Source: Eubacterium sp.
GTDB lineage: Bacteria; Bacillota; Clostridia; Lachnospirales; Lachnospiraceae
NCBI GenBank assembly: GCA_017477505.1
Contig: JAFUVQ010000049.1
Location: forward strand, 1-55,258
Direction: 5' to 3'
DNA length: 55,258 nt
Position numbers and translations under genes: made by a program
Notes under the pieces: model-generated
The model's database searches: none
What the model saw: the letters and a program-made list of their open reading frames with translations, nothing else
Told to the model about the DNA's origin: nothing
Part shown: piece by piece, positions 1-55,258 of the stretch
How the letters are laid out: every line of letters begins with the position of its first letter
Numbering within the stretch: position 1 is the first letter of the stretch

Positions 1-50
1 AATTTTAAATAATTTTAAATAATATTAAATAATTTTAAATAATTTTCACA
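1..50. repeat. AT-rich 10-bp tandem repeats
   Basis: About 4.5 direct copies of the unit AATTTTAAAT lie end to end; the third copy has one changed base and the last decays. The array probably continues left of the window. The period is close to one helical turn, so the A/T runs would be phased and the DNA probably bent. In a plasmid-like module such arrays can be origin iterons, a partition site or a curved regulatory region. Which one applies here cannot be decided. Confidence 0.7.
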
Positions 51-174
51 ATTCCTGAGAGGTCATTCTTTTCGTATATTCCTTGATATTCTTGAAGAGC
101 AGTTAAATCAGTTCTTTACGCTGTTCCTCATATAATCACAATTTTTTTCAGTCGGTTTCAGATATTCCGGTCAG

Positions 175-435
175 CTAACCAAAGTATCCAATACTGTTTT
201 CCCATTTAGTAGGTCTCTGGAACCCGATTTTATCTAAATCATGTGGCAGATCCGATGTTGCCACTATCTCTTTAGTCTCGGCATCCATGATGTCACCGAA
301 CAAATTACAGGTGAAAGTCATGCTCTTTCCACCCCGATCTGTTACTTTTACGCTACCTTCTCCAATCAGCTCATACTGACATCCTCTAAACTGAGTATCA
401 AGGTAATTACATATATCCCTCTGCGCTACCGTCAT
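175..435 (-). CDS. small hypothetical protein (accessory element)
   Basis: An 86-residue soluble protein of unknown function. I chose the ATG at 435 (protein starts MTVAQRD) because GGGGG lies six bases upstream; a longer GTG-initiated reading to 459 has no good ribosome-binding site. The sequence has a short helical start (QRDICNYLDTQF) followed by beta-like stretches (YELIGEGSVKVTD, MTFTCNLFGDIMDA). No domain is recognised. It is the last gene in the window of the leftward accessory block and lies 70 bases beyond the DUF5688-like gene, separated from it by a hairpin. Confidence 0.6.
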   Translation of the reverse strand: MTVAQRDICNYLDTQFRGCQYELIGEGSVKVTDRGGKSMTFTCNLFGDIMDAETKEIVATSDLPHDLDKIGFQRPTKWENSIGYFG

Positions 436-455
436 AATCATCCCCCATAAAATCA

Positions 456-478
456 GCACCGGATATGATACCCGGTGC
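456..478 (-). terminator. intercistronic hairpin
   Basis: GCACCGG pairs with CCGGTGC around a 9-base loop. Read on the minus strand it is followed by TGATTTTA and then directly by the ribosome-binding site of the next gene, so it may be a partial terminator or an RNA-processing stem between two co-transcribed genes. Confidence 0.45.
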
Positions 479-505
479 CGTTAATAAGTTACCTTCTGAA
501 ATAAA

Positions 506-1489
506 TTATAATTCTCTTTCTGATGTCCTGCTCTGTTCTGCTGTTATAGTCTGAACCGACATCTTACTGATGTCAAATTTGTAGATATTATCAGACAGCC
601 TTTCGTTTGGTGCCAGTACAATTCTGTTGATCATATAAGTATGATTGAGCATAAGACTGATCCTGTCCGGCCTAGATATCTGTGACTCAGGCATGACTAT
701 CAGTTCATGGACTGATGCCGGCATAATATAACAGTTCTCACCGACTGTTGAAGCAAGTTTCTCCTTAAATCCGTCATAGGTCAATACAGCTGCTCCGTTT
801 TCGCTGCGTACTCCGGAAGTATCCCCTACAATAAACATTTTAGCTCCGAGTTTTACCGGTGATTCAAGTCCTAAAGAATGATAATACTCGTCATAAGCCT
901 CTTGTGTACTGAGGATTTGAAGCGGATTCCTTGTTTGAGAGTTCTGTTTTGCCACTTCAAACAGTTCCGTCCTCGATATACCTACAGAATCCATGAGTTC
1001 ATTGAACATTATGACTGAGCCGGTCCCTTCAATACACCTGAAAGACGATACATCTATCCGGATTATGGAAATGAGGTCATCATAGCCTTCAACCTTCTGA
1101 TAAGCAATCTGATCAAGTATCTTCCGGTTGGTAGTGGCACTCATGACACCAATATAACTGTTTTCCCTGATGAAATCCGGATCAAACAGCTTGTAAGTCT
1201 CACCATATTCATCCTTAGTTCTGCTTGATTCTGCCCTTGCATTTATGACTGCATCCACAATCTCGTCAAAGGTATATCCTTTGTTAAAGCCATCATAAAG
1301 ATCCGGTACAGCGATCCTTGTTGCAATATCATTGAAAGCATCTCTGTCAGCAATCAGAAGATATTCAGTATCACCTACGTTCACTCTGTAGCCATTCTCA
1401 TAATAACAGGTGAAGCTACCATGCAGCTCCGTGTTCAGTCTATTATTAAGCTTATTCATCAGTTCGGTTTTAAACAGATCGTATTCCAT
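506..1489 (-). CDS. DUF5688-like protein, copy 2
   Basis: A 327-residue soluble protein that resembles the DUF5688 family, found in Lachnospiraceae accessory elements and of unknown function. Recognisable family features are YLLIADRDAFNDIATRI near residue 45, the segment YGETYKLFDPDFI, the MSATTNRKILDQIAYQKVEGYDDLISIIRIDV stretch (family-typical alternation) and a C-terminal part with CYIMPASVHELIV and LAPNERLSDNIYKFD. The adjacent upstream gene is a clear paralogue, colinear over its whole length but lacking strict identity, so the duplication is old. The ATG at 1489 has AAAGGGG upstream. It lies in the single leftward series of the accessory block. Confidence 0.75.
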   Translation of the reverse strand: MEYDLFKTELMNKLNNRLNTELHGSFTCYYENGYRVNVGDTEYLLIADRDAFNDIATRIAVPDLYDGFNKGYTFDEIVDAVINARAESSRTKDEYGETYKLFDPDFIRENSYIGVMSATTNRKILDQIAYQKVEGYDDLISIIRIDVSSFRCIEGTGSVIMFNELMDSVGISRTELFEVAKQNSQTRNPLQILSTQEAYDEYYHSLGLESPVKLGAKMFIVGDTSGVRSENGAAVLTYDGFKEKLASTVGENCYIMPASVHELIVMPESQISRPDRISLMLNHTYMINRIVLAPNERLSDNIYKFDISKMSVQTITAEQSRTSEREL

Positions 1490-1531
1490 CAGAAACCCCT
1501 TTCTGTTACATTACTATCTGAAAACAATCTC

Positions 1532-2530
1532 TTATCTATCCCGGTCATAGCCTCTGCTCATATCTGCTGAAACGGTCTGAATATTCAAGGTAGCCACATT
1601 AAGCTTATAAATATTGTTTGACAGCCTATCCTTCGGTGCAACCTGTGTACTGTTAATACTACTCACCATATCTAATACATATTCTTCATCCTCTACATCC
1701 GAGACCTTAATAGCTAAGCATTCATGAATTGATGATGGTAAGATATAGCAGTCTTCTCCTACTCTATCTGCAAGCTGCTTCTTAAAACCCTCATATGCGA
1801 TTACAGAAGCACCATCCATCTTCTTAGGATTAGTCATTACAAACATATCAGGACCGGATTGTATAGACTCAACCATCGAGTTTGCAACCTCTTCAGGCAT
1901 CCCGTCATCGATCATTATCTGTTTCATTGTTTCTGCCATTGTTGTAATACTTAACGGTTCATTTATTTCGGAGTTGTGTTTCGCTATCTCAAATAGTTTA
2001 TTCTTGGAAATACCTAAGCTATCAAACATTTTATTATGAATAACACATGAAGTCCTTGTTCCCGGTTCAGCATTAAATGATTCAGACAGATCAACCCTTG
2101 CTATGACGGCAAGATCATCAAAGCCTTCAACTTTCTGAAAAGGAATACTCCGGAGCATGTCTTGGTTTGTAGCAGCTGAAATAACTTGAATAAAGGCATT
2201 TTCTTTAATATAATCAGGATCTAAAAGTTTAAGTGTTTCCCCATACTCATCCATCATCAGGTTAGCCTGAACCCTTGATGCTATACAAGCCGTAGCAATA
2301 TTTTCTAACGTGTCACCATCCTGATAACGCTTATACAGTTCTTCAACCGGCAGCCTTGCAGCTATATCAAAAGCATTTTCTTTATCCTTTATTATCAGAT
2401 ATTCCTGATCCGGACAATTGATCTTATTACCTACATCAAATACACATTCGTATGAATCGTCAAGTCCTTCACGAGCAAGACAATCTGACAGATAATTCTT
2501 TAATACATCCCTAAATTCGTTATACTCCAA
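1532..2530 (-). CDS. DUF5688-like protein, copy 1
   Basis: A 332-residue paralogue of the downstream gene. Shared landmarks are EYLIIKDKENAFDIAARLP, YGETLKLLDPDYI, NQDMLRSIPFQKVEGFDDLAVIARVDL, CYILPSSIHECLAI and PKDRLSNNIYKLNV. I place the start at the TTG at 2530 (protein MEYNEFRD). AAGGAGG lies eight bases upstream, and this start aligns exactly with MEYDLFKT of the paralogue; a GTG three codons earlier overlaps the ribosome-binding site itself. An insertion around residues 195-225 (TTMAETMKQIMIDDG) is longer than in the sister. The function is unknown. Confidence 0.75.
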   Translation of the reverse strand: MEYNEFRDVLKNYLSDCLAREGLDDSYECVFDVGNKINCPDQEYLIIKDKENAFDIAARLPVEELYKRYQDGDTLENIATACIASRVQANLMMDEYGETLKLLDPDYIKENAFIQVISAATNQDMLRSIPFQKVEGFDDLAVIARVDLSESFNAEPGTRTSCVIHNKMFDSLGISKNKLFEIAKHNSEINEPLSITTMAETMKQIMIDDGMPEEVANSMVESIQSGPDMFVMTNPKKMDGASVIAYEGFKKQLADRVGEDCYILPSSIHECLAIKVSDVEDEEYVLDMVSSINSTQVAPKDRLSNNIYKLNVATLNIQTVSADMSRGYDRDR

Positions 2531-2551
2531 CGTAAACACCTCCTTCTATCC

Positions 2552-2692
2552 CTACTCTTCACTCTGAACTGCATTATCTGATGGCCGACTATCCTTATTA
2601 GGATTAACAGCCTCGACATATGCATTGAGCCTGTTAACAGTATCATCATTTGACTTCTTAAACGGTGGAAGTTCAACATCAACGTAAATCAT
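2552..2692 (-). CDS. 46-residue mini-protein A (tandem paralogue)
   Basis: A short ORF not obvious in long-ORF scans. It begins MIYVDVELPPF, ends NAVQSEE and is preceded by AGAAAGGAG at good spacing. Its neighbour 15 bases upstream (2707-2847) encodes a second 46-residue protein with the same plan: a MIY(V/I)DVE(L/V)P start, a charged linker, then T-x-(N/K)RL(N/D)AY. The shared reading frame, equal length, separate ribosome-binding sites and conserved start argue strongly that both are translated. The C-termini differ. No domain is recognised. The likely role is a small accessory protein of the element. Confidence 0.6.
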   Translation of the reverse strand: MIYVDVELPPFKKSNDDTVNRLNAYVEAVNPNKDSRPSDNAVQSEE

Positions 2693-2706
2693 AATTTTTC
2701 TCCTTT

Positions 2707-2847
2707 CTACTTTGCATATTTATTATTAATCATGTCCTCACCAAAACGGTCTATGTTTGACTTAAACGCATCATTATATGCATCAAGCCTCTTAATTGCA
2801 TCTTTTGTACGGTCCTTAAAAGGAACCTCAACATCAATGTAGATCAT
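2707..2847 (-). CDS. 46-residue mini-protein B (tandem paralogue)
   Basis: It begins MIYIDVEVPFKDRT and continues DAIKRLDAYNDAF, ending NNKYAK. The ribosome-binding site GAAAGGAGGG lies just upstream of the ATG at 2847. It is a paralogue of mini-protein A, which starts 15 bases after this stop codon; the stop of B is part of the Shine-Dalgarno region of A, suggesting coupled translation. The gene follows ssb by about 40 bases. The conserved beta-strand-like start and amphipathic helix suggest a small folded protein. The function is unknown. Confidence 0.6.
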   Translation of the reverse strand: MIYIDVEVPFKDRTKDAIKRLDAYNDAFKSNIDRFGEDMINNKYAK

Positions 2848-2886
2848 AGCTTTTCCCTCCTTTCTACTGACTGAAAAAACAATACA

Positions 2887-3348
2887 TCAATAACCTCTGT
2901 CATCTGCTGGTCCTGAATAAAATGCTAGATCACCTTCGTCAATACTTTCCTCTGATGGCATAAATCCGTCTTCCTCAGGAGTAGCCGGCTGTTCTATATT
3001 TTTCTCATTTGCCGGGCCACCGGAAGATCCCTTATTTGAATCAGCAAACTCAAATTCCTCGACAATGATTCTGTCCTGATAATACTTAACCCCATTTTTC
3101 TCATAGTTATTATTCTCAAGACGGCCTGTGATAAAAATTTTTCTGCCTTTAGTAAAATAGTTGCCTATAGTCTTACCGAGTCCACCAAAAGCAGTACAAT
3201 TATAATAATCCGTGACCTCATTCCCCTTATTATTTTTGCGATTGCAGGCAATTCGGAAACTCGTGATGCAGTAATCCTTACCGTCAGATCCTACAGAATG
3301 CCTTACATCAGGATCCGTAACAAGCCTTCCCATTCCAAAAATCTTCAT
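2887..3348 (-). CDS. ssb: single-stranded DNA-binding protein (element-encoded)
   Basis: A 153-residue protein with one OB fold. The start MKIFGMGRLVTDPDVR, the core ITSFRIACNRK, DYYNCTAFGGLGKTIGNYFTKGRKIFITGRL, and YYQDRIIVEEFEFAD are typical of bacterial SSB. The C-terminal tail is acidic but ends FYSGPADDRGY rather than the canonical DDDIPF, so interaction with the host's SSB-binding repair proteins may be altered. It starts five bases after the preceding gene and belongs to the leftward accessory operon. Plasmids and conjugative elements often carry their own ssb to protect single-stranded DNA during transfer. A host chromosomal ssb is expected elsewhere. Confidence 0.92.
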   Translation of the reverse strand: MKIFGMGRLVTDPDVRHSVGSDGKDYCITSFRIACNRKNNKGNEVTDYYNCTAFGGLGKTIGNYFTKGRKIFITGRLENNNYEKNGVKYYQDRIIVEEFEFADSNKGSSGGPANEKNIEQPATPEEDGFMPSEESIDEGDLAFYSGPADDRGY

Positions 3349-3353
3349 CTTAC

Positions 3354-4355
3354 CTATCTCCTCCCTCTTATACTCGTATCAATATATATATCATCAGGAT
3401 CTCGCCAGTAACCATATAGGTTGTTATCTAACGCAATTCCCGGTGTATACTTTTTAAGATTGTTCAGTTCTTCATATGGTACGCTTTCAATTATTATCTT
3501 CTGTGGATCCATCCGGGCAGCAGTCTTTACATATTCTTCCAGACTTACATTTGGCTTTCTATGGATTATGACCAGATTCTTTTCCTCTGTCTGCTGCCAT
3601 GCCTTTGGTATATGATTCTGATCGATAGCTGCTGTGATAAGTATCGTCCTTTCATTGGGATCAGCTTGCTCAAGTACAGATATAGCTTTATCACCATCGT
3701 ATATCCTTACCGGTGGTCTTTTATCGGGTATAATAGAAAGAATCGTCATAGCCTTTTCCTGAATATCCTCTATACTATCAATCCCTTTGTAAAATACCTT
3801 CTTTCCTATCTCTCCCATATCAAGGGTGTAATAAGGCATTTCTGATACCGCTATGATATCTCCACCACCTACCCATTCATCATCACGTATGATATCTTCC
3901 CTGACACAGTATTCAACAACTGTATAGATTACTGTGTCTTCATTCTTATCTGAAAATATCTGTGATTTAAATGCTTCAATTTTGGCGAGTGCTATTTCTT
4001 TATCAGTTGTAGTAAACATCTTATGTTCATAGCAGTCTCCGAGCCGGTACGATACTCCCGGTTCTATCATTGACTTGTTTTTTTCAGTAAGCCTTACTGA
4101 ATATGCTTCTATGGTATATTCCTTTATACCCTTCCACCATGCGTTGCTGCATATATCTTCTGAAAAAAGAATCTCATTCATAGTGTTGCGAAGATTATCC
4201 ATCATACCTTCAACATCACAGTTATTCATATCTGCAGCAATACAATGTGCTGCTGAACCGTTTTTCCTGTATTGCTCGTACCATACCAGAGCCTCAGCAA
4301 ATTCTTCATCGGATGCACCATCAGCTAACCATTTCCCTACTTCCTCAGGTGTCAT
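3354..4355 (-). CDS. hypothetical protein with recurrent module B
   Basis: A 333-residue soluble protein of unknown function. The N-terminal ~60 residues are helical and acidic. Residues about 107-178 (from MFTTTDKEIALAKIEAF to GDIIAVSEMP, with TVVEYCVRED between) match a segment at the C-terminus of the large protein encoded at 5936-7855, so this is a recurring module. The C-terminal third reads like an alternating beta/alpha fold (TILITAAIDQNHIPKAW, NLVIIHRKPN, KIIIESVPYEELNNLKKY), perhaps Rossmann-like. AGGAG precedes the ATG at 4355. The gene is close-packed between a small putative DNA-binding protein and ssb. Confidence 0.7.
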   Translation of the reverse strand: MTPEEVGKWLADGASDEEFAEALVWYEQYRKNGSAAHCIAADMNNCDVEGMMDNLRNTMNEILFSEDICSNAWWKGIKEYTIEAYSVRLTEKNKSMIEPGVSYRLGDCYEHKMFTTTDKEIALAKIEAFKSQIFSDKNEDTVIYTVVEYCVREDIIRDDEWVGGGDIIAVSEMPYYTLDMGEIGKKVFYKGIDSIEDIQEKAMTILSIIPDKRPPVRIYDGDKAISVLEQADPNERTILITAAIDQNHIPKAWQQTEEKNLVIIHRKPNVSLEEYVKTAARMDPQKIIIESVPYEELNNLKKYTPGIALDNNLYGYWRDPDDIYIDTSIRGRR

Positions 4356-4369
4356 ATGTCAGCTCCTTC

Positions 4370-4738
4370 CTATCCTACTACCAGTCTTTCAGGACTCTTT
4401 GAATATGGATTTAATGATTTATAATCTACTTTCTTTGCTTTTGTTCTTCCTCTTGGTTTAGTCCGGTCAGCTTGCAGCACCGAAGATGCTTTCCTTAATT
4501 CTCTGTTCGGAGCTGCATTAAATACTCTGTAGCCTTGTGTTACTTCACTTTTATATACCTCGATATATCCTCTTCTCTTGCAGCTTTTTATTACCGCGTA
4601 GAAATAATCCGGTTCCCAAGGAGTCATAAAAAGCAGATCTCTGATATTCATTTTCTTCTGATGTTCTACTATTTCAAAAATTATCTTGATATCGCCCATA
4701 GGTACATGCTGATTCCGCATCATGGTAACATTTCTCAT
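4370..4738 (-). CDS. small basic protein, possible winged-helix
   Basis: A 122-residue protein. Residues 15-70 (GDIKIIFEIVEHQKKMNIRDLL, then DYFYAVIKSCKRRGYIEVYKS and YRVFNAAP) resemble a winged helix: helices followed by a basic recognition helix and a two-strand wing. The C-terminal 45 residues are rich in Lys and Arg (RTKPRGRTKAKKVDYK), as in a DNA-binding tail. GGGAG lies before the ATG at 4738. It may regulate the element, but no family is recognised and the assignment is an inference. Confidence 0.6.
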   Translation of the reverse strand: MRNVTMMRNQHVPMGDIKIIFEIVEHQKKMNIRDLLFMTPWEPDYFYAVIKSCKRRGYIEVYKSEVTQGYRVFNAAPNRELRKASSVLQADRTKPRGRTKAKKVDYKSLNPYSKSPERLVVG

Positions 4739-4753
4739 ATGATTTCTCCCTTC

Positions 4754-5923
4754 TTATAATTCCTGACCGCCGGGCCGGTGAAATGCCGGATGATCGTTAT
4801 TCTCAATATACTGCTGATACATTCTCGGTGTCTTCGGATAGTTGCTACTATACTCTCTTGCCTCTTTAGCTGATACTGTATTCAGGAGTGTGTTTACATC
4901 CCTGTCAAGTGAACCTCTGATATCAAGCAGCGCAAGCCTCTGTTCCTTAGTGCCATATTCGATATTTATATCTATATACTTCCGAAGATAGCCCTCAATA
5001 ATGCTATTGAAGATACCTGAATCTATTGCTATGCAGCAGTCATCCCCTTTGAAATTACTTAAATGCTCGTAAACATCAAGTGTCTGCTGCATAAGCTCTT
5101 CATTTTCAACCTTTGTCCCTATAAGCTTATCGAATCCGTTAGGGGTAAGCTTTTCTGAAAAAGCATTTCGGTCACGTCCTTTATCTACCGGTATGAACTC
5201 TGTATCCACAATATCCTCAGCCTCAAGGATATATTTTTCATCCCTGTATCCTTCCTCTGCTTTTTCCAAAGCTTCTTCCGGTGTATCTGCTTCAACCTTG
5301 ACCACCTTAGAAAGCGTTTCTTTAATTTCAATATCGTATGTATTCTTATCATATGGAACCGCCTCAGGAGTCGTTATGCTGCTCTCTGCTGCCGGTTGCT
5401 CTGTCGATGTTCCGGTGCCATTAAAAACTATTTTTCCGTCTGAATCATATTCAGCTTCTTGAAGATCTGTATTCCTTGCGACCACTTTATCATAATAGGC
5501 ATATTCTACTTCATCCCTTTCAGGAAGATGGTCAAAAGTAAGTGAAGTCTGACTGAGCAGCCCGTGATTGATATCTACCCTGTAGGAACCATCTACGGTA
5601 TCCTTGGCAAGCATATAGTAATTAAACAGGTCATCCCGCCATACATCACAGACTTCACATCTGCTGCCGTCTATAAGCAGTTCTGCCGGTGTCAGGCAAT
5701 ATAAATAAAACTCACCTGAAAATAGATCAGTATTCATTCCGTCATATCCCCAGTCACCGAAGTCCTGAAGGACATTCCGCATCATTACATGGCCTATCTG
5801 ATACCTTTCAGAGTTCATAAAGTTATATCTCTCGGGGAAGACATCAAAAACTATATTAACGGCCCGATACATATAATCTTCGTCACCCTCAAATGTCTCC
5901 CTTATATTAGGCAGCTTTGGCAT
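4754..5923 (-). CDS. hypothetical protein with DpnD/PcfM-like domain
   Basis: A 389-residue soluble protein. Residues about 196-243 (YDIEIKETLSKVVKVEADTP, then EEALEKAEEGYRDEKYILEA and DTEF) fit the DpnD/PcfM-like domain, a short beta-alpha unit known from conjugative plasmids such as pCF10 and from restriction loci. The N-terminal 180 residues and the C-terminal 130 residues (FSEKLTPNGFDKLIGTKV onward) are unassigned. The domain normally occurs as a small stand-alone protein, so its place inside a larger protein is unusual. AAGGGGG lies seven bases before the ATG. The context supports a transfer- or plasmid-derived element. Confidence 0.65.
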   Translation of the reverse strand: MPKLPNIRETFEGDEDYMYRAVNIVFDVFPERYNFMNSERYQIGHVMMRNVLQDFGDWGYDGMNTDLFSGEFYLYCLTPAELLIDGSRCEVCDVWRDDLFNYYMLAKDTVDGSYRVDINHGLLSQTSLTFDHLPERDEVEYAYYDKVVARNTDLQEAEYDSDGKIVFNGTGTSTEQPAAESSITTPEAVPYDKNTYDIEIKETLSKVVKVEADTPEEALEKAEEGYRDEKYILEAEDIVDTEFIPVDKGRDRNAFSEKLTPNGFDKLIGTKVENEELMQQTLDVYEHLSNFKGDDCCIAIDSGIFNSIIEGYLRKYIDINIEYGTKEQRLALLDIRGSLDRDVNTLLNTVSAKEAREYSSNYPKTPRMYQQYIENNDHPAFHRPGGQEL

Positions 5924-5935
5924 CCTTACACCCCC

Positions 5936-7855
5936 TTATAATGATAGATCATCAAAATCATTCAATGGTCTATATTCCTTTATCTGTTCCGGCATCTTAG
6001 AAAATGCTATCACTTCACTTGCACCGGCCTGTCCAAATAATCCAACTCCGTCAGTATTGTATTTATTCTTTTCAATATAGTATTCCTTAACTGTATAAAT
6101 TTCTTCTCTCGGATTGAACTCTATTGAAGAACTGAGCTGAGCCAGTTTTGATAATGCATCCTTCTCGCTAAAATAGCTGGTCATCATAAAAGGTTCTTCA
6201 ACTTCCTCTATACCCAAGATACCTATATCAAGCGTACAGCCTTTATAAATATTATCTTCATCATGAATATTTCTTTCCACCGAAAACAGTTCAAATACTG
6301 TAACCGTTCCATCATCATTATTATATCTTTCGTATGGAGAAGTTAAATAAGCTTCTTCAAAGTCCTCAGGTTCCACAACAAAGTTCTCTTTTCCATAGCT
6401 ATTTAGATATGCTACAGCAATATCTTCCTGATCGAATACAGCATCCGGAAACAGCACATTATCAGGATTGAATTTAGTATTATCTCCGCAGATGATAATA
6501 TATTCCTCAGGTTCCTTTGTGCGGTACAGTGTAATGTCAGTTTTTGTTCCATCCTCAGCCTCTATCTGTCTGGTCTTTATTATCTCCCAGTTATTGGACC
6601 TGTATGGATTATGCTTTTCATCCATCCAAACGATATCTGATCCCTTGAAATCACCATTTACATAGTCAATCTTCCGGATTGCCAAATACTCATGCTTATC
6701 AAGCTCTTCATATGCCTTGAAACCATTAAGCCAAGTTTCAGCCCTTTCATAGCTGTTTTCATTATTTAGAGTCCGACTGTATCCGTTTATGTCATATACC
6801 TCTATCGAATACTCGCTAGATTCTGCTGTGAATGATATTTCTCTCAGCTGTTCATCTGTAGGAGTTGTCAGTTTGTCAAAATCAAGCCATTTTAATTCTT
6901 TATCAATCATTTCATTTAATGATTTATATTCTGTAACAAAATCTTTATCTCCAAAGCTCTGAATGAGCTTATAATTATTCAGGTCCACACTTACTTTGAT
7001 TTCATAAATGAAACCTGATTTTTCATCAAAGCCATCAGTATATGCCAGGTCAATACTCTCGTAATCCTCTATATCCGGTCTTTCGCCATACTGCTTAAAA
7101 GAAAAATCTTTTATAAGCTTTACGGCTATATTTAGATCGTTCTCATTTTTCAATCTGATTACATCCTTTGAGAAGTTTATGAAGTCCTCATAATAATCAT
7201 ATGCGGAATCCCATTGTTGTCCGGGCCTCTGAGTAGGATCGTAGCCGGAAACAATTACATAAGGTGTGTATTCCGAATCTGTCATAAGTGCTGTTCTGCC
7301 ACCGGCAAGGCCGGTCTGAAATACCTTAATAACTTCCATTGGCTGCAACTCTCCTTTCATTGTTCGGGCATCATCCCATGATTCATCAATCTCTATATGC
7401 CCCATGAACCTTGTAGTATCTACCGCAAATACAAGTGGCTTTAATTCTCTTTTGAACGATTTACAGGCTGAATAATAAGTAATTCCAGTACCGATGACCG
7501 TATCCAAAAAATAGGTATCTTTTTCAGAAGGTAAACCTTCAAAATCTTCTGAAATAAACAACCCGGTATCTACCGGAGAACCCTCTTTCTTCGCCTCATA
7601 CAACGGCTTACGAGGTGTGCATTTAAGCACATCCATCACTTGACACCCGGTTGCTGCCATGATGATATCAGCCATTACCTTCGTATATACTGCTGAACCT
7701 TCATGCTGCGGTGCCGGGATTATTACTGCATCCGGACCTATATCAAGGCTTGTAAAGAAACTTGCCATTTCATATATTGCTGCCGGATCTCGTTCTTTAA
7801 CCCTATGACATAATTCCCTGACTCCGGGAGTCTTATAATAATCATAAAAAATCAT
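5936..7855 (-). CDS. large accessory protein with phosphoribosyltransferase-like N-terminus
   Basis: A 639-residue protein. The start at 7855 is chosen because its ATG overlaps the stop of the upstream gene (ATGA), implying translational coupling; a longer frame to 7891 lies inside that gene. About residues 40-150 look like a type I phosphoribosyltransferase: DAVIIPAPQHEGSAVYTKVM, a KPLYEAKKEG flexible-loop region and YFLDTVIGTGITYYSA at the PRPP-loop position, as in ComF-type proteins. The first Asp of the usual acidic pair is kept while the second is replaced by Thr. The rest holds two modules shared with neighbours: module A (about 422-491, LYRTKEPEEYIIICGD) and module B (about 539-622, IYTVKEYYIEKN to VIAFSKMP). 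The substrate is unknown. Confidence 0.65.
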   Translation of the reverse strand: MIFYDYYKTPGVRELCHRVKERDPAAIYEMASFFTSLDIGPDAVIIPAPQHEGSAVYTKVMADIIMAATGCQVMDVLKCTPRKPLYEAKKEGSPVDTGLFISEDFEGLPSEKDTYFLDTVIGTGITYYSACKSFKRELKPLVFAVDTTRFMGHIEIDESWDDARTMKGELQPMEVIKVFQTGLAGGRTALMTDSEYTPYVIVSGYDPTQRPGQQWDSAYDYYEDFINFSKDVIRLKNENDLNIAVKLIKDFSFKQYGERPDIEDYESIDLAYTDGFDEKSGFIYEIKVSVDLNNYKLIQSFGDKDFVTEYKSLNEMIDKELKWLDFDKLTTPTDEQLREISFTAESSEYSIEVYDINGYSRTLNNENSYERAETWLNGFKAYEELDKHEYLAIRKIDYVNGDFKGSDIVWMDEKHNPYRSNNWEIIKTRQIEAEDGTKTDITLYRTKEPEEYIIICGDNTKFNPDNVLFPDAVFDQEDIAVAYLNSYGKENFVVEPEDFEEAYLTSPYERYNNDDGTVTVFELFSVERNIHDEDNIYKGCTLDIGILGIEEVEEPFMMTSYFSEKDALSKLAQLSSSIEFNPREEIYTVKEYYIEKNKYNTDGVGLFGQAGASEVIAFSKMPEQIKEYRPLNDFDDLSL

Positions 7856-8994
7856 ATAAAATCTCTTATGCTCATACCCGGAGCATTCCAAGGGTTACTG
7901 GGCGAATAATCTCCCCGGGTAGAAGAAGGTGTATATTCATCATAATCTCTATCAAAGCCCCTATAGTTATCAAACCAATCCCGGGCTTCGTCATAGTTAT
8001 CAAACTCTGCATCCGGATCACATATGACGGGATTATAGAAATCTCTGTCTCCAAAGATACAGACGAAATGTTCTTCATCCACTTTTTTGTAGAGTGAATA
8101 ATCTGTAAACATTCCATCACTATCATGGATATCCTTAACATCTACCAGTTCCCATTCTGACATAGCAGCATCAAAATCCAGATCAATAAATGACTCCTCA
8201 AAAGCAGCCTCTGTTTCTTCATCTATCTGAATACTCTCTATATCTATCACATGTCCTGAAAAACAATATGGTCTTGCAGCTTTAGCCCATATATCAACTT
8301 CCCAACGTCCGTTTTCGTTACCGGTGGTATAGGAACCTTCCCAAATCCAGTCCCCGTACTTCTCAATGAACTTTGCAAGATCCACATCACAGAGCCTATG
8401 TTGTTCCCGGTTATAGGAATATTCATTCTCCCATACGTCATAGAAGATTCGTGCTTTATACTTTGTCAGATCCTCACCTTCCATATGCTCCCTGAAAGTC
8501 TCAGCGTGAGTTCTATATCCTGAACCTTCTCCAACACTTAACATTCCATTACTATCTGAATAAGTTAACTGGTCCGAAACCGGTCTGATATGATACTCAG
8601 CCCATTCCTTTATATCTTCCAAGGAACTGAATAAAGGACTTATCTGTTTTGCCGGTGAAAACTCCCAATATTTCATCTGTTCAAGGTTTACTGCAACTGT
8701 CCGGTCATCTTCCGTATAGAACATCCTTACAGAATCCGTATATGATACTTCACTAGTGTATCTTTTCAGGAGCATTTTATAGTAATCTTCTGACTCTGTT
8801 TGGGACGGAAAATGGATATCAAGAAGAGCTTCTGCTAGTTCCTTATAGCTGCCGAACTGATAACGGGTAGTATCCACGATTTCCTTTACATCAATACGGA
8901 ACTGACCATTTGCTAAAGCATTTATGTAATAATTTTTATTACCGATAATGAAATGTAAATCTTTATCGTTCGGTCTCTTCTCCCATTTGATCAT
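7852..8994 (-). CDS. hypothetical protein with recurrent module A
   Basis: A 380-residue acidic, aromatic-rich soluble protein of unknown function. Residues 281-345 (MFTDYSLYKKVDEEHFVCIF, GDRDFYNP, DAEFDNYDEARDWFDNY) match the module A of the large downstream protein (TDITLYRTKEPEEYIIICGD). The C-terminus is low complexity (TPSSTRGDYSPSNPWNAPG). It ends in an ATGA overlap with the downstream gene and starts with GAGAGG upstream of the ATG. Proteins of this type are frequent in large conjugative elements, but no named family is recognised. Confidence 0.65.
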   Translation of the reverse strand: MIKWEKRPNDKDLHFIIGNKNYYINALANGQFRIDVKEIVDTTRYQFGSYKELAEALLDIHFPSQTESEDYYKMLLKRYTSEVSYTDSVRMFYTEDDRTVAVNLEQMKYWEFSPAKQISPLFSSLEDIKEWAEYHIRPVSDQLTYSDSNGMLSVGEGSGYRTHAETFREHMEGEDLTKYKARIFYDVWENEYSYNREQHRLCDVDLAKFIEKYGDWIWEGSYTTGNENGRWEVDIWAKAARPYCFSGHVIDIESIQIDEETEAAFEESFIDLDFDAAMSEWELVDVKDIHDSDGMFTDYSLYKKVDEEHFVCIFGDRDFYNPVICDPDAEFDNYDEARDWFDNYRGFDRDYDEYTPSSTRGDYSPSNPWNAPGMSIRDFI

Positions 8995-9006
8995 AGCTTA
9001 TACCTC

Positions 9007-9714
9007 TCACAGTTCTCTGAAGCACTCTCCGGCATCCTTTTCATCCATCCCATTAGAAAGACACCTTGCATAACGTTGCATGATTCTCCAATTAACTAGC
9101 TGCTCAATACGTCCATATTCCTTAGATGTAACCTTTCTTGATTTTGCAACCAGTTCCAGTTTCCTAGTTTCTTCAATAAGAGCCTCAACATCTTCCTCAG
9201 ATTCTATCTTACTGCCACATATCTCAATCGGCAGAGTGATCTCTCCATCCTGAATGTCTAATAAAACACAGGACAGCTTATCGTACATAGATTCGAGATT
9301 AAATATCCACGACTCTTTTACTCGGTATTTCTTCTCAGAGTTTTTCTTGTCAAAACCGACATCTGATTTCAGTTCTTTGAGTGAAATACTAACCTGATCC
9401 ACAGTAGCAGCCTTAATTACTTTGTTTTCGCTTTCATTGATCAGAACAGCTTGCTGTCTTAATACTTCATAAGTCAATGGTTTTCCGTCTATTTCCTTAA
9501 ACAGATTAGTAGTCCCCCTGTCATTTCCTGAAATACAATCAACCATATCATTAATCGTAGTTTCTCTTGCCGTGAGTTTAAAAAGAAAGTCGCAATCTAT
9601 AGTAAAGAAAGAAATCTGTTCCATTTCATCTACGAAAGCATCTTCATCATTATAAAGTTTTATCTGAAACTCAAAAAATTCTCTGCATTGATCCATTTTC
9701 TCTATATCAACCAT
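9007..9714 (-). CDS. hypothetical protein of the par operon
   Basis: A 235-residue, Glu- and Lys-rich, mostly helical soluble protein. It has no membrane segment and no domain I recognise. The C-terminal part (EEDVEALIEETRKLELVAKS, INWRIMQRYARCLSNG-like helices) suggests coiled or helical packing. AAGGGGG precedes the ATG at 9714. It follows parB by 11 bases and so is probably co-transcribed with parA-parB; a role in partition or element maintenance is only a guess from position. Confidence 0.65.
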   Translation of the reverse strand: MVDIEKMDQCREFFEFQIKLYNDEDAFVDEMEQISFFTIDCDFLFKLTARETTINDMVDCISGNDRGTTNLFKEIDGKPLTYEVLRQQAVLINESENKVIKAATVDQVSISLKELKSDVGFDKKNSEKKYRVKESWIFNLESMYDKLSCVLLDIQDGEITLPIEICGSKIESEEDVEALIEETRKLELVAKSRKVTSKEYGRIEQLVNWRIMQRYARCLSNGMDEKDAGECFREL

Positions 9715-9725
9715 AATAAGCCCCC

Positions 9726-10685
9726 TTATCTCGATATGCCGGATTCGATTCTCTCCTGAGTTTCAAGCAGCTTCAAAGCTCTTATAATCTTGTTTTCCAT
9801 ATCCTTCTGTGTAATACAGTCAGAAAAGTATTTAGCACGTAATCCTTCTGATAAAGTAAACGGTTTCTCCTGAGTTTCCTTCGGCTTCTTAAGAATCTCT
9901 AAAATCTTATCCTGAGTGAGAATATTGTTCTTATCCAGCTCCCTGAGCATTTTTGCCTGAGCATGAGAAGGTGTAGAATCATATTCTTCGTAGAAGTTAT
10001 AAATTTCCTTCTGTGAATCGGGGCGGATGAAAGATAACTCAACAGCAGGACGGAGTTTTATTCTTCCTTGATCCACTAAATTTAGTAATTGTGGAATAAG
10101 ATAATTTAATCTTCTATACATACCTATCTGCCTAGAACTATCCGTTACATCAGGTTTTTTTGTTATTTCATCACGTGAGTTAATGGTGTCTTCACCAAGT
10201 AAGTCTGTTCTCTTTCCTTGTCGCTTTAATGCTTGAAATGTCATTTCATACGCTTTAGCTTTTACTGATGGTGGAATCTGTTTTCTAGTCTTAAAATTGG
10301 TATCTGTCATTATAACTGTGGCATCATCACGAGTTATATTTTTAACTATAGCTGGTATAGTTTCTATTCCTAAATTATCATATACATATGCCCTTCTGTG
10401 GCCGGATATAATTTCAAGCTGTCCATCTTCGTTTAGAAAAACAAGGATAGGATCCATTAATCCGTTATCCCTTATTGATTCTTGAAGTTCATACATATCT
10501 TCATCATCTACTACTGGAAAAGGATGATCCTTAAACTCAATCAATTCCGAAACAGGCAACATCATAAATTTACCGATAGCATTTTCAATTTCTCTCTCTT
10601 CCTTGGTTGAAAACATATCCAGTTGTGCTGACATTCTTATCTGATTTCTCAGGTCTATCATAGCTGCCGATTCTTTCTTTTCCAT
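9726..10685 (-). CDS. parB: ParB/Spo0J-family partition protein
   Basis: A 319-residue protein. Box I (MYELQESIRDNGLMDPILVF) and box II (LEIISGHRRAYVYDNLGIET) of the ParB/sulfiredoxin-like CTP-binding domain lie at residues ~63-110. A central segment (DSSRQIGMYRRLNYLIPQLL) matches the HTH region that reads parS, and a helical tail follows. ParB loads on parS and clamps DNA with CTP. It overlaps the upstream parA by 101 bases in another frame, yet the ATG at 10685 has a good GAGAGG site, so the long overlap appears genuine. It is probably the element's own partition protein rather than the chromosomal Spo0J, because it is not near the gidA/rnpA region and sits among accessory genes. Confidence 0.88.
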   Translation of the reverse strand: MEKKESAAMIDLRNQIRMSAQLDMFSTKEEREIENAIGKFMMLPVSELIEFKDHPFPVVDDEDMYELQESIRDNGLMDPILVFLNEDGQLEIISGHRRAYVYDNLGIETIPAIVKNITRDDATVIMTDTNFKTRKQIPPSVKAKAYEMTFQALKRQGKRTDLLGEDTINSRDEITKKPDVTDSSRQIGMYRRLNYLIPQLLNLVDQGRIKLRPAVELSFIRPDSQKEIYNFYEEYDSTPSHAQAKMLRELDKNNILTQDKILEILKKPKETQEKPFTLSEGLRAKYFSDCITQKDMENKIIRALKLLETQERIESGISR

Positions 10686-11475
10686 TTCTTATTACCTCTC
10701 TAACAAAATCTAAATATGCTAATGTAGCATTATCTTTAGGTGCATACTTAAATATTGACACTCCCCTTTTTGTTGATTCTGAGACCTTAGTTGCAAGAGG
10801 AATCTCCTGTTCAAACACTTTTAGTAAGCCTTTATATCCTTCTCGTAAAGAATCTATAGTTTCTCTGTGATCCCTTGTATTTCTCTTCTGAGTAACTAGA
10901 ATGCCATCAACCATAAGACTAGGATTAAGATTCTTCGTCTTAATAGTATTTATAGTATTCAGCAGCAGCATTATTCCAACAGCTGAAAAATCCTCGGGCT
11001 CAGTCGGTATGATTACTTCATCTGCTGCAACAAGATCATTAATAGTCAAAATTCCTAACTCCGGCGGACAATCAATAATAATAAAATCATATTCATATCT
11101 GAGTGGTTCTATTATTTCTTTCAACACACTATCACGGCTGATGCTAGAATTAATAAATGTAGGTGTATTTGCGAGCTTAATATTTGAAGGTATAAAATCC
11201 ATCCCTTCTTCGTGCTGCCAAATAGTCTCATGAACATCAAAATTATCACCATTCAGATTCGACATTATATCTTCCGTTAATGTATTTATCTGGTTATCAG
11301 AATCATACACTCCCAATGCCCTAGTAAGATTTCTCTGTGGATCTGAATCAATCATTAGGACTCGGTATCCTTCTCTTGCTAATCCAGCTCCCAACGTCAT
11401 GGACGTTACTGTTTTTGCCACTCCACCCTTCTGATTGCATAAAGCTATTACTCTGCAATTACTTTTTTCTGCCAT
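10585..11475 (-). CDS. parA: ParA-family partition ATPase
   Basis: A 296-residue MinD/ParA-type ATPase. The deviant Walker A KGGVAKT (in ALCNQKGGVAKTVTSMTLG) is near residue 15, the A' motif is DSDPQRNLTRALG, and Walker B is FIIIDCPPELGILT. ATP-bound dimers bind DNA nonspecifically and move ParB-bound cargo. The last ~35 residues, past the usual end of the fold, are hydrophilic and overlap parB. The ATG at 11475 has GGAGG. Upstream lie a terminator-like hairpin and a strong palindrome that are candidate regulatory and centromere sites. It is the first gene of the accessory block. Confidence 0.92.
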   Translation of the reverse strand: MAEKSNCRVIALCNQKGGVAKTVTSMTLGAGLAREGYRVLMIDSDPQRNLTRALGVYDSDNQINTLTEDIMSNLNGDNFDVHETIWQHEEGMDFIPSNIKLANTPTFINSSISRDSVLKEIIEPLRYEYDFIIIDCPPELGILTINDLVAADEVIIPTEPEDFSAVGIMLLLNTINTIKTKNLNPSLMVDGILVTQKRNTRDHRETIDSLREGYKGLLKVFEQEIPLATKVSESTKRGVSIFKYAPKDNATLAYLDFVREVIRNGKERIGSYDRPEKSDKNVSTTGYVFNQGRERN

Positions 11476-11494
11476 TTCAAAACCTCCAAATAAA

Positions 11495-11531
11495 AAACAA
11501 GAACCTATATGTAGTTTATAAGTTCTTGTTT
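11495..11531 (-). terminator. hairpin plus T-run in parA leader
   Basis: AAACAAGAAC and GTTCTTGTTT form perfect 10-bp arms around a 17-base loop. On the minus strand the stem is followed by TTTATTT and then the parA ribosome-binding site. It could end transcription arriving from the cation-efflux gene or act as an attenuator of parA. Confidence 0.6.
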
Positions 11532-11564
11532 GCCACTATATTTAGTATTTGATAAATCTGAATT

Positions 11565-11591
11565 AACTTTTGGCACACTGTGCCAAAAGTT
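11565..11591. promoter_or_regulatory. 27-bp perfect palindrome upstream of parA (operator or parS candidate)
   Basis: AACTTTTGGCACA is followed by a central C and by its exact reverse complement. Further half-sites occur nearby: TGCCAAAG at about 11609 and TTTGCCA at about 11529. ParA/ParB systems usually autoregulate at such sites and use them as centromeres. It does not match the chromosomal parS TGTTTCACGTGAAACA. Confidence 0.6.
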
Positions 11592-11636
11592 GGCTTTCAT
11601 CCTCTGCCAAAGAAAATTGAACACTTACGCTTTAAT

Positions 11637-12503
11637 CTACGGAAATGGATTGACATGTATCATTACATGCTTTACATTTGAAAACTTCTTCTCAAGTTTA
11701 TCATGGACATTCTCCGCGATTTCATGTGCCTCAATAAGCCGGATATTTCCATTTACAGCTATCTCAAGATCTACATATATCTTATTTCCAAACTGTCTTG
11801 TGTGAATCAGATCAACCCGCTCCACTCCCGCCTCGGCTTCAACAAAAGTCTTTATACTCTCTTCAAACTCTTTTCCGCAGGAAGTATCAAGCATCTTATC
11901 GATGGCATCCTTGATGATGTCATATGTTATCTTCAGGATCAGCAGGCATATCAGTATGCTCGCTATAGGGTCCATAACAGGAAATCCCATCTTGGCAAGT
12001 CCTATACCTATAAATGAGCCTACGGACGATATGGCATCTGAACGATGATGCCAGGCGTCTGCTTTAAATACCGACGAATTCATCTTTTTTGCATAATACA
12101 TCGTATACCAGAACATCGATTCCTTAACTACGATAGATACAACCGCAGCAATAAGCGGAAGCACTGTCGGTACTGCCAGTTCCTCATGAGTCAGTATCTT
12201 ATTGATTCCGGCATAACCTATGCTGAGCCCCGTTGCACCGAGTATGGTACCCAGAATCAGCGACGCGACACATTCGAATCTTTCATGCCCATAAGGGTGT
12301 TCCGCGTCTTCAGGCTGTTTCGAAAGCCGCACCCCAATATATGCAATGAGTGTTGCAAAAACATCTGAAAATGAATGAACCGCATCGGATACCATGGCAC
12401 CTGAATGTCCGATTATTCCTGCGACCAGCTTAAATCCTGCCAGAAATACATTTCCAAATATTCCCACATATGAAAGTTTTTTTACTATCTTTTCTTCTTC
12501 CAT
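11637..12503 (-). CDS. cation diffusion facilitator (divalent metal efflux pump)
   Basis: A 288-residue inner-membrane antiporter of the CDF family, exporting Zn, Fe, Mn or similar ions in exchange for protons. Six membrane segments are readable in the first ~200 residues. Metal-site motifs are DAVHSFSDV in TM2 and WHHRSDAISS in TM5, i.e. the HxxxD/DxxxD pattern. A cytoplasmic ferredoxin-like domain follows (VERVDLIHTRQFGNKIYVDL, AHEIAENVHDKLEKKFSNVK, MIHVNP). AAGGTGG precedes the ATG. It is the first gene beyond the accessory block and reads toward it, ending 162 bases from parA. The metal cannot be stated. Confidence 0.9.
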   Translation of the reverse strand: MEEEKIVKKLSYVGIFGNVFLAGFKLVAGIIGHSGAMVSDAVHSFSDVFATLIAYIGVRLSKQPEDAEHPYGHERFECVASLILGTILGATGLSIGYAGINKILTHEELAVPTVLPLIAAVVSIVVKESMFWYTMYYAKKMNSSVFKADAWHHRSDAISSVGSFIGIGLAKMGFPVMDPIASILICLLILKITYDIIKDAIDKMLDTSCGKEFEESIKTFVEAEAGVERVDLIHTRQFGNKIYVDLEIAVNGNIRLIEAHEIAENVHDKLEKKFSNVKHVMIHVNPFP

Positions 12504-12539
12504 AATTCCACCTTATCCATTTATCCCACTTCCTGTTCA

Positions 12540-14804
12540 TTAATCACATTTATCCGAATAACCGATATCATTTATGATAAGACTGCCGGCAGCCTTACCG
12601 TCGGTCTTTATGGTTATCGATGTGACGGCACCAAAATCAAAATCACTCACATTTTCAAACATGGATGGCGTTACTCTTACCGTCTGCAGCTGGTGCTTAT
12701 ATTCAAAAACATTGAATAAAGTATCCTGTTTTGTGAGCTGCACGGCAATACTGTGATAGATGAGTACCGGCTTTTCAATACTTACGGTATGCCCCGATGC
12801 ATCCGTAAATTCTACCGAATAATCCAGAACCTCCTCAAGGTCATTCGTATCCTCTCTCATATCAGCGATACGGAAACTCATATAACCATTTTCTATATCT
12901 ATAGAAGGAAACTTAAGCCGGACCGCCGGTTCCGAATCCTTTTCCCATTTGCAGGAAAGCACAAAATCCTCCGCCTCGTTTTTGGTACCTCTGTTGTAGC
13001 TGTCCAGAGTCCATGTATCTGTTCCCGTCACTTCAAGACTTACATCATCTCCGTAACTGATGATATCAACCGTATCATCAAATGAGGCAAGATTCCTGAA
13101 ATCAGAATCCTCGTAATTCGTAATATAGGCCGTATCCGGGAGATAATCCAGATATGGTGAATTATCCTTTAAAAGCGATGCATAAGTATCATCTTTCCTG
13201 AGAGTCATATCAAGCATGGTTCTGATATAAGCCTTTGCTATAAGCTTCTGCTTTGCTTCATCCAGGAAATTGTTGGTATTCAGGTAATGATTGGATGCCC
13301 CCTCATTGTCGTATCTGCCCCACAGACTGTTGAACTGACCGTGATTGGCTCCGAGCACATAGAGAGAAGCCTTTATATATTTTTCTCCATTTCCTGAAAA
13401 TGTAATGTTATTGTACTGCTTCTCGCCCATCATACTCGAAACATCCTGATCGTTTGCACCATGGATAATGAAATAATTCACATCTGAAATCTCCACTGAA
13501 TGCTGAACAGGCATGTACTGATCCACACATGGTGCAATGGTCACTATCGTCCTTATATTAAAATGATAGTCCAGCTTTATATTTCCATCCTCGGGATATG
13601 TATCGAGATCATTGAAAAGGTAAGCTGTTGCCACCATTTCTCCGCCTCTTGAATGACCGCCTATGGCCAACCTGTCAGAATCAAAAAGTCCCTCAACCGG
13701 ACTGCCCTTCTTCTCATTTTCAGCAAATAAAGCTTTCATATTATCGAGAAGCAGGAGGGCTCGCTTGTCATTTCCCTCACCCAGTTCATTTATGATATTC
13801 TCATCTACCGAAACAACAACGTAACCGTTTGAGGCAAGGTACCGCCCCAGATATTCATAGCCGAGATAGGACGGCACAGAAGATACATGATTGCCGTGCA
13901 CGAAGAAAAGCACCGGACAATTCTTCTCACCTTCAGGGTACCATATCTTACCTTTTACCGGAGTCTTTGAAAAATCATAGTCACTGAATATGTCCCTGAT
14001 TTTTTCCTCAAAGCCCCGGTCCTTAACAGTATCAAAAATGGAATAATCCTTAGTCTCCGTCACTATATCCGCATCGCTTTCCGGTCCGTAAGTGAGGCTT
14101 CCCACCGTATACTCACCATCCTGCAGATATCTGTCAAAGCCCTCTGCCGCAGGTGTTTTTTCCGTAACAGCCTTATCCCTGATATTATTGTAAAATGAAA
14201 TGCGGCTCTTCCCAAAACTGTCATTATGGAAGAACAACGCAAAAAGCGCTAAATATATGATTGAAAGAGCACCTGCAATATATGCGAAGCTCTGACTGAA
14301 ACGCTTTGTCTTAACGAAAGCCCATATAATCCTTCCGATTATATTTACAGAAAGTGCCAGAAGAAAACTCATCAAAAGACCTGAAATAACATTACCAAAC
14401 AGAGTTCCGTTGAAATTACTAAGGGCAATCGTAAAGAATGCAAAATAAAAATATACTCTGCAGCGCTTTACCCCGCCAAGAATCAGTTTAAGAAGAATGG
14501 CCAAAAGTTCAGAAAATATCACAAAGACCACTGCCGAAATAATAAGAGTTATAATTTTCGGAAAGCGTTCAAGAGTGTATACGTCTGTAAGCCACCACAG
14601 AAACTGTGTTCCAAGTATCGCCTCGGCTATCACTCCGCCGTTACGTCCGGCTCTCATGAATTCACGTGGCTGCTCTGTGACCTTTTTTAAAAACCTGAAG
14701 GGGCGTTTTATCCTGTTTATAAATCTTTTATCATTCGTGGCTGTTTTTTCCACAGGCGGGCTATTCTCAGCCGGTACATTCTCTAAAATATCATCTTTTT
14801 CCAT
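12540..14804 (-). CDS. membrane-anchored alpha/beta hydrolase
   Basis: A 754-residue protein. I set the start at the ATG at 14804 (MEKDDILEN), which has GGAG seven bases upstream; an earlier TTG lacks a site. The N-terminal ~45 residues are cytoplasmic, then about five hydrophobic segments span residues ~55-195. An extracytoplasmic hydrolase domain of the PAF-acetylhydrolase/chlorophyllase type follows: CPVLFFVHGNHVSS (oxyanion hole), IGGHSRGGEM (nucleophile elbow GHSRG) and VLGANHGQFNS (catalytic His). About 200 C-terminal residues form a beta-rich module. The substrate (an ester or lipid) is unknown. The gene stands alone between ridA and the efflux pump. Confidence 0.75.
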   Translation of the reverse strand: MEKDDILENVPAENSPPVEKTATNDKRFINRIKRPFRFLKKVTEQPREFMRAGRNGGVIAEAILGTQFLWWLTDVYTLERFPKIITLIISAVVFVIFSELLAILLKLILGGVKRCRVYFYFAFFTIALSNFNGTLFGNVISGLLMSFLLALSVNIIGRIIWAFVKTKRFSQSFAYIAGALSIIYLALFALFFHNDSFGKSRISFYNNIRDKAVTEKTPAAEGFDRYLQDGEYTVGSLTYGPESDADIVTETKDYSIFDTVKDRGFEEKIRDIFSDYDFSKTPVKGKIWYPEGEKNCPVLFFVHGNHVSSVPSYLGYEYLGRYLASNGYVVVSVDENIINELGEGNDKRALLLLDNMKALFAENEKKGSPVEGLFDSDRLAIGGHSRGGEMVATAYLFNDLDTYPEDGNIKLDYHFNIRTIVTIAPCVDQYMPVQHSVEISDVNYFIIHGANDQDVSSMMGEKQYNNITFSGNGEKYIKASLYVLGANHGQFNSLWGRYDNEGASNHYLNTNNFLDEAKQKLIAKAYIRTMLDMTLRKDDTYASLLKDNSPYLDYLPDTAYITNYEDSDFRNLASFDDTVDIISYGDDVSLEVTGTDTWTLDSYNRGTKNEAEDFVLSCKWEKDSEPAVRLKFPSIDIENGYMSFRIADMREDTNDLEEVLDYSVEFTDASGHTVSIEKPVLIYHSIAVQLTKQDTLFNVFEYKHQLQTVRVTPSMFENVSDFDFGAVTSITIKTDGKAAGSLIINDIGYSDKCD

Positions 14805-14838
14805 TGTAATACTCCATAACTTCAATATACATTCCGGA

Positions 14839-14886
14839 CATCACTTCCAGTATCACATCATTCATTACTTCTACTATCACATCATT
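14839..14886. repeat. 24-bp imperfect tandem duplication
   Basis: Two adjacent 24-base copies (starting CATCACTTCCAG and CATTACTTCTAC, both ending ATCACATCATT) differ at about four positions. They lie upstream of the hydrolase gene, in the 5' leader region, with no evident coding function. Confidence 0.55.
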
Positions 14887-14937
14887 TATGATCAAATCTC
14901 ACAACGATGATTATATATTATAAGTACTCTATAATCA

Positions 14938-14968
14938 AAAAGAAACGGATATAATACCCGTTTCTTTT
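14938..14968 (-). terminator. intrinsic terminator after ridA
   Basis: AAAAGAAACGG pairs with CCGTTTCTTTT. On the minus strand the stem, beginning 18 bases past the ridA stop codon, ends in a T-run (TTTCTTTTTG). Confidence 0.75.
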
Positions 14969-14985
14969 CTCTAACTCATATTTAA

Positions 14986-15357
14986 TTACAGTTCAACTAT
15001 AACCTCTACCTCACAAAGCGCCCCTTTTGGAAGTGAGGACACACCTACACAGCTTCTGGCAGGCTTCTCTGTAAAATACCTGGCATATACTTCATTGAAT
15101 GCCGCGAAATCATTTATGTCTGTCAGGAAGCAGAGTGTTTTTACTGTTTTATCAGCTGTTGTTCCTGCCGCTTCGATCACAGCCATCAGGTTTTTCATAA
15201 CCTGCTCAGCCTGTTCCTCTATGGTAGTTCCGACTATGGCTCCGGTTTCAGGATCAAGTGCTATCTGACCTGATGTATAAAGGAGTCCGTTCACTGTGAC
15301 TGCCTGAGAATATGGACCAACTGCCGCAGGTGCTTTATCTGTATGTATCTTATTCAT
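14986..15357 (-). CDS. ridA: RidA family enamine/imine deaminase
   Basis: A 123-residue protein (YjgF/YER057c/UK114). It hydrolyses reactive enamine/imine intermediates such as 2-aminoacrylate made by PLP enzymes. Readable motifs are APAAVGPYSQAV at the start, GLLYTSGQIALDPETG and the C-terminal signature ARSCVGVSSLPKGALCEVEV, with the substrate Arg conserved. I use the ATG at 15357 (MNKIHTDKAP), which gives normal family length and follows the greA stop by one base with AGAGAG inside the greA end; a longer reading to 15381 overlaps greA. It forms a greA-ridA operon. Confidence 0.92.
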   Translation of the reverse strand: MNKIHTDKAPAAVGPYSQAVTVNGLLYTSGQIALDPETGAIVGTTIEEQAEQVMKNLMAVIEAAGTTADKTVKTLCFLTDINDFAAFNEVYARYFTEKPARSCVGVSSLPKGALCEVEVIVEL

Positions 15358-15358
15358 A

Positions 15359-15841
15359 TTAGTTCTCTCTTGTAAAATCAAGTACCTTGTAATCGAATCT
15401 GCCCTTAGGAGCTTCTACTGAGATGATCTGTCCCTTCTTTGCACCCATGAGTGCTGAACCAAGAGGTGACTCATTTGATATCTTTCCATTAAGGATATCA
15501 GCCTCAGTTGAGCCTACGAGCATGTACTTCATCTCTTTCTTGGACTTCATATCCTTGATCTTGACTGTACATCCGAAGTTAACAGTTTCCTTATCTATAG
15601 AATCCTCATCTACTACTTCTACGTTCTTGAGAATCTTCTCGATCTCACTGATACGAGCTTCGATATCTCTCTGCTCATCTTTAGCAGCATCATACTCAGC
15701 ATTCTCTGAAAGGTCACCCTGCTCACGAGCTTCCTTAATCTTCTGAGCAATCTCCTGACGCTTATTGACCTTAAGATCCTGAAGCTCTTCTTCAAGCTTT
15801 TTGAGACCTTCGTAGGTAAGAATATTCTTCTTTCCTTCCAT
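15359..15841 (-). CDS. greA: transcription elongation factor GreA
   Basis: A 160-residue protein that enters the secondary channel of RNA polymerase and stimulates cleavage of backtracked transcripts. The N-terminal antiparallel coiled coil is clear (LTYEGLKKLEEELQDLKVNK, AREQGDLSENAEYDAAKDEQ), including the acidic loop-tip residues in DLSENAEYD. The C-terminal FKBP-like domain shows SPLGSALMGAKKGQIISVEAP. Length is typical. It is followed directly by ridA. Confidence 0.96.
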   Translation of the reverse strand: MEGKKNILTYEGLKKLEEELQDLKVNKRQEIAQKIKEAREQGDLSENAEYDAAKDEQRDIEARISEIEKILKNVEVVDEDSIDKETVNFGCTVKIKDMKSKKEMKYMLVGSTEADILNGKISNESPLGSALMGAKKGQIISVEAPKGRFDYKVLDFTREN

Positions 15842-15912
15842 TACTCGTTCCCTTCCTTATAATGAAATTCTATACATGCACATCCCCAAAGGATCTATGC
15901 AGTTTTGAAAAG

Positions 15913-15996
15913 TGCAGATGACGGGACTCGAACCCGAACCCACGTACGTGGACATGAACCTGAATCATGCGCGTATGCCAATTCCGCCACATCTGC
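15913..15996 (-). tRNA. tRNA-Leu (anticodon CAG)
   Basis: On the minus strand the 84-base gene folds as a class II tRNA. Acceptor GCAGATG pairs with CATCTGC, the D arm contains GCGGAATTGGCA, and the anticodon stem CATGA/TCATG carries loop TTCAGGT (anticodon CAG, codon CUG). The long variable arm is CCACG-TA-CGTGG and the T loop is TTCGAGT. CCA is not encoded. The first T-stem pair looks mismatched. Confidence 0.93.
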
Positions 15997-16007
15997 CGAT
16001 TAAGATT

Positions 16008-16164
16008 AAACCAGCGATGATATGTCCATATGCAAGCATATTGCTTGCAATAAATGCTTGCATATGGACATATCGAAGGTGGTGCGAAGCGCCACGTGCA
16101 CCACAAGCATAAGTCGCGAAGCGACGACTGACGGCACAGCCGGCAGGCTTGTGGTCGCTGGTTT
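16008..16164 (-). repeat. structured intergenic element, copy E1
   Basis: Between the trigger-factor-like gene and tRNA-Leu. It is bounded by AAACCAGCGA (16008-16017) and its inverse (16155-16164). Inside are a perfect 21-bp hairpin (arms 16019-16039 and 16054-16074) and a 54-nt three-way junction (16101-16154). On the minus strand the junction has an 8-bp helix CCACAAGC/GCTTGTGG enclosing hairpins CGGC-TGT-GCCG and GTCGC-TTC-GCGAC, then TTAT. A second element at 51097-51279 keeps the same plan with compensatory base changes. It may be a non-coding RNA or a mobile palindromic element; no coding potential is seen. Confidence 0.7.
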
Positions 16165-16181
16165 TTACGATTACTTTTCCC

Positions 16182-17267
16182 CTACTCCTCTGCCTCTACC
16201 TTCACAGCGTTGGCAACAAGGAAATCAACAACCTTTTCTTCAAGAAGAGACATGTATATATCTTCTTCATCATACATTGTATTCTTCTCAAACTCTTCGA
16301 TTGTCTTAATTCCGTTTGCATCAAGGATTTCTTTTACTTTATCCTGATACTCCTGGTCATCAAGCTTGATGCCCTCAAGTTCAGCTATGGTAGAAACTAC
16401 CATCTTTCTTCTCATCTCATCCTGAACATTTTCTTTAAGATAATCTTTCAGGTCATCAGATGACTGGAATCCATAGTACATCATAAGTGTATCAACATCA
16501 AGTCCATTTGAATCAGCGAGGTCCTGGAAATATGCTATCTGATTATCTATAGCTTCCTGCATTTCCTGCTCAGGGAATTCTTTGAATGTTGTCTGGTCGA
16601 TGATGCTCTTAAGAATATTCTCTCTGTCATTTCTTGCATCTGTCTCAGAGTTCTGCTCCTCACGCTCTTTTCTCTTGGCAGCTTCAAACTCTTCTGTTGT
16701 GGAGCTGTCTGTAAGAGAAGCTACAAGTTCATCATTATATTCAGGAGCAACATGAATTACTATATAATTAAGAGTAGTTTTGAATACTGCATCTTTTCCT
16801 GCAAGATTTGCATCTGTATATCCATCAGGGAATGTTACATTTACATCAAATGCATCGCCAGGTGTATGACCTGCTATCTGCTCATCGAAATCATCTATAT
16901 ATCCGCTGCTTCCGAGTGTGATCTCTGTTCCGGCACCGTTTGTGTTTCCGCCATCAAACTCAACTCCGTCGATGGTACCTACATAATCTACATTTACGGT
17001 ATCACCCATGGTAGCAGTTCTGTCCATGATCTTCTCGTCTGTTGTTCCCTGGTACACAAGTGAATCGATATCTGACTGAATATCTTCATCTGTTACTTCT
17101 GTATGTGATGGAGTATATTCAACTCCCTTATATTGTCCGAGTGTAATAAACTTGCTATACTTTCCTATTACAGCTGCTGCTCCTTCATTTTTCTTTTCGC
17201 CGCAGCCTGCAAGAAGGGAAAGGCACATTGCAAGTATCAAAACATTTGCAATCTTCCTGATTTTCAT
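16182..17267 (-). CDS. trigger-factor-like lipoprotein (FKBP-type foldase)
   Basis: A 361-residue predicted lipoprotein. The signal peptide MKIRKIANVLILAMCLSLLA is followed by lipobox Cys22 (LLAGC). An FKBP-type PPIase domain spans about residues 85-175 (TVNVDYVGTIDGVEFDGG, LGSSGYIDDFDEQIAGHTPG, NVTFPDGY), followed by the helical chaperone region of trigger factor (EYNDELVAS to the end). The ribosome-docking domain of normal trigger factor is absent and replaced by the lipid anchor, so it should act outside the membrane on secreted proteins. A cytosolic tig is expected elsewhere. AAAGGACG precedes the ATG. Single gene. Confidence 0.85.
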   Translation of the reverse strand: MKIRKIANVLILAMCLSLLAGCGEKKNEGAAAVIGKYSKFITLGQYKGVEYTPSHTEVTDEDIQSDIDSLVYQGTTDEKIMDRTATMGDTVNVDYVGTIDGVEFDGGNTNGAGTEITLGSSGYIDDFDEQIAGHTPGDAFDVNVTFPDGYTDANLAGKDAVFKTTLNYIVIHVAPEYNDELVASLTDSSTTEEFEAAKRKEREEQNSETDARNDRENILKSIIDQTTFKEFPEQEMQEAIDNQIAYFQDLADSNGLDVDTLMMYYGFQSSDDLKDYLKENVQDEMRRKMVVSTIAELEGIKLDDQEYQDKVKEILDANGIKTIEEFEKNTMYDEEDIYMSLLEEKVVDFLVANAVKVEAEE

Positions 17268-17501
17268 AAAAATCGTCCTTTCATATCTTTGTCCGTCTAA
17301 AAAATTACCTTACATTTATAACACAACAGAGTTAAAATTAAAAGCAAAATTTTATTTTTTTCATAAACTATATCCTGCAAGTGGTCTCAAACCCCATCGG
17401 ACGAGCCGTAAAAAAAACGCTGAAACCCTTATTTTATGCCGTTTTTTCGTGTTTTAAGGTAGACATAATTCCGCAACATGTAGTTGTCTGACTATTATTG
17501 C

Positions 17502-17553
17502 ACACAATATTTAGTATTTTGCTATTTACAAACACAATAGACGGTGATATAAT
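17502..17553 (+). promoter_or_regulatory. nrdD promoter with two NrdR-box candidates
   Basis: TTTACA (17525-17530) and TATAAT (17548-17553) are 17 bases apart. Two 16-bp NrdR-like boxes, ACACAATATTTAGTAT (17502) and ACACAATAGACGGTGA (17532), start 30 bases apart, close to three helical turns, flanking and overlapping the -35. NrdR represses ribonucleotide reductase genes through paired boxes. The second box is the weaker match. The remainder of the 17268-17656 gap is AT-rich leader with no gene. Confidence 0.6.
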
Positions 17554-17656
17554 CGACTTTGCGTATGGGAGTTACACCGGATTACGCTTTTTTAGACTGC
17601 AAGCAACATGCTTTATTCTACATTACATAATAACATTAAGGAGAGTGTTAAAAGGT

Positions 17657-19783
17657 ATGAAAGTTGTAAAAAGGGACGGGCATATAGTTGATTTTGACCG
17701 TAGCAAGATCGTAACAGCGATCAGGAAGGCTAACGCCGAAGTCGATCCTGAGGAGAAAGTTGATGACGCCAAGATAGATGCCATCATCAGAGGAATCGAG
17801 GAGAAGAAGCGTAAGAGAATCCTGGTAGAGGATATACAGGATATTATCGAACATGATCTCATGCTTGACGGAAAATATATTCTTGCGAAAACCTACATTA
17901 TATACAGGTACACAAGAGAACTCGTTCGTAAGGCAAATACCACTGACGATTCAATTCTCAGTCTTATCAAGAACAGCAATAAGGATGTCATGGAAGAAAA
18001 CTCCAACAAGAATGCCGTTGTTGCTTCTACACAGAGAGACCTTATCGCAGGTGAAGTAAGTAAGGACCTTACAAGAAGAGTCCTTCTTCCTGAGAAGATA
18101 AGCAAGGCTCATGATGAAGGTGTTCTTCATTTCCATGATGCTGACTACTTCCTTCAGCCTATATTCAACTGCTGTCTTATCAATATCAAAGACATGCTTG
18201 ATAACGGCACCGTTATGAACGGTAAACTTATAGAAAGCCCGAAATCTTTCCAGGTTGCATGTACCGTTACTACTCAGATCATTGCATCGGTTGCATCAAG
18301 CCAGTATGGCGGTCAGTCGGTAGATATGATACATCTCGGCAAATATCTTCGCAAGAGCTACAACAAATACAAAGCAAAATTCACTGAGAAATTCGGAGAT
18401 AAGGTTGATGCCGATACTCTTGAAGACATGATACAGGAACGTCTCGAAGACGAGCTCAGATCCGGCGTTCAGACAATCCAGTATCAGATCAACACTCTTA
18501 TGACCACAAACGGTCAGTCTCCTTTCGTTACACTCTTCCTTCACCTTGATCCTGAAGATGAGTATATCGAGGAGAATGCCCGTATTATCATGGAAGTTCT
18601 CCGTCAGAGGCTTGAAGGTATTAAGAATGAAGCCGGTGTATATGTTACACCTGCATTCCCCAAGCTTATATATGTTCTTGATGAATGTAACTGCCTTAAG
18701 GGCGGCAAATATGATTATATAACAGAGATGGCTGTACGCTGCTCTGCCAAACGTATGTACCCGGATTATATCTCAGCCAAGAAGATGCGTGAGAATTATG
18801 CAGGAAATGTATTCTCTCCTATGGGCTGCAGAAGTTTCCTTTCTCCATGGAAGAATGACAAGGGTGAATATGTATTTGAAGGAAGATTCAATCAAGGTGT
18901 TGTATCCCTTAACCTTCCTCAGATCGGTATAATCGCAAAGGGTGACGAAGAGCTTTTCTGGAAGCTTCTTGACGAAAGACTTGAGCTCTGCTATGAGGCT
19001 CTTATGGTACGTCACAACGCACTTATGGGTGTCACATCAGATGTCAGCCCTATACACTGGCAGTATGGTGCCATAGCAAGACTGAACAAGGGTGAGAAGA
19101 TCGATAAGTTCCTTATGAATGGTTACTCTACTCTCTCACTTGGTTATATAGGTCTCTACGAAGTTACGAAGCTTATGAAGGGCGTAAGCCATACAGAACC
19201 TGAGGGAACAGAATTCGCACTTTCAGTTATGAATCATCTCAGGAATGCCTGTGACCGCTGGAAGGCTGATACAGGTCTCGGATTTGCACTTTACGGAACT
19301 CCGGCAGAGAGCCTCTGCTACAGATTTGCACGTATAGACAAGGCTCGTTTCGGTACTATCCCGGATATCACTGACAAGGGATATTACACAAATTCATATC
19401 ATGTTGATGTACGTGAGGATATCGATGCCTTCAGCAAATTCACATTTGAAAGCCAGTTCCAGAAGATTTCTTCGGGTGGTGCCATCTCTTATGTTGAGAT
19501 TCCGAATATGTCCAAGAATCTTGATGCACTTTCAGAGCTGGTTAAATTCATTTATGATAATATTCAGTATGCAGAGTTCAACACCAAATCCGACTACTGT
19601 CAGGTATGCGGATACGACGGTGAGATTCAGATCAATGATGACAACGAGTGGGAGTGCCCACAGTGTCACAACAAGGATCATTCCAAGATGAACGTTACAA
19701 GACGTACATGCGGATATCTCGGTGAGAACTTCTGGAATGTAGGAAAAACAAAGGAGATTAAGGCAAGAGTACTCCATCTGTAA
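17657..19783 (+). CDS. nrdD: anaerobic (class III) ribonucleoside-triphosphate reductase
   Basis: A 708-residue enzyme making dNTPs without oxygen via a glycyl radical. I start at the ATG at 17657 (MKVVKRDGHIVDFDRSKI); the extension to 17498 is non-conserved leader containing the promoter. An ATP-cone allosteric domain occupies residues 1-~90, and the catalytic barrel follows (VLHFHDADYFLQPIFNCCLI, NGQSPFVTLF). The C-terminal Zn site is CQVCGYDG...CPQCH and the glycyl-radical loop is RTCGYLG with Gly686. The activase nrdG follows after a hairpin. Probable control is by NrdR. Confidence 0.96.
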   Translation: MKVVKRDGHIVDFDRSKIVTAIRKANAEVDPEEKVDDAKIDAIIRGIEEKKRKRILVEDIQDIIEHDLMLDGKYILAKTYIIYRYTRELVRKANTTDDSILSLIKNSNKDVMEENSNKNAVVASTQRDLIAGEVSKDLTRRVLLPEKISKAHDEGVLHFHDADYFLQPIFNCCLINIKDMLDNGTVMNGKLIESPKSFQVACTVTTQIIASVASSQYGGQSVDMIHLGKYLRKSYNKYKAKFTEKFGDKVDADTLEDMIQERLEDELRSGVQTIQYQINTLMTTNGQSPFVTLFLHLDPEDEYIEENARIIMEVLRQRLEGIKNEAGVYVTPAFPKLIYVLDECNCLKGGKYDYITEMAVRCSAKRMYPDYISAKKMRENYAGNVFSPMGCRSFLSPWKNDKGEYVFEGRFNQGVVSLNLPQIGIIAKGDEELFWKLLDERLELCYEALMVRHNALMGVTSDVSPIHWQYGAIARLNKGEKIDKFLMNGYSTLSLGYIGLYEVTKLMKGVSHTEPEGTEFALSVMNHLRNACDRWKADTGLGFALYGTPAESLCYRFARIDKARFGTIPDITDKGYYTNSYHVDVREDIDAFSKFTFESQFQKISSGGAISYVEIPNMSKNLDALSELVKFIYDNIQYAEFNTKSDYCQVCGYDGEIQINDDNEWECPQCHNKDHSKMNVTRRTCGYLGENFWNVGKTKEIKARVLHL

Positions 19784-19840
19784 TAGATGGCGGCTAGAAT
19801 TTCCCCATATAAGATACGAGGAAAATTAAAAAACAAATAC

Positions 19841-19867
19841 GAAGGAGGACTAAACCGGTCCTCCTTC
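19841..19867 (+). terminator. hairpin between nrdD and nrdG
   Basis: GAAGGAGGAC pairs perfectly with GTCCTCCTTC across a 7-base loop and is followed by TTTATTG. It may reduce read-through from nrdD into nrdG, or sequester the GGAGG inside the stem. Confidence 0.6.
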
Positions 19868-19885
19868 TTTATTGAAGAGGTTACT

Positions 19886-20443
19886 ATGAATTATGCAGAG
19901 ATAAAGAAAAGGGATATTTCCAACGGACCGGGTGTAAGAGTTTCCGTCTTTGTATCAGGCTGCAACCTTCACTGCAATGGCTGTTTCAATGATATAGCAT
20001 GGAATTTTAACTATGGAAAAACCTTTACAAATGACACAATTGATGAGATTATAGAAGCGCTCCGTCCCGATTATATCAGCGGGCTTACCGTACTGGGCGG
20101 CGAACCTTTTGAATTCGTGAATCAGAAAGGAATCCTTCCTCTTCTGAAGAGGGTTCGTGAGGAATTCCCGGAGAAGAGCATCTGGTGCTATTCAGGATAT
20201 TACTTTGACAAAGAGATCATAGATGAGATGTCCCGCAAATGGCCCGTAACAAAGGAAATGCTCTCTTATATCGATGTTCTCGTGGACAGCAGATTTGATA
20301 TAGATTATCTGGATCTGAATCTTAGATTCAAAGGATCCTCTAATCAGCGGATTATAGACGTACAGAAATCACTTAAGGAAGGAAGCATCGTCCTCTGGAA
20401 GGACGAGGGGGTATTTTATAATGGTGACCAGGAAAGATGTTAA
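19886..20443 (+). CDS. nrdG: anaerobic RNR-activating radical SAM protein
   Basis: A 185-residue radical-SAM enzyme that installs the glycyl radical on NrdD. The [4Fe-4S] motif CNLHCNGC (CxxxCxxC pattern within VSGCNLHCNGCFN) is near residue 27, SAM-binding GGEPF is near residue 70, and SIWCYSGYYFD follows. I start at ATG 19886 (MNYAEIKKRDISNGPGVRVS), which gives family length and has AAGAGG upstream; an earlier in-frame start at 19787 includes the hairpin. Its end overlaps dut by 23 bases, so nrdD-nrdG-dut form a nucleotide-supply operon. Confidence 0.95.
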   Translation: MNYAEIKKRDISNGPGVRVSVFVSGCNLHCNGCFNDIAWNFNYGKTFTNDTIDEIIEALRPDYISGLTVLGGEPFEFVNQKGILPLLKRVREEFPEKSIWCYSGYYFDKEIIDEMSRKWPVTKEMLSYIDVLVDSRFDIDYLDLNLRFKGSSNQRIIDVQKSLKEGSIVLWKDEGVFYNGDQERC

Positions 20444-20870
20444 TATAAAGATTCTCCGTCAGGGTGCTCATCTGCCTACCTATGGTTCAGAAAATGCAGC
20501 CGGTGCGGATCTCTATGCATGTACAGATGAAAATGTAACTATCGAAGCTCACAAAACTGTCATGGTTCCGACAGGTTTTGCCATGGAGATACCTGAGGGC
20601 TTTGCAGGTCTTATATATGCAAGAAGCGGACTTGCTTCAAAGAAAGGTCTTGCTCCGGCCAACAAAGTCGGTGTCATTGATTCTGACTACAGGGGCGAAG
20701 TTATGGTAGCTCTTCATAATCATTCGGATGAAGCCAAGATTATCGAGCCCGGCGAAAGAATCGCACAGCTTGTGATCACGCCATATATCGCAGGAATCTT
20801 CCATGAAGTGGATGAACTTGGCGATACCGGGCGCGGTGCAGGCGGATTCGGATCAACAGGAACTCATTAA
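20421..20870 (+). CDS. dut: dUTP diphosphatase (dUTPase)
   Basis: A 149-residue trimeric enzyme that hydrolyses dUTP to dUMP and PPi, keeping uracil out of DNA and feeding dTMP synthesis. The motifs are readable in order: motif 1 ENAAGADLYA, motif 2 ARSGLASKKGLAPAN, motif 3 GVIDSDYRGEVMVALHNH, motif 4 PGERIAQLVITPY, and motif 5 GRGAGGFGSTG with the C-terminal flexible arm. It overlaps the nrdG end, with GAGGGGG upstream of the ATG. Confidence 0.95.
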   Translation: MVTRKDVNIKILRQGAHLPTYGSENAAGADLYACTDENVTIEAHKTVMVPTGFAMEIPEGFAGLIYARSGLASKKGLAPANKVGVIDSDYRGEVMVALHNHSDEAKIIEPGERIAQLVITPYIAGIFHEVDELGDTGRGAGGFGSTGTH

Positions 20871-20916
20871 GACCTTTAAAAGAATTTTTATGAAATAAAG
20901 AAAGGAGGATCGTCTC

Positions 20917-22275
20917 ATGGCTGAGGAAAAGGAATATACACTTGAAGAACTTGAAGAGCTTATAGAAAAAAAGCAGCTTGTTGAAGTAAGAGCCTATCTC
21001 TCAGAGCAGAACGAGGTTGATATAGCCGTTCTTTTGGGCGAACTTCCTATAGATAAGCTTTCCATAGCTTTCAGAATACTTCCGAAGGAGCTGGCTGCAG
21101 ATACATTTGCCCATTTAGAATCAGACGTTCAGCTGAACCTGATCAAAGCCTTCTCCGATAACGAGCTTAATTATATCATCAACAATCTCTTCCTCGATGA
21201 TACTGTCGACATGATCGAAGAGATGCCTGCAAATGTAGTCAAGCGTATACTTCAGAACTGCGATCCCGATACCAGACGCGAGATCAATGAGCTTCTGAAA
21301 TATCCTGAGGACAGTGCCGGAAGCATCATGACAACGGAGTATGTCCGTCTTGAGGAAAATATGACCGTTGAGGACGCTTTTAAGCGTATCAGAGCCGTCG
21401 GAGTTGACAAAGAGACCATTTATACCTGTTATGTTACAAACGCCAAGAAAGAGATTCTGGGCATCGTAACAGTCAAGGATCTTCTTCTGGCAGATTATGC
21501 CGATAAGATCAGCGACATCATGGAGACAAATGTTATATATGTCGGAACTCAGGAAGACCAGGAATCCGTTGTTAAACTTTTTGATAAATACGACTTTATT
21601 GCCATTCCCGTTGTTGATAATGAGAAGCGTCTCGTCGGAATCATAACTTTCGACGACGCTATCGATGTCATCCAGGAAGAGAACACTGAAGATATCGAAA
21701 TGATGGCCGCTATCACACCTACCGATAAGCCATATATCAATACCGGTGTTTTTGAAACTTATAAAAAAAGGATACCATGGCTTCTTCTGCTCATGATATC
21801 CGCTACATTTACGGGAGCCATCATCACTAAATATGAGACAGCTCTCGGTGCTTATGTAATTCTTACAGCATATATCCCAATGCTCATGGATACCGGCGGA
21901 AATGCAGGATCCCAGGCTTCGGTTTCTATCATACGTGGACTCTCACTGGATGAGATAAAGTTTTCGGATATATTCAGGATTCAGGGCAAAGAGCTTCTGG
22001 TAGCCGTGCTCTGTGGCTTCACACTCGGTGTTGCGAACTTCGCCAAGCTTCTCATCATCGATAAGGTCGGTCTTGTTATCGCAGCCATCGTATGCCTCAC
22101 TCTGCTCCTAACCGTAGTAGTTGCCAAGTTTGTAGGCTGCACACTTCCGATACTTGCAAAGCGTATCGGTTTTGATCCGGCAGTAATGGCCAGCCCGTTC
22201 ATCACAACAATAGTTGATGCCCTGTCACTGATCATTTATTTCCAGTTTGCATCACATATCCTTCATTTATCATAA
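20917..22275 (+). CDS. mgtE: magnesium transporter MgtE
   Basis: A 452-residue Mg2+ channel of the cytoplasmic membrane. The N-terminal helical domain (residues 1-~130) includes the LLGELPIDKLSIAFRILPKE repeat region. Two CBS domains follow (YPEDSAGSIMTTEYVRLEE, TVKDLLLADYADKISDIMET, IPVVDNEKRLVGIITFDDAI), then a plug helix and five membrane segments from about residue 285, with the pore signature MLMDTGGNAGSQASVSIIRG. Gating by internal Mg2+ through the CBS part is known for the family. AAAGGAGG precedes the ATG. No Mg2+ riboswitch fits in the 46-base gap. Confidence 0.96.
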   Translation: MAEEKEYTLEELEELIEKKQLVEVRAYLSEQNEVDIAVLLGELPIDKLSIAFRILPKELAADTFAHLESDVQLNLIKAFSDNELNYIINNLFLDDTVDMIEEMPANVVKRILQNCDPDTRREINELLKYPEDSAGSIMTTEYVRLEENMTVEDAFKRIRAVGVDKETIYTCYVTNAKKEILGIVTVKDLLLADYADKISDIMETNVIYVGTQEDQESVVKLFDKYDFIAIPVVDNEKRLVGIITFDDAIDVIQEENTEDIEMMAAITPTDKPYINTGVFETYKKRIPWLLLLMISATFTGAIITKYETALGAYVILTAYIPMLMDTGGNAGSQASVSIIRGLSLDEIKFSDIFRIQGKELLVAVLCGFTLGVANFAKLLIIDKVGLVIAAIVCLTLLLTVVVAKFVGCTLPILAKRIGFDPAVMASPFITTIVDALSLIIYFQFASHILHLS

Positions 22276-22292
22276 TAAGGTATGTCACTCAC

Positions 22293-22344
22293 AAAATGCA
22301 AATGACCTATGATACCACAAGGTACCACAGGTCATTTGCATTTT
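22293..22344. terminator. bidirectional terminator between mgtE and the foldase gene
   Basis: AAAATGCAAATGACCT pairs with AGGTCATTTGCATTTT around an 18-base loop, with A/T runs on both sides, between convergent genes. Confidence 0.85.
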
Positions 22345-22347
22345 AAT

Positions 22348-23400
22348 CTAATTAAATGATATCTTCCCGTACTCCGCTAGATTTACATCTTTATCATAAT
22401 CAAAGCTACGGTCAGTATCCTTCAGCCAACCCTTATATTTATCCTGGAAGTACTCTTCTCTTGCAGCTGCAAGGAGCTCTTCCTTTCTCTTATCGGTTGC
22501 TTCTCTGTCGGTAAGGCTCTTCATATAGAATATGTGATATCCATATTCAGTCTCAGTAACCAGACTATAAGTTCCGTCCTCAAGATCATAGAGCATCTCC
22601 GAAACCTCAGTTCCATAACTCTTCTCTATCTCATCCGGCGTCATTGTATAGTAAGATGACTTGTTGAGACCATATTCCGTAACTATGGATTCAATAGTGC
22701 TCTTGCTGTCTGCGGAATTCAGCATTCCGTAAGCCTCAACAGCGCTGTCGTACTGCTGTTTTCTGGCATCCTCAGTATACTTTTCGACGGAGCCGTCCGA
22801 ATTTTCTTTATAGCATGAAAAATATATATCATAAAATGTAGTTTCTCTGGCCTTCTCGTCCGAAATCTCCACATCATAAGTATCTATAATCTGCTGATAT
22901 ACTTTATCAGCTATGATATTCTCGGCTATGACCTTCTGAATCATATCCTGAGTAATGCCTGTGTCTGCAATCTGCTTATCAGTCATACCCTGCCAGAAAT
23001 CTTCTGCCTCAGTGACAGCTTTTTCTTTATCCTCATTTGAAAGAACCACTTCATAATCAGCAGCTTTCTCATTCAGTATCTTAACTCTGACTATATCCTC
23101 TATTATGTCCTTACGTGCAACCTCTTCAAGGCTCTTGCTGGCGCCGTCTTCGTCTATAATCTCCATGGCAAATACATTTTCACCATAGGTTGACTTATAA
23201 CCCTCAATGACAGTTTCTGCATAGATATAAACCTCTCCGAAGCTGATATTCTGACTGCCGAACTTGAATACAGTCGAGCCTGCATTTCCGACCGTACTGC
23301 TGTGACCGCATCCGGTTCCGGTAAGAAGCATCAGTGATACAAGTATAGCTGCTCCGGACTTCTTTATTCTCTTTTTATTAAATGAAAAAATATGCATCAT
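22348..23400 (-). CDS. parvulin-type foldase lipoprotein (PrsA/SurA-like)
   Basis: A 350-residue predicted lipoprotein: basic N-terminus, hydrophobic SGAAILVSLMLLTGTG and lipobox Cys32. A SurA-N-like helical region follows (ITQDMIQKVIAENIIADKVY), then a parvulin-like segment (YDLEDGTYSLVTETEYGYHI, FYMKSLTDREA), here somewhat degenerate. It likely folds or holds secreted proteins on the outer face of the membrane. Its ATG overlaps the mfd stop (ATGA), so translation is coupled to mfd, an unusual partner. Confidence 0.8.
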   Translation of the reverse strand: MMHIFSFNKKRIKKSGAAILVSLMLLTGTGCGHSSTVGNAGSTVFKFGSQNISFGEVYIYAETVIEGYKSTYGENVFAMEIIDEDGASKSLEEVARKDIIEDIVRVKILNEKAADYEVVLSNEDKEKAVTEAEDFWQGMTDKQIADTGITQDMIQKVIAENIIADKVYQQIIDTYDVEISDEKARETTFYDIYFSCYKENSDGSVEKYTEDARKQQYDSAVEAYGMLNSADSKSTIESIVTEYGLNKSSYYTMTPDEIEKSYGTEVSEMLYDLEDGTYSLVTETEYGYHIFYMKSLTDREATDKRKEELLAAAREEYFQDKYKGWLKDTDRSFDYDKDVNLAEYGKISFN

Positions 23401-26400
23401 TCTTCTATTTTACTTTCTTTAGGTATCAGAATTTCCTTAATATCATATATGACAGAGTCTATTTTTTCAAGCACTTCATCCTGAAGGAGCAAAGGTTCTT
23501 TGAATGCAAAACCGGAATCCTTTCCATTCATAAGTTTGGCTTCCTTCTTATACCTCTTCATGAATTTCGGTACATTTTCAATGATTATATCCGCACCCGG
23601 ACGTACCACGAACTGAAGTTCTCCCGACCTGGTTCTTATCTCCGAAAGCCCTGCTGCCGCAGCATCCAGTTTAAGAAGCGCAACCCTTAAAAGTCTCCTG
23701 AATTCCTTTGGAGGCTCGCCGAATCTGTCCTTTGCTTCTTCAAATATCTCTATGGAATCTTCTTCATTTGCAATCCTCGATATGCTCTTATACATTTCCA
23801 GCTTGATGGCTTCTGATGCTATATAGCTATCCGGAATGTGTGCATCGATTGGAATATCTATGCTGACAGAAACCTCTTCAGGCACTTCTTCACCCATATT
23901 TTTCCTTATGGCTGCATTCAGCATCTTTACGTAGAGGTCATAACCTACCGCTTCCATATGGCCTGACTGGTCTTTGCCCAGAAGATTTCCGGCTCCTCTT
24001 ATCTCGAGATCTTTCATGGAAATCTTGTAACCCGAACCGAGTTCGGTGAATTCCCTGATGGCACTGAGTCTCTTCTCCGCCACTTCCTTAATGACCTTGT
24101 CACGCCTGTACATAAGGAAGGCGTAGGCAGTCCTGCTGCTCCTTCCGACACGGCCCCTGAGCTGATATAGTTGTGAAAGCCCGAAATTATCAGCATTATG
24201 AACTATGATTGTATTTACATTCGGTATATCCAGACCGGTCTCTATGATAGTCGTAGAAACCAGAACATCTATCTCTCCCGAGATAAAATCATGCATGATA
24301 TCCTCAAGTTCTCTCTCGTGCATCTTTCCGTGGGCAAATGTAAATCTGACTCCCGGCATCAGTTTGCTGAGTTCACTTGTCACTCTTTCTATATCATCAA
24401 CTCTGTTATAGACATAGTAAACCTGTCCGTTTCTCGCAAGCTCTCTTCTTATAGCTTCCTTCACGAACTCAGCGTCATATTCCATAACATAAGTCTGTAT
24501 AGGTCTTCTCTTTGCAGGAGCCTCTGTAAGAAGGCTCATGTCTCTTATTCCTATCAGGCTCATATGAAGGGTTCGCGGTATAGGAGTTGCGGTAAGTGTC
24601 AGAACATCTACCGACTTCTTGATTTCCTTAATCTTCTCTTTATGCTTTACTCCGAAACGCTGCTCTTCATCTATAACAAGCAGTCCCAGATTCTTAAATT
24701 CCACATCCTTGGACAGAAGCCTGTGAGTACCGATAACTATATCCACATTTCCCTTTTTCAGACCTGATAAGGTCTCTCTGATCTCCTTAGGCGAGCAGAA
24801 TCTGGAAAGCATGCTCACCTTTATAGGATAATCGGCAAATCTGGATACAAAGTTCTCATAATGCTGCTGGGCAAGTATAGTGGTTGGAACCAGGTATGCC
24901 ACCTGTTTTGAATCCTGGACCGCTTTAAATGCAGCTCTTATCGCAACCTCAGTCTTTCCGAAACCGACGTCGCCACAGATGAGCCTGTCCATGATCCTCT
25001 CACTTTCCATATCCTTCTTGGTCTCCTGAATGGCACGCAGCTGATCCGGAGTCTCGTCATATGGGAAAAGTTCTTCAAATTCTGTCTGCCATACAGTATC
25101 CGGTCCGAAAGAATGGCCTTTGGTATGGCTTCTTATGGCATAGAGTTCGATTAGCTCCTTCGCCATGTTGTCCACTTCAAGATTTACCCTTGATCTGGTC
25201 TTCTCCCATTCCTTTCCGCCGAGGCGGTTTAATTTCGGCTTTGGAGCATCCTTAGAGGCATATTTCCCTATGACCTCCATCTGCTCGACAGGTATGAAGA
25301 GCTTGCCGCCATCGCCGTATTCTATATTGATATAATCACGGAGTTTTCCGTCGGTCTCTACCTTCTCAATACCTCTGTAGATACCGATTCCGTGACGTTC
25401 GTGTACTACGTAATCTCCTACATTTATCTCTGAAAGATCCTTAAGGGCGCTGCCTTTATCATACCTGGTCTTTTTTGTGGAGCCTCGTCTTTCATTTGTA
25501 AAAATATCACTCTCGCTGATGACAACCAGTCCGGAATCCTTCAGTATGAACCCTTCATCAATTGTCCCCTTGGTAGTCATTACCTCCCGGGGCTCCAGAA
25601 CTCTCGATTTATCTACTGAGAAAAATGCAGGAATATCAAATTCCTGAAGATTGTCAGCTATACGCTTCGCCCTTGTAACGGATGGGGATGCAATAAGGAC
25701 TATCCTGCCCTCTTTCCTGAACCTGGCAATATCCCTTGTCAGGCTGTCCATGCTGTTTTTATAGGATATAAGGCTTTCCGAATGTATATCCACCGACGTC
25801 ATTTCACGGAAAGCATCGGCCTTCTTGTACAGCGTTGAGAAGAGCACCGTCTTCCTTCCTGCAAGCCTTCCCAGTATAAAGCTGTCATCAAATACTACAT
25901 CCGCCTGTCCCGGAAGTATATATCCTCCTGCAAGTCTTCCCTCCATGGACATACCGACTTCCGCAGCATATACTCTTGCCTTCTCCGCAACCTGCTCAGG
26001 CTCATCAACAAAGATAAATGTATCCTCCGGGAAGAAATCCAGGAATGATACAGTATCATCATAAAAGTATGATATAAGGTCATCAAGACCGGTCATGGAA
26101 TCATATTCCGTAAGGCTCTCACGGATATATTCCATATTTTTCTTAAGTCTTGCGTAGGCTTCTGTCTTAAATGACTTCTTAAGCGCCTCACTCTGGGGCT
26201 TATATTCTGACTCCATTTTCTTAAGAGCCTTTTCTATTCTGGACTTATCCAGTGCGAAGTCTCTGGCTGGATAAACCTTGCAGGAATCTGCTTCTTCTAT
26301 GGATCTCTGACTTTCTGCATCAAAGGTTCTGATAGAGTCTATGGTATCTCCCCACAGTTCAACACGATAAGGGCACTCCTCTGTAAGCGGGAATATATCA

Positions 26401-26933
26401 ATAATTCCTCCCCTTACTGAGAACTGCCCGGGTTCCTCGACAGACGATACATTTTCATATCCCATGGTCGTAAGCTTCTCGCGGATTTCATCTAAGTTGA
26501 TTTCTTCATCCTTTGATAGCTTAATGACATTTCCTGCGATGATATCACCAGGCGGCATCTTGTCCATAAGCCCGTCCACGGTAGTTATCACCACTGCACG
26601 CTGTCCGTCCTGTATTCTTTTTATGACCTCAAGTCTTTTCTTTGTGACTGCATTTCCATGAACATCCGCCGAATAAAATAATGCATCCTTGGCAGGAAAC
26701 TGATATACGTCTCTTTCATAGAACCTGAAGGCAGAATAAAGCCTGTCCGCCCTCGCATCATCGTAAGTCACCACCAGAGTCAGCTTATCCGTATGGGAAA
26801 GCGTCTCACTTATAAGTGCCCTGATATTCCCGGAGCCGCCCCAGACATGTATGGGCAGCTGTTCTTTTTTTACTGCATCACGGATTTTCTTAATGACTGG
26901 GTCATTTTGGACCGCCGCATAAAGTGCTTCCAT
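23397..26933 (-). CDS. mfd: transcription-repair coupling factor Mfd
   Basis: A 1178-residue translocase that removes stalled RNA polymerase and recruits UvrA. Domain order is readable: UvrB-homology region at 1-~350 (GRIDI-like [20 protein letters not shown]), RNA-polymerase-interacting CarD-like domain ([20 protein letters not shown]) near 495, and RecG-like helicase core with Walker [13 protein letters not shown], the DEEQRFGV box and [17 protein letters not shown] domain is C-terminal. Length is typical. The downstream foldase gene is translationally coupled. Confidence 0.97.
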
Positions 26934-27025
26934 TTACCTGCTTCTTTAGACCTCCTCGCTTTTTTGCGCAAAAATATCGAGTTTTTTATGAAAAGCATTA
27001 TACCACAGAAGGAGCAAAAAAAGAA

Positions 27026-27055
27026 TTGGAACAAAGAAAAATATAATGATATAAT
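27026..27055 (+). promoter_or_regulatory. promoter of the SpoIIE-type phosphatase gene
   Basis: TTGGAA (27026) and TATAAT (27050) are 18 bases apart. A second TATAAT lies at 27042, in the divergent gap with mfd. Confidence 0.5.
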
Positions 27056-27097
27056 CAGATAATCCTATAAATACTGAGAAATATGGAGCAATGATAT

Positions 27098-29140
27098 ATG
27101 TTAAGTATGATTTTAAGAATGTCGGCTGTTACATTTGCCTATGTAATAGTTAATTATATTATCTGGTACCGGACAAAAGGTAAAAAAATAACCACTTCCG
27201 GCAAAATAATCATCGGTATCATTTATGGAATATGTGCGATTCTATCGACACATTTCGGAATCGATTATGAGCATATGATGCTGAATGTCCGCGATATTGC
27301 CCCCCTTTCTGCAGGTCTTTTCTTTGACCCTATATCCGGTATAATTGCCGGACTGGTAGGCGGTATAGAGAGATTTATCGCCGGAACTTACTGGGGTGTC
27401 GGCTCATATACCAGGATAGCATGCTCTTTATCTACCTGTCTTGCAGGTATTCTGGCCGCCCTGCTCCACATGTATGTGTTTAAGAAGAAGAAACCGACTG
27501 CATTTTATTCATTTTTCATAGGATCCACCATGGAAGTTTTCCATATGTACGTTGTGTTTATCACACATAGAGATGATATGGATAAGGCTTTTTATGTAGT
27601 TAAAATCTGCGCCGTTCCTATGATAATCTTTACTGGTATAGGGCTTGCTCTCTCATCTTTATTATTTATCATCAAAGCAGGCGAATGGCATAATCCTTTC
27701 AGAAAATATGCCCCGTCTGATATACGTGTATCCCATAAGTTCCAATTCTGGTTATTCCTGGTAACCTTACTTGTATTATCGTTTAATTACGGCCTCGGCT
27801 ACCTCCTGAATACTAATTCAGCTGAACAGTCTGCCGGAAATACACTGACATATGCCATTAACAATATAGAGGAGCATTACAACACATACAGGAAAAATAA
27901 CTCGGATATAACTGAATTATCGTTTATAGTGGGAAAAACCGGAGGATATGAGATATATGATGATACCGGACGGATAATATCCGGCACTCATATCGGAGAA
28001 AGTCTGAATAACCGAGACATCCTGGATACCGCAATTGATAATACCCGTAATATCAGTCTTTTTGGTGATAATCTGACAGTCAAAGTGAAGGAACTGTCAG
28101 ACGGAAATCATCTTCTTACATGGATTACAACAGAAGAAGTATATGCACAGCGTAATTCTCAGAATTACGAGACTATGCTGGCTGATATCCTGCTGTTCAC
28201 AGTTATTTATGTACTCGTTTCCATGCTCGTTCAGAGCATTGTAGTACGTGATCTGGATATGGTAAATGAATCCCTTAACAGAATAACAGATGGTAATCTG
28301 GATGAAGTAGTAAAGGTATATACATCCTCGGAATTCACCTCTCTGTCTGACGATATCAATCAGACTGTCAGTGTTCTGAAAGGCTACATAGAAGCCGCAG
28401 AAAAAAGGATGGAGCATGAGCTGGAACTTGCGAATACTATTCAGGAATCAGCATTACCTCATTTCTTTACATTTCCGGGATATAATTTCGAGATTTATGC
28501 ATCCATGGATCCTGCCAAAGAAGTAGGCGGGGATTTCTATGATTTCTTCCTTATTGACAAGAATAAACTCTGTATGGTTATTGCAGATGTTTCCGGAAAA
28601 GGAATACCTGCTGCACTCTTTATGATGAGGAGCAAAACCGCCATAAGGTCCTACGCTGAGATGGGTGAACCACCATCAGTAATATTTGAAAATACAAACA
28701 ATAATCTCTGTGAAGGAAATGACGCTGAGATGTTTGTTACAGCATGGATAGGCATACTAGACCTTACGACCGGTCACATGGTATGCGCCAATGCCGGTCA
28801 CGAATATCCTGCTATTAAGAAAGCTGACGGTGAATATGAACTTGTGAAAAGGAAACACAGTGTTGCTCTTGCCGTAATGGAAGGCATGAGTTTCGCCGAG
28901 TATGAACTTGACCTCATGCCCGGCGATTCAATCTTTGTCTATACTGATGGCGTTCCTGAAGCCACAGATGAAAACGAAAAACAGTATGGAACTGAAAGGA
29001 TGATCAACGTACTCAACGCCGTTAAGGATGAACCTCAGGAGGGTATCCTCAAAACCATGAGACAGGACCTTTTCGCATATATGGATAAGGTCGATCAATT
29101 TGATGATATAACCATGCTCGGTTTAAAGTATACTCCTTAA
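27098..29140 (+). CDS. membrane PP2C/SpoIIE-type serine phosphatase with 5TM-LYT-like sensor
   Basis: A 680-residue signalling phosphatase. Residues 1-~195 form a 5TM receptor like that of LytS (NVRDIAPLSAGLFFDPISGI, IAGLVGGIERFIAGTYW). A further TM at ~215-238 leads to an external sensor region (240-355), then a TM at ~362-385 and a HAMP-like linker to ~430 (SLNRITDGNLDEV). The SpoIIE-type PP2C domain spans 455-680, with metal ligands in VGGDFYDFF, IADVSGKGIP, YTDGVPEA and FDDITML. It probably dephosphorylates an anti-anti-sigma factor or similar partner; none lies nearby. GGAG lies nine bases before the ATG. Confidence 0.88.
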   Translation: MLSMILRMSAVTFAYVIVNYIIWYRTKGKKITTSGKIIIGIIYGICAILSTHFGIDYEHMMLNVRDIAPLSAGLFFDPISGIIAGLVGGIERFIAGTYWGVGSYTRIACSLSTCLAGILAALLHMYVFKKKKPTAFYSFFIGSTMEVFHMYVVFITHRDDMDKAFYVVKICAVPMIIFTGIGLALSSLLFIIKAGEWHNPFRKYAPSDIRVSHKFQFWLFLVTLLVLSFNYGLGYLLNTNSAEQSAGNTLTYAINNIEEHYNTYRKNNSDITELSFIVGKTGGYEIYDDTGRIISGTHIGESLNNRDILDTAIDNTRNISLFGDNLTVKVKELSDGNHLLTWITTEEVYAQRNSQNYETMLADILLFTVIYVLVSMLVQSIVVRDLDMVNESLNRITDGNLDEVVKVYTSSEFTSLSDDINQTVSVLKGYIEAAEKRMEHELELANTIQESALPHFFTFPGYNFEIYASMDPAKEVGGDFYDFFLIDKNKLCMVIADVSGKGIPAALFMMRSKTAIRSYAEMGEPPSVIFENTNNNLCEGNDAEMFVTAWIGILDLTTGHMVCANAGHEYPAIKKADGEYELVKRKHSVALAVMEGMSFAEYELDLMPGDSIFVYTDGVPEATDENEKQYGTERMINVLNAVKDEPQEGILKTMRQDLFAYMDKVDQFDDITMLGLKYTP

Positions 29141-29154
29141 CTACATCATGGAAT

Positions 29155-29718
29155 TTATGACCCATTGAACTGATTCATGGCTTTATCACAGCCGTCTTTG
29201 ATTATGGCTTCCGCTGCCTCAGCTGCCTTCTTAGATGCCTCCCTCATAACCGGGAGGTCATCCTTAGCGAAATGACCAAGGACGAAATCTGCAAGGTCAA
29301 ATTCCGGTGGCTTCTGTCCCACACCGACCTTTATACGGTCAAATGTATCTGTGCCGATCTTCTCTATGATATCCTTGATTCCGTTATGTCCTCCTGCACT
29401 GCCCTTCGGGCGTATACGGAGCTTCCCTACATCAAGGCTCACATCATCGTAGATTATGATTAGATCCGCGTTTGTACATTTGTAAAATGACATGAGAGCC
29501 GATATTGACTCTCCCGAGAGATTCATATAAGTCTGGGGCATAGCAAGAACCACTTTCTCGCCTGCTATAAATCCATGACCTACAAGTGCCTTGCACTGAC
29601 GCTTATTGACCGGTATATCGAATCTGTCTGATATTTCTGTTAAAACCGAAAATCCGGTATTATGCCTGGTTCCGGCATACTTAAGTCCCGGATTTCCGAG
29701 TCCTGCAATTATCTTCAT
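29155..29718 (-). CDS. pth: peptidyl-tRNA hydrolase
   Basis: A 187-residue cytosolic enzyme that frees tRNA from prematurely released peptidyl-tRNA. Motifs: GLGNPGLKYAGTRHNTGF (catalytic His20 region), MPQTYMNLSG, DDVSLDVGKLRIRPKGSAGG and HNGIKDII, plus the C-terminal FVLGHF. Length is typical. GGAGACAG precedes the ATG. It is the last gene of the leftward pth-glmU-spoVG group, convergent with the phosphatase gene. Confidence 0.96.
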   Translation of the reverse strand: MKIIAGLGNPGLKYAGTRHNTGFSVLTEISDRFDIPVNKRQCKALVGHGFIAGEKVVLAMPQTYMNLSGESISALMSFYKCTNADLIIIYDDVSLDVGKLRIRPKGSAGGHNGIKDIIEKIGTDTFDRIKVGVGQKPPEFDLADFVLGHFAKDDLPVMREASKKAAEAAEAIIKDGCDKAMNQFNGS

Positions 29719-29758
29719 ACTGTCTCCATTTTTTGCATTAACTAAAACATCCCTTTAA

Positions 29759-30481
29759 CTAGATTAATGACTCTGCTTCTGCCAGCTGGTCTACTGTATT
29801 TACACCCATTATCTCATTCTTATCATCAACAGGCATAGCCTCTACCTTACCGCCAAGATTCTTGATGATTTCAATAGTATCTGTAAGGTAATACTCTCCC
29901 TGAGCATTATCATTTGTAAGCATTCCAAGTGCCCTACTGAGCATCTCAGAATTAAAGAGATACATTCCTGAGTTAACCTCCTGCACTTTAGCCTCTTCCT
30001 CCGTACAGTCCTTCTGTTCTACAATAGCCCTGAAGCTGCCTTCCGCATCCTTGATGATTCTTCCGTATCCAAAAGGATCTTCGAATATAGCTGAAAGGAC
30101 TGTTACTGAGTTTCCATTTGCCACATGTCTTTCATAAAGCTTCTTAAGTGTATCGCTTGTTATAAGAGGAGTATCTCCGCAGAGTATAAGTGTATCTCCT
30201 TCTGTTCCGATGAAGTCTGCAGCGCACTTAACTGCATGACCTGTACCCAGCTGTTCTGTCTGCTCGGCATAACTTACTGAAGCATCCTTAAGACTCTCTC
30301 TTACCATATCGCCCTTATACCCGACGATTACACAAACACTGTCCGCACCTGCGCCCTTAGCTGCATCAATAACATATTCTACCATGGTTCTTCCCTTAAC
30401 TGTGTGGAGAACCTTCGGAAGTTCTGATTTCATTCTTGTACCCTTGCCTGCTGCAAGTATTACTGCTTTCATATTGCTCAT
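29759..30481 (-). CDS. UTP-glucosamine-1-phosphate uridylyltransferase domain protein (GlmU N-terminal half only)
   Basis: A 240-residue nucleotidyltransferase. LAAGKGTRMKSELPKVLH is the GlmU/Rossmann signature; CGDTPLI, DPFGYGRIIKD and QEVNSGMYLF are GlmU-type substrate motifs. The protein stops after the uridylyltransferase fold (DEIMGVN-like DDKNEIMGVNTVDQLAEAES) and lacks the left-handed beta-helix acetyltransferase half that gives normal GlmU ~455 residues. The stop is clean and the following 41 bases run to pth, so no decayed second half is visible. Acetylation of GlcN-1-P must be supplied by another protein. AGGAG lies before the ATG. Confidence 0.88.
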   Translation of the reverse strand: MSNMKAVILAAGKGTRMKSELPKVLHTVKGRTMVEYVIDAAKGAGADSVCVIVGYKGDMVRESLKDASVSYAEQTEQLGTGHAVKCAADFIGTEGDTLILCGDTPLITSDTLKKLYERHVANGNSVTVLSAIFEDPFGYGRIIKDAEGSFRAIVEQKDCTEEEAKVQEVNSGMYLFNSEMLSRALGMLTNDNAQGEYYLTDTIEIIKNLGGKVEAMPVDDKNEIMGVNTVDQLAEAESLI

Positions 30482-30640
30482 AGAATTTATCTCCTGTCAT
30501 GTATTATATGCAGAAAAAGGAATATCCATTTCCTGCCGCACTTCATAATATATACTTTTTCCCAATATCTTTCAAGCCATACATGCTTTTTGCGGGATAC
30601 TGAGACAGCGTCCCACCACTAATGATTCACCAATAAAAAT

Positions 30641-30665
30641 GCCGCCGCGTGAAACACGCGGCGGC
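30641..30665 (-). terminator. intrinsic terminator after spoVG
   Basis: GCCGCCGCGTG and CACGCGGCGGC form an 11-bp GC stem with a 3-base loop, followed on the minus strand by ATTTTTATT. The rest of the 30482-30691 gap holds no gene. Confidence 0.9.
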
Positions 30666-30691
30666 TAAAACTTCAGTTAACTATAGGACTT

Positions 30692-30967
30692 TTATACTTC
30701 ATCAGCATCTTCAAAAGAAGTAGTTTCATACTTCTCAAGAATGAGCCTCTGGATATTCTCCCTTGTTTCTGAATTGATCGGATGAGCTATATCTCTATAC
30801 TCTCCGTCTGAAGACTTCCTGCTAGGCATAGCTATGAAGAGCCCTTTTTCGCCTTCGATAACCTTGATGTCATGAATTACAAATTCATTGTCAATAGTTA
30901 TGGATACGACGGCTTTCATCTTTCCTTCCTTGGCAATCTTTCTTACTCTAACGTCTGTAATCTGCAT
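30692..30967 (-). CDS. spoVG: septation/regulatory protein SpoVG
   Basis: A 91-residue nucleic-acid-binding regulator. The start [20 protein letters not shown], the basic DNA/RNA-binding segment [20 protein letters not shown] and [13 protein letters not shown] are diagnostic. SpoVG affects septation, sporulation or capsule depending on species. AGGAGGG precedes the ATG. It sits between glgD and glmU, the usual glmU neighbourhood in Firmicutes, with a terminator behind it. Confidence 0.96.
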
Positions 30968-31036
30968 ATGTTTTACCCTCCTATTACTACCTCAGGGCTT
31001 TAAAAAACCTCTGACATTTGCAGTTTGCTGTAGCGT

Positions 31037-32170
31037 TTATAATGTATATCTGAAGCTTTTCTCTATGATTACCTCAGGATTTCCGGGTTCACCCTTGTGA
31101 ACCGTATTAGCTCTGATAGTATCTCTACTCTCTACTATGCAATTCTCAATAACACAGTTATCACCGATATGAACATCGTTGAGTATTATTGAATTCTTGA
31201 TAACACAGTTGTTACCGATATAAACCTTCTTGAAAAGAATTGAATCTGAAACATCACCGTTAATGATTGTTCCGCTGGCAACAAGACTGTTTGTAACCTT
31301 TGCATCACCGTTATACTTTGCAGGTGGAAGATCTTCAACCTTTGTATAGATGCTTGGCTGTTCTCTGAAGAAATGATCTCTTACATCTCTCTTAAGGAAA
31401 TCCATATTTGTTCTGTAATATGAATCTGCAGAAGCTATATTTCTCCAGTATGTATCCATCTTGTAAGCATTTATCTTCTTAACATTCTTATATCTGATAA
31501 GAATATCCTTAACGAAGTCAGTCCTTCCTTCTGAGGATGCTGCTTCAAGAAGCTCAATAAGCTGTCTTCTTCTGATAACATAAACACCGATGGATGCTGT
31601 ATGTGTATCTGTGATTACAGGCTTCTCTTCGAAATCAATAACCCTGCCTTCTTCAGAAACCTTAACAACACCGAATCTTGTGATGTCATCATCTTCAGGA
31701 CTAATGTCCTTTGTAACTATAGTGATATCAGCGCCCTTTGAAATATGATACTCAAGAACCTTGTTGTAGTCCAGTTTATATATACCGTCACCGGAAGCTA
31801 TAACTACATATGGTTCATGTGCATTCTTAAGGAAGTTGATATTCTGATACAGTGCATCAGCTGTTCCTCTGTACCAGTCACTGTTTGTAGCAGTAATGGT
31901 AGGAGTGAATACGAAAAGTCCTCCCTGCTTTCTGCCGAAATCCCACCACTTAGAAGAGTTAAGATGCTCATTAAGAGATCTTGAATTGTACTGTGTGAAT
32001 ACAGCTACTCTCTGAATATGGGAATTAGCCATGTTTGAAAGTGAGAAGTCAATGGCTCTGTAGCATCCTGCTATAGGCATAGCTGCTACTGCTCTCTTAG
32101 CCGATAAGTCTCCCATCCTACTGCTGTTTCCGCCTGCTAAAATGATACCTATCGCTCTCATACTATTCAC
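31037..32170 (-). CDS. glgD: glucose-1-phosphate adenylyltransferase regulatory subunit GlgD
   Basis: A 377-residue homologue of ADP-glucose pyrophosphorylase. The N-terminal nucleotidyltransferase domain starts [20 protein letters not shown], in which the catalytic GGxGTRL-type loop is altered (GGNSSRM) as usual for Glg[20 protein letters not shown] and a C-terminal beta-helix of hexapeptide repeats ([18 protein letters not shown]) follow. GlgD forms heteromers with GlgC and modulates its activity. It overlaps the glgC end by eight bases, so the two are co-translated. Confidence 0.95.
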
Positions 32171-33431
32171 CTACCTTTATTATGCTTGAACCACTCTTCA
32201 GGATTCCGTCAGGATAATCTGCCGCTTCGGTAATACCTACTATAGCAGTATTCTTTCCGATCTGAACATTCTCAGGAATAACGGAATTCTCACCAATAGT
32301 TACAAGTCCGAATGAATAAATATGAGGTGCGAAATCATTAGGAACCTCCTCGCCTATGCCGAGTACTGAACCATCGCCGATCTGAACACCTTCTGCAAGT
32401 ATCGACTTATCAATAACTGCATTTTCACCTATGGTAACATTGTTCATGATGATAGAATCCTTAACAACGGTTCCCTTGCCGATAACTACGCCTGAACCGA
32501 TAACAGAATTCACAACCTCACCATAAATCTCAGTTCCCTCACCAACTATACTCTTGGTAACTGAACTGTCATCTGCGATATACTGTGGAGGAAGATTGTC
32601 ACTCTTTGTGTAGATTCTCCAGAATTCCTCATAAAGATTAAATTCAGGAATGATATCTACGAGTTCCATATTTGCCTCCCAGTATGAACCGAGAGTTCCA
32701 ACATCCTTCCAGTAGCCCTTGAAATCATAAGCTACTATCTTCTTGCCCTGCTCATGGCAGTGTGGGATAACGTGCTTACCAAAGTCGCATGAAGGAACAT
32801 CCTTCATCTCGATAAGTGCATCCCTGAGAACCGGCCAGCTGAATATATAAATACCCATGGAAGCCTTGTTGCTTCTAGGATGCTCCGGCTTCTCCTCGAA
32901 TTCACTGATAACCCCGTTCTCATCTGTAATAACAACGCCGAACCTTGATGCTTCCTCCATAGGAACCTGATAGGTTGCAAGAGTAACATCAGCGTGTGAT
33001 GACTTGTGATAATCAAGCATCACTTCGTAATCCATCTTGTAGATATGGTCGCCCGAAAGTATGAGCACATAATCAGGATTGTAATATTCCATATACTCTA
33101 GATTCTGATATATGGCATTTGCTGTTCCTGTATACCAGGAAGCATTGTCTGCCTTTTCATACGGCGGAAGAACTGTAACACCGCCATAATTTCTATCCAA
33201 ATCCCAAGGCATACCAATGCCTATATGCTGATTCAGTCTGAGCGGCCGGTACTGTGTAAGAACACCTACAGTATCAACACCTGAGTTGATGCAGTTACTG
33301 AGTGGGAAGTCTATGATCTTATACTTGCCCCCGAAAGCAACTGCAGGCTTTGCAAGTTTTGAAGTAAGAACACCAAGTCTGGAGCCCTGACCTCCTGCTA
33401 AAAGCATTGCAATCATTTCCTTTTTAATCAT
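32163..33431 (-). CDS. glgC: glucose-1-phosphate adenylyltransferase catalytic subunit GlgC
   Basis: A 422-residue enzyme converting glucose-1-P and ATP to ADP-glucose for glycogen synthesis. The intact catalytic loop [20 protein letters not shown], the nucleotide-site [10 protein letters not shown]-like [36 protein letters not shown] and [10 protein letters not shown]-type [20 protein letters not shown] are readable. The C-terminal beta-helix follows. AAGGGG precedes the ATG, downstream of a good promoter. It leads the glgC-glgD operon; glgA and glgB are not in the window. Confidence 0.96.
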
Positions 33432-33465
33432 ATAGTCACCCCTTCTAGGAAAATTAGATGATTAG

Positions 33466-33494
33466 ATTATACCATTTATTAGATAGTATGAAAA
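33466..33494 (-). promoter_or_regulatory. glgCD promoter
   Basis: On the minus strand TTTTCA (33494-33489) and TATAAT (33471-33466) are separated by 17 bases, 35 bases upstream of the glgC start. Confidence 0.65.
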
Positions 33495-33607
33495 CTATTT
33501 TTTAGTAAAAATGCAAAATATTGTCGTAATTCACTATTATACTTTGTGGAATATGCTTATCAGAGCGGCATAGGAGTTGCAACGCATGGCACAATTGACA
33601 TGTTTTA

Positions 33608-34480
33608 TTATAATTTCGTTATCAATGCTTCAATATCCCGCGTGCATATCTCAATACACTTTGAACTTTCCGGGTGTTCCGGTTTACGGTCCATGAAATC
33701 AATGACTCTGATACAGCCCAGCAGCTGTGCCCTGTCAGCGGTATCTTCCATAGCCTCACGGTCACCACCTGTATAGAGCTTTAATGTATTATCCCATATC
33801 CTTTCGGCAGTAGGCATATCTATCCCTAAAAATGCAACCGCCTCTTCATTGATGGAAGGAAATTCCTTGTAGGAATTATAAATTGTGGCCATTTCAAATA
33901 TAGGGTCTCCGGTACATAGCGTATCCATATCTATAAGCATCAGTTCGTCACCCGAAACCATTATATTTCCAAGGTGATAATCAGCATGAAGAAGCATGTT
34001 ACTGTCCGGGACAGTCCTCACAAATGCCTCAATTTTATCGCATACATCCGAAGACATATACTTTCTGCATTTTTCCACCCAGCCAATGGTCTGCTGCTTC
34101 ATATCCGGAAGTTTTCCCGGCTCAACCTCCACAGAGTGTATGTTATTCATGAGTTCTACTGATTTTTTCGTAAAGTCTTCCAGATTTTCCGCCGATTCAT
34201 TTACATAGTCAGCTGCAGATTTTGCATTTAGGAGTTCAAAAACAACTCCGTACCCATCTCCCACTTCTACGATGTCAAAGGAAATTGCAGTGGGTATGTT
34301 GTTAACAAATGCCCATCTGGCCAGCTCCTTCTCTCTTTTTATCTTATCCAGCGAAACAAAGGGACGATATGCCTTTACGATAGTATCTTCCGAAATACGG
34401 TACACCACGCCATGTGCCCCTTCACCGATCTTCGGAGCGCCATCAATACTGACTCTTTTGTATTTTTTATCATCGATCAT
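33608..34480 (-). CDS. APH/choline-kinase-like phosphotransferase (TIGR02172-like)
   Basis: A 290-residue protein-kinase-fold enzyme for a small molecule. A Gly-rich loop KIGEGAHGVVYRI, a Lys in IVKAYRP, the catalytic loop LLHADYHLGNIMV (HxDxxxxN) and the metal motif LIDMDTLCTGDPIFEM are all present, so it should be active. The overall pattern resembles the TIGR02172 'putative sugar phosphotransferase' group; the substrate is unknown. GAGG precedes the ATG. It is a single gene between the stomatin and glg loci. Confidence 0.85.
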   Translation of the reverse strand: MIDDKKYKRVSIDGAPKIGEGAHGVVYRISEDTIVKAYRPFVSLDKIKREKELARWAFVNNIPTAISFDIVEVGDGYGVVFELLNAKSAADYVNESAENLEDFTKKSVELMNNIHSVEVEPGKLPDMKQQTIGWVEKCRKYMSSDVCDKIEAFVRTVPDSNMLLHADYHLGNIMVSGDELMLIDMDTLCTGDPIFEMATIYNSYKEFPSINEEAVAFLGIDMPTAERIWDNTLKLYTGGDREAMEDTADRAQLLGCIRVIDFMDRKPEHPESSKCIEICTRDIEALITKL

Positions 34481-34619
34481 ATAATAAACCTCATTTCTTT
34501 ATGTCGTGGAAAATGAAAAATAAAGCTTGTCGATCGCGACATGCACCGTGGCATTGCGGTTTGTAAAGCTATCTGCCTCACGTACGAGTGCATATCCCCC
34601 GGAGGGCATGTAATAAGAA

Positions 34620-34642
34620 ACGGCCCTGATAGTCAGGGCCGT
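34620..34642 (-). terminator. intrinsic terminator after the stomatin gene
   Basis: ACGGCCCTGA and TCAGGGCCGT form a 10-bp stem with a TAG loop, followed on the minus strand by TTCTTATT. The adjoining stretch 34500-34615 contains further short inverted repeats but no gene. Confidence 0.85.
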
Positions 34643-34679
34643 GAAATGTTTGTATCAGTTATGTGGCGGCCGGACTTAT

Positions 34680-35651
34680 CTACTGCTCATTACCTGTCTT
34701 TACAGTTTCGGTAACTGCTGATACAAGGCCTGCTACACTGGCTATATCCGATGGAATTATAAGCTTGGTAGCTTTTCCGTCCGCAGCCTTTGTAAATGCC
34801 TCGAGTGTCTTGATGCGGAGCACTTCATCAGTAGGTGCTGCTTCATTGATCATTCTGATACCTTCAGCAGTAGCTTTCTGTACCTGTACTATAGCCTCAG
34901 CCTCACCTTCAGCTTTCTTGATACGAGCTTCTCTCTCAGCCTCAGCCGCAAGGATTGCTGCCTGCTTCTCAGCTTCTGCGGCAAGAATTGCTGCCTGCTT
35001 ATCTGCCTCAGCCTTAAGGATCTTAGCTTCCTTCTGACCTTCAGAAACGAGGACTGCCGACTTCTTCTCACCTTCTGCACGGATGATCTGCTCACGTCTC
35101 TCACGTTCTGCCTTCATCTGCTTCTCCATTGCTTCCTGAATAGCTGCAGGAGGTATGATATTCTTAAGCTCTACTCTGTTAACCTTGATGCCCCATGGAT
35201 CGGTAGCTTCATCAAGAGTAGCACGCATCTTTGCATTTATAATCTCTCTTGAAGTAAGTGTCTGGTCAAGTTCAAGCTCACCTATTATATTACGGAGTGT
35301 TGTGGCTGTAAGATTCTCTATAGCTGCTATAGGATTCTCAACACCATATGTATAAAGCTTAGGATCTGTTATCTGGAAGAAAAGAACCGTATCGATTCTC
35401 ATCGTAACATTATCCTTTGTGATAACCGGCTGAGGAGGGAAATCAGCAACCTGCTCCTTAAGTGAAACTCTCTTGACAATTTTATCGAGAACCGGCATCT
35501 TGAAATGAAGTCCAACTCTCCATGTGGTACTGTATGTACCAAGTCTTTCGATAATGCATGCATTTGCCTGTCTTACTACTCTGATAGAACTGAGAAGTAT
35601 AAGAACAATAATTATTAAAAATGTAATAAATGCAACCTGTGCTCCTCCCAT
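34680..35651 (-). CDS. SPFH-domain stomatin-like membrane protein (QmcA/HflK type)
   Basis: A 323-residue membrane scaffold. One N-terminal TM (FITFLIIIVLILLSSIRVV) is followed by the SPFH/Band 7 domain (ACIIERLGTYSTTWRVGLHF, VTMRIDTVLFFQITDP, ELDQTLTSREIINAKMR) to ~residue 180. A long Ala/Glu-rich coiled coil follows, with a duplicated unit (AEADKQAAILA, AEAEKQAAILA, AEAEREARI). A C-terminal oligomerisation helix closes it. Family members build ring assemblies and often pair with NfeD proteins, as here. AAGGAGG precedes the ATG. Confidence 0.93.
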   Translation of the reverse strand: MGGAQVAFITFLIIIVLILLSSIRVVRQANACIIERLGTYSTTWRVGLHFKMPVLDKIVKRVSLKEQVADFPPQPVITKDNVTMRIDTVLFFQITDPKLYTYGVENPIAAIENLTATTLRNIIGELELDQTLTSREIINAKMRATLDEATDPWGIKVNRVELKNIIPPAAIQEAMEKQMKAERERREQIIRAEGEKKSAVLVSEGQKEAKILKAEADKQAAILAAEAEKQAAILAAEAEREARIKKAEGEAEAIVQVQKATAEGIRMINEAAPTDEVLRIKTLEAFTKAADGKATKLIIPSDIASVAGLVSAVTETVKTGNEQ

Positions 35652-35687
35652 GTTAAAAACCTCCTTAACATATAAATCATTGATAAA

Positions 35688-36149
35688 CTACATTGCTTCG
35701 GCTTCAGCCTCAGAAACAACCTGAAGTTTTGTTCCTTCTATCTCTTTTACAACTACTATGCTGTCCTTCGGGATCACTGTTCCGTTTAATGAACGGAGTG
35801 TCCAGTCTATATCACCGACTTTTGCCTTTCCGGTCTTCTCACGGTTATTAACTTCCTCGATAACAACCAGCTTTCTTCCGATAAGACTGTCGGCATTGGT
35901 AGGAACCACCTCTCCTGTAACCTTCTTCTTTGCAAGAGGTCTTACAAGGAGCATCAGTGCTATTGAAACCACCAGGAACAGTATAATCTGAACCGGGAGA
36001 CCTGCTCCGAGCCATGCAGCAACCGCAGCAACGAAACCGCCGATTGTAAACCAGATGGACGTGAGTCCGGTGGTAATAGCTTCGATAAGAAGTGCCACTC
36101 CTGCAACTATGATCCAAAATGCAGCCATAGATATCGGTAATCCGAACAT
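35688..36149 (-). CDS. NfeD-family membrane protein
   Basis: A 153-residue short-form NfeD. Hydrophobic segments occupy ~5-90 (AAFWIIVAGVALLIEAITTG, IWFTIGGFVAAVAAWLG, QIILFLVVSIALMLLVRPLA). A C-terminal OB fold follows (LIGRKLVVIEEVNNREKTGK, AKVGDIDWTLRS, IPKDSIVVVKEIEGTKLQVV). I start at ATG 36149 (MFGLPISM) with GGGAGG upstream; a longer reading to 36179 lacks one. It is paired with the SPFH protein 36 bases downstream, the classical NfeD-stomatin operon for membrane-domain organisation. Confidence 0.93.
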   Translation of the reverse strand: MFGLPISMAAFWIIVAGVALLIEAITTGLTSIWFTIGGFVAAVAAWLGAGLPVQIILFLVVSIALMLLVRPLAKKKVTGEVVPTNADSLIGRKLVVIEEVNNREKTGKAKVGDIDWTLRSLNGTVIPKDSIVVVKEIEGTKLQVVSEAEAEAM

Positions 36150-36200
36150 CTTTCTCCTCCCTTCATATGTTTTTTCCATAATCCCGGGCCTTTATTCCGC

Positions 36201-36216
36201 CCCGGCACCGGCCGGG
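36201..36216 (-). terminator. GC-rich hairpin after the hydratase gene
   Basis: CCCGGC-ACCG-GCCGGG forms a short strong stem 50 bases past the hydratase stop, without a clear T-run. It may separate the hydratase from the nfeD operon. Confidence 0.45.
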
Positions 36217-36266
36217 ACTACTGATTTTCATCACGGAATTTCAACACGGGTTATCAGAAAACTTAA

Positions 36267-38546
36267 TCAGTCACGATAATAATTAATAAGGCATCCCTTC
36301 TCAATTATTGTGCGCTCATCATCCGTAAGCTCACCAAGACGGAAGCTTATCTCCTTCATTCCCTTGTTAACAACATAAGCCTTGATGACTTCGTCCTTGT
36401 TCTTAACAGCTGTCTTTACATTTGGAATGAATACATAATCGTCTACATCGAAGTCAAAATCCTCGTCCATTACAAATGGAAGCATACCCCAGTTGATAAG
36501 GTTTGAACGATATCTCTTGGTAGCATATTCTTTGGCGATATTTGCCCATCCGCCGAGAACCTTCTGGCAGGAAGCTGCCTGCTCTCTCGCAGAACCATCA
36601 CCCGGCTTGACTGCGAAAATAGTACTTCCGACACCCACATCGGTTCCCTTTACTTCAGGGAATTTCTCTTTAAATGTATGTACGATTTCATGAATCTCAT
36701 CATTTATCTTGCAGAGATGTCCTTCCTGTTCACGCTTAATCTCTATCTCATGAACAGCCTTGGCACGTCCGACATATTCAGGATCACGTCTTGAAAGTGT
36801 GAACTCTGCAAGTCCTATAGGATTAGACCTGAAGCTTGAGGTCTCACCTGAAGGAATCAGCTCGTCGGTTGTTGTAACCGGATCATTTATAACAGATGCA
36901 ACCTTAAGAAGCAGATGCTCCGTAAGAGCCGGCATTTCAGGCCAGTCCTTGATATTAGGACCGAACTTGATCTCTTCCTCCGGCTTTGGATTGCCGAATC
37001 CGTTATAAACTCTGTTTGCATAAATCTTCTGATCGAAGAAATATGTAGGACCTGTATATTCGATATCAAGATCTGTTGCAGGTGTAAGGAATCCCTTATT
37101 GGCTGCCGTAGCAGCGATACTTCTTGCATCCATAAGCGCAACAGATGCGATCTGTCCGTTCTGTATCTTGGAACCTTCTCTGTTAGGGAAGTTTCTTGTT
37201 GAATGTCTGATACTGAGGGCATTGTTACCCGGTGTATCACCGGCGCCGAAGCAAGGACCGCAGAATGCTGTCTTAACGATAGCACCTGTCTCAAGAAGAT
37301 CGGCAACAGTTCCGTTTTTAGCAAGCTGCATCATGATAGGTGTACTTGCAGGATATACTGAAAGAGTAAACTCGTCACTGCCTATATAGTGGCCACGAAG
37401 TATGTCTGCCGCCTCACAGATATTCTCATAACCGCCGCCTGCGCAGCCTGCTATGATGCCCTGCTCTACATAGAGCTTTCCGTCTCTTATCTTATCTGTG
37501 AGCTTGAATGTAACATCTCCGGACAGCTGCTTTCTGCCCTTCTCCTCTGTCTCGTGAAGGATATCCTCGAGATTTGCATTCAGTTCTTCGATCGTAAATG
37601 TATTGCTCGGATGGAAAGGCATTGCGATCATCGGCTTGATTTCTGAAAGGTTGATATATACAACGCCATCATAGAATGCCACTGCACCCGGATTCATTTC
37701 CTTATATGCATCTGCTCTTCCGTGGATGTCATACCACTCTTTAACTCTTTCATCTGTCTTCCAGATGGATGAAAGGCAGGTAGTCTCTGTAGTCATAACG
37801 TCTACACCGATTCTGAAGTCAGCTGAAAGCTTGTCCACGCCCGGTCCGACGAATTCCATAACCTTATTCTTAACATAACCGCAGCCAAATGTAGCGCCGA
37901 TTATAGCAAGTGCCACATCCTGAGGGCCTACACCCTTAGCTACTTCACCATCAAGATAGATGGCAACTACTCCCGGTCTTGCTACATCATAGGTCTTGCC
38001 GAGAAGCTGCTTTGCAAGCTCGCCGCCGCCTTCACCTATAGCCATGGTTCCGAGAGCACCGTAACGCGTATGGCTGTCTGAACCAAGTATCATGGCACCG
38101 CATTCAGCAAGCATTTCTCTTGCATACTGGTGGATTACTGCCTGATGAGGAGGAACATATATTCCACCATACTTCTTGGCACATGAGAGACCGAACATGT
38201 GGTCATCCTCATTTATGGTACCGCCTACCGCACAGAGTGAATTGTGGCAGTTGGTAAGCACGTAAGGTATAGGGAATTCCTTAAGTCCTGACGCTCTTGC
38301 TGTCTGAATAATACCTACAAATGTAATGTCGTGGGAAGTCATCTTGTCGAACTTTATCTTAAGGTTCGCCATATCTCCTGAAGTATTATGCTTCTCCAGG
38401 ATGCCGTAAGCCATAGTAGACTTTGCAGCCTCTTCCTTAGTTACATTTACGCCCATATCGCGGAGAGTCTTCTCAGCTGCAGCGTCGTCGGGTACTAACG
38501 TAGTGCCGTTTACAAGGTAAGCACCACCGTCATAAAGATTGATCAT
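36267..38546 (-). CDS. aconitase-family hydratase (YbhJ-like)
   Basis: A 759-residue [4Fe-4S] hydro-lyase of the aconitase superfamily. Readable features: [40 protein letters not shown] (the conserved SDSHT), [20 protein letters not shown] (two cluster Cys) and [16 protein letters not shown]. The swivel domain is C-terminal. The pattern fits the less-characterised YbhJ-like 'hydratase' group better than AcnA/AcnB; no other TCA genes are adjacent, so the substrate is not certain. GGAGG precedes the ATG. The upstream neighbour is a 105-residue unknown protein 30 bases away. Confidence 0.88.
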
Positions 38547-38576
38547 TTATGTTTCCTCCAAATAATTAATTCGTTA

Positions 38577-38894
38577 TCAGTAGTCTGTAGGACTGTATCT
38601 GTCCTCAGCCGTATTAAAATAAAATTTACGTTTTGCTTCAATGATGACATCATATATAAGATCGTGATTCTGAAGTATGAGTATAGCTTCTTCCCGGGAT
38701 ATCTCAACTTTCTCATCACCTACCGCCGCAAAGAAGGTATTGCCATTTCTCACAAGGCGGCATCCGTTTGAGAGCTCACGAACCATTTCCTTTGAACCCG
38801 TATTCCCGCCATCAGACGCATCAGTCGAAGCCCCTTCAGCAGCTGCCGACGGATTACCCGTCACGCCCGGATTTTTGAACACTTTGATATTCAT
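38577..38894 (-). CDS. small hypothetical protein upstream of the hydratase
   Basis: A 105-residue soluble protein. I start at ATG 38894 (MNIKVFKNPGVTG), which has GGGAG eight bases upstream; an earlier TTG at 38912 lacks one. A low-complexity linker (SAAAEGASTDASDGGNTGSK) precedes a compact domain: RELSNGCRLVRNGNTFFAAV, GDEKVEISREEAILILQNHD, LIYDVIIEAKRKFYF. No family is recognised. A structured leader lies upstream. Confidence 0.7.
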   Translation of the reverse strand: MNIKVFKNPGVTGNPSAAAEGASTDASDGGNTGSKEMVRELSNGCRLVRNGNTFFAAVGDEKVEISREEAILILQNHDLIYDVIIEAKRKFYFNTAEDRYSPTDY

Positions 38895-38912
38895 GCCTTT
38901 TCTCCCATTCAA

Positions 38913-38973
38913 GTCTCGCTCGCAAGACCTGACGCGGGGATTCAGGTCTGCATTTCAAACAGAATCCCTGCGC
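38913..38973 (-). promoter_or_regulatory. structured leader with possible pseudoknot
   Basis: AGACCTGA/TCAGGTCT (38925-38949) form an 8-bp stem whose 9-base loop is complementary to a segment 20 bases upstream in the transcript (AATCCCTGCG at 38963-38972 against CGCGGGGATT at 38933-38942, one mismatch). A second hairpin (TCTTGC-GA-GCGAGA) abuts the ribosome-binding site. The arrangement could form a pseudoknot or exclusive alternative stems. Confidence 0.45.
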
Positions 38974-38995
38974 ATACTGTCTCATCATATCATTT

Positions 38996-40495
38996 TCAAT
39001 CAACAAACAGTGTTGATGCATCTTCTATGGCAACGCCGCCCTCGATACCTTTTCTCTTATCGATTATAGGGTTCTTGGCCTCGTTGTATGCATCCTCGGT
39101 AACCACTTCGGAACCGATATAGTATACCTTCTTGTCATTTGCCTCGGCAATCCTGAAGCTCTTATCAAGCTTCCACTCGCCTTCAACAAATGAGAGTATA
39201 TAGATATCCTCAAGATTTCCGCCGCCTATGGCAACAAGTTTATCATCAGAGAAACCTGTGTAGCCCATGCAGCCGGTAAGGTGCGCGCCTTCAAAATCAC
39301 AGTTCAGGACATATATCACGCTGTCATTATAGAGCAGAAGCTCAGGTATGTCATCACCGTCAATATCCTTTACCGCTGCAGAAACAGGCGTATGCTCATC
39401 CACATCTATATCCTTGGAATCAAATGTATCTGCGGCCTTTATGCCCTTTGCAGTCTCCTTCTTAAGCTTCTCCTTAAAGTCAGCAGTAAATTCTTTATAG
39501 AACTTCTTCCAGTCAGGAACAGTAAGTGCTTCAAGCTCTGATATATTGATATCCTTGCCATATACCTGGTCCAGAGTATCGATAAGTGATTTGGCCGCAG
39601 CCAGGTCACCCTTATCAACCATTTCCTTGATTCTGTCCTTATATGCAGTCTTTCCTGCATCGTAGGCATCTTTTCTCAGCTTATTTAACTTATCCTCATA
39701 GAGTCCGAAACTCGAATCATCCTTATAGGTTGAAAGAGCCGTATCACACTGCTTTACACATTCAACATACTCACCAGAATTAAAGAAATTCATGGCACTG
39801 TTATATGCGGTATCGATAGCTCCGACATTGAGAAGCTCACTTACCAGTCCCTTGGCATAATCTGTTTCAGGGAAGTACAGATAAGCAACCTGAATATAAG
39901 CATTCATTTTTGAATAATCAAGTTTTCCTTCTTTGAATGCAGCATACTTCTCTGCAAGATAATCATCCATTACCTTTGCTATATCCTGGCAATATTCAGC
40001 AGAGAAATTTTCATAATAGTTATAGAGATTACTCTCGCAATGATATACATTTAAATATTCAAGGTGAATATCCTCATTCAGATAGTCTGTCCTGCCCGCT
40101 GCATTTACCTCATAATCAGCAGCTGCATCCTCATAAAGCTTACTGAGCTTATAAGAATTCATAGCGACAAATGCCTTTTCGGTTCTGCCCTTATATTCTT
40201 CCATATGCTCAATGTTGATAAGAGGTTCTCTGGATGTATAATAATCAGACTTGCCTTCGAGATATTCATTTGCATGATAAACTATATAATCATCAATATC
40301 CTTGTCTACAGCTCTTTTTACGAATCCGAAATCCATGGCCAGGATTTCTTCAGCAGTATCAAGCTTGGTTTCTTCTATGGCACTGAAGAATGACGCTTTA
40401 TAATATGCAGGAAGAACGTAGAAAACTGCTGCGCCTGCTTCGATAACCATCAGAATGAGAGATATTATGAGTATTACTTTCCATTTCTTCTTCAT
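38996..40495 (-). CDS. membrane-anchored extracytoplasmic protein with TPR-like and VCBS-like parts
   Basis: A 499-residue protein. One N-terminal TM (VILIISLILMVIEAGAAVFY) with short basic inside makes it an anchored exported protein. Residues ~35-330 are helical repeats with TPR-like spacing (DTAYNSAMNFFNSGEYVECV, KGDLAAAKSLIDTLDQVYGK). The C-terminal third has VCBS/FG-GAP-like calcium loops (VKDIDGDDIPELLLYND) and blade-like strands. No enzyme motif is seen. It starts three bases after the 226-residue gene, and both are linked to the alpha-galactosidase transcript, suggesting a surface partner. Confidence 0.75.
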   Translation of the reverse strand: MKKKWKVILIISLILMVIEAGAAVFYVLPAYYKASFFSAIEETKLDTAEEILAMDFGFVKRAVDKDIDDYIVYHANEYLEGKSDYYTSREPLINIEHMEEYKGRTEKAFVAMNSYKLSKLYEDAAADYEVNAAGRTDYLNEDIHLEYLNVYHCESNLYNYYENFSAEYCQDIAKVMDDYLAEKYAAFKEGKLDYSKMNAYIQVAYLYFPETDYAKGLVSELLNVGAIDTAYNSAMNFFNSGEYVECVKQCDTALSTYKDDSSFGLYEDKLNKLRKDAYDAGKTAYKDRIKEMVDKGDLAAAKSLIDTLDQVYGKDINISELEALTVPDWKKFYKEFTADFKEKLKKETAKGIKAADTFDSKDIDVDEHTPVSAAVKDIDGDDIPELLLYNDSVIYVLNCDFEGAHLTGCMGYTGFSDDKLVAIGGGNLEDIYILSFVEGEWKLDKSFRIAEANDKKVYYIGSEVVTEDAYNEAKNPIIDKRKGIEGGVAIEDASTLFVD

Positions 40496-40498
40496 CTC

Positions 40499-41179
40499 TT
40501 ATACCTCCCCTCCTATAGCTCCTACATCCTTTCCGCCCTCGGGAGCGGCATCGGTGTCAGTTGCATCTGTCGGGGTAGGTTCTACCTCCGTTGTATCATC
40601 TACTATAGTTTCTACGGCATCCGTAGGCGTTGGAAGTTTCTCCGGTTCGGCAGGTACATATCCATCCATGGAATATGCCGAGAATCCCTTTGCGGCCGCA
40701 CCTTTATATACCGGTTCCCCCGGGATAACTACATAGAACGCCAGTATCAGCCCTATGCCGACCGCACCGGCAAGCATGCCGATAAGAGCAAGAATTCCGA
40801 AGAACTTGACTACGCCGCCCTTTTCGGTCTGCTGCATCTCCTTCTTTTCTTTCTTCCTCTTCTTGTACTCCTCTATATCATCTTCCGCCTTCGAATCCTT
40901 TGCCCATTTCCTGGCCTCGGACTTGGCACCCATACTTTGGGGAACTGTCTCTTCCTCCTTCTTTTTGATGAGAACATCCGTTATCTCATCCTCTCCGACT
41001 TCTTCAGCCGCATCTTCAACCGGCTCTTCTGATTTCTCAGCCAAGTCTTTCTCTTCTTTCTCTGCAGCCGAATCCTTATCATCAGTTACTGCAGGTTCTT
41101 CCGGATCCGTTATCTCCTCCGGAGTCCCCATCATCTCGGGTGTAAGGAGTTCTGTCCCCTTTTCATCCTTCTTACTCAT
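40499..41179 (-). CDS. bitopic membrane protein with acidic cytoplasmic domain
   Basis: A 226-residue protein. Residues 1-~118 are highly charged, first acidic (EEPAVTDDKDSAAEKEEKDL) and then basic (DIEEYKKRKKEKKEMQQ). One TM lies at ~123-152 (FFGILALIGMLAGAVGIGLI), followed by an exterior tail with two TPTDA-type Thr/Pro/Asp repeats. No domain is recognised. Its start overlaps the alpha-galactosidase end by eight bases and GGAGG is present, so it is co-translated. It may act with the downstream anchored protein as a two-part membrane device. Confidence 0.75.
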   Translation of the reverse strand: MSKKDEKGTELLTPEMMGTPEEITDPEEPAVTDDKDSAAEKEEKDLAEKSEEPVEDAAEEVGEDEITDVLIKKKEEETVPQSMGAKSEARKWAKDSKAEDDIEEYKKRKKEKKEMQQTEKGGVVKFFGILALIGMLAGAVGIGLILAFYVVIPGEPVYKGAAAKGFSAYSMDGYVPAEPEKLPTPTDAVETIVDDTTEVEPTPTDATDTDAAPEGGKDVGAIGGEV

Positions 41180-43520
41180 TTGATATTGCCTCCATGTAAT
41201 AAATGCGGGAACTGAAATCTGTAAAGAATCTCATTTCTTCATTCCATCCCGTTCCGGTGAACGCCTGTCTCAAGTGAACACCGGCATGCATAAGTGTATC
41301 TCCGTACACTTCGTAATCCTCAGGCTTCTCATACATCTTCACCGCTCTGGCGATAACATTATGCATGGCAGAATCCTGTTTTATATGAATCGGAGCCATG
41401 GTATTGATCAGGCTTCCAAAATCCTTAACGTCTATTTTATAACTTTTTCCATAAAAATGATACACTGTTTTTTCATCAAGCCCTTTTGCCCTGAATACGC
41501 TGTTTCCGGTATTCGGGATAACAAGCTTCTGCATATAGAGCCCGACCGCCTTTTTTCTGTCAGGAGAAACCACCGTCCATTCCATTTCATTTGAATCAGC
41601 GATGTTTTTTCCTCTGAAAAATGAGCCGTAGAAGAATACATCTCTCCATTTTTTGTACTCCTCTATGTCTTTCTTTATGCTTTTTCTCCTTGCCTGATTA
41701 AGGTCTGAAAGATTGAGTTCATAACCAAAGCAGCCAAAGGAAGCTATATTAAGCCTTGTGACATACGGCGTCCTTCTGATGGTCTGGTGATTCGGCACTT
41801 CAGACACATGAGCGGAAATAACCGACATAGGGTAGCCGTAGCTGTACCCGGTCTGTATATAAGCCCTCATAAGTCCGTCGGTATCATCACTTGCCCATAT
41901 CTGTGGGAAGTAACAGAGAATCCCGAGATCAAATCGGTTTCCGCCGGATGCGCATCCCTCGAACAGGACCTTCGGAAATCTCTCGGTAAGAGTCTTCATC
42001 ACTCTGTAAAGTCCAACCTGATAGCGGTGCATTACCTCTCCCTGATCAGAAAGCTTGCGGCTGAAATAATCCGTAAAATTCCTGTTCATGTCCCATTTAA
42101 CATAAGCTATATCAGCGGATGCAAGAACATTTCCTACTGCATTTATGATATGATCCTGCACATCCTTACGGGTAAAATCCAGTATTCTCTGATTCCTGCC
42201 CTCACTGTGGGGCTGTCCCGGAATATCCAGAGTCCAGTCCGGATGCTCTCTGTAGAGGTCGCTGTTCACATTCACCATCTCAGGTTCCAGCCAAATACCG
42301 AAGTCGAGCCCGAGTGCCTTCATCTTATCGGCAAGCGACTTAAGTCCTCCCGGAAGCTTCTTCCTGTTTACCTTCCAGTCTCCGAGTCCCGATGTATCAT
42401 CATTTCTGTCACCGAACCAGCCGTCATCCATAACAAAGAGTTCTATTCCGGCATCTGCACCGGCCTCGGCAAGTCTTGTAAGTTTTCTCTCGTCAATATT
42501 AAAGTAATTGGCTTCCCAGCTGTTCAGCACTACCGGTCTGGGCCTGTCTCTCCAATAGCCTCTTACTATATGCTTTTTCACAAATGCATGCATGTTCTGG
42601 CTCATGCCGTTGAAGCCTGAGTCGGAATAAGTCATGACCATTTCCGGAGATTCAAACCTTTCTCCGGGATTAACTGTAATATCAAAGCCGGCAGGATTTA
42701 TGCCCTGCAGGAATCTTACTTTGTCATAAGAACTGACCGAAACGGATTCAAAATGATTTCCGCTGTATATGAGATTGAAACCATATACCTCACCGTGATT
42801 CTCGTCTGCCTTGTCCCTGGACAGCATAACGAAAGGATTCGCCGCATTTGACGAAGTTCCTGTAAATGATGAGTTAACATAACTTCCCGAAATGACAGGA
42901 TTATCATTTCTCATCATTTCCCTGGTCCATGCTCCCGTAAATGTATGGAAGGTATAATCGCCCGGATCAAAATCTATCTGACAGGACATAAGTCTCAGAA
43001 GGTGTACAGATTTTTCACCTTCATTTACAAGCACTGCTCTCCTTGTTATGACATCCCTTTTTTCATAAACATGATAATGAAGTTCAAGAGTCATATCTCT
43101 CTGTAAATCTCTTAGGTAAATGGTAAGTGTGTCCACTTCCGAATTATCGCCATAAGAACCCGGAAGAGTTTCCATCTGTACCTTCCCGCTCTTTACAAGA
43201 GTACTGTCATAAGTAAAATCCAGAGTCAGGCTCCCATTGGCATCCGATGCTTCTATGAAGGGTTCCCTGTGATCACCCTTTCCGTATGAAGACATCTCAA
43301 GCCGCATATCATTCAGCGAATATTTCTTATGCTCGTCGCTGTAGACGCTGGTATCTCCCGGCGGAAACTCATGTTTCTCAAAAAGAGCCGATTCACCTCT
43401 GGAAACATGTATCCTCTTCCCGTAGTAAAGATGCTCTACATGGCCGGAGGGAAGCACTCTCATCACATAAGAAGTATGTTCGGTATGAAGTATTATAAGG
43501 TCATTCTTTTTTTTGATCAT
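41172..43520 (-). CDS. alpha-galactosidase, GH36
   Basis: A 782-residue cytosolic glycosidase releasing terminal alpha-galactose from raffinose-type sugars or melibiose. The N-terminal beta-supersandwich is followed by a (beta/alpha)8 barrel from ~330: PVVLNSWEANYFNIDE, FVMDDGWFGDRNDD, LDFGIWLEPEMVN, nucleophile Asp in YVKWDMNR (residue ~477), FEGCASGGNRFDLGIL and the acid/base Asp region WASDDTD. The lack of a signal peptide means it is intracellular. I start at ATG 43520 (MIKKKND), as an ATG six bases earlier abuts the GGGAGG. The GPH symporter upstream probably delivers its substrate. Confidence 0.95.
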   Translation of the reverse strand: MIKKKNDLIILHTEHTSYVMRVLPSGHVEHLYYGKRIHVSRGESALFEKHEFPPGDTSVYSDEHKKYSLNDMRLEMSSYGKGDHREPFIEASDANGSLTLDFTYDSTLVKSGKVQMETLPGSYGDNSEVDTLTIYLRDLQRDMTLELHYHVYEKRDVITRRAVLVNEGEKSVHLLRLMSCQIDFDPGDYTFHTFTGAWTREMMRNDNPVISGSYVNSSFTGTSSNAANPFVMLSRDKADENHGEVYGFNLIYSGNHFESVSVSSYDKVRFLQGINPAGFDITVNPGERFESPEMVMTYSDSGFNGMSQNMHAFVKKHIVRGYWRDRPRPVVLNSWEANYFNIDERKLTRLAEAGADAGIELFVMDDGWFGDRNDDTSGLGDWKVNRKKLPGGLKSLADKMKALGLDFGIWLEPEMVNVNSDLYREHPDWTLDIPGQPHSEGRNQRILDFTRKDVQDHIINAVGNVLASADIAYVKWDMNRNFTDYFSRKLSDQGEVMHRYQVGLYRVMKTLTERFPKVLFEGCASGGNRFDLGILCYFPQIWASDDTDGLMRAYIQTGYSYGYPMSVISAHVSEVPNHQTIRRTPYVTRLNIASFGCFGYELNLSDLNQARRKSIKKDIEEYKKWRDVFFYGSFFRGKNIADSNEMEWTVVSPDRKKAVGLYMQKLVIPNTGNSVFRAKGLDEKTVYHFYGKSYKIDVKDFGSLINTMAPIHIKQDSAMHNVIARAVKMYEKPEDYEVYGDTLMHAGVHLRQAFTGTGWNEEMRFFTDFSSRIYYMEAISNE

Positions 43521-43565
43521 ACTCATCCTCCCGATGAAGTCTGCAGATTCCGTTCATTATATAGA

Positions 43566-43595
43566 GAGTGTCAGCACCCGGAGATGCTGACACTC
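43566..43595 (-). terminator. hairpin between symporter and alpha-galactosidase genes
   Basis: GAGTGTCAGCA and TGCTGACACTC form a perfect 11-bp stem around an 8-base loop, four bases after the symporter stop. No T-run follows, so it may stabilise or partially terminate the transcript. Confidence 0.55.
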
Positions 43596-43598
43596 GTT

Positions 43599-45410
43599 TC
43601 AGGCTTCTTTTTCTTTCTTCAGCTCTGCGGTGATCTCTGCAAGCTTCTCGTCTGTAAGTATATACCTGGCTTTAAATATGAAAAGTGCTACTATGAGTAC
43701 GATTACCGGAGCAAGTGTCATTACCATTCTCAGTCCCATTACCGCACTGGTATCTATGGTGGCAACAACATTATTCCGGAGGTCAGCGATCTTATTGATG
43801 ATAACTTCGTATGTAGCCTCTACCGTGCTGTCCTTCTGTATATTGAAAAATGTAAGGCAGAGAGATGCTATAAGTGCCGCAATACCGCTGGCAAGCTTAA
43901 CTACGAAAGTCTGCATCGAGAAGATGACCGACTCGTCTCGTCTCTTATTCTTCAGTTCACCGTAGTCTACCGTATTTGCAAGGAAAACTGTGACGATAAC
44001 ATTCAGCACGCCTACAGCTGACATTATGAAGAATCCCGGTACGAAGAATGGGAGTACACTCTTGGTTCCTGCAAGTGCCATAACAAGAAGTACCACATAA
44101 CCGCCGATAGCAGAACCGACACAGATATAGAATATCTTAAGTGTAGTGAAGAACTTCCTGAGGAGCGGGAACATCAGCATCATGGCAAGTATCTGCATTC
44201 CGCCCGCAAATGTATTAAACAGTGTATAATTGCCCTGCCAGTTGGAACCCGCAAGATCATACTTGAAGAAGTAGATCAGAAGGTTCGTGGTGATATACAG
44301 CGCAGTATTGATAAGTACTATGGTAATAACGATGGTCATGGCCTGATCGTTCTGGAGCAGTGCCTTGAACATCTGTTTTACGGATGCAGTCTCCATATCC
44401 ACGGATGACTTTTCCTTGATACATACGCAGGTAATGATAGTAAAGAGTACGAAAAGCGCCGCAATTATGATAGTAAAATACTTGAAGCCGAGCCTCTCAA
44501 CCTCTACATTTGATGTCATCTTAAGGGAAACATCCAGGGGACTACTGTCTGCTGTCACCTTTGCATATGAATCAGAATCCACATAGACAGCAAGTACAGC
44601 CTTTCCTGCATCCATGGAATCCATTACAAATTCAACCTTGCTGCTTTCAGGCTTATTTCCGTCTACGGTAAGCTCGCAGTTTGTATTGCTTTCAGTAAAA
44701 TAAAGCGTATTTTCGAAAACCTTGGATTTACCGGTTATCTCAACATTTACCTTCTGCATGTCCCCTGTATATTCAGAAACATTTGAAGTAGGATTACCGT
44801 CTTTATCGAGTTCTATAACGTACGCCGTCATCTCTACGGAATCAGATGTAAATGTATTTGTTATATTTCCCGAAGTCTTTCCTGCAAAGAATGAACCGAG
44901 CAATGCAACTACCATAACAGTGAATACCTGTATCAGGGCCGAACCCACGCCTGCACAGGAACGTGCAAGTGCCGAAAGGCCTTCTCTCTCCTTACCGCCC
45001 TCGGTAAATGCAGGTATCATGGACCAGTAAGGAATGTCCATCATGGTATAGGTAACGCCCCACAGGATATAGGTAACAGCCGCATATGCAACCATTCCTT
45101 TGCCATCCAGTGACGGCGGCGCTGCAAACATCAGTATGAGTATAACAGCATTTGTGAGTGTTCCAATAAGAAGCCATGGACGAAACTTACCCCATTTAGT
45201 CTTCGTCTTGGCGACTACGATTCCCATCAGCGGGTCATTAAAAGCATCAAACACTCTGGCTATCAGCAGGATTATTCCCATCGCGATAGCACTTACTCCA
45301 AGTATATCCTGGAAATAATACAGTACATAGCTTGCAGAAAGCATATATACCATATCCTTGCCCACGGCACCAAGTCCGTAAGCCGCCTTCTCTTTAAAAG
45401 TAAGTTTCAT
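43599..45410 (-). CDS. GPH-family sugar:cation symporter with extracellular insertion
   Basis: A 603-residue MelB/YicJ-type transporter. GPH signatures are clear: KAAYGLGAVGKDMVYMLSAS, ARVFDAFNDPLMGIVVAKTK, TKWGKFRPWLLIG and FTEGGKEREGLSALAR. Family members have ~450-480 residues; here about 130 extra residues (~177-308, beta-rich, Thr/Ser/Asp-rich) lie between membrane segments 5 and 6, on the outer face by topology. A smaller extra loop (IQKDSTVEATYEVIINKIAD) sits between late TMs. With the adjacent GH36 enzyme, melibiose/raffinose-type sugars are likely substrates. Confidence 0.9.
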   Translation of the reverse strand: MKLTFKEKAAYGLGAVGKDMVYMLSASYVLYYFQDILGVSAIAMGIILLIARVFDAFNDPLMGIVVAKTKTKWGKFRPWLLIGTLTNAVILILMFAAPPSLDGKGMVAYAAVTYILWGVTYTMMDIPYWSMIPAFTEGGKEREGLSALARSCAGVGSALIQVFTVMVVALLGSFFAGKTSGNITNTFTSDSVEMTAYVIELDKDGNPTSNVSEYTGDMQKVNVEITGKSKVFENTLYFTESNTNCELTVDGNKPESSKVEFVMDSMDAGKAVLAVYVDSDSYAKVTADSSPLDVSLKMTSNVEVERLGFKYFTIIIAALFVLFTIITCVCIKEKSSVDMETASVKQMFKALLQNDQAMTIVITIVLINTALYITTNLLIYFFKYDLAGSNWQGNYTLFNTFAGGMQILAMMLMFPLLRKFFTTLKIFYICVGSAIGGYVVLLVMALAGTKSVLPFFVPGFFIMSAVGVLNVIVTVFLANTVDYGELKNKRRDESVIFSMQTFVVKLASGIAALIASLCLTFFNIQKDSTVEATYEVIINKIADLRNNVVATIDTSAVMGLRMVMTLAPVIVLIVALFIFKARYILTDEKLAEITAELKKEKEA

Positions 45411-45434
45411 ACACGCCCTCCAATCCGGTCATCC

Positions 45435-45467
45435 GGCTTTCCTGTGATATCCCGGTCACAGGAAGCC
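45435..45467 (-). terminator. hairpin after lon
   Basis: GGCTTTCCTGTGA pairs with TCACAGGAAGCC (one bulged T) around TATCCCGG, between lon and the symporter gene. No T-run follows. Confidence 0.5.
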
Positions 45468-45475
45468 TTAATGTC

Positions 45476-47752
45476 TCATTTCTCGTCTACTATGCATTCC
45501 TTCAGTACGTCCTTCACTCTCTTTACCGGAATGATGGTAAGTGCATCCTTAACCTCCTCCGGAACATCCTCAAGGTCCTCGACGTTCTTGTCAGGTATAT
45601 AGACCTTCTTGACACCGGCCCTTAAGGCTGCCATGAGTTTCTCGGTAAGACCGCCTATAGGCATTACATTTCCACGAAGCGAAACCTCGCCTGTCATGGC
45701 AATATGAGGATCCACCTTTACACCTGTAAAGAGTGAAGCAAGTGCAGTTGTAATAGTAATTCCGGCAGAAGGTCCGTCCTTAGGAACCGCTCCCTCAGGA
45801 ACATGTATATGAAGATCGTATTCGGAAAGCTTCTCAGTTTCCTTAGGGTATATTCCCTTGATGAGACTGATGGCTATCTCAACGGATTCCTTCATAACAT
45901 CACCCAGCTGTCCGGTAATTATAATCTTGCCCGAACCATGCCTTATGGCAGTTTCTATGAACAGTATCTCACCGCCTGCCGCAGTCCATGCAAGACCGGT
46001 AACAATACCAACCGTTCCGGCACCTTCTATTATATCATGATGAAGGACTCTCCGTCCAAGATATTCGCGAAGATTTTTAGGTGTTACGCTGATTTTTTTA
46101 TCAACTCCTTTAACCAGCTTTACCGCTGCTGACCTGCACAGATTATCAATCTGTTTCTTAAGGCCGCGGACACCTGCTTCTGCAGTATATTCCTCAATGA
46201 TCTTCTTTACGGCAGCATCGGTTATGTTAAGATTCTTCTTCATAAGCCCCATCTGTTTATAGGCTTTTGGTATAAGATGCTTCTTGGCTATACTGAATTT
46301 CTCCGAGGCAGTATAACCGTTAAATTCTATAACCTCCATCCTGTTAAGAAGCGGCTCCGGAATTGTATCTACTGTATTTGCCGTGCAGACAAAAAGTACA
46401 TTTGAAAGATCATAAGGAACATTCATATAATGATCGGTAAATGAGAAGTTCTGCTCCGGATCAAGCACCTCCAGAAGGGCTGATGATGGGTCTCCGCTGA
46501 AGTCACGGACCAGCTTATCAACTTCGTCCAGTACCATAACAGGATTGTTGCTTCCGCTTCGCTTCATTCCCTCCATGATACGCCCCGGCATAGCTCCTAT
46601 ATATGTTCTTCTGTGACCTCTGATCTCAGCCTCATCCCTTATACCGCCGAGACTGATCCTCACATATTCTCTTCCCAAAGCTCTGGCTATACTCTGTCCG
46701 ATACTCGTCTTACCTGTTCCCGGAGGGCCCACAAAAAGCAGTATGGAACCGGACTGTTTTCTGTTCAGAGCCATTACTGCCATCTGCTGAACTATACGTT
46801 CCTTAACCTTCTTAAGACCGAAATGATCCTCGTCAAGTATCTCCTCAACCTTTCCGAGGTCTATCTCCTCAGGTTCCGCCTCATGCCATTCGAGACTTGT
46901 AACGAAGTCCAGATAGTCATAGAGCATGCCATATTCATGACCGTCCTGACCTTCCTGCTTCATACGGTTGAGAATCTTATCCGCCTCTTTTCTGGCAGTA
47001 TCATTCATGCCGGATTCATCTATCTTCTTTCTGAATAGGGCCACGTCGGAGATGCTCTCCGGATGCATCGCATCGAGCTCCTGCTGAAGTATGCTTATCT
47101 GCTTCTTTAAAGCGGATTCTCTGTAGAGTTTCTCATGTTCTTCCATCTGGGCATCCTCAGCCTCAGAATGAACACGGGACATTTCCACAAATTCAAATAC
47201 CGAATCCTCGATCAGCTTGTATCTCTGGTCAACCGAATCGGCTTCTATAATGGCATACTTCTCCTCCCAGGTCATATTGAAATAACCCAGCATTGCCGAG
47301 CAGAGTTCATTCATATTCTTCCATTGAAGTATAAGACCTCTGGCGAAAAGTCCCCATTGGAAATCCTGTACAAAATTCAGAAGAGCATTCTTGACCTTCT
47401 CAAATCTTTCATCCCTCTCCTTCGGGGAAATATCCTCAATATCAGGTCTTACCGTGAGATCTGCTGTTATCTCATCGTCATCGATGATAATATTGCTGAT
47501 ATTAAGCCTGTCGATAGTCCTTATCCTTATGCCGCCCTCGCTGTCAATACTCTCGATCCTTGCGGATACAACTATAGGATATATATCATCCGGACTTTCT
47601 ATATAACCGGGTTTATCCTCTTTGAAAAAGGCAAAATGAATCTCGTCGCCAACGCTTAATTCGTCAATATCCCAGCTATCTATTATTTCCTTCCTGAAAA
47701 TAAATGAAACATCAGGAAGAAGCACCGTATCATATAATGGAATCAGTATCAT
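45476..47752 (-). CDS. lon: ATP-dependent protease Lon
   Basis: A 758-residue AAA+ serine protease for misfolded and regulatory proteins. The N-terminal LON substrate domain starts MILIPLYDTVLLPDVSFIFR; a coiled coil lies at ~230-260. The AAA+ module has Walker A FVGPPGTGKTSIGQSIARAL and MVLDEVDKL, and the C-terminal protease has VPEGAVPKDGPSAGITITTA with the catalytic Ser. Length is near normal though the N-domain is divergent. AAAGGAG precedes the ATG. A CIRCE operator lies over the transcription start, so HrcA control is likely. Confidence 0.96.
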   Translation of the reverse strand: MILIPLYDTVLLPDVSFIFRKEIIDSWDIDELSVGDEIHFAFFKEDKPGYIESPDDIYPIVVSARIESIDSEGGIRIRTIDRLNISNIIIDDDEITADLTVRPDIEDISPKERDERFEKVKNALLNFVQDFQWGLFARGLILQWKNMNELCSAMLGYFNMTWEEKYAIIEADSVDQRYKLIEDSVFEFVEMSRVHSEAEDAQMEEHEKLYRESALKKQISILQQELDAMHPESISDVALFRKKIDESGMNDTARKEADKILNRMKQEGQDGHEYGMLYDYLDFVTSLEWHEAEPEEIDLGKVEEILDEDHFGLKKVKERIVQQMAVMALNRKQSGSILLFVGPPGTGKTSIGQSIARALGREYVRISLGGIRDEAEIRGHRRTYIGAMPGRIMEGMKRSGSNNPVMVLDEVDKLVRDFSGDPSSALLEVLDPEQNFSFTDHYMNVPYDLSNVLFVCTANTVDTIPEPLLNRMEVIEFNGYTASEKFSIAKKHLIPKAYKQMGLMKKNLNITDAAVKKIIEEYTAEAGVRGLKKQIDNLCRSAAVKLVKGVDKKISVTPKNLREYLGRRVLHHDIIEGAGTVGIVTGLAWTAAGGEILFIETAIRHGSGKIIITGQLGDVMKESVEIAISLIKGIYPKETEKLSEYDLHIHVPEGAVPKDGPSAGITITTALASLFTGVKVDPHIAMTGEVSLRGNVMPIGGLTEKLMAALRAGVKKVYIPDKNVEDLEDVPEEVKDALTIIPVKRVKDVLKECIVDEK

Positions 47753-47773
47753 ATATTGCTCCTTTCAATGTTG

Positions 47774-47800
47774 TTAGCACACTCTCTGGTTGAGTGCTAA
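47774..47800. promoter_or_regulatory. CIRCE operator (HrcA site) upstream of lon
   Basis: TTAGCACAC-N9-GAGTGCTAA matches the CIRCE consensus TTAGCACTC-N9-GAGTGCTAA with one base changed. It lies between the lon promoter and its start codon, where HrcA binding would block initiation. Confidence 0.9.
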
Positions 47801-47811
47801 AACCTCTCAAT

Positions 47812-47839
47812 ATCATACTACATTCTGGGATTTTGTCAA
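47812..47839 (-). promoter_or_regulatory. lon promoter
   Basis: On the minus strand TTGACA (47839-47834) and TATGAT (47817-47812) are 16 bases apart; the CIRCE element begins 11 bases downstream of the -10. Confidence 0.7.
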
Positions 47840-47872
47840 GATATCAGCGATAGTTTTCACTCTATTTCACAC

Positions 47873-47901
47873 TTTACAGTGACAGAATTTTAAGGTATTA
47901 T
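47873..47901 (+). promoter_or_regulatory. promoter of the HD-GYP gene
   Basis: TTTACA (47873) and TATTAT (47896) are 17 bases apart, 50 bases before the ATG. Confidence 0.5.
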
Positions 47902-47951
47902 TATTGTGTATGTTTCGATAGTTTTTCTTTTTTTCACGGAGCAGTTTCAGG

Positions 47952-49268
47952 ATGAAAATCGACCTTATAGAAATCCTTTATGCGGTTTCCTTTGCGCTTG
48001 ACGCTACTGAAATTGAATACTATAAAAAGCGTGCTGAGGCAAATGGTATAGACCTGTCTTCCGTGAGCTACAAGGATCACAAGACTAAGAATATTACCAT
48101 GAATCACAGCAAGCGTATCGCCGCTCTGGCTGTTCTCACGGGCAAAGCCATGGGACTCGACCAGGTAGATCTCTATGATCTTTCCGCTCTCTGCATTCTT
48201 CATGACAACGCACTTACAGAGTTTATCCAGGAAGAGATTGAATTCAGGAAATACAATAACGGCCTGCCATACAATGATTCAGCGGTAATCATGAGAATAT
48301 GCAAGATAGGTGCCAAGAATGTCTCAGTTCTTCCTTTCAGAACCAACAACAGAGACATCATGCTCTATCATCATGAAAAAGCAGACGGCACCGGTCCTTT
48401 CGGAAGAAGAGCCGACCGTACGCCTGTCAAATCACAGCTCATGCATCTTGCCGAATGCATAGACTGCTACTGCGACCTTACGGATTCAACCGAGGAGAAC
48501 TACCGTGAGATATGCTTCTATGTAAGGAGCAATACCCGTACCCTTTTCGGTGAAGAAGTTGCAAATGCATTTTTAAATGTATTTAAAAAGAAAACTCTGG
48601 CTAATTTATCAAATGCCAATATCGATAAATTCCTCAGAAGCCTTACCAGGCATTATGAGGACAGCTACAACCAGAAAGAGATAAAAACTCTGGGCGAGCT
48701 TTTCGCAAGGATAGTCGACTACAAGTCACATTATACCTGCATACATTGCGTCGGTGTTGCGGATCGATGCGCAAAAATGGCTGAATTCTATAATTTCCCT
48801 GAAGAAAAAGCTGCCAAGTTTTACTTAGCAGGTGCGCTTCATGATATAGGCAAGCTCTCAGTCAGCATGGATATACTTCAGAAACCTACGAATCTGAATG
48901 ATGATGAATATGAACTCATGAAGATGCATGCCTTATATACTTATGATGTACTGTCCAAACTTAAGGGCATGAAGGATATATGCAACTGGGCATCACATCA
49001 TCATGAGAAGCTGAATGGAAATGGATATCCTTTCAAACTCAGCGGTAAGCAGCTCTCCCATGAGGAACGTCTCGTTGCCTGTTGCGATATCTATCAGGCA
49101 CTCACCGAGAAGCGCCCGTATAAGGACGGTTTCACTCATGAAGAAACCATAAGAATAATGCGGGAAATGGCTGAAAAGGGAGAGATTGATTATGATATCG
49201 TAACTGACATGCATCATGTATTCCAGCATGAGATACCTCAGATTGAGGCAGAGTTAAATCAAAAATAA
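47952..49268 (+). CDS. tandem-HD protein with C-terminal HD-GYP domain
   Basis: A 438-residue cytosolic protein. The second half is a full HD-GYP phosphodiesterase: HCVGVADRCAKMA, GALHDIGKLSVSMDIL (HD), SHHHEKLNGNGYPFKLSGKQ (HH and GYP) and the DIYQALTEKRPYK segment. The first half repeats the fold (ALCILHDNALTEF, YHHEKADGTGPFG) with GTGP in place of GYP, so it may be a regulatory copy. HD-GYP enzymes cleave c-di-GMP or related signals. No sensor or receiver domain is present. It is divergent from lon. Confidence 0.88.
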   Translation: MKIDLIEILYAVSFALDATEIEYYKKRAEANGIDLSSVSYKDHKTKNITMNHSKRIAALAVLTGKAMGLDQVDLYDLSALCILHDNALTEFIQEEIEFRKYNNGLPYNDSAVIMRICKIGAKNVSVLPFRTNNRDIMLYHHEKADGTGPFGRRADRTPVKSQLMHLAECIDCYCDLTDSTEENYREICFYVRSNTRTLFGEEVANAFLNVFKKKTLANLSNANIDKFLRSLTRHYEDSYNQKEIKTLGELFARIVDYKSHYTCIHCVGVADRCAKMAEFYNFPEEKAAKFYLAGALHDIGKLSVSMDILQKPTNLNDDEYELMKMHALYTYDVLSKLKGMKDICNWASHHHEKLNGNGYPFKLSGKQLSHEERLVACCDIYQALTEKRPYKDGFTHEETIRIMREMAEKGEIDYDIVTDMHHVFQHEIPQIEAELNQK

Positions 49269-49304
49269 CGGGGAATCACCCAATGGGTGAATCCCCGTTA
49301 TTTT
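49262..49304. terminator. bidirectional terminator between HD-GYP gene and map
   Basis: Twenty-base arms (AAAATAACGGGGAATCACCC and GGGTGAATCCCCGTTATTTT) pair with one mismatch around AAT, with A/T flanks on both sides. The HD-GYP stop codon lies inside the stem. Confidence 0.9.
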
Positions 49305-49320
49305 GTATTATACTATGAAA

Positions 49321-50196
49321 TCAGTATGAAATAATCTCATGGCCGGTCTCGGTAACAAGCACCTGTATCTCCCACTGAGCGGAATTCTCACCGTCTTCGG
49401 TATATACCGTCCATCCATTTTCCTCATCGATGAATATTTCATGTGTTCCCATATTGATCATAGGTTCTATGGTAAACATCATTCCGGGTACCATAAGCAT
49501 CTCAGTACCACGTTTTGTAACATAGCTTACCCATGGATCCTCATGGAATTCAAGTCCTACTCCGTGACCGCCTATATCTCTTACGACTGAATAGCCGTGC
49601 TTCTTTGCATGATCATTTACAGCCTGTCCCATATCCCCAAGGAAGCCCCATGGCTTTACCTGCTCAAGTCCGAGCATCATGGCTTCTTTAGTCACTTCCA
49701 CAAGCTTTCTGTCCTCATCCGACACATTACCTATACAGAACATACGTGATGAATCCGAAAAGTATCCGTCAAGAATAGTAGAACAGTCAACATTTATAAT
49801 ATCACCATCCTGAATGATTTCATCAGGTGATGGGATTCCGTGGCATACCGCATCATTTATGGATGTACATACACTCTTTGGGAAACCCTCATAATTAAGC
49901 GGCGCTGGAATCGCACCGTATTTCTTACATACTTCATTGATGATATCATTTATATCTTCTGTAGACATTCCGGCACAGATCTTATCTGCTACTATATCAA
50001 GGCACTCAATATTGACCTTTGCGCTTTCCTTAATCTTAAGTATCTGCTCGGGAGTCTTTATAAGCTTCCTGTCAGGAACTGTATGTCCCATATTTCTGAA
50101 ATTCTCAATTTTTCTGTCAAAATCCTCGTGACACTGCTTATACTTTTTCCCGCTTCCGCACCAGCACGGATCATTCCTGCCTATTTTAAAAGCCAT
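49321..50196 (-). CDS. map: type I methionine aminopeptidase with SEC-C zinc motif
   Basis: A 291-residue enzyme removing initiator Met. The first 25 residues are a SEC-C zinc motif (GRNDPCWCGSGKKYKQCH), an extension found in many Firmicutes and thought to aid ribosome contact. The pita-bread catalytic domain has NDAVCHGIPS (His), DGDIINVDCSTILDGYFSDS (metal Asp), IGGHGVGLEFHEDPWV (His), MFTIEPM (Glu) and a C-terminal Glu in AQWEIQV. GAGGAA precedes the ATG. It is a monocistronic gene between terminator and thiG. Confidence 0.96.
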   Translation of the reverse strand: MAFKIGRNDPCWCGSGKKYKQCHEDFDRKIENFRNMGHTVPDRKLIKTPEQILKIKESAKVNIECLDIVADKICAGMSTEDINDIINEVCKKYGAIPAPLNYEGFPKSVCTSINDAVCHGIPSPDEIIQDGDIINVDCSTILDGYFSDSSRMFCIGNVSDEDRKLVEVTKEAMMLGLEQVKPWGFLGDMGQAVNDHAKKHGYSVVRDIGGHGVGLEFHEDPWVSYVTKRGTEMLMVPGMMFTIEPMINMGTHEIFIDEENGWTVYTEDGENSAQWEIQVLVTETGHEIISY

Positions 50197-50290
50197 CTTT
50201 CATTCCTCATCATCTCTAAATATTATTCACTAGCGATTACATATATAACTGACGTTAGATTATTCTAACACCATTCATTCCATACGTCAA

Positions 50291-50342
50291 ATACTATATT
50301 CTTCCCCGCAACAGATATACTATATTCTTCCATGTGACAGAT
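50291..50342. repeat. 26-bp tandem duplication across the thiG 3' end
   Basis: Two adjacent copies of ATACTATATTCTTCC plus 11 bases (ending ACAGAT) cover 50291-50316 and 50317-50342. The second contains the thiG stop and last codons; the first lies just past the gene. Confidence 0.6.
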
Positions 50343-51033
50343 AGGCCAGATGTCCGGCCTCTATAGCTTTCTTGAATGCACTTGCTATGACGGGTATATT
50401 TGTAGCCTTGGCAAGCGCCGTATTGATCATGACTGCATCAGCTCCCATTTCCATAGCCTCGCACGCCTGTGATGGCTTGCCGATACCGGCATCCACTATT
50501 ATCGGAAGGTCTATTTCCTCTATCAGTATCTTTATAAAATCACGGGTTGCCAATCCTTTACTGGAACCGCTTGGTGATGCCAGAGGCATCAGTGCGCTCG
50601 CGCCTGCCTTATAAAGATCCACTGCCGTTGAAAGTTCAGGATACATATACGGCATAACCGTGAAACCTTCCTCAGCAAGTATTCCCGTTGCCTTTATGGT
50701 TTCAGCATTATCAGGAAGGAGATATTTGCTGTCATGCATTATCTCAATCTTGATCATATCGCCAAAGCCCATTTTTCTGGAAAGATGCGCAAGCTTAATC
50801 GCTTCCTCGGCATTACTTGCCCCGAGAGTATTCGGCAGAATCGCCACGCCCTCAGGAATCATGGAAAGGACACTGTCATCCTTCTCCAGTCCGGCCACAA
50901 CGACAGAAACAAGTTCTGCCCCCGCATCGGATACCGCCGCATCTATAAGTTCTTTGGAATATACACTCGACTTGCCTGATCCCAGGATGAACCTCGAATC
51001 AAACTCGTAATTACCCAGCCTAAGTTTATCCAT
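50320..51033 (-). CDS. thiG: thiazole synthase ThiG
   Basis: A 237-residue (beta/alpha)8 enzyme forming the thiazole phosphate of thiamine from DXP, ThiS-thiocarboxylate and an iminoglycine. LRLGNYEFDSRFILGSGKS opens the fold. Lys95 in MIKIEIMHDSKYLLPDN is the expected Schiff-base Lys; EEGFTVMPYMYPE, LMPLASPSGSSKGL, IVDAGIGKPSQACEAMEMGA and VMINTALAKA follow. The protein is slightly short. None of thiS, thiF, thiH or thiC is adjacent, so partners must be elsewhere. AGGGGT precedes the ATG, with an 8-bp repeat array just upstream. Confidence 0.93.
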   Translation of the reverse strand: MDKLRLGNYEFDSRFILGSGKSSVYSKELIDAAVSDAGAELVSVVVAGLEKDDSVLSMIPEGVAILPNTLGASNAEEAIKLAHLSRKMGFGDMIKIEIMHDSKYLLPDNAETIKATGILAEEGFTVMPYMYPELSTAVDLYKAGASALMPLASPSGSSKGLATRDFIKILIEEIDLPIIVDAGIGKPSQACEAMEMGADAVMINTALAKATNIPVIASAFKKAIEAGHLAYLSHGRI

Positions 51034-51053
51034 ATGCTACCCCTGTTTATACA

Positions 51054-51089
51054 TTACTTTCTTACTTTCTTACTTTCTTACTCTCTTAC
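51054..51089. repeat. 8-bp tandem repeats in the thiG leader
   Basis: 4.5 copies of TTACTTTC (GAAAGTAA on the coding strand; the fourth copy has one change) start 21 bases upstream of the thiG start codon. Such short repeats can vary in number by slippage. Confidence 0.7.
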
Positions 51090-51096
51090 CCTATAT

Positions 51097-51279
51097 GTAA
51101 CTGTTTAGTCACGGCAGCCTCAGTCGATGAACCATCCGCCTTCGGCGTATGCCGTCGCTACGCGACTTATGTTCATCGATGACGGCGCCGTGTCCTGTTC
51201 CAGGATAAACATATATCCCCGGCTCTTACAGCTGCAAGCAGCTGACGTGCCGGGTATATATGTTTAACTAAACAGTTAC
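51097..51279 (+). repeat. structured intergenic element, copy E2
   Basis: Bounded by GTAACTGTTTAGT (51097-51109) and its perfect inverse (51267-51279). Inside is a 54-nt three-way junction (51125-51178: helix CGATGAAC/GTTCATCG, hairpins CGCC-TTC-GGCG and GTCGC-TAC-GCGAC, then TTAT), a hairpin TCCTG-TTC-CAGGA, and an 18-bp hairpin with one mismatch (51206-51223/51249-51266). The order and lengths match E1 at 16008-16164 with compensatory base changes. It lies antisense to the flanking genes. It fills most of the 309-base gap before thiG; no coding region is seen. Confidence 0.7.
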
Positions 51280-51290
51280 TAGTATTCAAA

Positions 51291-51325
51291 TAATGCCACC
51301 CAGTATCACATGGGTGACATTATCA
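51291..51325 (-). terminator. terminator after the OFA transporter gene
   Basis: ATAATG-C-CACCCA pairs with TGGGTG-A-CATTAT around an 8-base loop (one internal mismatch), just past the transporter stop on the minus strand. Confidence 0.7.
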
Positions 51326-51342
51326 TACTATTAATTCATTTA

Positions 51343-52776
51343 TTATTTGGCTGCCTTCTTTGCTGCCTTTGCCTCAAGAGCCTTGTCAGTAGGTCTAACA
51401 AGGAAAAGACATGCAAGAAGCGCGATAATGTAAAGAATGATAGTAAATATAAGAACATTCTGGTATCCCACAGGATTAACCTCATACATATCGTGACTTT
51501 CTATGAGCTTATCCACATCAAGACCTGCCGCAAGCGCAGCATCCTTTGTATAAAGAACCTTATTGTATATATACTGAACACCATTTGTCTCAGCTGCCTT
51601 CTTAACTATAAGAGATGCAACCTGATTTCCTGTCAGTCCGGCAAAAGCCCAGGCTGAAAGTGTTATACCGTGTATAGCGCTTATGCTTCCCATACCATAA
51701 TGATCTGAAAGAAGTGTAGGTACATTGGAGAAGCCTCCGCCGTAGCCTGCGTTTACTACATATACAAGTGCAAGAACAAGGATCGCAAGAACCATATTCC
51801 CCGCACCCATTTTAATGCCCTTTGTGAGCATTACAATTGCTGTAAATCCTATAGAAAGGATGAATATAAGCTTATAGATAGTATTTCTATCCTTCATTGT
51901 ATCAGCCCATGATGAGAAGCCGAGACGGCCACCTGCATTGAATATAGCTGAAACTGTTGAAAGGATACCTGCTATTCCTGCAAAACCGAGACACTTGAAT
52001 ATCATCTTTTCCTGAGATATAAGTGCAAGTCCGCAGGTAATATTGATATAGAACATAAGCCAGATACCAATATAGTTTGTTATAGGCTTAGTCTTAAGAG
52101 TAGCGATGATGCTTGGCTTCTCACCCTTGCCCTGTGGCTCATGCCATCCTGCAGGCTTAGCAAGAAGAAGATGACCTACGAACATCATTACAAAATAAAC
52201 TCCTGCAAGGATCATGAACATCTTGTAGATTCCGCCTTCACCGAGGTTAGCGAGCATTGATGTCATAATAGGGCTTGCTATAGCCTTAGCAGCACCAAAA
52301 CCTGCAACTGCAAGACCTGTTGCAAGACCTTTTCTGTCCTGGAACCAGAGCATGAGTGTCTTAACCGGTGAAAGATAACCTGTACCAAGACCAACACCCA
52401 TGATAAGACCATAGCTTAAATATATACCTATAAGAGCTACAGGACTGTGTTGATGATTGCCACCATACCAGATAAATACACCTGTAAGGGCCATACCTGC
52501 TGCAAAGCAGATAGTTGCGATAAGTGATGATTTGTGAATATCCTTCTCAACAATGTTTCCGAGGAAAGCTGCTGACATTCCAAGGAAGAATATAGCGAAG
52601 CTGAATGCCCACTCTGTTGCTCCCTTTGAATAACCGATATAATCAGCGATCTCCTGGCTGAAAAGTGACCAGCAATAAACAGTACCGATACTGCAGTGAA
52701 GCAGTAATGCAGGAATAGCTGCGCGTATCCATTTATTGGATCTCCAGCCGCCCTCTTTTTGTTCCTGTGCTCCCAT
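51343..52776 (-). CDS. OFA-family MFS transporter (oxalate/formate antiporter-like)
   Basis: A 477-residue, 12-TM major-facilitator protein. I start at ATG 52776 (MGAQEQKEGGWRSNKWIRAA) with GGAGG upstream; an extension to 52818 lacks a site. OFA features: LLHCSIGTVYCWSLFSQEIA in TM1, GATEWAFSFAIFFLGMSAAF, YLSYGLIMGVGLGTGYLSPV, TLMLWFQDRKGLATGLAVAG and NAGGRLGFSSWADTMKDRNT. An extra exposed loop (KKAAETNGVQYIYNKVLYTK to YEVNPVGYQN) lies before the last TM. Substrates of the family are monocarboxylates or dicarboxylates; the exact one here is unknown. Confidence 0.9.
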   Translation of the reverse strand: MGAQEQKEGGWRSNKWIRAAIPALLLHCSIGTVYCWSLFSQEIADYIGYSKGATEWAFSFAIFFLGMSAAFLGNIVEKDIHKSSLIATICFAAGMALTGVFIWYGGNHQHSPVALIGIYLSYGLIMGVGLGTGYLSPVKTLMLWFQDRKGLATGLAVAGFGAAKAIASPIMTSMLANLGEGGIYKMFMILAGVYFVMMFVGHLLLAKPAGWHEPQGKGEKPSIIATLKTKPITNYIGIWLMFYINITCGLALISQEKMIFKCLGFAGIAGILSTVSAIFNAGGRLGFSSWADTMKDRNTIYKLIFILSIGFTAIVMLTKGIKMGAGNMVLAILVLALVYVVNAGYGGGFSNVPTLLSDHYGMGSISAIHGITLSAWAFAGLTGNQVASLIVKKAAETNGVQYIYNKVLYTKDAALAAGLDVDKLIESHDMYEVNPVGYQNVLIFTIILYIIALLACLFLVRPTDKALEAKAAKKAAK

Positions 52777-52975
52777 GAGACACCTCCGTATTTTATTATT
52801 ATAAAACATTAAAACCATGGCAAAATGAGCCTTTTCTACCCATTTACGCCATATTCTGCAATATTATATATGAATGCATTCCTTTTTTCAATATGATTTT
52901 TTACAGAACCGTAAGTTTGGTCACTGTGAGTTCACCTTTTTGGCAGCATCCAGCATAATTGCTCTTCCACTAAAC

Positions 52976-55108
52976 TTATCTCCAATGTTCTTCGAGTATT
53001 GTAGACACGTTTTTAAATACAATAGAAAGGCGAAGATACCCCTCTTCTTCACATCGAATTGATTTATTATAAAAATCTTTTATAACGTTTTCCCACACAT
53101 CTGAATCACTATCTGTTCCTTCCGGACTAATAGAATTCAACACTTCGATTTCAAATATAACTAACATATTATCATTTGCATCTCTCTCTATGAATTCCGC
53201 CACTTTTCTATCCATAAAGAAACCATCTTTATCTGGAAAGACATGGTACGATGCGCGCATAAAAACATCTATCATTTCTTTATTATCTGATTTTCTAGCA
53301 TATTCAAACCATTCAAGATATTTATGGAAATCCAAAGAACCTTGAATATTACTTCCTGGAGCCATTTTAAACTGACTTAGCAGTATATTTGATGAAGAAT
53401 CATACTGTCCCAAACTTTGCCGTTGCCTCTTTTTCATTATCAGTTCCTCAACATACTCTGGATTATTCGCCATTCTTAAGAATACGTTTTTTATTTGCTT
53501 GTAATAATGATAATCTATAAGTCCGATATACTTTGATTCAACATCTGCAACACGTTCGAAATAGTCTGGCGCATTACGTTGTAAATATATAACAGCATTG
53601 CTTATTGCAGTTATAATACTTTTGTCAAAGCTTTCCTGATGAATTTCTTCTTGTAAAATATACTTTTCAAGCAACTCCAAGACTATGTCAACATCTATGT
53701 TCTCTCTTTCTAGCCTTAGATATATTATGGTCAAAGCCAGTTCATATTTTTCATTTTCAATCAGTTTTTTAAGTAAAGTACTTAATTCCACAGGCGTAAA
53801 GCTACTCAAATCAACTCTAGTTAAACCATTCCAATACCTCTTATAGTCTGTTTCGGACAATGAATCAACATATTTCATCAGATAAGGGTCACATGAATGT
53901 TCACACAGCAATTCAATATAGTCTGTGCCTTCTGTTTTCAAAAATGCTATCAAATCACGAGAGTTGTATGCATTTACAACCGTTGGACGGAGTCGTTTTC
54001 TTTCACCCTTTCCAAGGTACTTGATAAAACGCCTCATCTCATCTGTCGAAACCACCTCATTGGCTATTTCTGCAAAAAAAGCTTTATCTTCAGCCTCTGT
54101 TATTCCCTTGTATAACTCATCAACTCCCTTTTGGCTCAAATCTTTCATATAATCACACGCAGTCTTTTTTATAATATCATCACGTTTCACTGATGAAATA
54201 TATGAAAATAGTTTTTTAGATTGGTTTTCTTTACCGAACGCCGCAAAATGTGAATGCAATTGTTTTAGATTATTCTGTCCTACGCCTTCAATTTGGTACA
54301 CTTCTTCCAGCCACTCATTTATCCAATTTTTAATTGCTTCTTCATCTTGAGAATTTTCTGTCGTCCTAGTAACTGCGTCAACAACCTCATCTGCCAGATA
54401 TTCAGGAAGAAACGGAATAATTGGAACAATATCTTTTATCTGTTCCATGGTCCCCTCTAATTTTGCGCATGCTAGATTAACATACTCTTTTATTTCCTGC
54501 TCATAACTTGAACTAGAGAAGTTTTGAAAACATACCGGGAAATACTTAAACTCTACACGTTTTGAAGATATCTTATTATTCTCTGGTAATAAGGAAATTA
54601 AACACTTCCATGCCACTTTGTGATCACGTAAAAAAAAGTTCTTGAGAACTCCTTTACGACTATTAAATGAAGCCTCCGTCTGCAAATATATTGGATTAAG
54701 AACATACCCCATATTATCAAAGAATACTTTTCTTCGAGATGAAAGCATGAATAAAACATACATAGCGTGAGAAAAAGTCTTATGAGGTGCAGCTGCCTTC
54801 CTTAGCGCATAAGCTAATGGATAAATAACCTTCAAACTAGCTTTCTCATTTATTTCCTGATTCAAGAGGCTATTTTCGATTTGCAACTTATCCTCAATAA
54901 CTGAAATAAAAACTTCTGGATCTGCTTCAACAATTACGGCAAAGTATTCTGATATGCCTCTAATCCCATTCTCACTATCTAAAATGGTATCTAATAAAGA
55001 ATATATCAAATTTTTCCAATTAGTTGAATTAATTCTCTTTGCATTTGAACGATTACTCCCCACAAAGGCGATAAAGTCAAAAAAACCATTCATACATTCA
55101 ATTGACAT
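52976..55108 (-). CDS. C-terminal part of a large helical protein, STAND/Avs-like, probably 5'-truncated
   Basis: A 710-residue all-helical protein without TM or catalytic motif. The order of signature stretches (IRGISEYFAVIVEADPEVFI, then YPLAYALRKAAAP, VLNPIYLQTEASFNSRKGVL, and HKVAWKCLISLLPENN) recalls the C-terminal helical sensor half of very large STAND-type NTPase/defence proteins. In those, an NTPase and effector would precede this part. The frame stays open upstream for 29 codons without a good start or ribosome-binding site, then runs into the leader of an IS630-type transposase gene on the other strand, so an IS insertion probably removed the 5' portion. Lower GC and codon use differ from neighbours. 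The family call is from memory. Confidence 0.55.
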   Translation of the reverse strand: MSIECMNGFFDFIAFVGSNRSNAKRINSTNWKNLIYSLLDTILDSENGIRGISEYFAVIVEADPEVFISVIEDKLQIENSLLNQEINEKASLKVIYPLAYALRKAAAPHKTFSHAMYVLFMLSSRRKVFFDNMGYVLNPIYLQTEASFNSRKGVLKNFFLRDHKVAWKCLISLLPENNKISSKRVEFKYFPVCFQNFSSSSYEQEIKEYVNLACAKLEGTMEQIKDIVPIIPFLPEYLADEVVDAVTRTTENSQDEEAIKNWINEWLEEVYQIEGVGQNNLKQLHSHFAAFGKENQSKKLFSYISSVKRDDIIKKTACDYMKDLSQKGVDELYKGITEAEDKAFFAEIANEVVSTDEMRRFIKYLGKGERKRLRPTVVNAYNSRDLIAFLKTEGTDYIELLCEHSCDPYLMKYVDSLSETDYKRYWNGLTRVDLSSFTPVELSTLLKKLIENEKYELALTIIYLRLERENIDVDIVLELLEKYILQEEIHQESFDKSIITAISNAVIYLQRNAPDYFERVADVESKYIGLIDYHYYKQIKNVFLRMANNPEYVEELIMKKRQRQSLGQYDSSSNILLSQFKMAPGSNIQGSLDFHKYLEWFEYARKSDNKEMIDVFMRASYHVFPDKDGFFMDRKVAEFIERDANDNMLVIFEIEVLNSISPEGTDSDSDVWENVIKDFYNKSIRCEEEGYLRLSIVFKNVSTILEEHWR

Positions 55109-55200
55109 TCCTGAGAAACTAGTATAAATGTTTTTAAATAACTCGACTTTATAACCAATCCATGATATACTCTCTTTATAGAAAACAGGAGGACACTATC

Positions 55201-55258
55201 ATGGGCAAAAAAGCAACGACAATAACGCTTTCACCAGAGGATCGTTCTTATCTTGAAT
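55201..55258 (+). mobile_element. 5' end of IS630-family transposase gene (partial)
   Basis: The window ends 19 codons into an ORF starting MGKKATTITLSPEDRSYLE, preceded by AGGAGG. This start resembles the N-terminal helix-turn-helix of IS630/Tc1-type transposases (LS-x-E-x-R-x-x-LE). The left end of the insertion sequence should lie within about 55110-55190, but its terminal repeat cannot be fixed without the other end. Confidence 0.6.

Follow-up and report, generated by a model that had tools for sequence, protein, structure and literature searches.

The bcr1 element of Bacillus cereus and the BOX element of pneumococcus, the latter being modular with tandem units, are of a size similar to that of the elements considered here and also have a predicted fold; their copies share sequence, whereas the present copies differ at many pairs within one genome. 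REPs are described as interspersed palindromic repeats of 20 to 40 bp and are hypothesized to represent miniature mobile DNA (PMC3733652), and attC sites are described as strand-specific folded single-stranded DNA which is recognized by shape and whose folding is favored on the lagging-strand template (PMC8946536). Clostridiales-1 is entered in Table 1 of PMC2864571 as an RNA (RNA, y; cis-reg, n; switch, n) and is filed by Rfam as an sRNA (RF01699).

The window, i.e., the whole stretch of 55,258 nucleotides analyzed here (Eubacterium sp., contig JAFUVQ010000049.1), harbors two members, E1 and E2, of a family of short (about 150 to 190 bp), protein-free, interspersed elements. The strand folded in the initial annotation (minus for E1, plus for E2) is termed top, and its reverse complement bottom. 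Read along the minus strand, E1 begins with the first arm of a closing stem, AAACCAGCGA (16155 to 16164), which pairs with the second arm, TCGCTGGTTT (16008 to 16017), in both RNA and DNA folds; an arm similar to the former is present at the orthologous site in genomes G009 and G023. Enclosed by this stem are a three-way-junction core (16101 to 16154) composed of P1 CCACAAGC and the hairpins P2 and P3, which is matched by the covariance model R1 at an E value of 7.1e-17 and by R2 at 3.2e-17; a small hairpin predicted by folding, GTGGCGCTTCGCACCAC (16079 to 16095), which is identical or one base off in loci L084 and L087; and a long hairpin (16019 to 16074), assigned by folding and comparison, whose sequence is mostly not the same in orthologues of E1. 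On the plus strand, E2 is bounded by the predicted closing arms GTAACTGTTTAGT (51097 to 51109) and ACTAAACAGTTAC (51267 to 51279), the first of which constitutes, by copy comparison, a terminal inverted repeat with variants in several copies. Its core (51125 to 51178; P1 CGATGAAC, P2 loop TTC, P3 loop TAC; R1 E value, 1.4e-18) is surrounded by a second, wrapping stem (51110 to 51124 with 51179 to 51192) which is absent from E1, and is followed by a small hairpin, TCCTGTTCCAGGA (51193 to 51205), of which CCTGTTCCAGG is present in other copies too, and by a long hairpin (51206 to 51266) whose CAAG loop, CTTG in the complementary strand, was included in the loop census.

Folding and core alignment bore out the initial annotation with respect to the coordinates, the segment lengths and the order in which the parts are arranged. 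Each core is a 54-nt three-way junction with the segment lengths 8-(3+1)-4-3-4-(1+3+2)-5-3-5-4-8 nt, running from 16154 to 16101 (minus) in E1 and from 51125 to 51178 (plus) in E2; the earlier layout had these lengths right but overlooked a further 3-bp helix inside the first "4-nt" segment, CTG/CAG in E1 and CAT/ATG in E2, whose swaps are paired. The reported compensatory differences are equally real: they affect 4 of the 8 P1 pairs and one pair of the CGGC/CGCC hairpin, and pairing is retained in every case. Folding of both elements is far beyond chance, with RNA z scores of -9.8 (E1) and -11.5 (E2) versus 200 shuffles, and DNA z scores of -10.0 and -12.8 for the top strand and -11.6 and -13.7 for the bottom strand, respectively.

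A search of the 3.22-Mb genome with R1, a model of the core built on 8 copies, retrieved 10 copies at an E value of 1.5e-10 or below, the next match having an E value of 2.3 (150 of 204 candidates scored); an exact motif search proved too strict, detecting 2 copies at 0 mismatches versus these 10. Copies were present in 42 of the 61 genomes of the genus, this genome counted, and in eight sampled genomes across five other genera; absence in the order-wide scan means little, since only 14 candidates were scored per genome. The expectation that a covariance model would recover further copies with their pairing preserved was thus upheld. Across 124 copies (117 of them distinct, and one a weak match in L047 on the opposite strand), both partners change at 19 of 20 pairs, standard pairing is observed in 95.6% of 2270 cells and two-sided change in 665 cells, and none of 500 shuffles reached either the paired or the two-sided-change value. 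Shifting the partners by 1 to 3 columns lowered the paired share to 27 to 50%, in an alignment which leans towards structure because it had been fitted to the covariance model. The closing stem, the three-way junction with its two mini-hairpins, the small hairpin and the long hairpin are kept across the family, and nearly all core pairs are replaced in some copy with the fold kept. Conservation in this family is of shape, not sequence, as had been claimed from the two copies alone.

At the gathering threshold, a tRNA was the sole Rfam match in the window. Permissive scans returned RF01699 at 15 of 80 loci, every time on the bottom strand; a single locus (L099, 54.1 bits) exceeded the gathering threshold of 48 bits, and the 14 further loci lay below it at E values of 0.05 or less. 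E1 and E2 themselves have no RF01699 match at an E value of 10 or below, in keeping with the initial annotation, whose view that no known family fits is nevertheless not supported for this part of the wider family. The elements seem to be distant cousins of Clostridiales-1 RNA: both have a closing stem, a long hairpin as first branch with a GCUUGC tip, and a GUA triloop on a later hairpin, on the same strand, whereas the Clostridiales-1 model has three branches off the closing stem and lacks a junction core of the E1/E2 type. In E1 and E2, as in Clostridiales-1, the long hairpin enclosed by the closing stem has a tip of the CUUG type, and the tip reads GCAAGC on the top strand (G-CTTG-C on the bottom) in 58 of 96 elements. 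Weak top-strand matches of E1 and E2 to Acido-Lenti-1 were also obtained (15.9 and 15.3 bits; threshold, 37), and matches of E1 to microRNA models are attributable to its long hairpin.

The initial annotation had suggested either a non-coding RNA or a mobile element that functions as single-stranded DNA in folded form. The latter option is the better one, but the strand it folded appears to be the wrong one, since the loops, the G-A mismatches and the DNA folding energy favor the bottom strand. The P3 triloop is TNC on the top strand, hence GNA on the bottom, in 103 of 124 copies and the P2 triloop in 79 of 124, and no top-strand GNA loop was present in 123 cores. A C-T mismatch (A-G on the bottom) lies inside P2 in 95 of 124 copies, 32 of the 35 copies lacking a Watson-Crick pair at 12-88 have T-C there (G-A on the bottom), and the DNA fold is more stable on the bottom strand in 93 of 95 elements. 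GNA and GNNA loops are described as forming extraordinarily stable, nuclease-resistant DNA mini-hairpins, with a Tm of 78 C for GCGAAGC (PMC4686876). The folded strand is therefore probably the bottom one, opposite to that folded previously.

Whether the bottom strand folds as DNA or as RNA bears directly on a further explanation, corresponding to the Rfam view, in which a non-coding or 3'UTR RNA from the bottom strand after a gene ends or protects the mRNA. Stable RNAs also have GNA and CUUG loops, and several long hairpins are terminator-like with A/T tracts (e.g., L030, L033 and L041). The elements are mostly located directly past a gene's stop codon; where a right-hand gene exists, the bottom strand is sense to it, as a 3'UTR RNA would be, at 81 of 94 loci (genes called by a codon-usage rule), and in 66 of these 81 the stop lies 80 to 118 nt from the core. 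Together with the sRNA filing and strand of the RF01699 matches, this keeps the RNA explanation in consideration, but we regard it as rather unlikely. Only 15 of 2270 cells hold wobble pairs on the top strand (0.7%) and 27 on the bottom (1.2%), versus 57 of 709 (8.0%) in 32 tRNAs, and P3 GNA loops are kept in 12 of the 12 copies in which the bottom strand is antisense to both neighboring genes; these two observations point to DNA rather than mRNA. Moreover, copies between the ribosomal genes rpsH and rplF and between rpoA and rplQ have the top strand coding, and, in copies whose long hairpin acts as a terminator, the RNA would be expected to end short of the junction. The excess of bottom over top wobbles (27:15 overall; 610:262 in comparisons 15 to 20 differences apart) is mildly RNA-like, although G-T is better than A-C in DNA as well. 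On balance, the data are somewhat more consistent with a single strand that folds as DNA.

It is, therefore, proposed, with confidence slightly better than even, that E1 and E2 are small non-autonomous folded-DNA elements which are defined by their shape and whose shape is read by a putative protein. Such an element would act once its bottom strand becomes single-stranded, either as lagging-strand template or by cruciform extrusion; the single strand would then fold into a nuclease-resistant DNA structure, recognized by shape by a putative host or mobile-element protein. Elements may be gained rarely at gene ends, may duplicate in tandem, and would thereafter be inherited under selection on the fold, functioning in the manner of a REP/BIME or attC-type folded-DNA site while being neither. 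More tentatively, and at somewhat less than even probability, the family may constitute a natural "DNA aptamer"-like class of chromosomal sequences in which selection acts on nothing but the three-dimensional shape of a single DNA strand while the sequence turns over freely; it would be spread over several genera of the order and partly misfiled as an Rfam sRNA. Were this so, shape-only selection would act on a DNA strand at many chromosomal loci beside core genes (groEL, tig and ribosomal genes), at least one Rfam family would need to be re-read as DNA, and wobble-pair and GNA-loop statistics with strand-resolved transcription would offer cheap DNA-versus-RNA tests for orphan "RNA" motifs elsewhere. 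If the elements act as RNA instead, Clostridiales-1 would still be extended to divergent forms beyond its present model.

Compensatory change alone is no proof of selection, because copying from arm to arm could mimic it: replication template switching between hairpin arms would produce perfect palindromes and false covariation. The scarcity of wobbles, the extensive replacement of long hairpins between orthologues and the frequent occurrence of tandem-unit junctions in or near hairpin loops are all compatible with this process, but it would be expected to erase the P2 C-T mismatch, which is kept in 95 of 124 copies, and the loop ends remain TNC. In addition, the youngest comparisons (1 to 4 differences, 16 sequence pairs) comprise 7 changes on one side only and 2 on both sides, and changes in later comparisons are mostly two-sided. 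Stepwise selection is favored by the persistence of the C-T mismatch and by these one-sided changes, and we consider the absence of selection improbable.

As REP/BIME elements mobilized by a Y1 (RAYT) transposase, the family would share with REPs its palindromic and interspersed character and its position at gene ends, and Y1 matches were found in 36 of 61 genomes, this genome having two such matches. The present elements are, however, far larger, multibranched and little conserved in sequence, without tetranucleotide tag or transposase link; in place of a fixed tetranucleotide of the GTAG type at the hairpin foot, bottom-strand P3 is preceded on its 5' side by various sequences, of which ATAA is the commonest (22 of 124 copies). 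Four copy-rich drafts (G016, G036, G061 and G084; 6 to 12 element matches each) gave no Y1 match, and 31 Y1 loci, each about 3 kb long or shorter, yielded no R2 match, on which two grounds this very improbable explanation was rejected. With attC sites, the family shares its proposed strand-specific folding as single-stranded DNA and its dependence on shape, but it has no known integrase or visible cassette array. The ends of attC sites carry complementary R boxes (RYYYAAC/GTTRRRY); none of 95 elements had paired R boxes on either of its strands, and the attC hypothesis was rejected on this ground. Terminal inverted repeats of the MITE type are present in E2, GTAACTGTTTAG/CTAAACAGTTAC, with variants in other copies, and the closing arms of E1 differ from them. 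No target-site duplication was seen by eye in the E2 flanks, the 8 loci read after an end-repeat search in three genomes contained no autonomous partner, no transposase or recombinase was found for the family, and the phage and plasmid collections searched yielded no relatives of E2.

With respect to replication, the bottom strand represents the leading-strand sequence in 12 of the 14 loci of genome G002 with clear GC skew, a count which omits 4 of 18 loci lying at the skew switch. Among 20 fetched stretches, the top strand was leading in 12 and the bottom in 8, 11 of the 12 having been picked on the criterion that the top strand carried both genes. These 12 stretches, together with E1, which, like the 11 picked ones, has the opposite replication orientation, led us to abandon a strict replication-strand rule.

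Several element sites are common to different species, and core identity is 0.74 at the same site versus 0.59 at different sites. At the E2 locus, two relatives, G023 and G009, have the transporter-thiG gene order intact with the element missing, none of 26 other orthologue loci has an R2 match, and we infer that E2 was gained in this lineage.

Folding of E1 (positions 16008 to 16164, minus strand) and E2 (51097 to 51279, plus strand) bore out the common fold attributed to these two intergenic elements, and a covariance-model search of the genome and its relatives recovered further copies, identifying both as members of a family. The 54-nt core, a three-way junction with closing helix P1 and hairpins P2 and P3 (16154 to 16101 in E1 and 51125 to 51178 in E2), is present in 10 strong copies in the genome itself, and its model (E ≤ 0.001) has matches in 42 of the 61 genomes from the genus, counting this one; among the 31 nearly complete genomes, 23 match. 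With a model rebuilt from 124 copies, 26 units were located at 18 loci of the closed genome G002; in an order-wide sample, matches were obtained in 9 of 392 genomes (this one included) and 6 of 174 genera. Besides the three-way junction, a full element has a closing stem, in some cases a wrapping stem as well, and two hairpins, one small and one long; the long hairpin has a median length of 28 bp (n = 96) and reaches at least 15 bp in 89 of 96 cases. Extra tandem units, as read from the alignment, comprise the left arm with the junction and an incomplete small hairpin, and lack the long hairpin. At one locus (L089, genome G023), a hairpin of approximately 50 nt is inserted in P2, the remaining fold being intact.

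Across the 124 copies (117 distinct), two-sided changes were observed at 19 of 20 pairs, 95.6% of cells were paired, and the covariation score was 0.713, versus 0.192 ± 0.008 for shuffles. This alignment was fitted to the model, for which slid pairing partners provided a control (only 27 to 50% paired); eight hand-picked copies displayed two-sided changes at 13 of 20 pairs. In pairwise comparisons, which are not mutually independent, pair changes among the 16 youngest (1 to 4 differences) were one-sided in 7 instances and two-sided in 2, those among 50 comparisons with 5 to 8 differences were one-sided in 40 and two-sided in 56, and two-sided changes predominate beyond 8 differences. The predominance of one-sided changes in the youngest comparisons, together with the mismatch kept in P2, favors stepwise compensation over arm-to-arm copying.

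The initial annotation had folded the minus strand at E1 and the plus strand at E2 (the top strand); loops, mismatches and fold stability, however, favor the reverse complement (the bottom strand). On the top strand, P3 triloops are TTC (70 of 124 copies), TGC (12), TAC (11) or TCC (10), the P2 triloop is TNC in 79 of 124, and 95 of 124 copies have a C·T mismatch in P2; on the bottom strand TNC loops and the C·T mismatch read as GNA loops and A·G mismatches. DNA mini-hairpins with GNA and GNNA loops are, according to PMC4686876, extraordinarily stable. Of the 35 distinct cases in which pair 12-88 is not Watson-Crick, 32 have T·C, which would yield tandem G·A on the bottom strand, and the long-hairpin tip is GCAAGC in 58 of 96 (G-CTTG-C on the bottom). 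With RNA parameters the bottom strand gives the stabler structure for 81 of 95 elements, and with DNA parameters for 93 of 95. These loops, mismatches and stabilities make the minus strand of E2 and the plus strand of E1 the ones to study.

An RNA made from one strand should tolerate wobbles of that strand far more than those of the opposite strand. Among 2270 pair cells, 2155 were Watson-Crick, 15 were top wobbles, 27 were bottom wobbles (a weak, slight excess) and 73 were others; tRNA controls contained wobbles at 57 of 709 pairs (32 tRNAs from the loci analyzed) and, in an earlier set, at 40 of 318 (13 tRNAs, energy folding), and whole elements folded by energy contained 166 in 6433 pairs on top and 231 in 6496 on the bottom. 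Because this excess is larger in diverged comparisons (610 bottom versus 262 top at 15 to 20 differences), there is a mild bottom-strand preference, which either RNA or single-stranded DNA folding of that strand would produce. In 12 copies, E1 among them, the bottom strand is antisense to both neighbors by codon-usage gene calls, and its GNA loop is found in P3 in 12 of 12 and in P2 in 10 of 12. Copies whose top strand is the coding strand also lie between rpsH and rplF in L046 (genome G068; S8 by Pfam, L6 by reading) and in L240 (G420, another genus; S8 and L6 by Pfam), and between rpoA and rplQ in L129 (G019; RpoA and L17 by Pfam). Antisense copies with GNA loops and copies between ribosomal genes thus speak against the bottom strand acting as a 3′UTR; it might instead be transcribed into a separate antisense RNA.

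The GC skew of G002 switches sign at 1.6 to 1.8 Mb and 3.6 to 3.8 Mb, and the bottom strand is leading-strand sequence (lagging-strand template) at 12 of the 14 loci clear of these zones, the 4 loci inside them being left out. E1 runs against this rule, as do 12 of 20 fetched stretches (8 keep it), 11 of the 12 having been picked for having both genes on the top strand; the strand bias relative to replication can be explained by gene orientation.

At its own threshold, Rfam returned one tRNA and nothing else in the window. The earlier view that no family fits is not supported for the wider family, where permissive scans matched RF01699 (Clostridiales-1 RNA) at 15 of 80 loci, all on the bottom strand and only one (L099, 54.1) above threshold; E1 and E2 themselves gave no RF01699 match at E ≤ 10. 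Subthreshold matches include groEL loci with this core (L033, L041 and L117) and with a related second form (L184 and L195). Based on these matches and on common sites such as groEL, E1 and E2 are here regarded as a diverged Clostridiales-1-type variant that carries the junction. A table in PMC2864571 lists Clostridiales-1, from Clostridiales and human gut, as an RNA and as neither cis-regulatory nor a switch; the same source considers single-stranded DNA for another motif, STAXI, from loop chemistry, the kind of argument applied here. No description of the E1/E2 form was found among literature titles and listings, subscription journals lying largely outside that search. Weak matches to Acido-Lenti-1 RNA (threshold, 37 bits) cover P2-P3 on the top strand of E1 (16112 to 16153, minus; 15.3 bits) and E2 (51148 to 51166, plus; 15.9 bits).

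A right-hand gene was called (by codon usage) at 94 of 98 loci and reads toward the element in 81 of 94, its stop lying 80 to 118 nt from the core in 66 of those 81. Elements recur at the same sites across different species. At groEL, this core is present in 9 of 43 genomes examined (at least 2 of the 43 stretches are incomplete) and the second form in 7 further genomes, with a GNA or GNNA loop on its second hairpin in 9 of 9 aligned sequences, as read from the alignment; neither form was found in some of the genomes examined, and G002 retains a long hairpin there without the junction. Short tandem repeats occupy the element's place at the groEL 3′ end in L213 (G078; ACGTCCCAT..ATGGGAATTAGGTG) and L214 (G065). 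The tig-tRNA-Leu site is occupied in G000, G009 and G023, and further common sites exist. Core identity is 0.74 within sites (79 comparisons) versus 0.59 between sites (1002 comparisons), while long hairpins have few 8-mers in common even within sites, the mean share being 0.097 (median, 0.015) there versus a mean of 0.012 between sites.

E2 is missing at the syntenic transporter-thiG locus in G023 and G009, the only two among 20 orthologue loci viewed in which thiG adjoins, and 26 other orthologue loci gave no match to the 124-copy model. The simplest reading of these sequences is that E2 was gained in this lineage, with loss in both G023 and G009 being possible; no target duplication is visible at the site. 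A separate terminator-like hairpin (ATAATGCCACCC..GGGTGACATTAT, 51290 to 51323) lies between E2 and the transporter stop codon.

Another type of palindromic repeat, in which ATATGTGC hairpins, a CATAAATCGCTTCGCGATTTAT hairpin and many stems are found, occurs in L007 (own genome, C60:65458), a place absent from the core-model matches there, and in L009 (G015:C88:5522). In L035, cobalamin riboswitch matches (1293 to 1440 and 1505 to 1698, plus; 36.8 and 34.5, threshold 31.5) lie on both sides of an element copy and overlap it, and in L237, from another family of the order, a 6S RNA match (1218 to 1408; 61.5 bits) adjoins an element.
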